Shown here: one piece after another, positions 1 to 50,632 of the stretch | Numbering within the stretch: position 1 is the stretch's first letter | Layout: each line of letters opens with the position of its first letter | DNA from: Candidatus Omnitrophota bacterium | Lineage (GTDB): Bacteria > Omnitrophota > Gorgyraeia > Zapsychrales > Fredricksoniimonadaceae | Length of the DNA stretch: 50,632 nt | Direction: 5' to 3' | Assembly: GCA_002753465.1 (NCBI GenBank) | Contig: PEAF01000009.1 | Span: 1 to 50,632, forward strand | The notes under the pieces: generated by a model | The model's database searches: none | What the model was told of the DNA's origin: nothing | The model's input: only the letters and a program-made list of their open reading frames with translations | Made by a program: the position numbers and the translations under genes

Positions 1-4
1 TACA

Positions 5-1390
5 GTGGTTTTGATCAATCCGCCGGGCCGGCATGTCTATTTGCGGGATTATTATTGCAGTAAGATCTCCAAAGGCAGTTATTGCTATCAGCCGTCAGAT
101 TTTGTCGTCTTAAGTGGCATTCTTTCTCAAAAATTTAATATCAGGATCATCGATTGTATTGCTGAGGGTATTTCGATCCAGGCGGCCTTGCTGCGTGTGG
201 CGGCCTGCAAGCCGGCGGCGGTGGTATTCTTAACAGGGGCCGTTTCTTTTGAAGAAGACCGCATTTTTATGGCCCGGGTTAAAGCTGAGACCGGAGCCAT
301 GATGGTGGGCCTGGGTGATATTTTTCTGGATGATGCGGCGGATATTTTGGGAGCTGAAGGCTGGCTGGATGCCGCATGCCTTGATTTTACATCGACGGAT
401 CTGTTGAGGTACCTTTCCGGGGAGCGTGATTCATTAGCTAATATGGTTTATAAGTCCGGTGAGGGCGTTGCCGTCACGCCCTTGGATAGCGGGGATCATA
501 CCTGGCGCATCCCTTTGCCGCGGCACGATCTTTTTAATATGAAGGCATATTCCTTCCCGTTCATGCGCCGTCACGCCTTGGCGACAATGATAACAAATTT
601 TGGATGTACCCATCAGTGCAGTTATTGTCCGGCGGCTCGATTTTCTTATAAGGAAAGGCCGGTTGAGGATCTTTCGCAAGAGTTTGAATTACTGCGGCGT
701 ATCGGTGTCAGGGAGATTTTTTTTAAAGACCAGGTTTTCGGAGGGGCCCCCGACCGTATTCAGGCGATTTGCAAGAAATTGATCGACGGGCGCTTTGATT
801 TCGGGTGGGTGGCTTTTTTACGCCCGGAAACAGCTTCTGCCGAGTTACTGTCCTGCATGAAGAAGGCCGGTTGCCATACCATCATGTTCGGGGTTGAAAG
901 TGCTGATGAAAATATGCTGCGCCGGTATAAAAGGCAGTATGATGTGGCGTTTATTCAGGAGGTTTTCAAGACCTGTCGCGCCTTGAATATTGAAACAGTC
1001 GCTACATTTATTTTAGGGCTTCCGGGAGAAGATGAACGGTCAGTTAAAAACACCATAAAGCTTTCTCAGTCCCTCGGTTGTGATTATGCGTCGTTTAATA
1101 TCTTTACGCCCGCATACGGGACTGAATTGCGCCGGGAATTGATCGATAAGGGTCTAATTAAGATAGATGATCGCGTGTTCATGGATAGCGGCGTGAGTTA
1201 TCCGGCACAATCCTTTTCAGCGTTGAGGCCTGATGAGCTGTGGCGCTGGAGAGTTGAGGCGGTGGGGGCGTTTTACTTCCGGCCGGGATACTTGTGGTCA
1301 AGGCTGGTTAAAATGCGTGATCTTTTTAGGATCAAAAGCGCTTTGAGAGAATTTCATATGATACTATGGTCTCTAAAGAGGGCTAAATAA
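5..1390 (+). CDS. B12-binding radical SAM protein, 5' end probably cut by the window
   Basis: The protein (461 residues as read) has an N-terminal Rossmann-like cobalamin-binding region. It begins VLINPPGRH, typical of this class. A radical SAM domain follows, with its cluster motif CTHQCSYC at residues 201-208 (CX3CX2C). B12-radical SAM enzymes mostly methylate unactivated carbons or rearrange rings; the substrate here is unknown. The first usable codon is GTG at 5 with no visible ribosome site, and the frame is open to the window edge, so a few N-terminal residues are probably missing. Its N-terminus, with the paired cysteines YYCSKISKGSYCYQ, differs from the ten-member array downstream, so it is a divergent relative and not an array member. 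It lies 9 bases from the FAD enzyme and likely shares a transcript with it. Confidence 0.85.
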   Translation: MVLINPPGRHVYLRDYYCSKISKGSYCYQPSDFVVLSGILSQKFNIRIIDCIAEGISIQAALLRVAACKPAAVVFLTGAVSFEEDRIFMARVKAETGAMMVGLGDIFLDDAADILGAEGWLDAACLDFTSTDLLRYLSGERDSLANMVYKSGEGVAVTPLDSGDHTWRIPLPRHDLFNMKAYSFPFMRRHALATMITNFGCTHQCSYCPAARFSYKERPVEDLSQEFELLRRIGVREIFFKDQVFGGAPDRIQAICKKLIDGRFDFGWVAFLRPETASAELLSCMKKAGCHTIMFGVESADENMLRRYKRQYDVAFIQEVFKTCRALNIETVATFILGLPGEDERSVKNTIKLSQSLGCDYASFNIFTPAYGTELRRELIDKGLIKIDDRVFMDSGVSYPAQSFSALRPDELWRWRVEAVGAFYFRPGYLWSRLVKMRDLFRIKSALREFHMILWSLKRAK

Positions 1391-1399
1391 CAGGATCAC

Positions 1400-2722
1400 A
1401 TGGACGATAAAGAGCATTTCGATACAGTGATTTTAGGGGGTGGATTCTCGGGGCTTTATCTGGCACTTTTGTTGAGCCGGGCCGGGCAGCGCGTTGCTGT
1501 TATTGAAAAGGCTTCTGTAGCGGGCGGGCTCCTAAGGACATTTTCCTGTCACGGGGCGCGCTTTGACCTCGGCGGTCACAGGCTGGTTTTTCATAAGAAT
1601 GCCGAACTTTTTTCATTTCTTAAAGAGATCGGATTTCAGGGTAGATTACTTAAACACCGGCGCAAGGCGAGGATATATGTCGACGGGTGCTTTATGCATT
1701 ATCCGCCCATTCTTTGGGATGCTTTTAAGTTGAAGGCAGAGCTTAAAATAGCGATCCTTAAAGATTTTTTGTTGGGAAGATTTGATCGTAAGAAGCCCGC
1801 GAATTTTGAGGAATGGCTGTGTGCGCAGTACGGAAAAACTCTTTATAAGCTTATTTTCAAGGATTATACCAAGAAGGTCTGGGGGGTTGAGTGTTCTTCA
1901 TTGCCGCCTGAGTTTTTGAAGAAGCGTGTTGGTAAATTTCATTTTCTTCATTTCATGCTGGGCTTGCAGGGCGTGCGGTCGAAGGATTCATGCGCGACCT
2001 TTTTTTACCCTGAAGCGGGCATTGGCGCCGTGATCGATGCCATTCAAGGGCAGCTACAGCAGAATGTCACGTTGTTAGTGTCATCAGAGGCCATCAAGGT
2101 TGAGGCCGGAAGTGTTGTTATAAGGGCATTGACGGGTGAGCGTACGGTGAGGGCTAAAAATATCGTTTCAACGATCCCTGTTCAGCGCCTTATTCCCTTA
2201 TTGGGTGATGCCGGGCTTGATGGTTGTCGGGAAGGGTTTAAGACGCGTGGTGTTATTTTTGTGAATCTTCTATTAAAGAAGGAATTGCCGGGTATTCCTC
2301 CGGTGCACTGGGTTTATCTTCCCTCAGGGGATTTGATATTTTCGAGATGGTATATGTATAAGTCCTGGAGCGGTGCCATGACGCCCGAAGGCAAGCATTC
2401 TTTAAGCCTCGAGATCATCGGCGGCGAGGAGTTATTGGCGTTGAGTGAAAGTGTCATTATGGAAAAGTGTTTTAAAGGTCTGAGGTTGATGGGCGTGACA
2501 TTGAATGCCGCCGACATTGAGGAATCGATGGTGATCAAGCAGGCGGATGCGTATCCTGTGATCACAAACATGGATGATGTCCAAAAGTATAAAGAGATGA
2601 TCATGCAGCGGCATCCTTCTTTAAGGCTTACCGGAAGGATGGGGGGGCATGCTTATCTGGATGTTGAGGGCTGTGTGGATGATGTCAGGTCAATGGCGCA
2701 GGCAATACTAAAACACGCATAA
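1400..2722 (+). CDS. FAD-dependent amine-oxidase/protoporphyrinogen-oxidase-like enzyme
   Basis: This 440-residue protein starts with a dinucleotide-binding fold: GGGFSG near residues 12-17, then an acidic residue ending strand 2 in VIEKA, followed by GGLLRTF and FDLGGHRL. This pattern fits the FAD-dependent amine oxidase, protoporphyrinogen oxidase and UDP-galactopyranose-mutase-like superfamily. YTKKVWG near residue 155 is also characteristic of this broad group. A C-terminal FAD-contact segment (GRMGGHAYLDVEG) is visible. It is probably a cytoplasmic or membrane-associated flavoprotein acting on a lipid, polyprenyl or sugar substrate. An AGGA lies 8 bases before the ATG. It sits between a B12-radical SAM gene and an SDR gene with gaps of 9 and 11 bases, consistent with one pathway. 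The exact reaction cannot be assigned. Confidence 0.8.
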   Translation: MDDKEHFDTVILGGGFSGLYLALLLSRAGQRVAVIEKASVAGGLLRTFSCHGARFDLGGHRLVFHKNAELFSFLKEIGFQGRLLKHRRKARIYVDGCFMHYPPILWDAFKLKAELKIAILKDFLLGRFDRKKPANFEEWLCAQYGKTLYKLIFKDYTKKVWGVECSSLPPEFLKKRVGKFHFLHFMLGLQGVRSKDSCATFFYPEAGIGAVIDAIQGQLQQNVTLLVSSEAIKVEAGSVVIRALTGERTVRAKNIVSTIPVQRLIPLLGDAGLDGCREGFKTRGVIFVNLLLKKELPGIPPVHWVYLPSGDLIFSRWYMYKSWSGAMTPEGKHSLSLEIIGGEELLALSESVIMEKCFKGLRLMGVTLNAADIEESMVIKQADAYPVITNMDDVQKYKEMIMQRHPSLRLTGRMGGHAYLDVEGCVDDVRSMAQAILKHA

Positions 2723-2733
2723 AGGCTTAGTGT

Positions 2734-3741
2734 ATGGAGAATTTGGTTTTAGTGACGGGCGGGACCGGATTTATCGGCGGCTTTCTCGTGCAGGCTTTGA
2801 TCGGCGGCGGCAGGCGGGTCAGATGCCTGGTCAGAACCACCAGTGACACAAGGTTCCTGAAAAGTTTAAATGTCGAGCTTGTTTATGGAGATCTTTTAGA
2901 TAAGGGATCCTTAAAGGCCGCCGTGAAAGGCGTTGGGGTCATTTATCACCTGGCGGCAAAAGTCCGCCCGGACAAGGTTATAAGCCGCCGTGACCGGTTT
3001 AAAGAGCCGTATTATGATGTGAATGTGACGGGGACAAAGAATCTTGTTGAAGCCTCTTGGAGTGAGGGGGTCACAACGTTTATTTGTTTCAGCAGCATTG
3101 TGGCCGTCGGGACAGGGTCTCATATTGATGAATCGACGGCGTGCCGTCCGGTGACGGTGTACGGTCAAAGCAAGCTTGCCGCTGAAGAGTACGTGCTTAA
3201 AATATTCAAAAGCGAAGGGTTTCCGGCGATCGTTGTTCGTCCGGGGCAGATATACGGCCCCAGGTGCATGGGAATGCTCATGCTTTACAGGCTTATTAAG
3301 CACGGTCTATTTATGACAATCGGCAATGGTTCAAACAAGATCCCTGTCTGTTATGTAACGGACCTGGTCAAAGGCGCTTTGCTGGCCGAGCAAAAGGGCA
3401 GGCCGGGTGAGATTTATTTTATAGGCGGCCATCCGTGTACGTTTAGAGAATTTGCTCAGGCCATATCAGACTCAATAAGCGGAAAGTTTGGACGGTTATA
3501 TTTTCCCAAAGCCCTGATGGATATTGCGATCGCACTTAAAGAGGCGGGAGAGCGGGTTTTTAATATAAAGCTGTGTCCGTTCAAGATGGATATCAGTAAG
3601 GGAGGTATCAAGTCGCTGTGTTCGGATTGTTTTGGAAGCATCGATAAGGCCGGGCGGGAATTAGGTTATGTGCCGGATGTGAATCTTCAAGACGGGATGA
3701 GGCAGGCTGCTGCGTGGTATAAGGACAATCATTTAATATGA
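2734..3741 (+). CDS. NAD-dependent epimerase/dehydratase (extended SDR)
   Basis: This 335-residue protein has the extended SDR cofactor motif TGGTGFIGG at about residues 8-16, a D-L pair in GDLLDKGSL, HLAAKV, and the catalytic YxxxK as Y143-K147 (YGQSK). It resembles nucleoside-diphosphate-sugar epimerases, 3-beta-HSD-like enzymes and the hopanoid-associated HpnA group. It should reduce, oxidise or epimerise a hydroxyl or keto group with NAD(P). AAGGC precedes the ATG by about 8 bases. The 11-base gap to the flavoenzyme suggests the two redox enzymes work on the same molecule. The family call is firm; the substrate is open. Confidence 0.87.
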   Translation: MENLVLVTGGTGFIGGFLVQALIGGGRRVRCLVRTTSDTRFLKSLNVELVYGDLLDKGSLKAAVKGVGVIYHLAAKVRPDKVISRRDRFKEPYYDVNVTGTKNLVEASWSEGVTTFICFSSIVAVGTGSHIDESTACRPVTVYGQSKLAAEEYVLKIFKSEGFPAIVVRPGQIYGPRCMGMLMLYRLIKHGLFMTIGNGSNKIPVCYVTDLVKGALLAEQKGRPGEIYFIGGHPCTFREFAQAISDSISGKFGRLYFPKALMDIAIALKEAGERVFNIKLCPFKMDISKGGIKSLCSDCFGSIDKAGRELGYVPDVNLQDGMRQAAAWYKDNHLI

Positions 3742-3771
3742 TGGGGCGGTTGTCATGAGGATTCCTGTACT

Positions 3772-6363
3772 ATGAAGGTTGTATTTGTAACAAGTGATTG
3801 CGAGTCTTTGGGCATTGAATATTTATCGGCCGCCTTGAAGCAGGGAGGCCATGACTGTTCTTTGGCGTTTGATCCGAAGTTGTTTGATACGGAGCTTGTA
3901 TCCATTCCCTCCCTGAAGACGTTGTGCGCGTATAAAAAGTTACTCCTCCGTAAAATTACAGCTATCGACCCCGGGTTAATATGTTTCTCCGTTTGTTCGG
4001 ATAATTTCGCATGGGCCCTGGACCTGGCAACGGCGATCAAGGGGGTTATTGCGGCGCCCGTGATCTTCGGCGGGATACATCCTACGATCGTCCCGGAAGA
4101 AGTTATTCAGTACCCATCGATCGATTATGTTTGTGTGGGTGAGGGAGAGGCGGCGATCGTTGAATTGGTCGATGCGCTGGAAGGGAACAGGGATGTTGCC
4201 GGCATAGCGAATATATGGTCGAAGAAAGACGGGACAATATATTCAAATTCGCCGCGACGCCTGGTTGAGGACCTTGACAGTCTTCCGTTGGCAGATAAAG
4301 AGATATTTGCTAAAGAGTACCCCCTCTTTATGGGTGGGTACAAGATCATCACATCGCGTGGATGCCCGCACCTTTGCACTTATTGTGCAAGCCATCAATT
4401 ACGTGAGATATACCAGGGGCACGGCAAATTTATCAGGAGAAGGTCAGTCGCTAATGTGATCGACGAGCTTGTTGCTGCCAAACAAAAATATAATATGAAG
4501 ATGGTGCGGTTCTTTGATGACGTTTTTACGCAGGACAAGGCGTGGTTAAGAGGGTTCAGCGTGAGGTATAAAAAGGAAATAGCCCTGCCTTATTTCTGTT
4601 TTATCTCCCCGGATCATTGCGATGATGAAGTGATCGCGTTATTGGAAAACAGCGGCTGCGCGACGGTTTTTATGGGGTACGGCACTTTTTCGGAACAGAC
4701 GCGCCGGGAGGTTTTGAACAGGCACTATGATAATGAGAAGGTGGCGGGCCTGATTCGTTCTTTCAGAAGAACGAATGTTTATCTCATCGTCGATTTCATT
4801 CTTGGTTTGCCGGAGCAAACTGAAGATGAGGTGATAAGCATGGCGAAGTTCTTTAATTGCAACAGGCCTGATGTGCTCTCCGGTCTGTTTTTAAGGTATT
4901 ATCCTAAAACACACATAACCCGATTAGCCCAGGACCGCGGATTGTTAAGTGATGCCCAGGCATCGATGTTAAGCGCGGCGGGTTTCAATGAGCGGATAAT
5001 TATTGAAGAAAAGAGGTATGGTTCTTTAAAGAGAATTCAAACCCTGATCATATTCAGTAAATATTTACCCCGGTCAGTGGTAGAGTGGTTGGTCCGCAGC
5101 GGGGTTTATAAGGCCATTTTCAGTTTAAATCTGAATAATTTCTCGGTGATTTTTGATTCAGTGGTCCCGAAGTTCAGTCGCAAGCGGCGCATACATACGG
5201 ATACGGTATCGCCTTTTCAGTACATTCATTTTTACGGACACTACATTATGACAAAATTTAAATTCGACATCAGTTCGGCTGCAGCATCTTTCAAGCAAGC
5301 ATTCCGTTCACGGATCGACAAGATAATGCTGATCTATAAGCTGGGGCTCAGTCGGGCAAGCCTTAAGAAGTTGTTCATGACGGTGCGCTACCTGTTCCGG
5401 ACCAAGGTCCTTGGCCGGCAATGCCCCGGGGCTGTCATCATAGGCTTGACGTATAAATGCCAGTGCAAGTGCGTGCATTGTTCCGTATGCACCTATCCTT
5501 TGGTCCCGAAAGAAGAAATGGACGCTGCGCAGGTTAAGCTGCTGTTAAACGATATTGCGCGATGCGGCATTCCTAAAGTCAATTTCTTCGGCGGAGAGCC
5601 GTTGATCCTTAACACGTCGATCATTGAGTTGGTCAGGCACGGGTATCATTGCGGCCTGAGCGTGTCTATTGATACGAACGGTATCATGCTGGATGAGGGC
5701 ATGTTAAAGGATTTGAAGTCCGCCGGCATCAACAACATTAATGTGAGCATAGACAGTGCCGATAAAGATACCCATGACCGCCTGCGTGGCTACGCGGGTG
5801 TTTTTGAGAAGGCGATCGAAGGGCTGAAGTTGTGTGTAAGGGAAAATATCCCCTGTGTCCTTTCGACATACGCTTCCAAGAGGAATATTCACTCCGGGGA
5901 CCTTAAGAGAATAATAGAGCTCGGAAAACAGACAGGGGTAACCGCTGTCAAGATACTGTTCCCTTTAATGGCGGGTAAGTGGAAAGACAGTCAGTGCGAT
6001 GAATTGCTGGACCCGCAGGAGAAGCAGGTTGTTTATGATTTACTGGAGCCCGGCTTTGTTTATTTAGAAAGCCCTTTGTTCAGTGTTAAGGGCAGGAAAA
6101 AAGTATGTGAAGCGTTGAACAGGAAAATGCTCTATGTTTCTCCGTACGGTGATGTTCAACTGTGTTATGCGGTGCCGTTTTCCTTCGGGAATATCAGAAA
6201 AGAATCTTTTGAAGCCATTGTAAAGCGCATGTGGGCCAGCAAATTCTTTAATTCCATAGATAATAACTATGATTGCGTCATGAACAATCCGGTTTTCAGG
6301 CGCAATGAAGCCAAGCTTGAGGGTAAGGCGGAAACGCCGCCTGTCGACTGCGCCAAGATTTAG
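3772..6363 (+). CDS. Fused double radical SAM protein: B12-binding radical SAM plus second radical SAM domain
   Basis: At 863 residues this is far longer than its array paralogs (about 500). Residues 1-490 match the array family: cobalamin-type N-terminus with GGIHPTIVPEEVI and YVCVGEGE, cluster motif CPHLCTYC at 198-205, and a conserved C-terminal helical tail. A second complete radical SAM domain follows, with CQCKCVHC at 563-570 and GGEP about 45 residues later. Its C-terminal region carries a few further cysteines (KVCEAL, VQLCYA, NYDCVM) that may bind an auxiliary cluster. Residue 493 is a Met (ATG at 5248) beginning MTKFKF, which aligns with the start of the free-standing gene downstream (MKYKFK). 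This suggests fusion by loss of the stop between two adjacent genes. GAGGA lies about 11 bases before the ATG. A two-step reaction on one substrate is inferred. Confidence 0.88.
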   Translation: MKVVFVTSDCESLGIEYLSAALKQGGHDCSLAFDPKLFDTELVSIPSLKTLCAYKKLLLRKITAIDPGLICFSVCSDNFAWALDLATAIKGVIAAPVIFGGIHPTIVPEEVIQYPSIDYVCVGEGEAAIVELVDALEGNRDVAGIANIWSKKDGTIYSNSPRRLVEDLDSLPLADKEIFAKEYPLFMGGYKIITSRGCPHLCTYCASHQLREIYQGHGKFIRRRSVANVIDELVAAKQKYNMKMVRFFDDVFTQDKAWLRGFSVRYKKEIALPYFCFISPDHCDDEVIALLENSGCATVFMGYGTFSEQTRREVLNRHYDNEKVAGLIRSFRRTNVYLIVDFILGLPEQTEDEVISMAKFFNCNRPDVLSGLFLRYYPKTHITRLAQDRGLLSDAQASMLSAAGFNERIIIEEKRYGSLKRIQTLIIFSKYLPRSVVEWLVRSGVYKAIFSLNLNNFSVIFDSVVPKFSRKRRIHTDTVSPFQYIHFYGHYIMTKFKFDISSAAASFKQAFRSRIDKIMLIYKLGLSRASLKKLFMTVRYLFRTKVLGRQCPGAVIIGLTYKCQCKCVHCSVCTYPLVPKEEMDAAQVKLLLNDIARCGIPKVNFFGGEPLILNTSIIELVRHGYHCGLSVSIDTNGIMLDEGMLKDLKSAGINNINVSIDSADKDTHDRLRGYAGVFEKAIEGLKLCVRENIPCVLSTYASKRNIHSGDLKRIIELGKQTGVTAVKILFPLMAGKWKDSQCDELLDPQEKQVVYDLLEPGFVYLESPLFSVKGRKKVCEALNRKMLYVSPYGDVQLCYAVPFSFGNIRKESFEAIVKRMWASKFFNSIDNNYDCVMNNPVFRRNEAKLEGKAETPPVDCAKI

Positions 6364-6416
6364 CCTGTAGGTGGGGGGCTTTTTTGTCCTGTTAAGGCGG
6401 TTGAAAGGGTTTTGTT

Positions 6417-7442
6417 ATGAAGTATAAATTTAAGATGCTTTTGAATAAGGCGCTCGTGGCGCTGTTTATCCTCAAGATTCTCAACGGCAGGTCTTTTTTA
6501 AAGGTATTGAGATTCATTATTTCGAAATACTGCCTGGGGAAAAAATCTCCTGCCCTGGCTGTTCTTGCCCTGACGTATAAATGCCAGTGCCGCTGTGTGC
6601 ATTGTTCAGCCGGGAATTTTCGTACAAGCTCGGAAGAATTGACGGTCGATGCGTGGAAAAAGGTCATCGATGCTTTAGATGCACTGGGGGTTCCACGGAT
6701 ACATATCAGCGGCGGAGAGCCGACGTTGAAGCAGGGTGTCGATGACATCATAAGATATGCGGCTTCAAAGGGTATGGTGACATTCCTCGAAACAAACGGG
6801 TTTGCGCTGGATGAAAGCCTTGTGCTTAAGTTAAAGGCGGCCGGGGTGGCCAGTATTGATATCAGCCTGGACAGTACGGATGCGGGCACACATGACAAGT
6901 TGCGTTGTTTGGATAGATCCTTCGACAAAGCCATGCACGCCATTGATCTGTGCCGTAAGCATAAAATGGTTTATATGGTTTCATCTTATGCAACGAAGGA
7001 AAACATATTCTCCGGCGAACTGAAAAAGGTTATGGTGCTGGCGCAGCAGGTCAAGGCGAGTGCGATCAGGATCATGCCTCCGCAGCCATCCGGGCGCTGG
7101 ATGACCCATTCTCCCGAACAGTTAAAAGATGCGGATAAGAAATATTTCCGCCAGCAGTTCCCTGTCATGGCGGTTTTGGACCGGACAGATCTACCGCAAT
7201 GCCCCATTGCCAACAGGTATACGATCTTCATTGCGCCTGACGGAGAAATGCATCCCTGCCCGCATTTGCCGTTTTCTTTCGGCAATGTCCGGACGATGAG
7301 CATCGGCGCGGCGCTTGATAAGATGGCCAACGACAGCATGTTTAAAAAGAAAGCGCTCTGTTATATCAACGATGCCGGCTTTAGAAAACAGTATATAGAG
7401 CCCGTATTGGCGAAGAATGCAGAGTTGCCTGTCAAAATTTAA
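6417..7442 (+). CDS. Radical SAM protein with cysteine-bearing C-terminal extension, stand-alone copy of the fused domain
   Basis: This 341-residue protein has its cluster motif CQCRCVHC at residues 56-63 and then SGGEPTLK, the SAM-binding GGEP. The C-terminal part has cysteines in LPQCPIA, HPCPHLPF and ALCYIN, as in SPASM/Twitch-type auxiliary-cluster regions, although the full seven-cysteine SPASM pattern is not obvious. It parallels the C-terminal half of the preceding gene nearly throughout: LTYKCQC, SVDS/SLDST, and FSFGN near the end. The two are clear paralogs. AAAGGG lies 8 bases before the ATG. Candidate roles include peptide or small-molecule modification, as in PqqE/NirJ-like enzymes; nothing shows a peptide substrate here. 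Confidence 0.85.
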   Translation: MKYKFKMLLNKALVALFILKILNGRSFLKVLRFIISKYCLGKKSPALAVLALTYKCQCRCVHCSAGNFRTSSEELTVDAWKKVIDALDALGVPRIHISGGEPTLKQGVDDIIRYAASKGMVTFLETNGFALDESLVLKLKAAGVASIDISLDSTDAGTHDKLRCLDRSFDKAMHAIDLCRKHKMVYMVSSYATKENIFSGELKKVMVLAQQVKASAIRIMPPQPSGRWMTHSPEQLKDADKKYFRQQFPVMAVLDRTDLPQCPIANRYTIFIAPDGEMHPCPHLPFSFGNVRTMSIGAALDKMANDSMFKKKALCYINDAGFRKQYIEPVLAKNAELPVKI

Positions 7443-7455
7443 ACTGGGCAATTCC

Positions 7456-8979
7456 TTGAGTAAAATTCTTTTTATCAGCACACCCTACGAAAATCTCGGC
7501 ATCGAATATATGTCGGCGATCCTGAAATCTGCGCAGCATCAGGTTGAGCTGATCATCGACCCGTGTCTTTTTTTAAATGCGTATCAGCGGCATTCCTTCC
7601 TGTATAAGCTTTTTGATTCCCGTGCGAGAATATTGCAGCAAGTAAAGCAGCTTAAGCCGGACCTGATCTGTTTTTCCGTTATGACGGATACGTATCAGTG
7701 GGGGCTTGATTTAGCAGTGTGCATTAAGCGTGAAATGAATGTGGCCATTGTTTTCGGCGGGATACATCCTACGGCGGTGCCTGAGGTGGTCATTCAGGAG
7801 GGGGCGATCGATTATGTGTGCGTGGGTGAGGGCGAAGGCGCGATTTTGGATCTGGCCAATCGATGCCTGCGGCCGGATGATTGTCGGGATATCGCCAATA
7901 TCTGGGCTAAGAGTGGTGCGCAGATCATAAGGAACGGTCCGAGGGCAGTCCACCCCGACCTTGAAGCCTTGCCGTTTCCCGACAAGGAACTCTATTACGC
8001 TCAAAGCGGGATATATTCTAAAGAATATTTTATAATGACAAGCCGCGGGTGCCGTTATGCGTGTGCATTTTGTTGTAATCAAATTTATCTAAAAATGTAT
8101 GGGCCGGGATTCCTGCGCAGGCGCTCTGTGAGTCATGTGATCCGGGAATTATCGGAAAGCCGGAAGAAGCACGGCTATAAATTCGTTTGGTTCATGGATG
8201 ATAATTTTGCGCAGGACATCCATTGGCTCCGGGAGTTTTCCTCGGAGTACGGCCGGCGGATAGGGCTGCCGTTTTTCTGTTATGTTAATCCGAGGGATAT
8301 GACGGATGAGGTGGCGCGTTTATTGAAGGCGGCTAATTGCCATGAAGTGGCCATGGGGGTTCAAACCCTTAATGACAGTACGTGCCGACTGGTAACAAGG
8401 GATACGGACCGGATAAGTGTAAAAGCAGGCCTTGAAGTTTTAAGGGCGAATAATATCGTCAGCGCGACAGAGAATATTCTGGGCTTTCCCGGCGAGAATG
8501 AACAGGACATCGTGCAGCTGATCGAGTTTTATAATAATTCCAGGCCAGACCTGGTCATGTTCAGCTGGTTAAAGATATTTCCTGCAACCAGGATACTGAT
8601 GTTACTGCGCGAGCGCCATCAGATCACGGATCAGGGCATGGAAGACATTGTTCACGGCAAAGATAGATCACTGGCCCTCGGCGGGAATTTTGCGGACGAG
8701 CGGATGTTCCGGAGCGCGGCGTGCCTGCTAGTTTTGGTGCCTTTCTTGCCTAAAAGGCTCGTGAGCTTCCTGTTAAAGGGCGGGGTCCATAAAGGGTTTG
8801 GCTTTTTAAACCCTATGTTTCTATTACGGGTTCTTAGGCTGTATAAGACTACCAGGCTAGCCATGCTGATAACCGGAAGACGTACATATGATGCCGGGGC
8901 AAAGATCAGCCTGCGGATCCAGAAGTATTTTATTCTGAAGAAGATCAAAGGGTTTCTAAAAGGCCGTCATACCTCATGA
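7456..8979 (+). CDS. B12-binding radical SAM protein (array member 2)
   Basis: This is an array-type protein of 507 residues. The cobalamin-type N-terminal half carries GGIHPTAVPEVVI and YVCVGEGEG. The radical SAM motif CRYACAFC is at 199-206 and is followed by a further cysteine (CCNQ). A conserved C-terminal tail (LPKRLVSFLLKGGVH) ends the protein. The start is uncertain. The frame extends to an ATG at 7417, overlapping the previous gene by 26 bases, but array paralogs begin directly at the M-K-I-x-F strand, which fits TTG at 7456; neither has a strong ribosome site. The 3' end overlaps the next start as ATGA, implying translational coupling to the FemAB-like gene. Member of a putative multi-step B12-radical SAM pathway. 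Confidence 0.87.
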   Translation: MSKILFISTPYENLGIEYMSAILKSAQHQVELIIDPCLFLNAYQRHSFLYKLFDSRARILQQVKQLKPDLICFSVMTDTYQWGLDLAVCIKREMNVAIVFGGIHPTAVPEVVIQEGAIDYVCVGEGEGAILDLANRCLRPDDCRDIANIWAKSGAQIIRNGPRAVHPDLEALPFPDKELYYAQSGIYSKEYFIMTSRGCRYACAFCCNQIYLKMYGPGFLRRRSVSHVIRELSESRKKHGYKFVWFMDDNFAQDIHWLREFSSEYGRRIGLPFFCYVNPRDMTDEVARLLKAANCHEVAMGVQTLNDSTCRLVTRDTDRISVKAGLEVLRANNIVSATENILGFPGENEQDIVQLIEFYNNSRPDLVMFSWLKIFPATRILMLLRERHQITDQGMEDIVHGKDRSLALGGNFADERMFRSAACLLVLVPFLPKRLVSFLLKGGVHKGFGFLNPMFLLRVLRLYKTTRLAMLITGRRTYDAGAKISLRIQKYFILKKIKGFLKGRHTS

Positions 8980-10064
8980 TCAGGATCGATCTTCTTACCC
9001 AAGATAATGAAAATGACTGGGAATCTTTTGTCGGCACCTATGTCGATAAAGAATATGCCTATTCATTAAAATGGCGAAGGCTTTTGAAGGATGTGTTTGC
9101 TTATGATGATCTATATTATTTGATCTGGAATGACCATGACCTAGCAGGGTTGTTACCTGTTTTTATGGTGAAGTCAAAGATCTTAAAGGACAGGCTGATC
9201 TCGATCCCGTTTGCCGACATGGGAGGATTTTATTTTGCGCCCTTCGTGAGTGACGCCGTAAAACTTGAAGCATACCACAAGGTCAAAGAGCGGCTGGGGC
9301 ATGATCTGGGCATGGCCGCTACGGCACCGTTTCTTTTTGAGGTCAGGGGTCCGCATCAGTCATCCAATGATTTTTTGATCAGAGACTGTCATTTCCTGAA
9401 AACAAGTCCGTATGTAAAGTTCATCATCAAATTAGATGTCACCTGGGCGGCTATTGAAGACGGGTATCACCGAAGTGTCAGGCGTATCCTGCAAAAGCCC
9501 TCCGATGAACTGGTGATAGATGCCGGCGGGGAAGAATGTTTGCCGGGCGTGTATGCTATCTATGTTCAGGAGATGAAAAGGTTGGGAAGTTTTCCGCTGC
9601 CGTTGACGTTCTTCGCAGGGCTTTTCCGTGAGCTGGGAAGAGACGGCGGTTTTACAGTTTTCACGGCCTCATACGCGGGCAAGATCATAGGCGCCATGAC
9701 GTTGATCGCATTTAAAGATACCATTTATGCTGACCTGATCATGAGTGATGTTAAGTTCAATTATCTTTTTCCTAAGCATTATCTTTATGCCGAAAGCATT
9801 AAATTTGCCTGGCAGTCCAAGCAGTATAAATATTATGATTTCAGCAGGACAAGGCGGGTGGGCGGGGTTTTTGAACAGGCTTTAATATGGGGGGGCAAGG
9901 TCGAAGATATTTGCTATTATTACCCCACTCAGAGGGACCGGGAGAGGTGTTTTCTTGACCCTTCCCAAAATGAGTTCGCTTTAATGGGAAAGCTTATCAA
10001 ACAATGTCCGGCAAGTATTTTAAAATATGCGGGGGGGCTCTTAAGACGCCAGGCTGGGAAATGA
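8976..10064 (+). CDS. FemAB/GNAT-like acyl- or aminoacyl-transferase
   Basis: This 362-residue protein has the FemAB-type doubled GNAT layout. The N-terminal half contains YAYSLKWRRLLKDVF and PFADMGG. The C-terminal half contains the typical GKIIGAMTLIAF strand, the YDFSRT motif and a final WGG. FemAB proteins transfer aminoacyl or acyl groups to lipid- or sugar-linked amines, and similar ones accompany exopolysaccharide (PEP-CTERM/exosortase) clusters. No signal peptide or membrane segment is seen, so it likely acts on the cytoplasmic face. It is coupled by 4-base ATGA overlaps both upstream (B12-radical SAM) and downstream (CapK-like ligase). The ligase neighbour suggests activation and then transfer of an acid. 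Substrate unknown. Confidence 0.75.
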   Translation: MIRIDLLTQDNENDWESFVGTYVDKEYAYSLKWRRLLKDVFAYDDLYYLIWNDHDLAGLLPVFMVKSKILKDRLISIPFADMGGFYFAPFVSDAVKLEAYHKVKERLGHDLGMAATAPFLFEVRGPHQSSNDFLIRDCHFLKTSPYVKFIIKLDVTWAAIEDGYHRSVRRILQKPSDELVIDAGGEECLPGVYAIYVQEMKRLGSFPLPLTFFAGLFRELGRDGGFTVFTASYAGKIIGAMTLIAFKDTIYADLIMSDVKFNYLFPKHYLYAESIKFAWQSKQYKYYDFSRTRRVGGVFEQALIWGGKVEDICYYYPTQRDRERCFLDPSQNEFALMGKLIKQCPASILKYAGGLLRRQAGK

Positions 10065-11443
10065 TGAATAATAAAGAAAAACTTTTATGGTTGTTGGACA
10101 AGACTACTCCATTAAAAACATGGAGTTTTCTGGAAGATTTGCAAAGAACGGAAAAGTTATCCGCCAGCGCTATCAGTGATCTGCAGTGGGCCAGGCTTCA
10201 AGAGCTTCTCGAATTCGCCTACCGTAAAACAGCGTTTTACAGGCAAAGATTCGACAGGATCGGCCTTCGTCCCAGTGACCTGAAGTGTAGAGAGGATTTT
10301 GCGAAGATCCCGCTACTTACCCGGGAAGAGTTGGGCCAACATCGCGCTCAGATCAAATCCGGGGAGAGCGATTTCTTTATACGCAGTTCTGGCAGTACGG
10401 GCCGATCACCTTCACAGACACACGTAGATTTCAAGGCCGCCAGCCAGAAGTACGCCGTTTATCTGCGGCATCTTTTGAGGAGCGGGTGGGATTTTGATAC
10501 GAAGATCATCCATTTTCTGCCTTCCGTTTACGAAAAAAAGATAGTAGACCGGGAGAATGGGATCAAACAATTATTATCGACATTTGTCCAAAACGAGATC
10601 GCCCATGCCTTCTTCACTTCCCGGGAAGTGCTCTTTTATGATGGTCTCAGCCCTATCATCGAGAAGGAAAAATTAAAATATTATTTTAAGAAAATAAACG
10701 CCTTCAAAAATGTCATAATAATGGGCCGGGGGTCATTTCTGGGCCTTCTCGCTCATAATTTGCGGATGTCAGGGTGGGCAATTGTAAAGCCAAGGGCGAT
10801 CGTTAACATCGGGGAGTTATTGCCGGAGCCATTGGCTCAGAGGATCGCTGCTGTTTTTGATGCACCGGTCTATAACATTTATGGGAGCGCTGAACTGAGC
10901 TATATCGCGGGAAGTTGTCCCCAAAAAAGCCTGTTACATCTTAACGAAGAAACGCACTATGTGGAGACAGTGAAAGATGGGGATGGAAGCTCAATTTCAG
11001 GTAAATGGGGAAACATTGTCGTTACGGACCTGTTCAATCATTCTATGCCGCTTATCCGGTACCAGGTTGGGGATGTGGGCCATATCAGGCAAGACGGCTG
11101 TGGTTGTGGCGGCTCACGGTTGTTGGAGGTGGGGGGGCGACAAGAAGCTCTTATAAAACTTAACGGGCGTGATCCGATCAGCGAAAAAGAGATCTGCGAT
11201 GACTTACTGGACTTCGAGAATATTTGGCAGTTCAAATTAGAGTTTCGAGGTAATGGTGCCTATAAGCTAGAGATCGTAGGTGACAATGTTCATTGTCATC
11301 AAGAAAGCATCATGGGAAGATTGAAGGCTATGGGATTTGACAAAGTCAGTGTCAATTTTACAGAAAGGCTTGATGATCACGTAGATAAGATGAGGTATGT
11401 CAAGGTTCAGGATATGTCTTCAGCTGTAAATGTTTCAAGGTAA
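10061..11443 (+). CDS. CapK/PaaK-like adenylate-forming ligase (phenylacetate-CoA ligase family)
   Basis: This 460-residue protein carries the AMP-binding P-loop SSGSTGRSP near residue 109, YNIYGSAEL (the aromatic-E motif), and LIRYQVGDVG with the hinge-preceding aspartate. It ends in a small C-terminal domain. These are the marks of the PaaK/CapK branch of the ANL superfamily, which activates carboxylic acids as acyl-adenylates. I chose ATG 10061 because it makes a 4-base ATGA overlap with the FemAB-like gene. A longer in-frame start at 10004 would overlap that gene by 61 bases and adds a sequence without family character. GCGCGGS near residue 345 is a cysteine-glycine stretch, perhaps structural. 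It probably supplies the activated acid used by the transferase next door (inference). Confidence 0.83.
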   Translation: MMNNKEKLLWLLDKTTPLKTWSFLEDLQRTEKLSASAISDLQWARLQELLEFAYRKTAFYRQRFDRIGLRPSDLKCREDFAKIPLLTREELGQHRAQIKSGESDFFIRSSGSTGRSPSQTHVDFKAASQKYAVYLRHLLRSGWDFDTKIIHFLPSVYEKKIVDRENGIKQLLSTFVQNEIAHAFFTSREVLFYDGLSPIIEKEKLKYYFKKINAFKNVIIMGRGSFLGLLAHNLRMSGWAIVKPRAIVNIGELLPEPLAQRIAAVFDAPVYNIYGSAELSYIAGSCPQKSLLHLNEETHYVETVKDGDGSSISGKWGNIVVTDLFNHSMPLIRYQVGDVGHIRQDGCGCGGSRLLEVGGRQEALIKLNGRDPISEKEICDDLLDFENIWQFKLEFRGNGAYKLEIVGDNVHCHQESIMGRLKAMGFDKVSVNFTERLDDHVDKMRYVKVQDMSSAVNVSR

Positions 11444-11501
11444 GGTGTGTTGGTGCAAGGATGCTTTTGGGGGAAGTTTTAATACGAAATAAATAATTAT
11501 A

Positions 11502-12947
11502 ATGAATGTTTTATTGATAAGTCCTAGATCGGGAGATAAGAAGTGGTGGCCTATACATTTTCCATTAGGGTTAGCCTACATTGCTTCTTCGCTTAAGCAT
11601 ATCAAGGTGTCGGTTAGATTTATAGACTTCGAAGTAGATGTGAATGCTTTTAAGAAGTTGGATGATGCCTTGGATTGTTGGCGGCCGGATTATGTGGGTA
11701 TCTCGGTGCATGCCTTTTGTCTTAGCCAGGCCATGAGCCTTGCTAAATATATAAGAAGTAAATCGAGCAAGATCAGGCTGGTCGCAGGAGGGATTTACCC
11801 AAGCACTTTTCCTGAAGTTTTTTTAAAAGAAAGTTTGTATGATTTTGTTATTAAAGGAGACGGCGAGGTGCCGTTTTCTCAGCTTGTTCAGGACATTCCA
11901 GTCGGTAAGATTGGCGGTCTTTGTTATTTTGATACAGCAACCGGAAGGCTTCATTTAGGGAAAACAAATTACGAGCCCTATGACTTGGAGAAGCTGCCTT
12001 TTCCTGATTATGAAACGGTTCCTCTTAATAATTACATTTTACGGTTAGGATGCGCATTTCGATTACCTTCTTACCCGATCGTGTTCAGTCGGGGTTGTAG
12101 CGGTTTATGCACTTACTGCACGAGTTTTGATTTTAACAAGAGACATCGAACCCGGGATCCAAAGGATGTTGTTATGGAGATCCGGCATGCTATTAGAGAG
12201 TACGGTGCCAGGGAAATACGTTTTCTAGATGCGTGCTTTTCGGACGATCTTGAATGCGCCCGTCGACTATGTGATGCCATGATCGCAGGAAACCTTTCCG
12301 TTATTTGGCACTGCAGCACAAGAATTGACAGATTGGATGAGGATCTGTTGGATAGAATGAAGCGGGCGGGGTGTGTAAGTGTGGGGCTTGGCCTTGAATC
12401 AGGAAATGAAGGGCTTTTGACAAGGGTGGGTAAGTCGCTTGATATCAAAAAAGCCAGGGCCCTTTTAAGGTATTGCGAAAAACTGGGGTTGTTCATTCGA
12501 TCATCTTTTATGTATGGTTTGCCAGGCGAGACCGAAGAGACCATGATGGATACGTTGCGTTTTGCACTGGATACGCCGTCTGACTTTGCCGTATTCAATT
12601 TTCTTGATCTGCGCTTGATGTTATCTTATCCGACGGGGACTCAGATGGAAAAGGAATTTCATGACCTTGTAGAGCTTGGGCATGGCAATTCTGGCAGCTC
12701 TTTATTCCCGCAAGTATCGGGAAAGAGAATAAAGGCTTTTATTCTGAAATCCAACATGAGATTTTATTTTCGATGGTCTTTTATAAAGAAATGCCTTACG
12801 CGGAAGATCAATTTCGAGTTTCTTATGCTTAATGCCTTTTGGTTATTGCCCGGCTTCATATTGGATTTTATGACTAGAAAGTTCTTATATGAGTTTCAGA
12901 AATATGAACGTGGGCAAAATGATGTTTCAACCGGTGTCAGGAGGTAG
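11502..12947 (+). CDS. B12-binding radical SAM protein, divergent type
   Basis: This 481-residue protein has a cobalamin-type N-terminus opening MNVLLISPRSG, with AGGIYPSTFPEVFL and VIKGDGE in place of the array signature. The cluster motif CSGLCTYC is at 199-206, and GLGLESGNE falls in the barrel, as in classical B12-radical SAM proteins of the BchE/HpnP type. It is clearly more distant than the neighbouring array members, so it is probably an independent recruit and not a recent duplicate. The 58-base upstream gap is AT-rich with no clear ribosome site. The stop is 6 bases from the next start, and the last codons contain the AGGAGGT that serves that next gene. Confidence 0.85.
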   Translation: MNVLLISPRSGDKKWWPIHFPLGLAYIASSLKHIKVSVRFIDFEVDVNAFKKLDDALDCWRPDYVGISVHAFCLSQAMSLAKYIRSKSSKIRLVAGGIYPSTFPEVFLKESLYDFVIKGDGEVPFSQLVQDIPVGKIGGLCYFDTATGRLHLGKTNYEPYDLEKLPFPDYETVPLNNYILRLGCAFRLPSYPIVFSRGCSGLCTYCTSFDFNKRHRTRDPKDVVMEIRHAIREYGAREIRFLDACFSDDLECARRLCDAMIAGNLSVIWHCSTRIDRLDEDLLDRMKRAGCVSVGLGLESGNEGLLTRVGKSLDIKKARALLRYCEKLGLFIRSSFMYGLPGETEETMMDTLRFALDTPSDFAVFNFLDLRLMLSYPTGTQMEKEFHDLVELGHGNSGSSLFPQVSGKRIKAFILKSNMRFYFRWSFIKKCLTRKINFEFLMLNAFWLLPGFILDFMTRKFLYEFQKYERGQNDVSTGVRR

Positions 12948-12953
12948 CACAAA

Positions 12954-14471
12954 GTGAATGTCGTGTTTATTTATCCTGAGTGTGAAAACCTCGGTGTTGC
13001 ATATTTATCGGCATGTTTAAAGAAAGCCGGCCATCATGTAAAGCTGGCTTTTGATCCGATGTTATTTGACAGTTATTATTTTAGATCAAATGGACTGAAG
13101 AAGATCTTTAGCTTCCGGTCTAGGGTGATCAACGAAGTTTTGAGCGCGCAGTATGACCTGGTGTGTTTTTCCGTCTTTGCGGACCATTATGGCTGGGCCT
13201 GCGATATTGCGGCCGAGATCAAAAATAAAAATAAGAATATCAGGATAATCTTTGGCGGAGTCCATCCGTCTTCCGTCCCGGAATTGGTTATCCAGGAACC
13301 CTTCGTAGATTATGTGTGTGTTGGAGAAGGCGAGTTGCCCATGGTGGAGCTGGCCGATCGCTTGCAGCAAGGCGCTGATGATACAGGCATTTTGAACATC
13401 TGGACGAAAAGCAACGGGCGCGTGATCAAAAATGAATTGCGGCCATTGCTTCTCGATCTGGATGCGCTGCCTTTTCCTGATAAGGAGATCTTCAGGGATG
13501 AGTATAAGAATTTCTCCGGAAAAGTTTATTCGATCATTACGGCACGGGGTTGTCCGAACGCATGCACGTACTGCTATAACAGTTACTTTAGGGAACTATA
13601 TCGGGATAAGGGGCCGTATTTAAGAAGAAGAAGCGTGGATAATGTGATCGCGGAATTAGTGCATGCCAAAGAAAAATACGGCATCCAGAGGGTGGCTTTC
13701 TTTGACGATCTTTTTATCTATGACTTGAACTGGCTGCAAGAGTTCTCTGGCAAGTATTCAGAAAAGATAGGCCTGCCCTATTTCTGCCATGTTCATCCTT
13801 CGAATATCAATGAAAGAAGTGTGCAGCTGTTAAAGGCATCAGGATGTTCAACGGTTACAATGGGGATACAGACCATTAATGAGGACATCCGCAAGAAGAT
13901 ATTGGACCGTCATGACAGTAATGAGCAAATCTGTAAGGCTGTCAAACTGATCAAGGGATCCGGCATCTTTTTATATACAAATATTATATTTGGTTTGCCT
14001 TTGCAGGATGAAAATGTCATGGTCGAAGACATTCGATTTGCCAATCACTTCAGGGTCGATATACCGGCCAGCAATTGGCTGAGGTATTATCCTAGGACCG
14101 AGATCGTGCGGATAGCCAAAGACCTTGCTGTGTTAAACGCGGGCGATATAGATACTATGGAAGAAAGCAAGGCGTATATGCCGTATTCGATCGACGGCAA
14201 TACCTATGGTAAGAATGGGGCAAAGTTAAGGAATATGCTGTTACTGACGCATCTTTTGCCTGAAAAGTGGGCAGACTATATCCTTGATCACAGGCTTTAT
14301 AAGTTCTTGCCGAGCTTTAACCTGCGTTTCTACATACAGATCCTGATCATAACGTACCGAAAGATCTTTTTAGGGAAGAAATTTCCTTTTGCATATTTAT
14401 CGCTCATGGATATCGTCCAGTACCATCTTCATTATATGTTTAAGAAGGTTTGCTCCAGAGGTGTGGCGTAA
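12954..14471 (+). CDS. B12-binding radical SAM protein (array member 3)
   Basis: This 505-residue protein has the array layout: cobalamin-type N-terminus with FGGVHPSSVPELVI and YVCVGEGEL (about residues 95-130), a linker, the cluster motif CPNACTYC at 200-207 followed by YNSYF, MGIQTINE in the barrel, and a conserved C-terminal helical tail. The start is GTG, supported by AGGAGGT at 12939-12945, 8 bases upstream and inside the end of the previous gene, so translation is probably linked to it. It is most like member 4 (14583), with the same YNSY after the cluster. Confidence 0.88.
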   Translation: MNVVFIYPECENLGVAYLSACLKKAGHHVKLAFDPMLFDSYYFRSNGLKKIFSFRSRVINEVLSAQYDLVCFSVFADHYGWACDIAAEIKNKNKNIRIIFGGVHPSSVPELVIQEPFVDYVCVGEGELPMVELADRLQQGADDTGILNIWTKSNGRVIKNELRPLLLDLDALPFPDKEIFRDEYKNFSGKVYSIITARGCPNACTYCYNSYFRELYRDKGPYLRRRSVDNVIAELVHAKEKYGIQRVAFFDDLFIYDLNWLQEFSGKYSEKIGLPYFCHVHPSNINERSVQLLKASGCSTVTMGIQTINEDIRKKILDRHDSNEQICKAVKLIKGSGIFLYTNIIFGLPLQDENVMVEDIRFANHFRVDIPASNWLRYYPRTEIVRIAKDLAVLNAGDIDTMEESKAYMPYSIDGNTYGKNGAKLRNMLLLTHLLPEKWADYILDHRLYKFLPSFNLRFYIQILIITYRKIFLGKKFPFAYLSLMDIVQYHLHYMFKKVCSRGVA

Positions 14472-14582
14472 GGGCTTTGATAGATGGACAGAGTCGCATC
14501 CATAGAGCCTGTGGCGTTAAATATTGACAAGCATTTATAAAAGAATTTTGAGATGATCAAAAGTGAAAGGCCTCGAAAAGCA

Positions 14583-16091
14583 ATGAAGATCGCTTTTGTT
14601 GCGTTTGGTTATGAGAACTTAGGGATAGAGTACCTTTCGTCTTATTTAAAAGAAAAAGGGCATGAGACAGCGCTGGTTTTTGACCCGGCCCTGTTTAAAA
14701 CGTATCATTTGCAGAATGATTTCCTGGCAGGCATTTTTAATTTCCGGAAGAACATTGTTGATAAGATCCTGGCGGTTCATGCGGATGTTGTGGCATTTTC
14801 GGTCCTTTCGGACAATTACCAATGGGCTAAAGGCATTGCTGAAGAGGTCAAGCACCTGAGGAAGGATGTGGTTATTGTATTTGGAGGCATCCATCCAAGT
14901 TCAGTGCCGGAGCTTGTGATCAGCGAGGACGCCGTTGACTATGTTTGCGTTGGTGAGTCAGAGGAGGCTTTGGCGGAGCTTGTGGATGCACTTGAAAACA
15001 TGAAAGATACGGTTTCGATCAGGAATGTTTGGGCGAAGCGGGACGGGGTCATTTTCAAGAATGCACCTCGGGATCTGATCGGCAATTTAGATGTGCTGCC
15101 GCTGCCTGACAAGGATCTGTTCTATGCGGAGTATAAAGGATTTACTGACAATATTTATATGACCATGACGAGCCGCGGGTGCCCGTATCAATGCACCTAT
15201 TGTTACAACAGTTACCTCATGGAGCTGTATGCGGATAAGGGTAAGTATTTGCGCAGGTTTTCTGTGAAAAGAGTGATCGAGGAGTTACTGTTAGCCAAAG
15301 AGAAGTACGGGATGAAGCGGATCGTGTTCGTTGACGATGTTTTTATCAGCCATCCTGACTGGCTCGAGGAATTTACCGGCGAATACAAGAAAAAGATCGA
15401 TCTACCTTTCGGGTGTCTGGTCCATCCGTTTTTTGTGAATAAGCGCGTTGTTGACTTGCTTAAGCGCGCCGGGTGCACTTCCGTGGGTATGGGCATCCAG
15501 ACTTTAAATGAGCCGCTGAAAAAAGAGGTCCTGGGAAGGTTCGAAAGCAATGCCGTCGTTGAAGAGGCGATCTCCCTGTTCAAGAAGGCGAATATATTCA
15601 TATACGTTGATTTTATTTTTGGTTTGCCCGGGGAATCCAATGATGATGTTATCAAGGCGGCTCTTTTCCTAAGTAAGACGCGTCCGGACGGCGTTTCGAC
15701 GTTATGGCTGCGTTATTATCCCAAAGCCGACATTATACGGATCGCTAAAATAAGGAATATCCTTTCTGGTGCCGATGAAGAAAGGATCAATCAGGCGTTA
15801 GCGTCAGCACCTGTTTCAGATTTTGGGAATTGTGAAACGGCTTTGGATAAGAAGCTCGTTTCATTCCTTCTTGTCAGCGCCAATTTACCTGTACCTGTTA
15901 CCAGGGTGCTGCTTAAATACAAACTCTTCAGATTGCTGCCGGCGGGAAATCTTCATCATTTTCATACGCTGATCAAGCAGGCATATAATCGCGTGATCCA
16001 CCGCAAGGATGGGACGCTGTACTCGTCACTGGGGGCGCATTTGAGCTATTACGGGGCCTATATGCGGCGTTATCGGGGGACTTCAAAGTAA
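14583..16091 (+). CDS. B12-binding radical SAM protein (array member 4)
   Basis: This is a 502-residue array member. The N-terminal half has FGGIHPSSVPELVI, but YVCVGESEE shows the usual GEGE changed to GESE. The cluster motif CPYQCTYC is at 200-207, followed by YNSYL. I chose ATG 14583, where MKIAFVAFGYENLG aligns with the starts of all paralogs. An in-frame ATG at 14553 would add ten residues without family similarity. The 111 bases before it form one of the larger gaps inside the array; a TTGACA at 14524 has no matching -10, so no promoter is claimed. The following gene starts 4 bases after the stop. Confidence 0.87.
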   Translation: MKIAFVAFGYENLGIEYLSSYLKEKGHETALVFDPALFKTYHLQNDFLAGIFNFRKNIVDKILAVHADVVAFSVLSDNYQWAKGIAEEVKHLRKDVVIVFGGIHPSSVPELVISEDAVDYVCVGESEEALAELVDALENMKDTVSIRNVWAKRDGVIFKNAPRDLIGNLDVLPLPDKDLFYAEYKGFTDNIYMTMTSRGCPYQCTYCYNSYLMELYADKGKYLRRFSVKRVIEELLLAKEKYGMKRIVFVDDVFISHPDWLEEFTGEYKKKIDLPFGCLVHPFFVNKRVVDLLKRAGCTSVGMGIQTLNEPLKKEVLGRFESNAVVEEAISLFKKANIFIYVDFIFGLPGESNDDVIKAALFLSKTRPDGVSTLWLRYYPKADIIRIAKIRNILSGADEERINQALASAPVSDFGNCETALDKKLVSFLLVSANLPVPVTRVLLKYKLFRLLPAGNLHHFHTLIKQAYNRVIHRKDGTLYSSLGAHLSYYGAYMRRYRGTSK

Positions 16092-16095
16092 AACC

Positions 16096-17616
16096 ATGCA
16101 TATCGCGTTCATATGTTTTGGATTTGAGAATATCGGCGTTGAATACGTCTCGGCGTGCCTGAAGGAGCGCGGGCACAGGACGTCTCTTGTTTTTGATCCG
16201 GCCCTTTTTGATACGTATGTATTGAAATCGGGTGTGCTGGGAAAAATGTTTGATTCCAGGGCGCGGATCGTGGAGCGGGTGCTTGCCAGCAAACCGGACC
16301 TGGTCGCTTTTTCGGTGATGACGGATAATTATCAGCGGGCCTGCAGCATGGCGGAACAGATCAAATCAAAGGATGCCTCTTTACCGGTCATTTTTGGAGG
16401 GGTCCATCCTACGTCGGTCCCGGAGATGGTCATCAAGCAGCCCTATGTTGATTATCTTTGCGTGGGTGAGGGAGAGGAGGCTATCCCTGAACTTTGTGAT
16501 GCGCTGGCCGGCGGCAGCGATACTTCTGGTATCAGGAATATTTGGTCCAAAAAAGACGGCAGGATTTTTGCCAATGCCCCGCGCCCGATGTCTGAGGACC
16601 TTGATGCCCTTCCTTTTCCGGATAAGGAGCTTTTTTATTCCGAATTGCCTGTCTTGAAAAGGGGTGTTTATCGTATCAATGTCGGCAGAGGGTGTCATTT
16701 GCGTTGTTCATTTTGCACCAATAGCCTGATGCGTGATATTTATGGGCATGCCGGCTATAAGAAGCGAAAGCGCAGTGTCCGCAATGTCATGCAGGAATTA
16801 AAACAGGCGAAAGCGAAATATGATTTTCGGCATGTGTTGATCATTGATGATTGGTTTACCGATGATGTTGTCTGGCTGGAGGAATTTGCAGATCTGTTTA
16901 AACAAGAGATCGGGGTGAGCTTTGCGTGTGATGTTTTCCCGGGTAAGTGCGATCAAAAGGTGGTTGCGTTGCTGCAGCGCGCCGGGTGTACGGTGGCCAG
17001 TATAGGGATCCAGACTTACAGCGAAAAGTTGAGACGTGATGTGCTTCATCGCCAGGACAGCAATGACGACATTGTTGAAGCTATGGCGCTGTTCCAGAAA
17101 ACAAAGATCTTCGTGTACGCCGATTTTATCCTTGGAATTCCCGGGCAGGATCAGGAAGAGTTGTTAAACATTGCCCATTTTGTGAATAAAGTAAGGGCTG
17201 ATTTTGTTTTTTTTCTCTGGCTGCGGTATTACCCGGGCACGCCGATCACGCAGATGGCTGTCACGAATGCATGGATCACCTCCGAGCAGCTGGATGAGAT
17301 CAATGCGGGGAAAAATACCGGGTCTTATTTTGACCGGTCACTTACCTATAAAAAAGAAGCGGCGAAGCTTGCCAGTTTCTTGAGCCTGGCGCCACTTTTA
17401 CCCCGGGGGGTTGTAAGTGCCATGATCGACAGAAAGATGTACCGGATCTTTCCTTCCAGCAGTTTGTTTTATTTTCGTTTCATGTCGATCATTGTTCCAT
17501 TCATGAAAAGATTGTGGTCCGGGAAAAAGGGCACTTTTTATTTTACGGTACAGGAAAATTGCTGGTTTCATTTGTATTATGCGCTGCAAACATTGAAAGC
17601 CAACTTCAGGAATTAA
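16096..17616 (+). CDS. B12-binding radical SAM protein (array member 5)
   Basis: This 506-residue protein has GGVHPTSVPEMVI and YLCVGEGEE in the cobalamin-type N-terminus. The cluster motif CHLRCSFC is at 200-207, followed by TNSLM, then MGIQ-equivalent IGIQTYSE. The strand that usually reads FFVDD is IIDDWF here. The C-terminal tail LLPRGVVSAMIDRKMYRIFP is typical of the array. The start 4 bases after the preceding stop, with no clear ribosome site, suggests re-initiation. The substitution of the residue after the cluster (T in place of Y or C) separates it from members 3 and 4 and suggests a different substrate or step. Confidence 0.87.
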   Translation: MHIAFICFGFENIGVEYVSACLKERGHRTSLVFDPALFDTYVLKSGVLGKMFDSRARIVERVLASKPDLVAFSVMTDNYQRACSMAEQIKSKDASLPVIFGGVHPTSVPEMVIKQPYVDYLCVGEGEEAIPELCDALAGGSDTSGIRNIWSKKDGRIFANAPRPMSEDLDALPFPDKELFYSELPVLKRGVYRINVGRGCHLRCSFCTNSLMRDIYGHAGYKKRKRSVRNVMQELKQAKAKYDFRHVLIIDDWFTDDVVWLEEFADLFKQEIGVSFACDVFPGKCDQKVVALLQRAGCTVASIGIQTYSEKLRRDVLHRQDSNDDIVEAMALFQKTKIFVYADFILGIPGQDQEELLNIAHFVNKVRADFVFFLWLRYYPGTPITQMAVTNAWITSEQLDEINAGKNTGSYFDRSLTYKKEAAKLASFLSLAPLLPRGVVSAMIDRKMYRIFPSSSLFYFRFMSIIVPFMKRLWSGKKGTFYFTVQENCWFHLYYALQTLKANFRN

Positions 17617-17618
17617 AC

Positions 17619-19148
17619 ATGCGCGTTCTATTCTTGCATCCCGAAACGGAGAGCCTGGGCGTTGAGTATCTCACGGCCGCCCTCCGGCAAGCAGGGCACA
17701 CGGTGAGCCTTATTATTGACCCGGTGCTGTTTGATGGCACCATGAGCAGGTATAAGTATAGTTCGGACCTGGCAAAATTATATTCACAGCGCGAGAGTAT
17801 TTTGGAGCAGATCGATGAGCGTGCCCCGGACCTGATAGCATTTTCAGTTTTGACTAATTTTTATCAGTGGGCCAAGACCTGGGCTGCGGATATCAAGAAA
17901 AGAAAACCTGACGTTCCGATCATCTTTGGCGGGATCCATCCCACATCCGTCCCGGAGGTGGTCTTAAGGGACCTTAATGTGAATTATGTTTGCGTGGGCG
18001 AGGGGGAGGCGGCGATCGTCGATCTTGCCAATATGTTGGAAAGGAAGGAAGGCGTCGTGCCCATTCCCAATATTTGGTATCGTGATCCTGATGGCGGATT
18101 GGTAAGGAGCGAGGTTCGCAAGCTCGAAGCAGATCTTGATAAGCTCCCGTTCCCCGATAAGGATCTGTTCTATGAGTATTTCCGGGGGTATATAGGCTAT
18201 AGTTTGATGACGGGCCGGGGTTGTTTGTTCCGGTGCAGTTTCTGTTCCCATTCCATCTTTGCCAAGTTGTATGAAGGCAAAGGCAGGCTTCTTCGCCGGA
18301 GGTCTGTCGAGAATGTAATGGCTGAATTGAGGCTGGCTGAATCGAGGTATAACAAACCATTTTACATCTTTGATGATGATATATTTACCTATGATATTGC
18401 CTGGCTGGAATCATTTTCCAAACAGTATGCCGCTGAGATCAATAAGCCGACATTTGTCTGGGTTGAGCCATCTACCCTGACGCCGGCCATTGTCGATGTC
18501 CTCGTGAGGATGCGCTGTTTTGCCGTTGAGATGGGGGTTCAGAATATTAATGAAGAATACCGCAAGAGGGTGATGCACCGTAACAATACAAATCAGCAGA
18601 TCAAGAATGCGATCAATTGGCTGAGGAAAAGCGGAATAGAGGTCATCGTGGACAATATGGTCGGATGTCCCGGTGAAACCGTGGATGATATAAAGCAGCT
18701 TATTGAATTTTATAATGAGAACCGCCCGAGCCGGTTTTTTGTCTTCTTTCTTCGCTACTTCCCCCGCGTTGACATTATCCAGCACGCGGGCCTTTCGCAG
18801 CAGCAGATCGATCTTTTTGAAGATGGGAAATCCATTAAGCCTTTCCTTCTTCCGGCAGACGAGGGCAATAGCGGCGAGAAAATGCAGTTGCTGAATTTGC
18901 TTTTATACGTGCAGCTTTTGCCGCGCTGGTTAGTTAGTTACATGCTCAAGGAGAAGATCTACCGGTTCCTGCCGGCTAGGAGCATTATGCAGTTTGAGCT
19001 CTTCTTTTTTGGGATATTCTCTGTCAGGCAGATACTGAAAGGCAGAAATCCTCTTTGGTATATGCGCCCGGCTACGACGTTGCGGGCGAGTTCCGTTGCC
19101 CGTAAAGCCGCTCGGAAGAAACCTGTTCCTGTGAAGCCATTGATATGA
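17619..19148 (+). CDS. B12-binding radical SAM protein (array member 6)
   Basis: This is a 509-residue array member. The start at ATG 17619 (MRVLFLHPETESLG) aligns with paralogs and has AGGA 7-9 bases upstream. The frame is open back to 17514, but that extension only overlaps the preceding gene. GGIHPTSVPEVVL and YVCVGEGEA mark the N-terminal domain. The cluster motif CLFRCSFC is at 202-209, followed by SHSIF, and MGVQNINE lies in the barrel. The C-terminus ends in a basic tail (RKAARKKPVPVKP), absent from the others, which may bind membrane or nucleic acid or be a linker. It overlaps the next start by ATGA. Confidence 0.87.
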   Translation: MRVLFLHPETESLGVEYLTAALRQAGHTVSLIIDPVLFDGTMSRYKYSSDLAKLYSQRESILEQIDERAPDLIAFSVLTNFYQWAKTWAADIKKRKPDVPIIFGGIHPTSVPEVVLRDLNVNYVCVGEGEAAIVDLANMLERKEGVVPIPNIWYRDPDGGLVRSEVRKLEADLDKLPFPDKDLFYEYFRGYIGYSLMTGRGCLFRCSFCSHSIFAKLYEGKGRLLRRRSVENVMAELRLAESRYNKPFYIFDDDIFTYDIAWLESFSKQYAAEINKPTFVWVEPSTLTPAIVDVLVRMRCFAVEMGVQNINEEYRKRVMHRNNTNQQIKNAINWLRKSGIEVIVDNMVGCPGETVDDIKQLIEFYNENRPSRFFVFFLRYFPRVDIIQHAGLSQQQIDLFEDGKSIKPFLLPADEGNSGEKMQLLNLLLYVQLLPRWLVSYMLKEKIYRFLPARSIMQFELFFFGIFSVRQILKGRNPLWYMRPATTLRASSVARKAARKKPVPVKPLI

Positions 19149-20689
19149 AAATAGGGTTCGTCGCTTGGAGATTTGAATCGCTTGGCCTGCAGTATCTTTC
19201 TGCCTGTCTTAAGCAGCGCGGGCATAGCGTCCGCCTTTACTTTGACCCCAGCCTTTTTTATGACGACCACTTTTTCTTTTCAAAACGCCTGCACAAGGTC
19301 TTTGATGTCAGGGACAGGATCGTCCAAGAGATCGTCGACGAGGCACCGGACCTTTTGTGTTTTTCTGTCCTGGCGGGGAATTATGCGTGGGCATGCCAGA
19401 TAGCAGCTGATGTGAAGCGTCAAAAGAATATACCCATCATTTTTGGGGGGATACACCCTACGTCGGTGCCCGATGTTGTTATTAACAAGGATTTCGTGGA
19501 CTATGTTTGTGTCGGGGAGGGGGAGGCGCCTTTGGCGGAACTTGTTTCGGCGTTGGAACGAAAGGTATCTCCTCAGGGTATCGCCAACATATGGTTTAAG
19601 GAAAACGGGAAAGTTATATCCAATCCTGTAAGGCCCCTGGTTCAGGACCTGGATTCATTACCGCTGCCCGATAAAGATCTTTTTTACCGGGAGTGCCCCC
19701 ACATCGTTAATAGCGTCTATGTGACCATGGCAAGCCGGGGTTGCTATTATAGCTGTGCCTATTGTTGCAATGATGTTTTAGCGCATCTTTACCCTGGATG
19801 TAAGGGGCAGGTGCGTGTTCGCAGCGTTGATCAGCTGATCAAAGAGCTTAAGATCGCCAGGGAGAAGTATAATCCCCGCTGGATATACTTTAATGATGAT
19901 ATTTTTCCCTGCACGCCGCTATGGTTGGAAGAATTCTGCTCAAGGTATAAAGATGAGATCGGCCTGCCTTTTGGTATTAACAGCCATGTCAGGCTGATCA
20001 ATCAGAGGTATGTTTCCCTGATCGCGCGGGCTGGCGGCGCTTCTGTTGACATGGGGATCCAGTCTTGTGATGCCAATGTAAGAGAAAAGATGCTGCACCG
20101 CAGTATGGATAATGACCAGATAGAAGACGCGATAAAGTTACTTAAATCGTACCGCCTTTATGTGTACATAGATTTAATGCTGGGATTATCACAGGAAATC
20201 GATGATGGCGTGGACAGAACGATCAGCAGCCTAAGGCGATGGCGCCCGGATGGCATTGCGACACTTTTTCTGTCACACTTTGCTGAAACAACTTTAACTA
20301 AGAAGTTATTTGCCGATGGGCGGATCAGTGAAGAGAAAATGAAGGTGATCCGCGATCCCCTGAGCGGGTCATTGTCTTTTGTGGCGGGTGGCGACGTTTC
20401 GAGCAAGGTTTTGATGCTGAATGCAGCGTATTATCAATTTGCGCTATTTGTTCCGAAAGGTCTGCTTGATTTCTTCAGGCGCTGCTCCGTTTTGAAAGTA
20501 ATGCCACAGACGGTCATTTTGAGGGTATTTGTTCATTTCTTTGGTTTTATAAGAAGGTTTTATGTGTCTGCTGTGGAGAAAAGAAAAAGGTGTTTTCGGT
20601 TTTCTATCCAAAAAGAGGCATTGTTTTATATTACGTATTTAAAACGGTGGCTGTTGGGTTGCTTTTTTAGGGCAAAGGTTTCTGGCTAA
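19145..20689 (+). CDS. B12-binding radical SAM protein (array member 7)
   Basis: This is a 514-residue array member, translationally coupled to the previous one by a 4-base overlap. It has GGIHPTSVPDVVI and YVCVGEGEA in the N-terminal domain. The cluster motif CYYSCAYC is at 200-207, followed by an extra cysteine (CND), and MGIQSCDA is in the barrel. The extra cysteine directly after the cluster is shared with members 2 and 10. The C-terminal tail is rich in aromatic and basic residues (FFGFIRRFYVSAVEKRKR), suggesting membrane contact. The barrel carries a visible departure, LMLGLSQE, where paralogs have a GLPG-type sequence. Confidence 0.87.
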   Translation: MKIGFVAWRFESLGLQYLSACLKQRGHSVRLYFDPSLFYDDHFFFSKRLHKVFDVRDRIVQEIVDEAPDLLCFSVLAGNYAWACQIAADVKRQKNIPIIFGGIHPTSVPDVVINKDFVDYVCVGEGEAPLAELVSALERKVSPQGIANIWFKENGKVISNPVRPLVQDLDSLPLPDKDLFYRECPHIVNSVYVTMASRGCYYSCAYCCNDVLAHLYPGCKGQVRVRSVDQLIKELKIAREKYNPRWIYFNDDIFPCTPLWLEEFCSRYKDEIGLPFGINSHVRLINQRYVSLIARAGGASVDMGIQSCDANVREKMLHRSMDNDQIEDAIKLLKSYRLYVYIDLMLGLSQEIDDGVDRTISSLRRWRPDGIATLFLSHFAETTLTKKLFADGRISEEKMKVIRDPLSGSLSFVAGGDVSSKVLMLNAAYYQFALFVPKGLLDFFRRCSVLKVMPQTVILRVFVHFFGFIRRFYVSAVEKRKRCFRFSIQKEALFYITYLKRWLLGCFFRAKVSG

Positions 20690-20702
20690 GCGGGGATCAC
20701 AC

Positions 20703-22256
20703 ATGCGCGTTGTTTTTATGGCGAATACGATGGAGTCACTCGGCATAGAGTATTTGTCTGCCTATCTTAAGCGGGCGGGGCATCACGTCAGTCTGGTGTT
20801 TGACCCCCTTCTTTTCAGAGATTATTTTACGGCCAGCAGAAAGCTCAGCAAGCTGTGTGATATGCGGGATGTTGTTATTGAGAAGGCGGTTAATCTGAAG
20901 CCGGATGTCATTTTGTTTTCCGTGCTTTCAGGGACATACCGGTGGAGTTTGCAGCTTGCCGGCGATCTAAAAATTAAAACGGGAGCAACGATCATTTTTG
21001 GCGGGATGCATCCGACCGCGGTGCCTGAAATAGTCATTCAAGAGCCGGCCGTTGATTTTGTAGGTGTCGGGGAATGCGAAGAGGCGCTGGTAGAGCTCCT
21101 CGGGTGTTTGTCATCCGGTAAGGATCCGAGTCAGGTCAGGAATTTCTGGATGAAAAAAGATGGGCGTGTTGTAAGAAATCCGCTGCGTCCTTTGGTGGAT
21201 GATCTGGATGAGCTCCTTCCGCCTGACAAAGACATCTTTTATGGTGTTCACCCCGCGCTTGTCGATCAAAATTATACCATTGCCACAAGCCGCGGGTGTG
21301 CCTACCAGTGCAGTTTTTGTTACAACAGTTTTCTTAAGACGCTGTATCCGAACGGTAAATATTATCGCAAGCGCAGCAATGGTAATGTCATCGCGGAACT
21401 CAAGCGCGCCAAGGAAAAATACGCGATCAAATCCGTATATTTTGTCGATGATATCCTGACACAGGAAAAGGGCAGGCTCCGGGAGTTCATTAAAAGCTAC
21501 CGGGATGAGATCAATCTTCCCTTTCGCTGCGAAGTCATGCCCGGGACTGTCGACGATGAAGTTGCCGCCTTGCTGAGCAGCGCAGGATGCACGACGGTGA
21601 ATATGGGCGTGCAGACATTAAGCCCTGTTTTGCGCAGGACCATTCTTAATCGCCATGATACGAATGATGATATAGTGCGGGCGATCGACGCGTTGCGCGG
21701 GCATCGGATTTCTATCCATGCCAATATTATATTGGGCCTTCCCGGGCAGGATGAAAAAGAATGGCTGGATATCGCGCGATTTTTTAATCGCCATCGGTTG
21801 GACGCGGTGCTTGTTTTCTGGTTGATATATTATCCCCGCACGGCGATCATTAAAAAGGCGATTGAATGCGGCGCGCTGAGTCAGGAAGACGCTTTAAGGT
21901 TGGAGCGCGAACCGCTTGAAGTTAACACGTTCAGTGAGAGTAAGGATTTTGTTGATAAAAGAAAAGTCAAGTTCGCCAATCTTATCTCCTGCAGCGTGTG
22001 GCTCCCGGCCGGTGTATTTGACTTTATTGTGCGCCGTAAGATCTTTTGTTATATCCCCGACTTTGTGGTGAGTATTATCAACATTTGCACCATGGGTGTC
22101 GCTCCGGCTTTAAAGGCACTGCTGTCGGTAAAAGCAGGCCGGTCTCCGCGGATTAAACTGGGAGCCATAGGCCTGACCATATATCATATGAAGGAACTTT
22201 TTTTGACCAGGTTTACTAATCAAGCGCAGCGCCAGGCTGCACAAAATCGAAGATGA
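20703..22256 (+). CDS. B12-binding radical SAM protein (array member 8)
   Basis: This is a 517-residue array member. The signature is altered: GGMHPTAVPEIVI, then VDFVGVGECEE where paralogs have YVCVGEGE, so a conserved cysteine and the second glycine of GEGE are changed. The cluster motif CAYQCSFC is at 199-206, followed by YNSFL, and MGVQTLSP is in the barrel. GGGGAT about 5 bases upstream serves the ATG. It directly precedes a Tes-like radical SAM gene, overlapping its first possible start by ATGA. The same pairing recurs at 23655/25301, so a two-gene unit may have been duplicated. Confidence 0.87.
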   Translation: MRVVFMANTMESLGIEYLSAYLKRAGHHVSLVFDPLLFRDYFTASRKLSKLCDMRDVVIEKAVNLKPDVILFSVLSGTYRWSLQLAGDLKIKTGATIIFGGMHPTAVPEIVIQEPAVDFVGVGECEEALVELLGCLSSGKDPSQVRNFWMKKDGRVVRNPLRPLVDDLDELLPPDKDIFYGVHPALVDQNYTIATSRGCAYQCSFCYNSFLKTLYPNGKYYRKRSNGNVIAELKRAKEKYAIKSVYFVDDILTQEKGRLREFIKSYRDEINLPFRCEVMPGTVDDEVAALLSSAGCTTVNMGVQTLSPVLRRTILNRHDTNDDIVRAIDALRGHRISIHANIILGLPGQDEKEWLDIARFFNRHRLDAVLVFWLIYYPRTAIIKKAIECGALSQEDALRLEREPLEVNTFSESKDFVDKRKVKFANLISCSVWLPAGVFDFIVRRKIFCYIPDFVVSIINICTMGVAPALKALLSVKAGRSPRIKLGAIGLTIYHMKELFLTRFTNQAQRQAAQNRR

Positions 22257-22264
22257 GGTCAAAT

Positions 22265-23638
22265 ATGCCCACGAATAGTTGCGATGCCGGCTTGATCCGG
22301 CAGACGAAGAGTACCTGTGTGGTGTGTCAGAAGGAGATCGACGCACGGATTGTCGAGCAGGAAAGGGCCATTTTCATGCTTAAGGATTGTCCCGAACACG
22401 GACCGGAAAAGGTCGTTTTGTCCTATCATCCGGCCTATTACAAAATAATGAACCACCTCTACTTTAATGTTTATAACAGGGAGATCCCTTACAAAAAATT
22501 CTTCTTATATTTTACTAACAAGTGCAATTTAACGTGTCCCATTTGTTATTTGGATTGCCCCCATAAGAAGACGGATGAGATGAGCCTTCCCGACATTGAA
22601 GAAGCCTTGAAGCGTATGGGAAAGATACGGTGCATTCTCCATGGGGCTGAGCCGACGGCGCGCGAGGACCTGCTGGAGATAATTCAGCTGATGAATAAAT
22701 ACCAGGGCTCGGTGGATATGTTCACCAACGGCATTAAGTTGGCCGATAAGGCGTATGTACAAGCGCTGAAGGATGCGAAGGTCGGGATGATCTATTTGCA
22801 GTTTGACGGTTTCGACAGGGAGGCTTATAAAACGCTGCGCGGACGGGACTTATTGGACGAGAAAATGCGTGCGCTTGAGAATCTCAATGCTTTGGGGATG
22901 CCGATCGTTCTCATAGGTGTTATTGGCAAAGGGGTGAATGACGGTGAGATCGAGAAGATCATCAAGTTCGCCGCCAGCCAGGACAATGTGAAGGCCGTCA
23001 CATTTATCGGCCTGTCAATTATTGGCGGAGCGGGTGCTTCTTTGGAAAAGTATGCCACAACCATCGATGAATGCGTTAATAAGCTGGAATTGCTATCACA
23101 GGGGAGGTTGAGCCGTAACTATCTGCGCTTCTGTCAGAAGATTAATTATATCTTTGCTGATCTGCTTAACATGCGGGTCTGTTATTTCTTTCAGCAATAC
23201 ATTTTATTTAAGAATAAGGGCAATTATACGACTTTAAACGACATACTTGATACACAAAAAATGGAACAGATCCTGGATACGCACGCCGAGATGACTAAAA
23301 AAGGGAGTCCTTTCAGTACATTAAGGTTTGTTGTTGCCATGATCTTTCAACAAGCGACGAATCTCAAGAGCATTAAATACTTTTTAAACTTGAGCAAGAT
23401 CGTTTTTTTCGGATTCTGTGGCATACGCTATGAGGAGAAAAGCGGCAGTCCTTTGATAGTTACTTTCCATGACGGATGTGACCGGTACAAACTGGACCTG
23501 GGAGTGGTGTCACGTTGCGACAGGATCATGGTCTATAAAGAAAACGGGGTTATTCATTACGACAAGTCCATTGGTAATTATTTCATGGATAAAGAAGTTG
23601 AAAGATTGGACCGTATCAAAAACGGCTGTGCCTGTTAA
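22265..23638 (+). CDS. Radical SAM enzyme of the MJ0619/tetraether-synthase-like type (copy 1)
   Basis: This 457-residue protein opens with CVVC at residues 18-21 and CPEHG near 41-45, a rubredoxin-like metal-site block. The radical SAM motif CNLTCPIC at 87-94 follows. This N-terminal architecture is known from archaeal MJ0619 and tetraether lipid synthase (Tes), which join lipid alkyl chains. Where the family has GGEPT the protein has GAEPTARED, one glycine replaced. LQFDGFDREAYKTLRG is also family-like. GAGG 6 bases before ATG 22265 favours this start; ATG 22253, which gives a 4-base overlap with the previous gene, is the alternative. Carbon-carbon bond formation on lipid chains is a hypothesis by homology, not shown. 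A second copy is at 25301. Confidence 0.78.
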   Translation: MPTNSCDAGLIRQTKSTCVVCQKEIDARIVEQERAIFMLKDCPEHGPEKVVLSYHPAYYKIMNHLYFNVYNREIPYKKFFLYFTNKCNLTCPICYLDCPHKKTDEMSLPDIEEALKRMGKIRCILHGAEPTAREDLLEIIQLMNKYQGSVDMFTNGIKLADKAYVQALKDAKVGMIYLQFDGFDREAYKTLRGRDLLDEKMRALENLNALGMPIVLIGVIGKGVNDGEIEKIIKFAASQDNVKAVTFIGLSIIGGAGASLEKYATTIDECVNKLELLSQGRLSRNYLRFCQKINYIFADLLNMRVCYFFQQYILFKNKGNYTTLNDILDTQKMEQILDTHAEMTKKGSPFSTLRFVVAMIFQQATNLKSIKYFLNLSKIVFFGFCGIRYEEKSGSPLIVTFHDGCDRYKLDLGVVSRCDRIMVYKENGVIHYDKSIGNYFMDKEVERLDRIKNGCAC

Positions 23639-23654
23639 GGTGCGCCCCTAATCC

Positions 23655-25154
23655 ATGCGAATAGTCTTTGTGCATTTCAATTTTGAATCACTGGCGATCG
23701 AGTGCCTGTCCGCTTCCTTAATCCGGGCAGGACATCAAACCTCGCTTGTTTTCCGTGTCGCAGGCCGACCGGAGATGGAGGGGCGCAGTTCGCCGGATTT
23801 CCTGCGGAGCATAGCCTCTGATGTTGCCTCCATAAAGCCCGGCCTGATCGCCTTTTCTGTACTCAGTGACCAGTATCCGCTCATATCAGATGTGGCTAAA
23901 ACAATACGGGCGATGGCAAAAGATGTCCCCATTATTCTCGGTGGGATCCATCCTACATCGGTCCCGGATGTTGTCATTCGAGAGGATTTTGTGGATTACC
24001 TGTGTGTTGGTGATGGCGAGGAAGCTATTGTTGAATTAGCCCATGCGCTTGAAGCCGGAAGCGACACAGCCAGCATTCAGAACATCTGGTCTAAGGACAG
24101 GGGCATTGTCATAAGGAATCCACCAAGGCATTTAAATTGTGATCTTGATAGCTTTCCTTTGCCGGATAAAGACATGTTTTTTCGTGTATCAAGGGGAATG
24201 ATCGTCGATTATGCGACATTTTCATCGCGCGGATGTTTGTACAGCTGTTCGTATTGTTATAACAGCATGCTCAAAAGTGCCTATGCGGGCAGAGGCGCCT
24301 TCTACCGTCGCAGAAGTGTGGGCCACCTCATTGAGGAGCTTGTGGCGGCTAAACAGAAGTACGGGATCCGGTCCGTTTTTTTTATCGATGATATATTTTG
24401 CGGCGATAAGGATTTCCTGAATGAATTCGTATCCAAGTATAAAGAATTCGTACGGCTGCCATTTTCCTGCCTTGCATTTCCTCATCCGGAAATTACAAAT
24501 GAGTATACGTTGGGGTTGCTCAAGGATGCGGGCTGTGTTTATGTTTCCCTGGGCGTGCAGTCTTTGAATGCGCGGATCAGGAACGAGATTTTAAAGCGCC
24601 CTGGAAGCAATGATGATATTCATCAGGCGCTGCTTGCTTTGAAAAAAAGCGGGATCTTTACCAACGTTGAATTGATGGTAGGGCTGCCCACGCAGAGCAG
24701 AGAAGATATTATCGAATGCATCAGATTCTTTAATGAAAATCGGCCAGATGCCCTGGTGGTTTACTGGCTCAGGCATTATCCGGGCACAGAAATCGCCCGG
24801 TATTTGAAGGCTGCTTCCGGCGACGCGGTCTCTGATGCGGTGCAGGCCTATGCCCCGTTTTCGGAAGGGGGAAGCACCTATGATGCCGAGATCGCACAGC
24901 TTGTTAATCTTGTGCTACTGAGCAATATTCTCAATAAATACATTGTTGATTTTTGCCTGAAAGAAAGGATCTACAGGTTCTTTCCGGGTTGTAATCCTGT
25001 GTTGATGCGCTTTAATACGGTCTTTGGGCTTTTGCGCCGCCATTTATTCTTCAGCCGGTTGGGGTATACTCTTATTTTGAGAAATATCGTCGTGACGTGC
25101 CGGTGGCGGATAGGACATTTCTTCTCGAGGCACGTCACTGACCGACGGGAGTAG
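23655..25154 (+). CDS. B12-binding radical SAM protein (array member 9)
   Basis: This is a 499-residue array member. The first strand is MRIVFVHFNFESLAIE (most paralogs have SLGIE). It has LGGIHPTSVPDVVI and YLCVGDGEE, so GEGE is changed to GDGE. The cluster motif CLYSCSYC is at 194-201, about five residues earlier than in paralogs because the N-terminal domain is slightly shorter. YNSML follows, and LGVQSLNA is in the barrel. It ends with a basic tail. It starts 16 bases after a Tes-like gene and is followed, after 146 bases, by the second Tes-like gene. Confidence 0.87.
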   Translation: MRIVFVHFNFESLAIECLSASLIRAGHQTSLVFRVAGRPEMEGRSSPDFLRSIASDVASIKPGLIAFSVLSDQYPLISDVAKTIRAMAKDVPIILGGIHPTSVPDVVIREDFVDYLCVGDGEEAIVELAHALEAGSDTASIQNIWSKDRGIVIRNPPRHLNCDLDSFPLPDKDMFFRVSRGMIVDYATFSSRGCLYSCSYCYNSMLKSAYAGRGAFYRRRSVGHLIEELVAAKQKYGIRSVFFIDDIFCGDKDFLNEFVSKYKEFVRLPFSCLAFPHPEITNEYTLGLLKDAGCVYVSLGVQSLNARIRNEILKRPGSNDDIHQALLALKKSGIFTNVELMVGLPTQSREDIIECIRFFNENRPDALVVYWLRHYPGTEIARYLKAASGDAVSDAVQAYAPFSEGGSTYDAEIAQLVNLVLLSNILNKYIVDFCLKERIYRFFPGCNPVLMRFNTVFGLLRRHLFFSRLGYTLILRNIVVTCRWRIGHFFSRHVTDRRE

Positions 25155-25300
25155 CTTGCTATTTATCCATGTTTCGGGTAATGTTAGGGCAACATCATTG
25201 CCGTCATATTCCCAGGAATGAACCGTCCGTAATATTTGTTATCATCAGATGAATACAGTGGCGTTGTAGAAATAACGGTAGGTTTATACAAAGGTTAAAT
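25155..25300. other. Intergenic gap before second Tes-like gene
   Basis: This 146-base stretch is among the longest gaps of the 37-kb + strand run. No ORF with family similarity, hairpin terminator or convincing promoter is visible. AAAGG about 6 bases before the ATG at 25301 is the likely ribosome site. A TTGTAG and TATACA pair lies close to the start but with only 15 bases between them, so I do not call it a promoter. Confidence 0.4.
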
Positions 25301-26638
25301 ATGGCTGATCGGCAAGATACGGAGAGGGTCATTCGTCGAACCCGGACCATATGCACGGTCTGTAAGGATATGGTTGAAGCGGTTGTCTTGTCCTGCGCCG
25401 GTAAAGTTTTCCTGGAAAGGAAATGCCCGGTGCACGGGCAGGAGCGGTCATTGCTGTGCGGTGATGCCGATTATTATGCGGCCGTCGATGACCTGTATTT
25501 CAATGTTCTTACCGGCCGTCGATCGATCAAGAGCTACTTGCTTTATTTGACCGGGAAGTGCGATCTTGATTGTCCGATCTGCTATTTGAGCGACCGCAGC
25601 GCCAAGGAGGACATGAGCCTCCGTGAGATCGAAGACATCTTGCGCCGGATGAGGGGGGCGCAGTGCATTGTTTATGCGGCTGAACCCACCTGCCGGGAGG
25701 ATCTGCCCGAGGTCATCCGGTTGATCCGCCGTTATCAGGGGACGGTCAAGCTCTTTACGAATGGGGTGCGGCTGGCTGATAAGGCATACCTGCGGGTCTT
25801 GCGTGACGCGGGGCTGGGGCAGGTCGTTCTTCAATTCGATGGCTTCAAGCGGGAAACGTATGTGGCGCTGCGGGGAGAGGACCTGCTGGATGCCAAATTG
25901 CGCACCCTCGATAATCTCAGGGAAACAGGGACTTCGACGTTCTTATCGTGCGTGCTTGCTAAAGGACTTAATGAGGATGAGGTCGAGTCGATGATCCGTT
26001 ACGCGGCAGGGCAGGATTTTATCGAATGCGTTGCGTTCACAGCGCTAACGGTTGTTGGCGGGGCAGAAACGCGTTTGAAGAATCTGGTTTTGCTTCCAGA
26101 CGAATCTATTGATCGATTATGCCATCACAGCCAGGGGAAGATCGACCGCGCTTACTTCAGGCTTTGCCAGAAGATCCTGCACATATCAACAGCCTTGAAT
26201 TATGAACGGGTCTGTTTTTATACACAGATGATCATACTTTTCAGGACAAAGGACGGGTACGTGACATTAAGCGAGCTGGTGGATACGGCTTGTTTGGAGC
26301 GGTTGTTGGACCGGTATGCTGTTTGGGTCAAAGAGAAGGTTTGGGCAGCCAGGCTGCGGCTTGCTTGCGGGGTGCTGGCCTTGTTCGCGTTCAATCGGGG
26401 GTACCGAAAATTATTGGCAGCCATGTTGCGGACGTTGCTGGCGCGTCGTTTTAAGACAAGCATGTCTCCCCAGGCGCTGCGCCCGTTCGTGGTGAGTTTT
26501 TATCGGGGATGTGATCACGGCAATAACGATGATTTGGTCATGCGGACATGCATGTGGCGGCTTGTTTTTAAGGAGAAGGGGACGGTTTCTACCGATAAAA
26601 CAATGACCGAATGTCTGGGGTTGGCTGACCGTCATTGA
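25301..26638 (+). CDS. Radical SAM enzyme of the MJ0619/tetraether-synthase-like type (copy 2)
   Basis: This 445-residue protein is colinear with copy 1: CTVC at 18-21, CPVHG near 41-45, radical SAM motif CDLDCPIC at 87-94, and the SAM-binding segment read as AAEPTCRED, so both glycines of GGEP are replaced. Shared stretches such as LFTNGVRLADKAYL and LQFDGF show recent common ancestry with copy 1. CPVHG in place of CPEHG and loss of the GGEP glycines suggest the two copies have separated in function. It may act on membrane lipid chains, by analogy with archaeal Tes; other radical chemistry is equally possible. It is followed directly by a GT-C-like membrane protein. Confidence 0.77.
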   Translation: MADRQDTERVIRRTRTICTVCKDMVEAVVLSCAGKVFLERKCPVHGQERSLLCGDADYYAAVDDLYFNVLTGRRSIKSYLLYLTGKCDLDCPICYLSDRSAKEDMSLREIEDILRRMRGAQCIVYAAEPTCREDLPEVIRLIRRYQGTVKLFTNGVRLADKAYLRVLRDAGLGQVVLQFDGFKRETYVALRGEDLLDAKLRTLDNLRETGTSTFLSCVLAKGLNEDEVESMIRYAAGQDFIECVAFTALTVVGGAETRLKNLVLLPDESIDRLCHHSQGKIDRAYFRLCQKILHISTALNYERVCFYTQMIILFRTKDGYVTLSELVDTACLERLLDRYAVWVKEKVWAARLRLACGVLALFAFNRGYRKLLAAMLRTLLARRFKTSMSPQALRPFVVSFYRGCDHGNNDDLVMRTCMWRLVFKEKGTVSTDKTMTECLGLADRH

Positions 26639-26697
26639 TCCCGCGAATAGTTTTCTTCCGGGGCATTGGTCTTGGCGATGGATTGGAGGTGTTTAAA

Positions 26698-28341
26698 ATG
26701 GCTACGCCTGCAGGGAGAATTAAAGTGAAAGACTCGTGGATCAGAAAGACGCTTTGGATCGTTATTCTTTTTGCTGTTGTGATCTATGCCCAATGCGTTT
26801 GCAGGGGTTTTGATTTTCAGCCATTTTATTCCGTATATACAGATGCAACAAATATGTACGTTTTCTATCATGGTGCGGACCCGTCTTATTTTGTGAAAGA
26901 CCTGATCACAATCGGTCATGAAAAGAAGATCGCCTGGATGATGCCGTCGGCGTCACTGCTGGTGGTGTATTCGTTCTTGTTGAAGTTTCTGATGTTGCCG
27001 ACCGCCATTAAGGTGGTTTCGTTTTTTTTATGTGTTTCGTCGGTGGTATTCATATATTGGCTGGCCCGCGCGCTGTTCTCCTTTAGTTATGCGTTTTTCT
27101 TTTCCGGGTTGTTTTTAATGTATTTTCTGTCGATGGATTCTTTTTTTGGGGGTATGGGCAGGGGGTTCGGGGTTCTTTGTACGGTGTCTTTTTTATTTTT
27201 CATCTTCAAGGAAAGGCTGCTTCTCGCGACAGCAAGTATTTTATTGTCGCTCATGTTTTACAGAACCATCTCTGTTTCTTTGGTGATGACGCTGTTGCTC
27301 GTATTTATTTCTATGAAATACCGTGAGAACTTCTGGAAGATCGTAGTGGTTTGCTGTGTTGCTGCTATTGCCGGGGAAGTTTTTCTTCTACACAGTGTGC
27401 GGTCGCTGCCGTTCTTTACATGGCTTCAAAACTTCCAAACGTATAAATTTTATCTCAGGGAATCTCTTGGGTGTGGCGGCAGCGACCCATTGTCCGTACT
27501 GAAGAACTTTGTTTTCAATCTTAATGAGCACAGCGACCTTTATCGTTATTTGAGCTATGCTTTTATGTCGGCTGCGGTCATTATTATGCTCATGATTAAA
27601 GATTGGAGCAATATACCGAAGGCGGCGTGGTTGATGTTGTTGGGGGCAACGATCAGTTTTATTCTCATATTTCCGCTTCATCCTACGACAGCGTCGAGAC
27701 AGTTTGTTTTTACGATGCCTTTATTCCTGGTCATGCTGGTCGGATGTAATGTCTATAGGGTCTTGGGTCATCGAAAGGTTTTGCCGGAAGTGCTGTTGGG
27801 CATTCTTGTGTTTGGATTTATGGTGGCACATCCTTTGTTCAACGATACAAACTCCTGGAGGGCATATGAGCGTATTTATGCGTATTTCGGAGCCGTGCCG
27901 AAGGATGCCATGATCGCCGGGCATGCCAGAAGCCGGTTGTTAAGAACGATCCCGTTCTTTACGAAAAGACAAATATTTTATTCTGAGAAAATGCGTGATG
28001 CGTTGTTGATGTATTATTCTCCCCAATTTATAAGAGAAAGGCGCTTGATCAATCTGAACGCGTTTTATGCTGATTCGTTGGAGGCGGTGAAAGATTTTAT
28101 TATAAAGAACAAGATTGATTATTTGATCGTTGAAAGCAAGTATTACGATGAAGGGTACCGGAATGAATTAGCGCTGCAAATGAATGCCGACGAGTCACAA
28201 AGCTTATTATATATCAAAGACAGGCTAAGGCTTAGAAAATGTGCCTTACTGAAGTTCGCCGAGGCTAATTATGTGTTGCGGCAGGAGGTTGAGGGTAATG
28301 TTATCTATTTGCTCAAGGCAGAAAGTATTGTGAGCAATTAA
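26698..28341 (+). CDS. Polytopic membrane protein, GT-C glycosyltransferase-like
   Basis: This 547-residue protein has a first membrane helix at about residues 17-33. A short acidic-aromatic loop follows (YTDATNMYVFYHGADPSYF), then some ten hydrophobic helices up to about residue 385, then a soluble C-terminal part with FGAVPKDAMIAGH and IDYLIVESKYY. This is the layout of GT-C or O-mannosyl-type transferases that use lipid-linked sugar on the outer face of the membrane, but no catalytic motif can be proven. ATG 26698 is preferred because GGAGGT lies 7 bases upstream; the frame is open to TTG 26635. The gene at 32487 has the same plan and a matching soluble tail, so the two are probably paralogs. 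Confidence 0.68.
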   Translation: MATPAGRIKVKDSWIRKTLWIVILFAVVIYAQCVCRGFDFQPFYSVYTDATNMYVFYHGADPSYFVKDLITIGHEKKIAWMMPSASLLVVYSFLLKFLMLPTAIKVVSFFLCVSSVVFIYWLARALFSFSYAFFFSGLFLMYFLSMDSFFGGMGRGFGVLCTVSFLFFIFKERLLLATASILLSLMFYRTISVSLVMTLLLVFISMKYRENFWKIVVVCCVAAIAGEVFLLHSVRSLPFFTWLQNFQTYKFYLRESLGCGGSDPLSVLKNFVFNLNEHSDLYRYLSYAFMSAAVIIMLMIKDWSNIPKAAWLMLLGATISFILIFPLHPTTASRQFVFTMPLFLVMLVGCNVYRVLGHRKVLPEVLLGILVFGFMVAHPLFNDTNSWRAYERIYAYFGAVPKDAMIAGHARSRLLRTIPFFTKRQIFYSEKMRDALLMYYSPQFIRERRLINLNAFYADSLEAVKDFIIKNKIDYLIVESKYYDEGYRNELALQMNADESQSLLYIKDRLRLRKCALLKFAEANYVLRQEVEGNVIYLLKAESIVSN

Positions 28342-28370
28342 ATGCGGGCACACTGAAAGCCGGTACAAGG

Positions 28371-28481
28371 ATGAGAGTTGCATTTCTATGCCCCGGGTGT
28401 GAGAGTCTGGGTGTCGCGCATTTCCCGTACTATTACCTCAGCATGACGCCGGAGCCCGGTTCTTTCGGGGCCTTATCGTAG
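28371..28481 (+). pseudogene. Remnant of the 5' end of another B12-radical SAM array gene
   Basis: This is a 36-codon ORF starting at ATG, with AAGG just upstream. Its first residues, MRVAFLCPGCESLGVA, match the N-terminus of array member 10 (MRVAFVCPGYENLGIE) almost position for position. After about 18 residues the similarity stops and a TAG ends the frame. No continuation of the radical SAM gene is found before the SGNH gene at 28516. The best reading is the leftover of a deleted array copy whose start survived. Functional use as a leader peptide is less likely but possible. Confidence 0.6.
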
Positions 28482-28515
28482 TCTGGCGTTTCACAGACGG
28501 TTTAATTTCAAGGCA

Positions 28516-29952
28516 ATGGCCATGGCAGATCCATCACAATATAAAAATAATCTGTTGTCACCGCGGACATCGGGGGCGCAGATATTTTTGTTGATGGGTT
28601 TTGGCATAGTGTGCAGCTTGATTATAATTGAAATAAGTTTACGCTTGTGCGGGGGCGCGTTTGCCGCATTACAAGCATGCAGAAATTATCTTTCTGTTAA
28701 ACAAAGTGGTTCTTACCGGATTTTGTGTTTGGGTGAGTCCACTACGGCCAACCAATATCCTGCGTTGTTAGAAGCAATGCTTAACCAGCGTAAGATCGGA
28801 ATAAAATTCAGTGTGATTGACGGGGGTATTTCAGGGATTCAAACGCCGGATATAGTAGACAATCTGGAATCTACGCTTAATTTATATCACCCGGACATGG
28901 TTATTACCATGATGGGGATCAATGATTTTGGATCATATATGCCGCATGAGGATCCTTCTGATGCCAAGGCGATGCGTTTTTGGAAATCTTTTAGGGTTTA
29001 TAGATTGATCCGACTGCTGGCGCTGCACATGGCGACCAGGTGGCAGGCGTTGAAGCTGGATGGGGTTAGCCGAAGAACGTCCAGTGGGCTCGGGGCACAA
29101 GGGCGCCCCCAGTGCGTGGGAGGCAATTTCGATAATGCCAGGGCCTATGTTCAGTTGGCAAGGTGTTACCGTCAAAATGGCAGTTTTTCTGAAGCTGAGG
29201 CTTTATTAAGGAGGGCCATTGAGCTTAATCCGGATATAAATAGTACTTATGTTGAGCTGGGTGAGTTATATCGAGTCCAGAAAAAGGATTCAGAATTTGA
29301 GGCGTTTTTAAGAAAAGCCATAGAGCTCGACGCCAATAATTATGCAGCCTATGTGTATTTGGCATGGCTTTGTCAAGAAAACAGGAAGACCGCTGATGCT
29401 GAAACAATATTAAGGAAAGTCATCGCACGTGCCCCGAAGAATGTTATAGCCTATATTCATCTCGGAGAAATGTATCTTTCTCAGGGCAGGTTCCTAGAGG
29501 CCGAATTATTGTTCAAGCAAGCCATAGAGCTAGCGCCGGCGGATTACAGGGCATATGGTTCTTTGAAAGTGTTATATACGGCGATGGGGAATCTAAGCCT
29601 TGCAAACGATTACGATATGAAGGCGCAGAAAGCATTTGATTATCCGTTGATGACAACGGGTAATTATCATAAGCTGAAGGTCATGCTCGATAAAAGAAGG
29701 ATAAAATATGTTTGCATGCAGTATCCCGTGCGCAACATTTCCTCGTTAAACAAGATCTTTGAGGGTCACGCAGGGGGTATTGTATTCATTGATAATGAGC
29801 GGCTGTTTAAAGATGTGCTTCAGAAGGGTGACTATAAAGACTATTTTATTGATCTGTTCGGAGGCGATTTTGGGCATTGTACAAAAAAGGGCAACGCGCT
29901 GTTGGCCGCCCATATGGCCGATGTGATATCGAATGAGGTTTTTCATCAATGA
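28516..29952 (+). CDS. SGNH/GDSL-family hydrolase with internal TPR block, membrane-anchored
   Basis: This 478-residue protein has one N-terminal hydrophobic helix (about residues 20-42). It then shows the SGNH blocks: GEST with Ser75 as probable nucleophile, G-I-N-D with Asn136, and near the end the catalytic pair D451-x-x-H454 (GDFGH). Between Asn136 and the D-H pair, residues about 207-365 form four to five TPR-like repeats (AIELNPD, AIELDAN, AIELAPA). The TPR block is therefore inserted inside the hydrolase fold and not appended to it. SGNH proteins of this kind add or remove acetyl groups on glycans or lipids outside the membrane. ATG 28516 or 28522 can start it, with AAGG upstream. Confidence 0.8.
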   Translation: MAMADPSQYKNNLLSPRTSGAQIFLLMGFGIVCSLIIIEISLRLCGGAFAALQACRNYLSVKQSGSYRILCLGESTTANQYPALLEAMLNQRKIGIKFSVIDGGISGIQTPDIVDNLESTLNLYHPDMVITMMGINDFGSYMPHEDPSDAKAMRFWKSFRVYRLIRLLALHMATRWQALKLDGVSRRTSSGLGAQGRPQCVGGNFDNARAYVQLARCYRQNGSFSEAEALLRRAIELNPDINSTYVELGELYRVQKKDSEFEAFLRKAIELDANNYAAYVYLAWLCQENRKTADAETILRKVIARAPKNVIAYIHLGEMYLSQGRFLEAELLFKQAIELAPADYRAYGSLKVLYTAMGNLSLANDYDMKAQKAFDYPLMTTGNYHKLKVMLDKRRIKYVCMQYPVRNISSLNKIFEGHAGGIVFIDNERLFKDVLQKGDYKDYFIDLFGGDFGHCTKKGNALLAAHMADVISNEVFHQ

Positions 29953-30020
29953 TCATGCCGGCCCCATGCGGGGTTTAAGCGCGGGTGGTTGAGCTTGCGG
30001 TGTTTGAAGGGGGGGTCGTG

Positions 30021-31508
30021 ATGAGGGTCGCCTTTGTTTGCCCCGGGTATGAGAATCTGGGGATCGAATATCTTTCTGCTGTTTTACGTCAGGATGGAGT
30101 TGAGACACGGCTCTTTCTTGATCCTATCTTATTTGCCGAAAGCAACTTCATTGATCATCCCGGTCTGGCGGGTTTGTCGTCTTACAAGGCGCGCCTGTTA
30201 AGGGAGATCAGGCGCTTTGATCCTCAATTAATTTGTTTTTCCGTTATCAGTGATAATTATCGTTGGGCGTGCCAGTGGGCCGCAGACCTTAGGGCTGTGG
30301 CACAGGGCAGGATCGTTTTTGGCGGCATTCATCCAACTTCTTCGCCGGAGGTTGTCATACGTTCTTCGTGCGTTGATTATATATGCATCGGCGAAGGAGA
30401 ATATCCCCTGCGTGATCTTGTCCGCTCTTTGGCCAGCGGGGGCGATGGTTCAGGCATTCTTAATATTTGGTCCAAGAAAGACGATGAGGTACTCCGCACC
30501 GGTATTCGTCCGCCGATAGAGGACCTTGATGCCCTGCCGTTTCCCGATAAAGGCCTTTTTTATCATGCCCATCCTGTTTTTAAGGGCGGGTATTTAGCCA
30601 TGACATCCAGGGGCTGTTCATTTTCCTGCAAATATTGCTGCAATAATGTCTATCACCGGCTTTACGGGAAAAGTGCGGCCCGGATACGGCGACGGAGCGT
30701 TGGTCATGTGATCGCGGAACTGGAGCGCGCGAAAAAAGAATATGCGCCGCGTCACATCCTGTTTGCCGACGATCTTTTTAACAGCGATGTTAAATGGCTG
30801 CAGGCTTTCCTTCAGGAATACCGCCAGCGTATAGGGCTCCCTTTTGCGTGTTATGTTTTTCCGGATCTGATCGATGAGCCGGTGGCCCAGGCGCTTCAAG
30901 ATGCCGGTTGTTTCAAGGTCCAGATGGGCTTGCAGGTTTTTGATCAGGAGAAGCGCAAAAACGTCCTTGGACGTGTTTCATCCCAGGACAAGATCGCCGC
31001 GGCAATAGGATCGTTGCGCAGAAGGCATATTTATGTGGTGTGCGATACGATCTTCGGTTTTCCTGATGAGGTTGAGGAAGAGTTGGTTGGGCTGGCGAGG
31101 TTTTATGCCGAGCATCCGCCGGATCATTGTGAAAGTTTCTGGCTGAGGTATTATCCTGGTACAGAAATAACGCAGTGGGCATTTGAGAACGGATATATCG
31201 ATCAGAGTAAGAAGCGCAGGATCGAAGAAGGCCTAGAGAGTTTTGGCATGGTCAAGAATCCTGAGCATCCTGGCACGGGGTCCTATGCCAGGCAAATCAT
31301 GCTGTTACTTAGCCTGTATCCGTTCATGCCTAAAAAGTTAAAGTTATGGGTGCTGGATAGGAAGATTTACCGGCATATGCCCCTGCTGCCGAGCATCGTG
31401 GTGTATGTGCTGGTCCGCCTCGTCCATCATCCCCGATTTGATTTTAATACGGAGCGGACCTGGCGGCGGTACCGGTATTTTTTGACCCGGTTGATATTTC
31501 AGCGGTGA
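30021..31508 (+). CDS. B12-binding radical SAM protein (array member 10)
   Basis: This is a 495-residue array member. The N-terminal half has GGIHPTSSPEVVI and YICIGEGEY. The cluster motif CSFSCKYC is at 199-206, followed by an extra cysteine (CNN), and MGLQVFDQ is in the barrel. ATG 30021 (MRVAFVCPGYENLG) aligns with paralogs, with AGGGGGGG about 5 bases upstream; the frame also opens at GTG 29985 without family similarity. It is separated from the other array members by the GT-C and SGNH genes. The remnant at 28371 matches its first 16 residues best, so these two are probably sister copies. Confidence 0.87.
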   Translation: MRVAFVCPGYENLGIEYLSAVLRQDGVETRLFLDPILFAESNFIDHPGLAGLSSYKARLLREIRRFDPQLICFSVISDNYRWACQWAADLRAVAQGRIVFGGIHPTSSPEVVIRSSCVDYICIGEGEYPLRDLVRSLASGGDGSGILNIWSKKDDEVLRTGIRPPIEDLDALPFPDKGLFYHAHPVFKGGYLAMTSRGCSFSCKYCCNNVYHRLYGKSAARIRRRSVGHVIAELERAKKEYAPRHILFADDLFNSDVKWLQAFLQEYRQRIGLPFACYVFPDLIDEPVAQALQDAGCFKVQMGLQVFDQEKRKNVLGRVSSQDKIAAAIGSLRRRHIYVVCDTIFGFPDEVEEELVGLARFYAEHPPDHCESFWLRYYPGTEITQWAFENGYIDQSKKRRIEEGLESFGMVKNPEHPGTGSYARQIMLLLSLYPFMPKKLKLWVLDRKIYRHMPLLPSIVVYVLVRLVHHPRFDFNTERTWRRYRYFLTRLIFQR

Positions 31509-31565
31509 AAATATTTCGCCGGGTAAATGCCGGCAGCAATTTCTATGTGTAAAGAGAGCTTGTTC

Positions 31566-32411
31566 ATGTCAGAGCGCGGCGGTAAAAAGAATATGTGTAA
31601 CGCCATGACCGTTGATGTTGAGGCGTGGTTTCAGACTGTTTTATTCGAGCGTAATCAGCGGGCGCATGTCGGCAATCTGGTGCAGAACGTAACGGAGATC
31701 ATGTTGATCCTGGATGAGTTCGGGGTCAAGGCGACATTCTTTGTTTCGGGCGTTGTGGCCGAGCGTGCACCTGAAATTGTGGCACAGATATCCTCGCGGG
31801 GGCATGAAATCGCGAGTCATGGGTACCGGCATGCTCTGGTTTATAAAATGTCCCCGCAGGAATTTGCTGATGATGTGGGGCGCTCCATGGACATTTTGAA
31901 AGGGATAACAGGTGTACGGGTCATGGGTTATCGCGCACCGACGTGGTCGATTTTCAGGAATATGGACTGGGCGATCAGCGCCCTGAAGGGGTTGGGCTTG
32001 AAATATGATTCGAGTATATATCCGGTAAGTCGGAATATTTTTAAATGCCCTGCCTTGCCAACGGCCCCCTATTTGATCACCGATGGTCTGGTGGAATTCC
32101 CCCCGCCCGTCTTCAAATGCTTAGGCTATAACATGCCGTTTGCCGGAGGTACATTCCTGCGATTCTTTCCTGAGGAGCTTATTAGTAGAAAGTTCCTTGA
32201 GATCAATGCGCTTGGGCAGCCGGCGCTGGCCTATTTTCATTCTTGGGAGTTTGATGATATTTTACCTGAAGCGGGTATGTCTTACTGGAAGCGGTGGGTC
32301 CAGTATGGGAATGTACGGAGTGTAAGAGTAAAGCTGCGCGCCATGCTCAACAAGTTTAAATTCACGTCGATGCGAGCGGTTCTGCAGGAAGCGCGGCTGA
32401 TCGTTGCCTAG
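31566..32411 (+). CDS. Polysaccharide deacetylase, XrtA/PEP-CTERM-associated type
   Basis: This 281-residue NodB-fold protein opens MTVDVEAWF shortly after the start, with the metal and catalytic Asp in D-V-E. It has FFVSG, then IASHGYRH with the metal histidines, and GYRAPTWS, the substrate-groove arginine motif. FHSWEFD in the C-terminal part is typical of the XrtA-type deacetylase family with its C-terminal extension (DUF3473-like). It removes N- or O-acetyl groups from glycans. No signal peptide is present, as is common in this subfamily. The frame opens at 31527; ATG 31566 has GAGAG upstream and gives a family-like N-terminus, so it is preferred. Context supports an envelope glycan or glycolipid. 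Confidence 0.85.
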   Translation: MSERGGKKNMCNAMTVDVEAWFQTVLFERNQRAHVGNLVQNVTEIMLILDEFGVKATFFVSGVVAERAPEIVAQISSRGHEIASHGYRHALVYKMSPQEFADDVGRSMDILKGITGVRVMGYRAPTWSIFRNMDWAISALKGLGLKYDSSIYPVSRNIFKCPALPTAPYLITDGLVEFPPPVFKCLGYNMPFAGGTFLRFFPEELISRKFLEINALGQPALAYFHSWEFDDILPEAGMSYWKRWVQYGNVRSVRVKLRAMLNKFKFTSMRAVLQEARLIVA

Positions 32412-32486
32412 GGCTGTGCGGCCTGGCATCAGCTGTTCTTGCTTTCAACGCACGGGCTCCAGCGGCGTTACACAGAGGGTTTCGGG

Positions 32487-34109
32487 ATGAATAAGGCCTT
32501 GCTAAAAGATATATTAGGAATCATTTTTGTTTTGTTATTCAGTGCGGCGGTGACTTTTTATTGCCAGCAAAGCGCCATCAGAGATCGGTATTGCGTCCAG
32601 GGCGATGTGATGCAGTATCAGCCTGCATTCTGTCAATACAAAGGCAATCCTCCGCCAGAAGATGATTTTGTGGCGCGCTATACATGGGCCTGGAATACGT
32701 CCGGGACACGGCTTATCTATGGCACGGCCGCCAAATTCATGGATCCCGTCATTTTAACAAAGGTCCTGCCGTTTATACTGTGTGCCTTGACCGCCCTGGG
32801 GTGTTATTTGTGTGCCGCCTGTCTTTGGTCCAGGTCGGCCGGTGTATTTTCGGCCGTCCTTATCGTTCTTTACGCCTGGAGTACGCATGCTTTCTCGGGC
32901 GGCCATCCGCGCGCATTTGCATTCCCGCTGCTGGGCGGATTTTTCTATTTGATGCTCCGGCGGAATCTCTGGCTCGCCGCTTTTATCACGGCCGTATCAG
33001 TGGTTTTCTATCCTCAGGTAGCGCTGATCACGGCCGCCGTGCTCGCGGCATGGGCCGTGAATTCTGTTCTTGAGCGGCGGCATGGAACGGCATCGACAAA
33101 CATGCTCTGGGCCATTCTCGCTATGGCGGCCGTGGCGGTCATGGGTGGCCTATTGATTTCTATTCTGCCGGCGGATCCTTTCTTTGGAAGGATGGTTTCA
33201 CTGGAACAGATGAGGCATATGCTGGAATTTTCCGGCGATGGAAGAACCCCGTTTTTCGTTAACAATATTGAACGGCTTTGGCAGGATGACGTATTGGCCG
33301 AGCGCCTTTGGGGGATGAAGGGGCAGGCGCCTGCTGGTTTTTTGTTGATAGGGTTGGGGGCTTGGGGTTTTTACAGATCCAGGTGCGGCTCCTTTCAACT
33401 CGATCGTGTGTTGTATTGGGGCGTCATAAGTTCTTTGTTTTGGTATGTTATGTCCTGGCTGCTGATGGCGCATTTGTTCCTGCCGGGAAGGTTCTTGAAG
33501 TTCGGGATACCGGTTGTTCTTTCTTTGGTCGCCGCCGTCGCCTTGGCCCAGGCAACCGCATTTGCACAGTTAAGAAAAAGGTTGTTGTGCAGGGGGATCG
33601 TGCTGGTAGCTATTTGTATCTGGGTATTTCCATCGCTGTTCCCGGACGTCCGGTGTTATGACCAGAAAGGTCTCTATGCAGCGATGAAGGGTATTCCCTT
33701 CGGCGCGCTTACTGCCGGCCATCCGTCTGTTATGGACGGCGTTACTGTTTTCACCGGGAAAAAGGTATTTCTGACGGAAGAGGTATCTTTGCCGTTCTAT
33801 TCATCACATTATGCGGAGGTCCGGCGACGTACGCGGGACTTCTTCGAATTGTATTACGCAACAGATATTGCTGTTTTAAAAGAGATCTGCCGGCGTAATA
33901 ATATTCGATATGTGGTGGTTAGGGCGGAGCATTTTACGCGGTCGTATTTGAATGGCGGACGGTTTTATTTTGCACCGTACAATGATTATGTCCGTGCCTT
34001 GGTTAAGGGGCATGACTCAAGTGATTTTGTGTTATTTGGCGCCAGGCAAAAAGCCGGCGTCAGTGCCGGCGACGGGTATTTTATTGTTGAGATTGACAGG
34101 GTGCGATAG
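32487..34109 (+). CDS. Polytopic membrane protein, GT-C-like (paralog of 26698 gene)
   Basis: This 540-residue protein has a first helix at about residues 8-26. A loop with DVMQYQPAFCQYKGNPPPEDDF follows, containing the D and aromatic residues often seen in GT-C loop 1. About nine more membrane helices come next, then a soluble tail with IPFGALTAGHPS and IRYVVVRAEHF. The plan and the tail resemble the gene at 26698 (FGAVPKDAMIAGH, IDYLIVESKYY). ATG 32487 is chosen over TTG 32439 because GAGGG lies about 8 bases upstream and it starts right before the first helix. Role inferred: transfer of a sugar from a lipid carrier at the outer face of the membrane. Confidence 0.66.
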   Translation: MNKALLKDILGIIFVLLFSAAVTFYCQQSAIRDRYCVQGDVMQYQPAFCQYKGNPPPEDDFVARYTWAWNTSGTRLIYGTAAKFMDPVILTKVLPFILCALTALGCYLCAACLWSRSAGVFSAVLIVLYAWSTHAFSGGHPRAFAFPLLGGFFYLMLRRNLWLAAFITAVSVVFYPQVALITAAVLAAWAVNSVLERRHGTASTNMLWAILAMAAVAVMGGLLISILPADPFFGRMVSLEQMRHMLEFSGDGRTPFFVNNIERLWQDDVLAERLWGMKGQAPAGFLLIGLGAWGFYRSRCGSFQLDRVLYWGVISSLFWYVMSWLLMAHLFLPGRFLKFGIPVVLSLVAAVALAQATAFAQLRKRLLCRGIVLVAICIWVFPSLFPDVRCYDQKGLYAAMKGIPFGALTAGHPSVMDGVTVFTGKKVFLTEEVSLPFYSSHYAEVRRRTRDFFELYYATDIAVLKEICRRNNIRYVVVRAEHFTRSYLNGGRFYFAPYNDYVRALVKGHDSSDFVLFGARQKAGVSAGDGYFIVEIDRVR

Positions 34110-34122
34110 GTTGTCAGTGATG

Positions 34123-34151
34123 GCGACAAAGGGGATTTAATATAAGATAAT
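34123..34151 (+). promoter_or_regulatory. Possible sigma-70-type promoter before the GT2 gene
   Basis: GCGACA (34123-34128) and GATAAT (34146-34151) are separated by 17 bases. They match the -35 and -10 consensus at 4 and 5 of 6 positions. The element lies in a 99-base gap and would allow separate transcription of the GT2 and phosphodiesterase genes. Pattern match only. Confidence 0.28.
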
Positions 34152-34208
34152 GATGTTTTATAGTTGATGTTCAAGGCTTGGTCAAAAAATTTTAAGGGAC
34201 CCATCAGG

Positions 34209-34937
34209 ATGAATGTTTTTGTCATTGTTCCCGTTTATAATGAAAAAGAAGTGCTGGCCGGGACCATCGACCAGCTGATGGCTTGCGGTAGCGACGTTGA
34301 GCGCATATTGATCGTTAATGACGGGTCTACGGACGGCACAGCGCAGCTTGCCGATCGGCTTGCCGGGAAGTTTCCGGATATGGTCTCCGTTATTAATTCA
34401 GCCCATGAGGGGTTTGCTCAGGCGATCCGTACGGGGATCAGTGCTGTTCCCGAAGGGGCGGCGTTTGTCGTGGTCATGGCGGATGCGTGTGATGATCTTA
34501 CACAGATCAGGAAGATGTGTGCGTTGATCATTGATGCGGATGTTGTTGTTGCCAGCCGGTATGTGCCTGGTGGCAGGCGTCAGGGGGGCGATTGGCTGAA
34601 AGCTGCCGGTTCAAGGGCGGTGAATTTATTCTTTGCGGCACTGCTGCGGGGGCGTTGTCATGATGCGACCAATTCATTTAAGATGTATCGGAAGTTGATC
34701 CTGAGGGATGTGGTTTTGACAAGCAGGGGCTTTGAGATCTCAATGGAAATGACGGTCAAGGCTTTTCGCCGCGGGGCAAGGTTTGTTGAGATCCCGACTC
34801 AGTGGATCGAGCGCCGGCAGGGCACGTCGAAATTCCATTTGCTGCGGCATGGATGGCGGTATGTGTTGGGGGTGTTGATGTTTGCGGGTCAACATGACAA
34901 AGACGGGCATGGTGGCGCTGGCCCGGCGACGAGATAG
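34209..34937 (+). CDS. Family 2 glycosyltransferase, polyprenyl-phosphate mannose/glucose synthase-like
   Basis: This 242-residue GT-A fold protein opens VIVPVYNE and has VNDGSTDGT, then VVMADACDD (where the family often has D-x-D), SRYVPGG and the terminal QWIERRQGTSKF. These are close to dolichol/undecaprenyl-phosphate sugar synthases, which load a sugar onto the lipid carrier that GT-C enzymes use. It is therefore the natural partner of the two GT-C-like proteins upstream (inference). There is no C-terminal membrane domain. ATG 34209 is chosen because family members start directly at the first strand; the frame is open to TTG 34164. Confidence 0.88.
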   Translation: MNVFVIVPVYNEKEVLAGTIDQLMACGSDVERILIVNDGSTDGTAQLADRLAGKFPDMVSVINSAHEGFAQAIRTGISAVPEGAAFVVVMADACDDLTQIRKMCALIIDADVVVASRYVPGGRRQGGDWLKAAGSRAVNLFFAALLRGRCHDATNSFKMYRKLILRDVVLTSRGFEISMEMTVKAFRRGARFVEIPTQWIERRQGTSKFHLLRHGWRYVLGVLMFAGQHDKDGHGGAGPATR

Positions 34938-34964
34938 GCATATGGTTTTAAGGGGAGCCTTGGC

Positions 34965-37004
34965 GTGATCTTTTTATATATCGACCCTGGTAGTGGGTAT
35001 ACTTTTCTGAACCTTGGGGCCGGGCTCCTGGCTTTCCTGGCCGGGGTTTTGGGCGTGGCATTGCTTTATGTGAAGAGGATGCTGGGATTCATCGGCCGGC
35101 ATAAAGGGCCGTGCGTAATTATCTTTCTTATTATTCTGGCGCTACTGGTAACGGGGATATCGACTATGAAGACTTCTAAAGATTTTAATAAGAGGATGAT
35201 TGTTTTAGGCATGGATGCGCTTAGCCCCGAGATCATGGAGCCGATGATGAAGGCCGGGCGATTGCCTAACTTTTCCCGCCTCGCACAGACAGGGGCGTAT
35301 AGCCGTCTGGCGACGACCAATCCGGCGCAGTCTCCTGTGGCCTGGGCGGCATTTGCGACAGGGAAGAATCCCGGTGAGAGCGGGGTATTTGATTTTATCG
35401 TGCGTGACCCTAAGACCTATGCCCTTGATCTAACGCTGTCTAAAATGCAATACGGCCGCCCTGTCAGTGCGCTGAAAGCCAAGGGGTTTTGGGATTACAC
35501 CTCGGCCCGCAAGGTCAATACCGTTGTTTTGGGTTGTCCTGATACATTCCCCCCGCATAAAATCCACGGGAAAATGCTTTCGGGCATGGGCGTTCCGGAT
35601 ATTTTAGGTACGCAGGGCACGTTTACTTTTTATACGTCGTTACCCGAAGAGGGGCGTGATGTCGGCGGTCGCGTTGTCCAGGTCGATAAGGCGGCGGTGA
35701 TGAAAATGGATCTCATTGGCCCGAGGGTGCGGGACATGGATGGCAGCAGCCGGAATGCGACGGTGCCGTTTCAGGTTACAGCAGGTGTTAACGGTGGCGT
35801 ATCCGTTGAATATGCCGGTAAGAAAATAGAGCTTCAGGTGGGCCATTGGAGTGATTGGAGCGAGGTTGAATTTGATATGGGCCCTTTGCGTAAGGTCAGG
35901 GGTATTTATAAAATGTATTTACTTGAGACGGCTCCTGAATTCAAGCTTTACGTCGGGCCGATCAATTTTGATCCACGTCAGCCTTTATTTCCCATTTCTT
36001 ATCCGCAGGGTTATGCCGGTGAATTGGCCGGGAGTGTCGGGCTTTATCATACGCAGGGCATGCCCATGGATGTCTGGGGGCTGAATGAAAAACGGCTTTT
36101 GGAACAGGCATTTATCGAGCAGGTCAATGATGTGTGGCAGCAGCGCACGGCCATCTTTGAACATGAACTGGGCCGTCTGGAGAATGGCGTTCTGTTTGCC
36201 TATTTCGAGCCTGTGGACATCATCCAACACATGTTCTGGCGGTACACGGACCCGGGGCATCCTGTCTATGAAGCCAGCACGGTGTATGGCGGTGAAATAG
36301 AAAGGTGGTACGAGAAGATGGACGGCCTTTTGGGCAAAGTGCTAAAGCGGCTGGGCCCTAACGATATCCTTGTGGTTTTATCGGATCACGGATTCGGTAC
36401 ATTTAAAAGAGCGGTGCATTTGAATAGCTGGTTAAGGCAGCATGGGTATCTTGTGTTAAAAGACCCGTCAGCTGATTTCGGCGGCGAGCTATTTGAGGAT
36501 ATTGATTGGAGCCGTACCAGGGCATACGCCGCCGGGTTCGGTGGGATCTATATCAACCGTGTGCGCAGAGAAGGCCAGGGGATCGTCAAGGCAGGTAAAG
36601 ATGAGCAGGCGCTAAAGGCGGAGATCGTTCAGGGCCTTAAGGCATGGGTTGATGAGAAGGGCGGGGCGACCGTCGTCAAAAATGTTTATTATCAGGAAGA
36701 TATTTCTCACGGAAAATACGCGAAAGACGCGCCGGACCTTGTTGTTGGTTTTAATGTGGGATACCGCGCTTCATGGCAGACGGCCATGGGGGGTGCGCCG
36801 GGGGCCCTGATCGAGGATAATAAGAAGAACTGGTCGGGTGACCACTTATTTGATCCGACTTTGGTGCCTGGCGTTATTTTTGCCAACAGGAAAATACATA
36901 CGGCTCCGGCCATTTATGACGTGACACCGACCATTTTGAAGGTTGCCGGTTATGGTGCTGATGAGATAAGGAAGCTTAAATTCGACGGAACGCCGCTTTT
37001 CTGA
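34965..37004 (+). CDS. Membrane-anchored type I phosphodiesterase / alkaline-phosphatase-superfamily protein
   Basis: This 679-residue protein has two N-terminal hydrophobic segments (about residues 13-35 and 49-65), the first in a YIDPGSGYTFL context. The alkaline-phosphatase-superfamily core follows: VLGMDALSPEIM (first metal Asp), AQSPVAWAAFATG with the serine in the nucleophile position, and VVLSDHGFGTF (metal Asp-His). The catalytic domain would face the periplasm. It probably hydrolyses or transfers a phospho-group on an envelope lipid or glycan. GTG start with GGGGAG about 9 bases upstream. Its stop codon abuts the stop of the - strand cysN with no base between, which closes the 37-kb + strand block. 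Confidence 0.8.
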   Translation: MIFLYIDPGSGYTFLNLGAGLLAFLAGVLGVALLYVKRMLGFIGRHKGPCVIIFLIILALLVTGISTMKTSKDFNKRMIVLGMDALSPEIMEPMMKAGRLPNFSRLAQTGAYSRLATTNPAQSPVAWAAFATGKNPGESGVFDFIVRDPKTYALDLTLSKMQYGRPVSALKAKGFWDYTSARKVNTVVLGCPDTFPPHKIHGKMLSGMGVPDILGTQGTFTFYTSLPEEGRDVGGRVVQVDKAAVMKMDLIGPRVRDMDGSSRNATVPFQVTAGVNGGVSVEYAGKKIELQVGHWSDWSEVEFDMGPLRKVRGIYKMYLLETAPEFKLYVGPINFDPRQPLFPISYPQGYAGELAGSVGLYHTQGMPMDVWGLNEKRLLEQAFIEQVNDVWQQRTAIFEHELGRLENGVLFAYFEPVDIIQHMFWRYTDPGHPVYEASTVYGGEIERWYEKMDGLLGKVLKRLGPNDILVVLSDHGFGTFKRAVHLNSWLRQHGYLVLKDPSADFGGELFEDIDWSRTRAYAAGFGGIYINRVRREGQGIVKAGKDEQALKAEIVQGLKAWVDEKGGATVVKNVYYQEDISHGKYAKDAPDLVVGFNVGYRASWQTAMGGAPGALIEDNKKNWSGDHLFDPTLVPGVIFANRKIHTAPAIYDVTPTILKVAGYGADEIRKLKFDGTPLF

Positions 37005-38234
37005 TCACGTAAAAACACCGGCTCCCAGCAGGCGGCCGCCTTGAGTGACCGTGAATCTTCCCAGGGTATGCGTGGCGCCTGACGGTTCAATGACGATCGG
37101 CTTTTTGACCGCAATGGTCACGCGTGCCATCTCGTGGGTCTTCATGGCGGAAGAAATTTTCTCGATAGGTTTTATTTGGGCAGGGTCTTTGCGTTGGTGT
37201 ATGCCGGTTACGTGGCCGTCAGTGGTTTGAGTGGCGCAGGTGATCGTGACGGCATCATTGATCTTGAGTGTGTTTTTGCCGAACCAGAAAAGGTTGCCCG
37301 CAAAGCGGCGTGAGATCGACGGAGGGGCGTCTATGCCGCTGATCACGCAGCCCCGGGTGATGCCTGCGCCGCTACCCAGAACAAGCCCGATACTCTCCCC
37401 GCCTGAAGCCTTCCGCGAAGATTTTCCGAATATTTTTATGGAGCGGACAAGTGCTTTCTTAAGCAAGGGCAGGATGATGACGTTCTGCCCCGCGGTTATT
37501 TGTCCTGAGGCTATTTGCCCTGCCAGGATCGTTTCTCCGCCGATGGTGTAGATATCCTGAACCGGAAAGCGGAATGGCGCCCTGACGGTTTCTTGTATGG
37601 TCGGAATGATGTCCAGCGCTTTAACAAGAGTTGGGCCGCGGTACCATTTCGTGCGGGCGCTTTTACGGGTAATGTTGATGCCCTCTTTGGCGGACACCGG
37701 GATTACGTTGATTGGCACTATGTCCAAGGTATTCAGGACATCCAGAAGTGCCTTCTTTTTTTCCAGGAAACGGTCATGGCTATAGTCCACCAGATCGATC
37801 TTGTTGAGAACGGCGAAAATGTTTTTTATTCCCAGCATCCGGAGCAAATATGCATGCCGCCGGGTTTGCTCTTGGATGTTCTGGCTGATGTCGATGATGA
37901 GCACGGCGGCATCAGCTTCCGCAGCACCGGTCAGCATGTTCTTGATGAATTCGACGTGTCCGGGCGCATCGATCAGCGTATAGGTCGCCCGCGTCGTTTT
38001 TAAGAAGGCTTGCGCGGTATCGATGGTCATATTGTTCTCGCGCTCTTCTTTGAGCTGGTCGATCAGGTAGGCCAGTTCGGTGTTTTGGCCGAGCTTCCGG
38101 CAAATGTCTTTGATTTCAGCCAATTTATTCTCAGGCAGCGACCGGGTGTCCAGTAGCAGGCGGCCTATCAGGGTGGATTTGCCGTGGTCAACATCACCCG
38201 CGATAACGATATTGTGGTGTGGCTTTTCCATCAC
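37005..38234 (-). CDS. cysN: Sulfate adenylyltransferase GTPase subunit (CysN-like)
   Basis: This 409-residue translation-factor-type GTPase has the G1 loop GDVDHGKST at residues 13-21, the G3 motif DAPGH, and the G4 motif NKID with VPVSAKEG after it, then beta-barrel domains. It drives ATP sulfurylase by GTP hydrolysis, making adenosine 5'-phosphosulfate from sulfate and ATP. It ends without an APS-kinase domain, so PAPS formation needs another enzyme. The start is GTG 38234, overlapping the cysD stop by 4 bases (ATG 38231 is the alternative). No sulfite-forming or assimilation genes lie nearby. Together with a sulfatase-family gene, this points to sulfated products and not cysteine synthesis (inference). 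Confidence 0.9.
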
Positions 38235-39031
38235 ATGTACCCTAGGCTACGCAGTTTCTGCATGGTATAGGTGTTCTCTTTGTCCTGCGCCCGTCCGCTG
38301 CGCTCGGCGACGCGCGTGGTTTCAAGTTCCCGGATGATCCTGGGGACGGTGTTAGCCGTCGAGCTTATGGATGTGCAGCAGGTTTCACAGCCGATGCTGC
38401 GATAGCGCTGGCCGTGAAAGGCTTTGTAGAGATCAACGGTCGGGATCTTTTCACGGGCCGTATATTTCCATATATCCAGTTCGGTCCAGTGAAGCATGGG
38501 GTGAATGCGGGTGTGTTCATCGCTATGGCTGCCGGGATGAAAGGCGTTCCAGAGCTCCGCCGGCTGGTCGAGATAATTCCATTTAAAGTCCCGGGCTCTG
38601 GGGGAAAAATAACGCTCTTTGGCGCGTATCCCGTGTTCATCGCGGCGTATGGCCAGGAGAACGGCCTTGAGCCCGAGTTGGGCGATCGTGCCTTTGAGCG
38701 CTTCCGTCTTTAAGGCATGGCAACAGGCGAGTTTTTCTTGATGCGGTGAGACACCCGCGGCCAGGGCCGCTTCATTGCGGCTGATCTTCAGGTCAAGGCC
38801 CCATTCTTTGGCGTAGCGGTCCCTGAAGGCGTAGATCTGTTTGAACTTATAGCTTGTGTCGATATGGATGACGGGGAACGGGATATGTCCGAAGAAAGCT
38901 TTACGGGCGATCCACAGCATGGCCGTGGAATCTTTGCCGATGGACCATAAAAGGGCCGTCGGACTCAAGCGTGCATAGGCTTCGCGTATCAGGTAAATCG
39001 ATCTGTTCTCAAGTTCTGCGATCTTGTCCAA
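38231..39031 (-). CDS. cysD: Sulfate adenylyltransferase catalytic subunit (CysD-like)
   Basis: This 266-residue PP-loop protein has the motif SIGKDS at residues 30-35 (SGGKDS in most families; CysD commonly has S-x-GKDS), [20 protein letters not shown], and a C-terminal RSIGCETCC near the end. It catalyses APS formation with the GTPase subunit encoded directly after it. The start is TTG 39031, supported by AGGGGGG about 4 bases upstream. Upstream on this strand is an AT-rich leader without a clear promoter. The pair is oriented against the main operon. Confidence 0.9.
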
Positions 39032-39258
39032 GCGCCCCCCTAGATGTTATTGCCAAGCATATTAAATCATATATTAAATCTTTAGAATGCAGCTTAAATA
39101 ATTCTTGAACGCGCGGGGATTTTCTTAAAATGACATCTTTGAAGAAATTTTTAGGGCTGTTTTGATCGGCTGTTTGTTGGCGGCATTCTTTGCTCTGGAT
39201 GTATTAATGGCCGAGCATATGTGCAGGCCGATTTTTTTGTACATGCGGCCAGGGCATG
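39032..39258. other. Intergenic region between cysD and the sulfatase-family gene
   Basis: This is an AT-rich leader for cysD on the - strand, without a -35/-10 pair I can support. On the + strand, an ATG at 39130 opens MTSLKKFLGLF and hits TGA. One extra base in the T run would continue it as a hydrophobic, signal-like stretch running into the opposite-strand gene to about 39323. This could be a decayed gene start; evidence is weak. Confidence 0.3.
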
Positions 39259-40602
39259 TTATTGCAAATAGCCGAGCGATTTTAACTCGGCTTGACTGGA
39301 AACATTCATGGGAGCTTGCCTGAAGAAGCGCCGCGCCTCATTTAATGTCCTGTCAGGGTTTTGTTTTTTGATCTCGGACAATGTCATCGGGCGTTCACCG
39401 TGCTGTATTGATATGTCGTAGAAAAAAGCCTTTTCAGAAGTGTTACTGTAAATAAATTTTATTTTTTCTGATACGCCGCCGTATCGTTTCTCCCCGGTTT
39501 TTTCGTGTTCCGCAGAGTTTTCCAGTGCAATATATGGACCGATCCGTCCCTGAAGGTTGCCGGTGGTTGACTGGCCCAGTAAGGTTTTTATGATCCGATA
39601 AATATCAAAGATTGCCACGGGACTTGTTGTTAAGGCGCAGGCTTTTTGATGAGGCGCTTTAACGATCAGGGGGATGCGCACGACTTCCTGGTTCAGCATA
39701 TAGCCGTGATCAAAGAAATAATTATCTTCACCCAGGCTTTCGCCGTGATCTGAAGAAAAGATGATCATCCAATCGTCATAGGTGCCCTGTTGTTTTAAGT
39801 AGGAAAGGATGAGGCCGATCTGGCTGTCCAGATACGCTATTTCAGCGTCATATTGTGAGATATAGTACGCCTTGTTTGTTATAAATTCATTGTTGGCGTT
39901 CTTTAGCCTTGCTTCACCGATCCCTCCGATTGAATTATTCGGATCTTCATTGATGGCCAGGGATTGTGTTGTTCTCATGTACAGCTCATCATCAATGAAG
40001 GTCTCTCGGTATTCAGGCGGTGGCAGATACGGCCAATGAGGGTCTTTAAAAAATAACCATAGGAAGGTTGGCTGAGTGATGGCCGGAGTGCTGGCTAAAA
40101 ACGGGATGCTTTGGCGCGCAATGGTGCTTGCTTGAGAAGTCTCGGTGTCTTTGTTCGTTTTCAACGTACGGTTATCTATAAAAACATCGAACCCTTCATC
40201 GGCGTGGGCAAAATCTCGGGCAACGTTGGTGCCGATGACGGCACAGGTACGGTAGCCTAGTGCGTGAAGGTCCCCGGGTAATGAGGCGCTGTTTTTAATT
40301 GTCGTGTTTTTGAATGGATATTGTCCTGTCATGAGGGCAATGATCGATGGTTTTGTCCACGGGATCGGTGTGTAGGCATTCTTGTAAACAGTCGATTCAC
40401 TGGCGAGCCTGTTGAGGTTGGGGCTTGTAGGACGGGAATAGCCGTATAACCCCAGGTGATCTTATGCTCCAGGGCGAACCGTGATCAGCAAAATATTGGG
40501 CCTTTTACCGGGGGGTGATGGCGGGCGATGTATGATCAAAAGCAAAGAGATCATGATCAGGGCCAGGAGGGCAAAAACGCTGAGGGATTTTTTATAGCCC
40601 AT
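39259..40602 (-). pseudogene. Membrane-anchored sulfatase-family gene interrupted by one in-frame TAA
   Basis: Reading from ATG (40600-40602) on the - strand gives one continuous frame of 448 codons with a single stop at 40462-40464. Before the stop are a signal anchor (SLSVFALLALIMISLLLIIH) and RPNILLITV. After it are DHLGLYGYSRPTSPNL, PWTKPSIIALMTG (nucleophile region, Thr in place of the Cys/Ser of classical sulfatases), DPHWPYLPP and SSDHGESLGE (metal site). The broken part falls exactly on the VD-x-LRADHLG metal-binding motif, so the first metal Asp is lost. The 3' remainder alone (from ATG 40332) lacks the nucleophile and cannot be a full enzyme. The rest of the frame is intact, so the lesion is recent, or the base calls there are wrong. 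Confidence 0.75.
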
Positions 40603-40772
40603 GGATTTGTTGCTATGCGCCGTTTTCCTTGATGTGCATCGAAAAACTTTAACTGACAGAGGGTATATTATATTCGCTTAACAATTTTAGAAATAAGTTT
40701 TTGATAAAACCGAACACTTCGGCTTGATCTTTCAGTATCATTAATTGAAAGGAACGGCTGAGTTCTTAAAAT
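40603..40772. other. Divergent intergenic region
   Basis: These 170 AT-rich bases lie between the - strand sulfatase-family gene and the + strand radical SAM gene, so both promoters should lie here. CCGAA-CAC-TTCGG (40710-40722) is a short hairpin; on the - strand it is followed by TTTT and could end transcription, but it lies upstream of the sulfatase gene and is short. No confident promoter pair is found. Confidence 0.3.
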
Positions 40773-41756
40773 ATGCGGATCAAAAATAAATATAAGGCTG
40801 TTTGTTCACTGGCAAGGGTAAGGTTCTTTAATGCCAGAGTGCCCTTGGCCGTGCGGTGGCAGTTGACCAACCGCTGTGTCCTGAGATGTCAATATTGTAA
40901 TGTCTGGAAGACGCCCGGGCGCGAGATGTCCATGGACCGTATCATCCCCATCCTGGATGAAATGGCGGCCTTGGGTACGCAGACCATATCCTACAGCGGC
41001 GGTGAGCCGATGCTGCATGCGGATATTTTTCAAATACTGCAAGAGACCAAAAAAAGAGGCATTTCTACCGAGATGAATTCAACGGGGGCGGGGATCCCCG
41101 AAAATATATCCCGGCTTCAATGCCTTGATTTCTTGAAGATCAGCCTGGATGGCCCTGAGGATATCCATGATCAGGTCAGGGGCAGGGGGTCGTTTAAGAT
41201 GGCGATGGCAGCGGCCCACGCGGCGCGTGATGCTAAACTGAGATTTATCTTTTCGACGACACTGACGAAGTATAATATTAAAGAAACACCGTTCCTTCAG
41301 GACACGGCGAAGAAGTTTGACACCCTGGTGGCACTGCAGCCTTTAAAGGGCCTGTACCGTGGGGTTGAGGATGTGGCCAGCCTTGAGCCTTGCCGGGAAG
41401 ATCACCTCCGCGCTGTCGGCGCGTTGATCGGGCAAAAGAAAAAAGGCCCGGCCTGTTTACGTAATTCTTTGGCGGGTCTGGAGCATATTTACCATTGGCC
41501 GCAGTATCCGCCGCTCCAATGCTGGGCGGGTAAGATATTCTGCATCCTGAGCACCGATGGAACGCTCATGCCGTGTGACCGTATCGCGTATGCGGAAAAA
41601 TTGCCGAACTGCCTCGAAGCCGGTTTTGCCAGGGCTTTTGCCAAGCTGCCGGCCGTGCATTGTTCCGGTTGCGGGTTTTGCGGTGTGCTGGAGCTTAATT
41701 TTCTCATGTCGTATAAATGGGGTACGCTTAAAAGTCTTTGTGGAATATTGAAATAA
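40773..41756 (+). CDS. Radical SAM protein with cysteine-containing C-terminus
   Basis: This 327-residue protein has its cluster motif CVLRCQYC at residues 35-42 and then SYSGGEPMLH, with an intact GGEP. The second half contains LQCWAGK, LMPCDRI and a terminal HCSGCGFCGV cluster, consistent with a SPASM/Twitch-like auxiliary Fe-S site. It belongs to the MoaA/PqqE/AhbD-like group. It differs from the enzymes at 6417 and 3772. It is followed after 21 bases by a B12-radical SAM gene, so a two-gene unit of a plain and a B12-type radical SAM enzyme recurs here. AAAGGA lies well upstream of the ATG, so the start is only moderately sure. Confidence 0.82.
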   Translation: MRIKNKYKAVCSLARVRFFNARVPLAVRWQLTNRCVLRCQYCNVWKTPGREMSMDRIIPILDEMAALGTQTISYSGGEPMLHADIFQILQETKKRGISTEMNSTGAGIPENISRLQCLDFLKISLDGPEDIHDQVRGRGSFKMAMAAAHAARDAKLRFIFSTTLTKYNIKETPFLQDTAKKFDTLVALQPLKGLYRGVEDVASLEPCREDHLRAVGALIGQKKKGPACLRNSLAGLEHIYHWPQYPPLQCWAGKIFCILSTDGTLMPCDRIAYAEKLPNCLEAGFARAFAKLPAVHCSGCGFCGVLELNFLMSYKWGTLKSLCGILK

Positions 41757-41777
41757 TATACGGAGTTTTACACCCGG

Positions 41778-43193
41778 ATGAAGATCGCACTGGTGCACTG
41801 CCCATTTGATCATCAGGATTTCTCGGAAAACCTGAGGGTCGTTGATGAGGAATTTTGTCATGCGCCGCCGATAGTGCTGGCCTATGTGGCGGCTGTACTG
41901 GAAAAAGCAGGGCATCGCGTCATCATCATCGAGGCCAATGCCTTAAAGCTGTCCAAAGAACAGACCCTCGTTCGTATTAAGGATTTTGCACCGGACCTTA
42001 TCGGGTTTCGGGCGGACACCTATTGGTTCCACCGGGTGGTTGAGTGGGCGACATTCTTAAAACAGCGCCTCAATGTCAAGGTTGTTGTCGGCGGGATCAA
42101 TATCAATCTTTATCCCAGGGAGTCCTTTGCCCACGGTTGCTTTGATTACGGGATAACCGGGGAGGCGAATGATGCTCTGCCGGAACTGATCGCATGTCTG
42201 GAGCAAGGGGCAAGCCTCGAGAGTGTTAAGGGGTTGGTGTATCGGTCAAACGGAGAAGTGCGGGTTAATTCCCCGTCAGACCGCCAGATCGATTTTGATG
42301 AGTATCCTTTCCCGGCCCGGCATTTACTGCCGAATCATCTGTATAGCTCCTTCACATCGCAACGCAAGAACTACACCATTGTGCTGACCAGCACGGGTTG
42401 CCCGTTCACATGTTCCTTTTGTGCGATCAACAGAAATCATTTCAGGCACAGGACGGTGGCGAGCGTTGTGGATGAGATCCAGCAGTGCTATAACGATTTT
42501 GGTGCGCGCGAAATCGATTTCTTCTCGCCGTCCTTCTTTTCCTCGAGAACTTTTGTGAGTGACTTCTGCCGGGAGATCGTGAGGCGGGGGATAAAGATTG
42601 AGTGGTCATGCCGGAGCCGTGTCGATCAGGTTGACCCGGAGATCCTGCATGCCGCCTATGCGGCAGGGTGCCGGAAGATCTATTACGGCATTGAGTCTGT
42701 TTCGACGGATGTGTTGGTCAATATTGATAAAGGCGTTAATGTGGGGCAGATACGCCGCGCTATCGAGGCGACGCGCGAAGCCAAAATCGCAACGCTGGGC
42801 TTTTTTATGGTCGGCAATCCGGGGGACACGCCCGAGAGCCTTCTGGCGACCATTGATTTTGCCAAAGAACTTGAGCTTGACTATGTCCAGGTCTGCCGGA
42901 CTATTGCCAAGCCTAATACGGGATTGAATGATGTGATGATCGCCAAGACGGGTCAGGACCACTGGCGTGATTATGTGTTGAAGTGCTCGGCGGAAAAGGA
43001 TTTTCCGAACCCCTGGACCAAAATGTCGCGGGAAGAGCTGGATATGTATGTACAGAAATTCTATGCCGCGTTTTATTTTCGTCCCGCGTATATTTTAAAA
43101 AGACTGATAAAAAGCAGGTCGTTTGAAGAGCTGTTCAGGTATGGTCATGTCGGATTAAGGTGGTGGTTGGCTGGTGTTCGGAAAATGCGTTAG
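41778..43193 (+). CDS. B12-binding radical SAM protein, divergent type
   Basis: This 471-residue protein has a cobalamin-type N-terminal domain (MKIALVHCPFDHQDFS, VVGGININLYPRESF, FDYGITGEANDALPEL). The radical SAM domain has CPFTCSFC at 208-215, then RHRTVASVVDEI and YYGIESVS. It is not an array-type sequence: HPT is absent and GEGE is replaced by GEAN. It more closely resembles general B12-radical SAM methyltransferase-like proteins. GGAG lies about 12 bases upstream. It stands 24 bases before the antiporter GTG, so it may share its transcript. Confidence 0.85.
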   Translation: MKIALVHCPFDHQDFSENLRVVDEEFCHAPPIVLAYVAAVLEKAGHRVIIIEANALKLSKEQTLVRIKDFAPDLIGFRADTYWFHRVVEWATFLKQRLNVKVVVGGININLYPRESFAHGCFDYGITGEANDALPELIACLEQGASLESVKGLVYRSNGEVRVNSPSDRQIDFDEYPFPARHLLPNHLYSSFTSQRKNYTIVLTSTGCPFTCSFCAINRNHFRHRTVASVVDEIQQCYNDFGAREIDFFSPSFFSSRTFVSDFCREIVRRGIKIEWSCRSRVDQVDPEILHAAYAAGCRKIYYGIESVSTDVLVNIDKGVNVGQIRRAIEATREAKIATLGFFMVGNPGDTPESLLATIDFAKELELDYVQVCRTIAKPNTGLNDVMIAKTGQDHWRDYVLKCSAEKDFPNPWTKMSREELDMYVQKFYAAFYFRPAYILKRLIKSRSFEELFRYGHVGLRWWLAGVRKMR

Positions 43194-43223
43194 GTCTGTC
43201 ACGCAGATAAAACAGAGGTGAGT

Positions 43224-44489
43224 ATGGTTGAAGTCTTGATGATCATTATTTTTATTCTTGGTTATGCTGTCATCGCCCTGGAGCATAAGACCGGCATTAA
43301 TAAAACGGCCGTGGCGCTTTTGACGGCGGTCGCGTGCTGGGCACTGGTCATGCTCCAGCAGGGCACCGCGTCACATGAGTTTGTTATGGCCAAATGGGGT
43401 GAGCACTTGCAGGGCGCTGCGCAGATCGTATTCTTTCTTATCGGAGCGATGACCATCGTCCAGCTCATGGAGACGCACGGTGGTTTTCAAATAGTAGCCA
43501 GGGCCATCACGACAAGGAATAAACGTGCTTTGCTTTGGGTCATATCGTTGATCACGTTCTTCCTTTCTGCTGTGCTGGATAATCTGACGACCGCCATCGT
43601 GATGACGACGCTGATGTCAGGCCTTGTTGAGGATAAAGAGGACCGGCTGGTATTTGCCAGCATGATCATTATCGCGGCTAACGCCGGAGGGGCCTGGACG
43701 CCTATTGGGGATGTGACAACGACCATGCTGTGGATCGGCGGACGTGTCAGTTCCGTGCGCATCATGCAAATGCTTCTTATCCCGAGCTTTGTTGCAACGC
43801 TGGTCCCGCTTGTTTGGTTTTCATCGATGATCAAGGCGGGTGCTGTTGCCGCCCCTGTTGAGAAGGGGCCTGCTGTATTGCCGGGCTCCCGGCAGGTTTT
43901 CTGGATGGGTTTGTCCGCCCTGGTATTTGTCCCGGTGTTCAAATCGCTGACCGGTTTGCCGCCGGTGGCCGGGATGCTGTTGGGCCTGGGCGTGGTGTGG
44001 CTGGCTACGGACCTGATGCATGATGATACGCGGGCGCATCTGAAGGCGCCGACCGCTTTGTCTAAGATCGATTTTTCAAGCGTTTTATTCTTTCTGGGGA
44101 TACTTTTGGCAGTCGCGGCGTTGGATACCGCGGGTATTTTAACACGTTTTTCCGGATGGATGGACCAGCATTGGGGCAATAAGGACGTGATCGCCACCGC
44201 CTTGGGATTTTTATCCGCGATTGTCGACAATGTACCCTTAACGGCGGCAACGATGGGCATGTATTCGTTAGCGCAGCATCCAACGGATGCGAAGCTGTGG
44301 GAGCTTTTGGCGTATGCGGTGGGAACGGGCGGCAGCATTCTTATCATTGGTTCAGCCGCGGGTGTTGTGGTGATGGGATTGGCGCGTATTGATTTTTTCT
44401 GGTATCTTCGCCGGGTCAGCTTGATCGCATTGATCGGGTATCTGGCTGGCATTGCCGCCTATTTAGGCATTTATCAGTTTTTCCATTGA
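43224..44489 (+). CDS. NhaD-type Na+/H+ antiporter
   Basis: This 421-residue protein has about eleven to twelve hydrophobic helices. It carries the ion-transporter-superfamily signatures DNLTTAIVMTTL (with FFLSAVLDN just before) in the first half and SAIVDNVPLTAATMGM in the second, an inverted-repeat design with two Asp-Asn pairs. ANAGGAWTPIGDVTTTMLW is the conserved NhaD segment. It exchanges Na+ for H+ across the inner membrane. ATG 43224 is preferred because GAGG lies about 5 bases upstream; GTG 43218 is the alternative. Why it follows radical SAM genes is not clear; it may be only a neighbour. Confidence 0.88.
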   Translation: MVEVLMIIIFILGYAVIALEHKTGINKTAVALLTAVACWALVMLQQGTASHEFVMAKWGEHLQGAAQIVFFLIGAMTIVQLMETHGGFQIVARAITTRNKRALLWVISLITFFLSAVLDNLTTAIVMTTLMSGLVEDKEDRLVFASMIIIAANAGGAWTPIGDVTTTMLWIGGRVSSVRIMQMLLIPSFVATLVPLVWFSSMIKAGAVAAPVEKGPAVLPGSRQVFWMGLSALVFVPVFKSLTGLPPVAGMLLGLGVVWLATDLMHDDTRAHLKAPTALSKIDFSSVLFFLGILLAVAALDTAGILTRFSGWMDQHWGNKDVIATALGFLSAIVDNVPLTAATMGMYSLAQHPTDAKLWELLAYAVGTGGSILIIGSAAGVVVMGLARIDFFWYLRRVSLIALIGYLAGIAAYLGIYQFFH

Positions 44490-44498
44490 TCAATATTG

Positions 44499-44556
44499 GC
44501 CGCCGGATCTGTTTGTGCCGGCATCTGCGGATCAGTCACGGGCGGCTGTTTTGATT
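44499..44556 (+). terminator. Weak possible terminator after the antiporter
   Basis: GCCGCC (44499-44504) can pair with GGCGGC (44541-44546), which is followed by TGTTTTGATTT. The 36-base loop is long, though it contains a TGCCGGCA palindrome. Only suggestive. Confidence 0.2.
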
Positions 44557-44635
44557 TACGGACAGGATTATCCTCGCAGCATCGCTACATCACACATCCC
44601 GTGGCGCGTAAAAAACATAATATAAACATAACTAG

Positions 44636-44664
44636 TTGTCTTAACTCTAGATAAGAGTTAAAAT
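44636..44664 (+). promoter_or_regulatory. Sigma-70-type promoter with overlapping palindrome
   Basis: TTGTCT (44636-44641) and TAAAAT (44659-44664) are spaced by 17 bases, matching the -35 and -10 consensus at 4 and 5 of 6 positions. A perfect inverted repeat, TTAACTCT-AGATA-AGAGTTAA (44641-44661), fills the spacer and overlaps the -10. This arrangement fits a repressor operator. It sits about 40 bases before the coiled-coil gene pair, in the longest non-coding stretch of the right half of the window. Confidence 0.45.
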
Positions 44665-44705
44665 ATAAAAAATATTATAAAATTACATTAAATGACAAGG
44701 ACTTG

Positions 44706-45590
44706 ATGCTTATGGGCAGAGTGTTGTTCGTTTTTCTTCTTTTTCTTGTTTTTATTCCGCGTTCATTGGCCGCCGAAATTATTAATATCAATTACAAATA
44801 TAAGGTTGCTTTTACCGATATGACCGAGAGCGAGGTCAAGCCTGGCGATCTTGTTTTGGTTGCGCTTCCTGACGGCGAAATGGCGCCGTTGAAGGTCCTT
44901 GAGACATTTCCGGTGATGGCTAAGTTGACCGTTGCTGACGGAGACAAGGCGATCACGGAACAGAAATTCGCATCGATCGTGGTCGGCAGCGTTGTTACGC
45001 CATCGAGCCAGGGTGCGCATGCGCCGCGGGTTGCCGTCAAGAAGCCTGCGCCTGCCGTCGAGCCTGAGGGGGTTTCTAAGGCCGAGGTGCCTGCGGGGAT
45101 CGAAACATATTCACCCGGAGCTGGCGGGCGGGATGCGGTGTCGCGCCCCAAGCCCGTCGACCGTGGCGCCGCCGATGCTGTTGATGTGCCGGCACCGGTC
45201 AGGTATGCCGCTGAAGACGCTTCTGCGGATCGCGGACGTATGGCAGCGATGGAGCAGCGCCTGGATCAGATGATGGCCAGTAATATCAAACTCACCGATA
45301 GCATTACTCAGTTGCTGACTGAAAAGAATTCCGCCGAGGCATTGGCGCGCGTCAAGGAGGCGGATGCGCTGACGGCCCGGAAGAAGGCGAATGATTTGGC
45401 GGACGTTAACGCGGAGCTTAACGCGCGGGTCCAGACGTTGACGGGGTCGGTTGACGCTTTGGCACAGGAAAAGGCAGCACAGCAGAAAGAGATCGCGGCG
45501 CTGAACGTAAGGTTGGGGGAGCTTAAGAAGAAGCTCACGAAGATGGTCGACATTGTCAACACCAATATGAAAGCCTATGAAAAACAATAA
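44706..45590 (+). CDS. Secreted coiled-coil protein of unknown function
   Basis: This protein is about 294 residues long. A signal peptide (hydrophobic core VLFVFLLFLVFIP, cleavage expected after RSLA) is followed by a compact domain (about residues 25-105, with KPGDLVLVALPDGEMAPLK). A proline- and alanine-rich linker comes next, and then from about residue 175 a long alpha-helical coiled coil rich in Ala, Lys, Glu and Leu. I do not recognise the family. AAGGA at 44697-44701 can serve ATG 44706 or 44712; the frame also reads from TTG 44703. It overlaps the giant gene by 14 bases in another frame, implying coupled expression and possibly a joint envelope structure. Confidence 0.7.
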   Translation: MLMGRVLFVFLLFLVFIPRSLAAEIININYKYKVAFTDMTESEVKPGDLVLVALPDGEMAPLKVLETFPVMAKLTVADGDKAITEQKFASIVVGSVVTPSSQGAHAPRVAVKKPAPAVEPEGVSKAEVPAGIETYSPGAGGRDAVSRPKPVDRGAADAVDVPAPVRYAAEDASADRGRMAAMEQRLDQMMASNIKLTDSITQLLTEKNSAEALARVKEADALTARKKANDLADVNAELNARVQTLTGSVDALAQEKAAQQKEIAALNVRLGELKKKLTKMVDIVNTNMKAYEKQ

Positions 45591-48500
45591 TCTATTCCTA
45601 GTCACTTTGATCGTGATCTTTTTAGCGTCCAATACGCCGTGCCCGTATGTTATGGCGTCGGATATGGGGGAGCTTGTCCGCAAGGATGAGATCTATTTTC
45701 TCCAGGAAGATCTTAAGGGGTTGAAAGACAAGCTTATTTCCCGGGAATCTGAACTTTCCAGGGTCACGGCGGATAAAGAGTCGCTGCGCCTGGCGCTGGA
45801 CTTTATAAAGACCGAGAAGGACCTGTTGCAGGCGCGTGTTGACCGTCTGCAGAAAGATGTTTTTGACCAGGAGCGCATCGTCGCTGAAAAGGTATCCCAG
45901 GCTACAACGGTGATCCAGGGGCAGGCCAGGCAGCTGGAGCAGGAGTTGAGGCTTGCCAAGATCAGTGTAGATCAGAAAAATGAACGGCTCTCAGACCTGA
46001 CAGCGCAGCAAACTGATCTGGCACAGCAGCTGATGATGGCTAAGGTGGAGCAGGATAAACTGCGTGCCGAGCTTGCCCGTATCAATGTGTCGCTTGCCGA
46101 CGCTAAAGTGGGCGTCGATGCGCGTGTGGCGGCTGAGCAGTCAATGTCCCAGGAAAAGATCAAACAGATCACAGCCTCCTTCGAGGGGCAGCTAAAGGGC
46201 GCTAAGGATGATGCGGCGCGGCTTAAGAACGATATTGCAGCGCGTGAAGCTGATATTGCGGCCGGGCTCAGGGAAAAGAAGGACCTTACGGATCTTTTGT
46301 CGGCGATGACCAGTGAAAAAGACGGTCTGGCGCTTAAGCTCAGCGGTGACAGTAGGGCTCTGGGCGAGAAGGTTGCTTTATTGCAAAAGAATTTGGAAGA
46401 GTGGCAGGCGAAGGCCAGCGAGAAGCAGGCGCGCATCGATGCGTTGCAGGCTGACAATGCGTCGGTCAAGAAGGCGTTGGCACAGGCCGATGCGGCCAGG
46501 GTTGACCTGGAAAGATCCATGGCAGCGCTAGCCGAGCAGGTCAAGGCATTCAAGGCCCAGCAGGCCAGTGCGGCGGCTGAGGGGGATCGGGCCGTGGCTT
46601 CTGTCCGTGCCGAGATGGATGCGCTGAAGCAAACCCTTACGGCTAAAGTGGCGGCGGCGAAACTGCCGCTGGAAGGCAAGCTGGCGCAATTGAGCGAACA
46701 GCTTAAGGATGCGCAGACGTCTGTTCCAGGCAAAGTTACCGAGGCGCGTAAACCTTTAGAGGATGCGATCGCCAAATTGAACGCGCAGCTCAAAGAATTA
46801 GATGCTTCTATTCCGTCAAAGATCGCTGAAGCGCGCAAGCCGCTGGAAGATAGGCTGGCGCAGCTTGGTGTGCAGGCCGAGAATCTGAGTGCGCAGTTAA
46901 AGGACCGTTCATCCACTGTTGCTGAAGTGTCTAGAGAGCGCGATGCCTTGCAGGCAGAGTTGAAAACGGCTCAGGCGCTCTCGGCCAAATTGACGGCGGG
47001 TTTGGTGCAGGCTCAGGCGGAGCTTAAGGGCGCTCAGGAAAAGGTGCCGGAGCAGCTGTCGCTGGTACGGATGCCGTTGGAGGCCAAGCTCGCTGAAGTC
47101 CAACAGGTGCTAAAGCAGTCTCAGGCCGAAGCACAGGAAAAGGCCGGCGCTTTAGCGAAGTTAAATGATCAGTGCCGCACCTTGCAGGACGAGCTTGCCG
47201 GGGTGGCCAAGTCTAAAGCATTGGTTGATCAGGAGTTAACTTCTGTGCAAGAGGCATTAAAGGCACAGAACTCGACGGTAGCGCAGCAAGTGGCTGATGC
47301 CAAGGAGCCTTTGCTGGAACAAATACAAACGCTAAAAACGCAACATGAAAATGCCGTTGATGCGGGTAAGCAGGCGGTCGCCACGGTGCGTGCCGAGCTG
47401 AGTGCTTTAGAGGCGTCGATGGCGTCGAAGATCGTTGAAGCGAAAAAGCCGCTCGAGGACAAGCTGGCGCAGTTAAGCGCTCAATCCGACAATCTGAGCG
47501 CTCAGTTAAAAGAACGTTCATCTGTCATTGCGGAAGTTTCTAAAGAGCGGGATGCGCTGAACGTTCAGTTGAAAGCAGCACAGGATCAGTCATCCAAATT
47601 AGCCGGCAGTTTAGCGCAGGCACAGGCCGCGCTTAAAGATACTCAGGATAAGATGCCGGGGCAGTTGGCGTCGGTGCGTGCTCCGCTCGAGGCGAAGGTC
47701 GCCGATGTTGAGCAGGGGTTGAAGCAGGCTCAGGCTGAGGTACAGGAAAAGGCCGCTGCTTTGGCGAAACTCAATGATCAGTATCGCGCCCTGCAGAATG
47801 AGCTGGGCGGGGTGGGGCAATCCAAGGCTTCTATCGAGAAAGAATTAATATCGGCGCAAGAGTCCTTGAAGGCGCTGAATGCGTTTATTCCGTCGAAGAT
47901 GGCTGAGGCACGCAAGCCGTTAGAGGATAAGCTGGCGCAGTTAGGGACTCAGTCTGAGCGTCTAACTGCTCAGTTAAAGGACAACGCCTCTGTTATCGCA
48001 GAAGTGTCTCAAGAGCGTGATGCGGTGAATGCCCAATTGAAGGCAGCACAAGAGCAGTCATCTAAATTGGCGGGAAGTTTAGCCCAGGCGCAGGCGGCAC
48101 TTAAAGAGGCCCAGGATAAGATGCCCGAGCAATTGGCGTCGGTGCGTGTACCTTTGGAGGCCAGGGTAGCTGAAGTGCAGCAGGGATTGAGGCAGGCCCA
48201 GGCGGAGGCTTTGGCTAAGGCGGATGCTTTGGTGAAGCTCAACGATCAGTATCGCACCCTGCAGAATGAGCTGGGTGGGGTGGGTCAATCCAAGGCTTCC
48301 ATTGAGAAAGAATTGATGTCGGCGCAGGAGTCCCTAAAAGCGCTGAATGCATCTATCCCGTCGAAGATCTCTGACGCGCGTAAACCGCTGGAAGATAAAC
48401 TGGCGCAGCTGAGCGAACAGCTGAAGGCTGTTGAGGCGTCTGTCCCGTCAAAGATCTCCGATGCCCGTAAGCCGTTGGAAGATAAGTTGGCGCTGTTAAG

Positions 48501-50632
48501 TGCTCAATCCGGAAATTTGAATAGCCAGTTAAAAAATAACGCAGCGCTTATTGTTGAAGTGTCTAAAGAGCGTGACGCGCTGAACGCTCAGTTGAAGGCG
48601 TCACAAGATCAGTCGGGCAAGTTGGCCGGCAGTTTGGCGCAGGCCCAGGCCGCGCTTAAAGATGCCCTTGATAAGATGCCGGGGCAGTTGGCATCGGTAC
48701 GTGCGCCGCTCGAGGCGAAGGTTGCCGATGTTGAGCAGGGCTTGAAACAGGCCCAGGCGGAGGCTTTGGCTAAGACGGATGCTTTAGTCAAGCTCAACGA
48801 TCAGTATCATGCCCTGCAGAATGAGCTTGGCGGTGTGAGCCAGTCCAAGGCATCTGTTGAAAAAGAATTAATATCAGCGCAAGAGTCTTTGAAGGCGCTG
48901 AATGCATCTATCCTGTCGAAGATCTCGGACGCACGTAAACCGCTGGAAGATAAGCTGGCGCAGCTGGGTGCCCAAAGTGAGAATTTAAATGCTCAGCTAA
49001 AAGACCGTTCTTCTGTTATCGCTGAAGTGTCTAAAGAGCGCGATGCTTTGAGTGCTCAGTTAAAGGCGTCACAAGATCAGTCGGGCAAGTTGGCTGGCAG
49101 TTTAGCTCAGGCCCAGGCCGCGCTTAAGGATGCTCAGGATAAAATGCCGGTGCAGTTGGCGTCGGCGCGTGCGCCGCTCGAGGCGAAGGTTGCCGAAGCT
49201 CAGCAGGGACTGAAACAGGCCCAGGCGGAAGCCTTGGCTAAGACGGATGCTTTAGTGAAGCTCAATGATCAGTACCATGCCTTGCAGAATGAGCTTGGCG
49301 GTGTGAGCCAGTCCAAGGCATCTGTTGAAAAAGAATTAATGTCAGCGCAAGAGTCTTTGAAGGCGCTGAATGCATCTATCCCGTCGAAGATCTCTGACGC
49401 GCGTAAGCCGTTGGAAGATAAGCTGGTGCAGCTGGGTGCCCAAAGTGAGAATTTAAATGCTCAGCTAAAGGACCGTTCTTCTGTTATCGCTGAAGTGTCT
49501 AAAGAGCGCGATGCTTTGAGTGCTCAGTTAAAGGCGTCACAAGATCAGTCGGGTAAATTGGCCGGCAGTTTGGCGCAGGCCCAGGCTACGCTTAAGGATG
49601 CTCAGGATAAGATGCCGGCGCAATTGGCGTCGTTGCGTGCGCCGCTCGAGGCGAAGGTGGCTGAAGTGCAGCAGGGCTTGAAACAGTCTCAGGCTGAGGC
49701 CTTGGCTAAGGCGGATGCTTTAGTGAAACTTAACGATCAGTACCATGCCTTGCAAAATGAGCTTGGCGGTGTGAACCAGTCCAGGGCTGCCATTGAAAAA
49801 GAATTAATGTCAGCGCAAGAGTCTTTGAAGGCGCTGAATGCATCTATCCCGTCGAAGATATCCGACGCACGTAAACCATTGGAAGATAAACTGGCGCAGC
49901 TGAACGAACAGCTGAAGGCTGTTGAGGCGTCTGTCCCGGATAAGGTTGCAGCGGCAAGGCAGCCTTTAGAGGATATGGTGGCGAAGCTTAATGCGCAATT
50001 AAAAGAGTTGGATGCGTCAATCCCGTCGAAGATTTCCGGCGCACGTAAACCGCTGGAAGATAAGCTGGCGCAGTTAAGTGTTCAAAGTGAGAATTTAAAT
50101 GCTCAGCTAAAGGATCGTTCTTCTGTTATTGCTGAAGTGTCGAAGGAGCGTGACGCGCTGAACGCACAGTTGAAGGCGTCACAAGATCAGTTGGGCAAGT
50201 TGGCCGGCAGTTTGGCGCAGGCCCAGGCTGCGCTTAAAGATGCTCTTGATAAGATGCCGGCGCAGTTGGCGTCTGTGCGGTTGCCACTTGAGGCGAAGGT
50301 TACGGAAGTGCAGCAAGGATTGAAACAGTCTCAGGCGGAAGCCTTGGCTAAGGCGGATGCTTTAGTGAAGCTCAACGATCAGTACCATGCCTTGCAGAAT
50401 GAACTTGGCGGCGTGAGCCAGTCCAGGGCTGCCATTGAAAAAGAATTAATGTCAGCGCAAGAGTCTTTGAAAGCGCTGAATGCATCTATCCCGTCGAAGA
50501 TCTCTGACGCGCGTAAACCGCTGGAAGATAAGCTGGCGCAGTTAAGTGTTCAAAGTGAGAATTTAAATGCTCAGCTAAAGGATCGTTCTTCTGTTATTGC
50601 TGAAGTGTCGAAGGAGCGTGACGCGCTGAACG
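45577..50632 (+). CDS. Giant secreted tandem-repeat coiled-coil protein, 3' end beyond the window
   Basis: The frame opens at ATG 45577 inside the end of the preceding gene and stays open for 1685 codons to the window edge. A signal peptide is visible (NNNLFLVTLIVIFLASNTP, then PYVMA). Residues about 30-350 are non-repetitive coiled coil. The rest is made of near-identical repeats with recurrent EVSKERDAL, KMPxQLASVRAPLEAK, NDQYHALQNELGG and ARKPLEDKLAQL. Composition is almost entirely helix-forming (A, K, E, Q, L) with no cysteines in the repeats. It is presumably an extended periplasmic or surface fibre. The size fits the giant coiled-coil proteins reported from Omnitrophota, but the total length is unknown. 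No catalytic domain is seen in the visible part. Confidence 0.9.
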   Translation, partial: MKNNNLFLVTLIVIFLASNTPCPYVMASDMGELVRKDEIYFLQEDLKGLKDKLISRESELSRVTADKESLRLALDFIKTEKDLLQARVDRLQKDVFDQERIVAEKVSQATTVIQGQARQLEQELRLAKISVDQKNERLSDLTAQQTDLAQQLMMAKVEQDKLRAELARINVSLADAKVGVDARVAAEQSMSQEKIKQITASFEGQLKGAKDDAARLKNDIAAREADIAAGLREKKDLTDLLSAMTSEKDGLALKLSGDSRALGEKVALLQKNLEEWQAKASEKQARIDALQADNASVKKALAQADAARVDLERSMAALAEQVKAFKAQQASAAAEGDRAVASVRAEMDALKQTLTAKVAAAKLPLEGKLAQLSEQLKDAQTSVPGKVTEARKPLEDAIAKLNAQLKELDASIPSKIAEARKPLEDRLAQLGVQAENLSAQLKDRSSTVAEVSRERDALQAELKTAQALSAKLTAGLVQAQAELKGAQEKVPEQLSLVRMPLEAKLAEVQQVLKQSQAEAQEKAGALAKLNDQCRTLQDELAGVAKSKALVDQELTSVQEALKAQNSTVAQQVADAKEPLLEQIQTLKTQHENAVDAGKQAVATVRAELSALEASMASKIVEAKKPLEDKLAQLSAQSDNLSAQLKERSSVIAEVSKERDALNVQLKAAQDQSSKLAGSLAQAQAALKDTQDKMPGQLASVRAPLEAKVADVEQGLKQAQAEVQEKAAALAKLNDQYRALQNELGGVGQSKASIEKELISAQESLKALNAFIPSKMAEARKPLEDKLAQLGTQSERLTAQLKDNASVIAEVSQERDAVNAQLKAAQEQSSKLAGSLAQAQAALKEAQDKMPEQLASVRVPLEARVAEVQQGLRQAQAEALAKADALVKLNDQYRTLQNELGGVGQSKASIEKELMSAQESLKALNASIPSKISDARKPLEDKLAQLSEQLKAVEASVPSKISDARKPLEDKLALLSAQSGNLNSQLKNNAALIVEVSKERDALNAQLKASQDQSGKLAGSLAQAQAALKDALDKMPGQLASVRAPLEAKVADVEQGLKQAQAEALAKTDALVKLNDQYHALQNELGGVSQSKASVEKELISAQESLKALNASILSKISDARKPLEDKLAQLGAQSENLNAQLKDRSSVIAEVSKERDALSAQLKASQDQSGKLAGSLAQAQAALKDAQDKMPVQLASARAPLEAKVAEAQQGLKQAQAEALAKTDALVKLNDQYHALQNELGGVSQSKASVEKELMSAQESLKALNASIPSKISDARKPLEDKLVQLGAQSENLNAQLKDRSSVIAEVSKERDALSAQLKASQDQSGKLAGSLAQAQATLKDAQDKMPAQLASLRAPLEAKVAEVQQGLKQSQAEALAKADALVKLNDQYHALQNELGGVNQSRAAIEKELMSAQESLKALNASIPSKISDARKPLEDKLAQLNEQLKAVEASVPDKVAAARQPLEDMVAKLNAQLKELDASIPSKISGARKPLEDKLAQLSVQSENLNAQLKDRSSVIAEVSKERDALNAQLKASQDQLGKLAGSLAQAQAALKDALDKMPAQLASVRLPLEAKVTEVQQGLKQSQAEALAKADALVKLNDQYHALQNELGGVSQSRAAIEKELMSAQESLKALNASIPSKISDARKPLEDKLAQLSVQSENLNAQLKDRSSVIAEVSKERDALN
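46650..46880 (+). repeat. First run of 29-residue modules in the giant protein
   Basis: Before the large repeats begin, the module KVxEARKPLEDxxAKLxxQL recurs three times in a row at 29-residue spacing, ending in SVPG, SIPS and then continuing into the first long unit. This is the same element that appears as the optional insert in later units, so it may be the ancestral building block. Confidence 0.7.
46924..50632 (+). repeat. 468-bp (156-residue) tandem repeat with extra 87-bp modules
   Basis: The codon run for EVSKERDA begins at 46924, 47533, 48001, 48556, 49024, 49492, 50134 and 50602. The successive distances are 609, 468, 555, 468, 468, 642 and 468 bases. The basic period is 468, and the longer intervals 555 and 642 equal 468 plus one or two units of 87 bases (29 residues, the module around ARKPLEDKLAQLSEQ). 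The first interval, 609, is irregular and the oldest-looking. All are multiples of three, so the frame is kept. Copies towards the right are nearly identical, which suggests recent expansion or homogenisation. Confidence 0.88.

Follow-up and report, generated by a model that had tools for sequence, protein, structure and literature searches.

Why would an uncultured bacterium maintain ten strongly diverged B12-type radical SAM enzymes in a single row of genes, and could these enzymes act together on one molecule? We addressed these questions for a stretch of DNA of 50,632 nucleotides (hereinafter, the window) from a Candidatus Omnitrophota bacterium (assembly GCA_002753465.1, contig PEAF01000009.1, positions 1 to 50,632), in which a preliminary description, made from the sequence alone, had noted ten B12-binding radical SAM paralogs between positions 3772 and 31508 and interpreted them as an assembly line within one transcription unit. 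The genes of this region are listed below; the ten paralogs are denoted R1 to R10, and G-numbers denote other genomes that were searched.

1400..3741 (+), FAD oxidoreductase (1400-2722) and HpnA-like SDR (2734-3741), upstream of the array; both recur in related clusters
3772..6363 (+), R1, B12-type radical SAM (residues 1-505) fused to a second radical SAM/SPASM enzyme; a fused 857-aa copy is also present in G223
6417..7442 (+), radical SAM/SPASM protein, identified by Pfam; a relative of 363 bits lies beside the R2 ortholog in G004
7417..8979 (+), R2, B12-type radical SAM, orthologous to G004 copy b (support 100/99)
8976..10064 (+), FemAB-like GNAT (XrtA-type), TIGR03019 below the cut-off; also next to the R2 ortholog in G004
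10004..11443 (+), PaaK/CapK-like adenylate-forming ligase, NCBIfam hits below the cut-off; part of the conserved synteny
11502..12947 (+), B12-type radical SAM of a different family, not one of the ten (18-24% identity to them)
12954..14471 (+), R3, B12-type radical SAM (AlphaFold model, pLDDT 95.5)
14583..16091 (+), R4, B12-type radical SAM (an ATG at 14553 is also possible)
16096..17616 (+), R5, B12-type radical SAM
17619..19148 (+), R6, B12-type radical SAM (ORF open from 17514; start chosen by alignment)
19145..20689 (+), R7, B12-type radical SAM
20703..22256 (+), R8, B12-type radical SAM
22253..23638 (+), Tes-like 1, homolog of tetraether synthase/GDGT-MAS with a rubredoxin-type CX2CX20CX2H domain
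23655..25154 (+), R9, B12-type radical SAM
25301..26638 (+), Tes-like 2, sister of Tes-like 1 in the tree (100/100)
26635..28341 (+), large hydrophobic membrane protein without a Pfam match, homologous to the one at 32439
28371..28480 (+), remnant of an eleventh B12-type radical SAM copy (first ~18 codons, then unrelated sequence and a stop)
28516..29952 (+), GDSL-like hydrolase domain plus TPR repeats, recurrent in related clusters
30021..31508 (+), R10, B12-type radical SAM, orthologous to single copies in G004, G005 and G025 (100/100)
31527..32411 (+), XrtA-type polysaccharide deacetylase (DUF3473)
32439..34109 (+), large hydrophobic membrane protein, paralog of the one at 26635
34164..34937 (+), family 2 glycosyltransferase

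The array itself is real, as originally observed. All ten ORFs are intact and lie on the + strand, and each contains the Pfam B12-binding (PF02310) and Radical_SAM (PF04055) domains above the curated cut-offs, with the B12-type domain preceding the radical SAM core. All ten possess the CX3CX2C motif (residues 194-202; 212 in R2, which has an N-terminal extension), the signature GGxHP[ST]xxP[ED] (PD in R7 and R9), and VGEGE or a variant thereof (VGESE, VGECE, VGDGE, IGEGE). The pairwise identity among the ten is 31-44%, compared to 17-24% to the three other HpnJ/BchE-type radical SAM proteins in the window. In the whole bin, the ten best hits to one copy are exactly these ten, whereas the eleventh, on another contig, is clearly weaker. 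A profile built from the ten splits the homologs into a family above about 370 bits and other B12-type radical SAM proteins below about 350 bits, with a pair at 348 bits. NCBIfam yielded many hits, but none of those read for the array genes reaches its cut-off, so no existing name was adopted.

Several features refine this picture. Only R3-R8 form an uninterrupted run; the other copies alternate with FemAB, ligase, SPASM, Tes-like, membrane protein and GDSL genes. About half of the gaps are at most 20 bases, but three are 111-174 bp, so that a single transcript is plausible although not shown. Promoter counts were at chance, and terminator-like counts were above the shuffle mean but lay mostly inside coding sequence, so that neither settles transcription. 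The preliminary description overlooked the remnant of an eleventh copy at 28371, which shows 74% DNA identity to the start of R10 over 54 nt and a BLOSUM score of 65, against at most 27 for any non-family stretch in six frames; its pattern match is not expected by chance either.

It also overlooked the two genes inside the row (22253 and 25301) that are full-length homologs of tetraether synthase (Tes/GDGT-MAS), the archaeal lipid-stapling enzyme. A profile comparison with GDGT-MAS (7tol) gave E=9e-71 over nearly the full length, and a Foldseek search gave E=2e-29 with a TM score of 0.75, the next best match being at 9e-10. The radical SAM CX3CX2C motif is present, and the spacing of the rubredoxin ligands, CX2CX20CX2H, is identical (PMC9433317). 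However, these proteins contain no conserved Cys in the region of the N-terminal auxiliary [4Fe-4S] cluster of Tes (C73, C77, C80, His), and another residue occupies the position of the labile Met439. The invariant Cys409 of the Tes-like proteins might be taken for a replacement of Met439, but this reading was rejected because, in the alignment, Cys409 lies three residues further on. Tes-like genes occur in all 7 multi-copy genomes and in 3 of 33 other searched genomes (Fisher p=6e-6), mostly inside the arrays.

How did the array evolve? In related Omnitrophota, there is a second kind of array, with 5-8 copies plus 3-5 Tes-like genes, in which every position is its own orthologous group across genomes, for both enzyme families, which is what one enzyme per step predicts. 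The synonymous/non-synonymous ratios that can be computed show constraint (dN/dS about 0.06-0.12 for positions p1-p3 of these sister arrays). The array in the window was built independently. R4, R5, R7, R8 and R9 form a local expansion, and because R4-R9 have no close orthologs elsewhere, the estimates of constraint do not extend to these copies individually. A single expansion of all ten copies was tested and rejected, the ten not being one clade (AU p=2.7e-45). R2 and R10, in contrast, have single-copy orthologs in a syntenic surface-glycan-type cluster of relatives.

The assembly-line interpretation is thus partly supported. It gains real support from the position-by-position orthology and constraint in the sister arrays, and the cofactor residues are intact in all ten copies. 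Scattering of the same genes among unrelated pathways, which had been named in advance as a refuting result, was not seen for R2 and R10. Three points are not supported as stated: that the ten represent one expansion of a single gene, which is rejected by the tree test; that the row is one transcription unit, which is unproven; and that all copies act on one repetitive molecule, which remains an inference because no substrate was identified.

Our preferred, still tentative, explanation is that this is an expanded radical SAM cassette placed inside a surface-glycoconjugate gene cluster, a line of radical C-alkylation and C-C coupling acting on one lipid or lipid-linked surface glycan. In this view, each B12-type copy would most likely use SAM and cobalamin to alkylate (usually methylate) one particular unactivated carbon of a shared precursor, whereas the Tes-like partners would most likely form sp3 C-C bonds, or otherwise activate CH groups, on the same precursor. 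That precursor would most likely be a long-chain lipid, or the lipid anchor of a surface glycan, which the products of the neighboring glycosyltransferase, deacetylase, GDSL and membrane protein genes build on. A shared product is likely, and a lipid target is favored, albeit with less than even confidence. The analysis directly establishes the ten intact paralogs, the homology of the Tes-like proteins, their co-occurrence with the arrays, and the position-conserved orthologs in the sister arrays, whereas the binding and use of cobalamin, methylation as the reaction, the shared product and its lipid nature are all inferred.

Several lines of evidence are compatible with this explanation. The best PDB matches of the R3 model are the cobalamin-dependent radical SAM enzymes TsrM, MgmA, CysS, OxsB and TokK, plus AprD4. 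The ten proteins lack a DXHXXG motif, as expected for base-off, not His-on, binding of cobalamin (PMC13331322). The bin has a cobalamin riboswitch, as do seven of seven relatives tested, although an Rfam search of the window itself found nothing, so that no riboswitch is called there. CobS was found in 2 of 8 genomes, suggesting that cobalamin is probably scavenged by most, with the caveat that the bin containing the window is 64% complete. The C-terminal tails of ~95 residues are strongly basic (family mean +11, compared to +7 for other B12-type radical SAM proteins and +2.4 for neighbors), which fits binding to an anionic membrane surface, and there is synteny with glycan genes. However, AprD4, which is among the close structural matches, is a diol dehydratase acting on an aminoglycoside, so this architecture fixes neither methylation nor a lipid substrate, and the absence of the auxiliary cluster and of Met439 sets the Tes-like proteins apart from Tes.

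The principal alternative, possible but in our view unlikely, is that the array decorates the sugars of a surface polysaccharide, each copy performing C-methylation, dehydration, epimerization or deoxygenation on one monosaccharide or cyclitol of a complex glycan. The neighboring glycosyltransferases, DUF3473 deacetylase, FemAB-like and CapK-like genes and SDR are compatible with this possibility; the sister arrays carry DegT aminotransferases, which fit sugar chemistry at least as well as the lipid reading, along with an O-antigen-ligase-like protein and family 2 glycosyltransferases; AprD4 is the best PDB sequence match (E=1e-19); and single copies occur in DPANN and Patescibacteria bins. 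This scenario does not explain, however, why every multi-copy array carries GDGT-MAS-like enzymes, whose characterized relative has hydrophobic lipid pockets (PMC9433317), nor does it explain the strongly basic tails. Less likely still is lineage-specific amplification without an ordered pathway, whereby the copies are redundant or differ only in regulation, and the row is a by-product of tandem duplication. The local group of R4, R5, R7, R8 and R9, the turnover evidenced by the decayed eleventh copy, and the variation of the copy number from 0 to 10 among relatives are consistent with such amplification, but the copies are all intact despite being only 31-44% identical, and each position in the sister arrays is a long-standing ortholog group under constraint.

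The least likely of these alternatives is modification of a ribosomally made peptide or a large protein, as in the case of the B12-dependent radical SAM C-methyltransferases of RiPP clusters. Known enzymes of this type methylate peptides and proteins, MgmA is a close structural match, and in G022, an ORF of at least 4,201 aa follows one copy. Nevertheless, no large protein recurs next to the arrays, and no RiPP model reaches its cut-off; the intergenic gaps in the window, inspected without a systematic small-ORF search, show no evident precursor gene. Finally, a more far-reaching version of the lipid scenario is not excluded but appears unlikely, namely, that a dedicated one-enzyme-per-carbon radical line in Omnitrophota makes a multiply methyl-branched, C-C cross-linked, possibly membrane-spanning surface lipid by a route separate from archaeal GDGT and from known bacterial Mss-type lipids, and that such lines arose at least twice, each time by pairing an expansion of B12-type radical SAM enzymes with a Tes-like expansion.

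If the array makes one product, it would show radical SAM chemistry organized as an ordered series of regiospecific steps and would offer a set of paralogs for learning how these enzymes choose a carbon, with the position-conserved sister arrays providing ready-made tests. The Tes-like partners bear on which bacteria make membrane-spanning or branched tetraether-type lipids, whose producers are an open problem (PMC8941075, PMC11868695). No paper that we found describes such an array: literature searches for Omnitrophota or Omnitrophica with radical SAM, which did not cover subscription papers, gave only general papers.

Comparison with known systems helps to place the array. With the XrtA/PEP-CTERM-type exopolysaccharide clusters, the neighborhood shares the DUF3473 deacetylase and similarity to FemAB-like and PrsT-like TPR proteins, but all scores are below the cut-offs, no exosortase was found in the genes scanned, and radical SAM arrays are not known to be part of those clusters. 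The HpnJ/BchE and AprD4-type enzymes have the same domain order and are recurrent top hits, but all are far below the equivalog cut-offs, and there are no hopanoid, bacteriochlorophyll or aminoglycoside genes nearby. The ladderane-associated B12/radical SAM family (TIGR04072) is the best NCBIfam hit of R1, and the anammox lipid clusters (PMC2649909) likewise combine several radical SAM genes in a putative lipid cluster, but the score is at most 131 bits against a cut-off of 360, and there are no ketosynthase or ACP genes among those scanned here. The class 1 cobalamin-dependent radical SAM enzymes (OxsB, TsrM, TokK, CysS; PMC13331322) share the Rossmann B12-type N-terminal domain and the radical SAM core and are the best structural matches of R3; the basic helical C-terminal tail differs, and none of these enzymes is known to occur as ten diverged copies in one locus. 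Tes/GDGT-MAS (MJ0619; PDB 7TOL/7TOM; PMC9433317, PMC8941075) shares with the two interleaved genes, in addition to full-length homology and the motifs described above, the C-terminal helices and Cys residues, but the identity is about 24%, the scores of 160 and 136 bits are below the NCBIfam Tes equivalog cut-off of 450 bits (NF045702), and the Tes-like proteins are present as multiple paralogs beside arrays of B12-type radical SAM enzymes in bacteria.

The window is a whole contig (C102 of genome G000), and the bin to which it belongs comprises 2.18 Mb in 150 contigs and is 64% complete. This bin shares a genus with G004, and was compared with related bins that include, among Candidatus Omnitrophota, G039 (contig C14, 102,197 bases, JAKQKX010000082.1), G053 (C5, 106,163 bases, MHHG01000005.1), G022 (C30, CAIVRE010000030.1), G004 (C49, CAIUQE010000049.1), G190 (C5, JAGLQQ010000102.1) and G252 (C118, JAHJCZ010000174.1). 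The features of the window that are considered below are the following (where a single position is given, it is the one by which the gene is designated):

2, HpnJ/BchE-type radical SAM protein, not one of the ten copies
3772, R1, B12-type radical SAM copy
7417, R2, B12-type radical SAM copy
11502, HpnJ/BchE-type radical SAM protein, not one of the ten copies
12954, R3, B12-type radical SAM copy
14583, R4, B12-type radical SAM copy
16096, R5, B12-type radical SAM copy
17619, R6, B12-type radical SAM copy
19145, R7, B12-type radical SAM copy
20703, R8, B12-type radical SAM copy
22253, Tes-like gene
23655, R9, B12-type radical SAM copy
25301, Tes-like gene
gap before 28516, start of an eleventh copy
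30021, R10, B12-type radical SAM copy
37005-39031, cysN/cysD-like sulfate-activation genes on the opposite strand, directly after the strand run of the array and followed by a sulfatase-family gene
41778, HpnJ/BchE-type radical SAM protein, not one of the ten copies
45577-50631, long repetitive coiled-coil-like ORF of at least 1685 aa that runs off the contig end

Each of the ten copies contains the PF02310 and PF04055 domains, with scores above the cut-off, and intact CX3CX2C and GGxHP motifs. The copies are 31-44% identical to one another but only 17-24% identical to the three other HpnJ/BchE-type radical SAM proteins of the window. Within the bin, they are the ten best matches to R4, and the next match, on another contig, scores clearly lower. 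A profile built from the ten copies delineates a family that falls mostly above 370 bits, with a borderline pair at 348 bits. The preliminary description, which reported an array of ten such paralogs, is borne out by our analysis and understates the case.

Two features of the array escaped that description. The genes at 22253 and 25301 encode the HMPTM zinc-ribbon and Radical_SAM domains and, together with their homologs from related arrays (alignment A2), match GDGT-MAS/Tes (PDB 7TOL) at E=9e-71 over residues 11-417 of the profile. The structural model of the 22253 product (pLDDT 85.5) matches the same protein at E=2e-29 with a TM of 0.75, whereas the next best match is at 9e-10. The rubredoxin ligands retain the published spacing, C9X2C12X20C33X2H36 (PMC9433317), but the N-terminal auxiliary cluster and the Met439 position are not kept. 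Furthermore, the gap before 28516 contains MRVAFLCPGCESLGVAHF, the start of an eleventh copy, which shows 74% DNA identity to R10 over 54 nt and a score of 65, against at most 27 for any non-family stretch in all six frames, a result that was confirmed by a pattern search.

Among 384 genomes drawn from the phylum, 42 hold the family at E <= 1e-110, when only the top three candidates per genome were scored. Fuller scoring revealed arrays in G039 (7 copies), G053 (6), G252 (8 array copies on two contigs), G190 (5), G022 (5) and G304 (fragments), with one or two copies in most of the other genomes; the ten copies in the window are the most that we found. The family is also represented in bins of Elusimicrobiota, Myxococcota, Thermodesulfobacteriota, Patescibacteria and DPANN, although bin contamination remains possible in these cases. 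The same caveat applies to the single copies (two in the case of L016) in the loci L002, L014, L016, L021, L023 and L073 from Woesearchaeota, Nanoarchaeia, Aenigmatarchaeota and Patescibacteria bins. In an Elusimicrobia bin (locus L003, 468-7679), five tandem B12-type radical SAM genes of a different family lie on the - strand near a single member of the present family, suggesting that such rows may be a wider habit of these phyla.

In a maximum-likelihood tree of 73 rows, the arrays of the relatives (hereafter, sister or type-II arrays) form one clade (support values 97/91) that includes no window copy. Within this clade, each position is an orthologous group: p1 in six genomes (100/100), p2 in four (100/99), p3 in six (100/99), p5 (100/100) and p6 in seven (91/84). 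Of the window copies, R2 pairs with G004 (100/99) and R10 groups with G004, G005 and G025 (100/100), whereas R4, R5, R7, R8 and R9 group together (97/94), with R3 and R1 nearby and R6 elsewhere. The branches are long, so that the individual placements of R6 and R7 are uncertain (R7 sat deep in a quicker tree). The monophyly of all ten copies is rejected (AU p=2.7e-45). In the tree of the Tes-like proteins, the window pair is one clade (100/100), and the sister arrays again show position-wise groups (two at 100/100). Thus, the cassette of the window and the type-II cassette were expanded separately in both families. This is the strongest evidence for a step-by-step division of labour, but it is direct for type II and holds only by analogy for the window.

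Across 40 selected genomes, strong Tes-like matches were detected in all seven multi-copy genomes (G000, G022, G039, G053, G190, G252 and G304) and in 3 of the 33 others (Fisher p=6e-6; because the genomes were partly chosen for holding the family and share ancestry, this p-value is only indicative). One of these three, G187, has a small array. In the other two, G046 (locus L137, contig C150) and G300 (locus L139, contig C35), the Tes-like gene lies among several B12-type radical SAM genes of other families, with IorAB-type (POR/TPP) genes, a peptidase U32 gene and an FAD oxidoreductase, a third type of cluster that is shared by two families.

The window shares with G004 and G223 a framework of genes for an SDR, an FAD oxidoreductase, FemAB, a PaaK-like ligase, a DUF3473 deacetylase, large membrane proteins, GDSL genes and two B12-type radical SAM copies, although not every gene is present in each. 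In G223 (locus L121, 9280-11850), an independent 857-aa open frame holds a family member, like the R1 fusion, and is followed by FemAB and PaaK-like genes. The block from R3 to R9, along with the two Tes-like genes, is additional to this framework. The GC content is lower across R2-R5 (43.6-46.8% in 2-kb windows from 8 to 16 kb) than downstream of the array (51-53%), which is compatible with a different origin but does not prove it. The sister arrays encode SPASM radical SAM proteins, DegT aminotransferases, a MiaB-like protein, GT2 and an O-antigen-ligase-like protein. In one of the relatives (locus L102, 7396-19998, contig C24 of G022), an ORF of at least 4,201 aa, open at the end of the locus, directly follows a type-II B12-type radical SAM copy; the 1,000-aa piece of this ORF that was scanned has no Pfam match.

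The best matches of the R3 structural model are Cbl-dependent radical SAM enzymes and AprD4, and a cobalamin riboswitch was identified in the bin as well as in all seven relatives tested. The C-terminal tails of about 95 residues carry an average charge of +11, compared to +7 in other B12-type radical SAM proteins and +2.4 in the neighbouring proteins, which fits membrane binding but does not prove it. Enzymes of this class usually methylate unactivated carbons, but AprD4 and OxsB show other outcomes. We therefore consider it likely that the array has a shared product, whereas a lipid or lipid-linked target is only a tentative, if favoured, possibility; a glycan target appears somewhat less likely, and a peptide is unlikely. 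The intact copies, the homology of the two interleaved genes to Tes, the co-occurrence of the two families and the position-wise orthology in the sister arrays are direct observations, whereas the use of cobalamin, the reaction, the shared product and its target, as well as the division of labour within the window itself, are inferred.

The assembly-line interpretation put forward in the preliminary description, whereby each copy would act on a different position of one large or repetitive molecule, is supported only in part. No paper that we found, within the open-access literature that was searched, describes such arrays. The enzymes themselves belong to known superfamilies, and what is new is the paired, position-conserved array.
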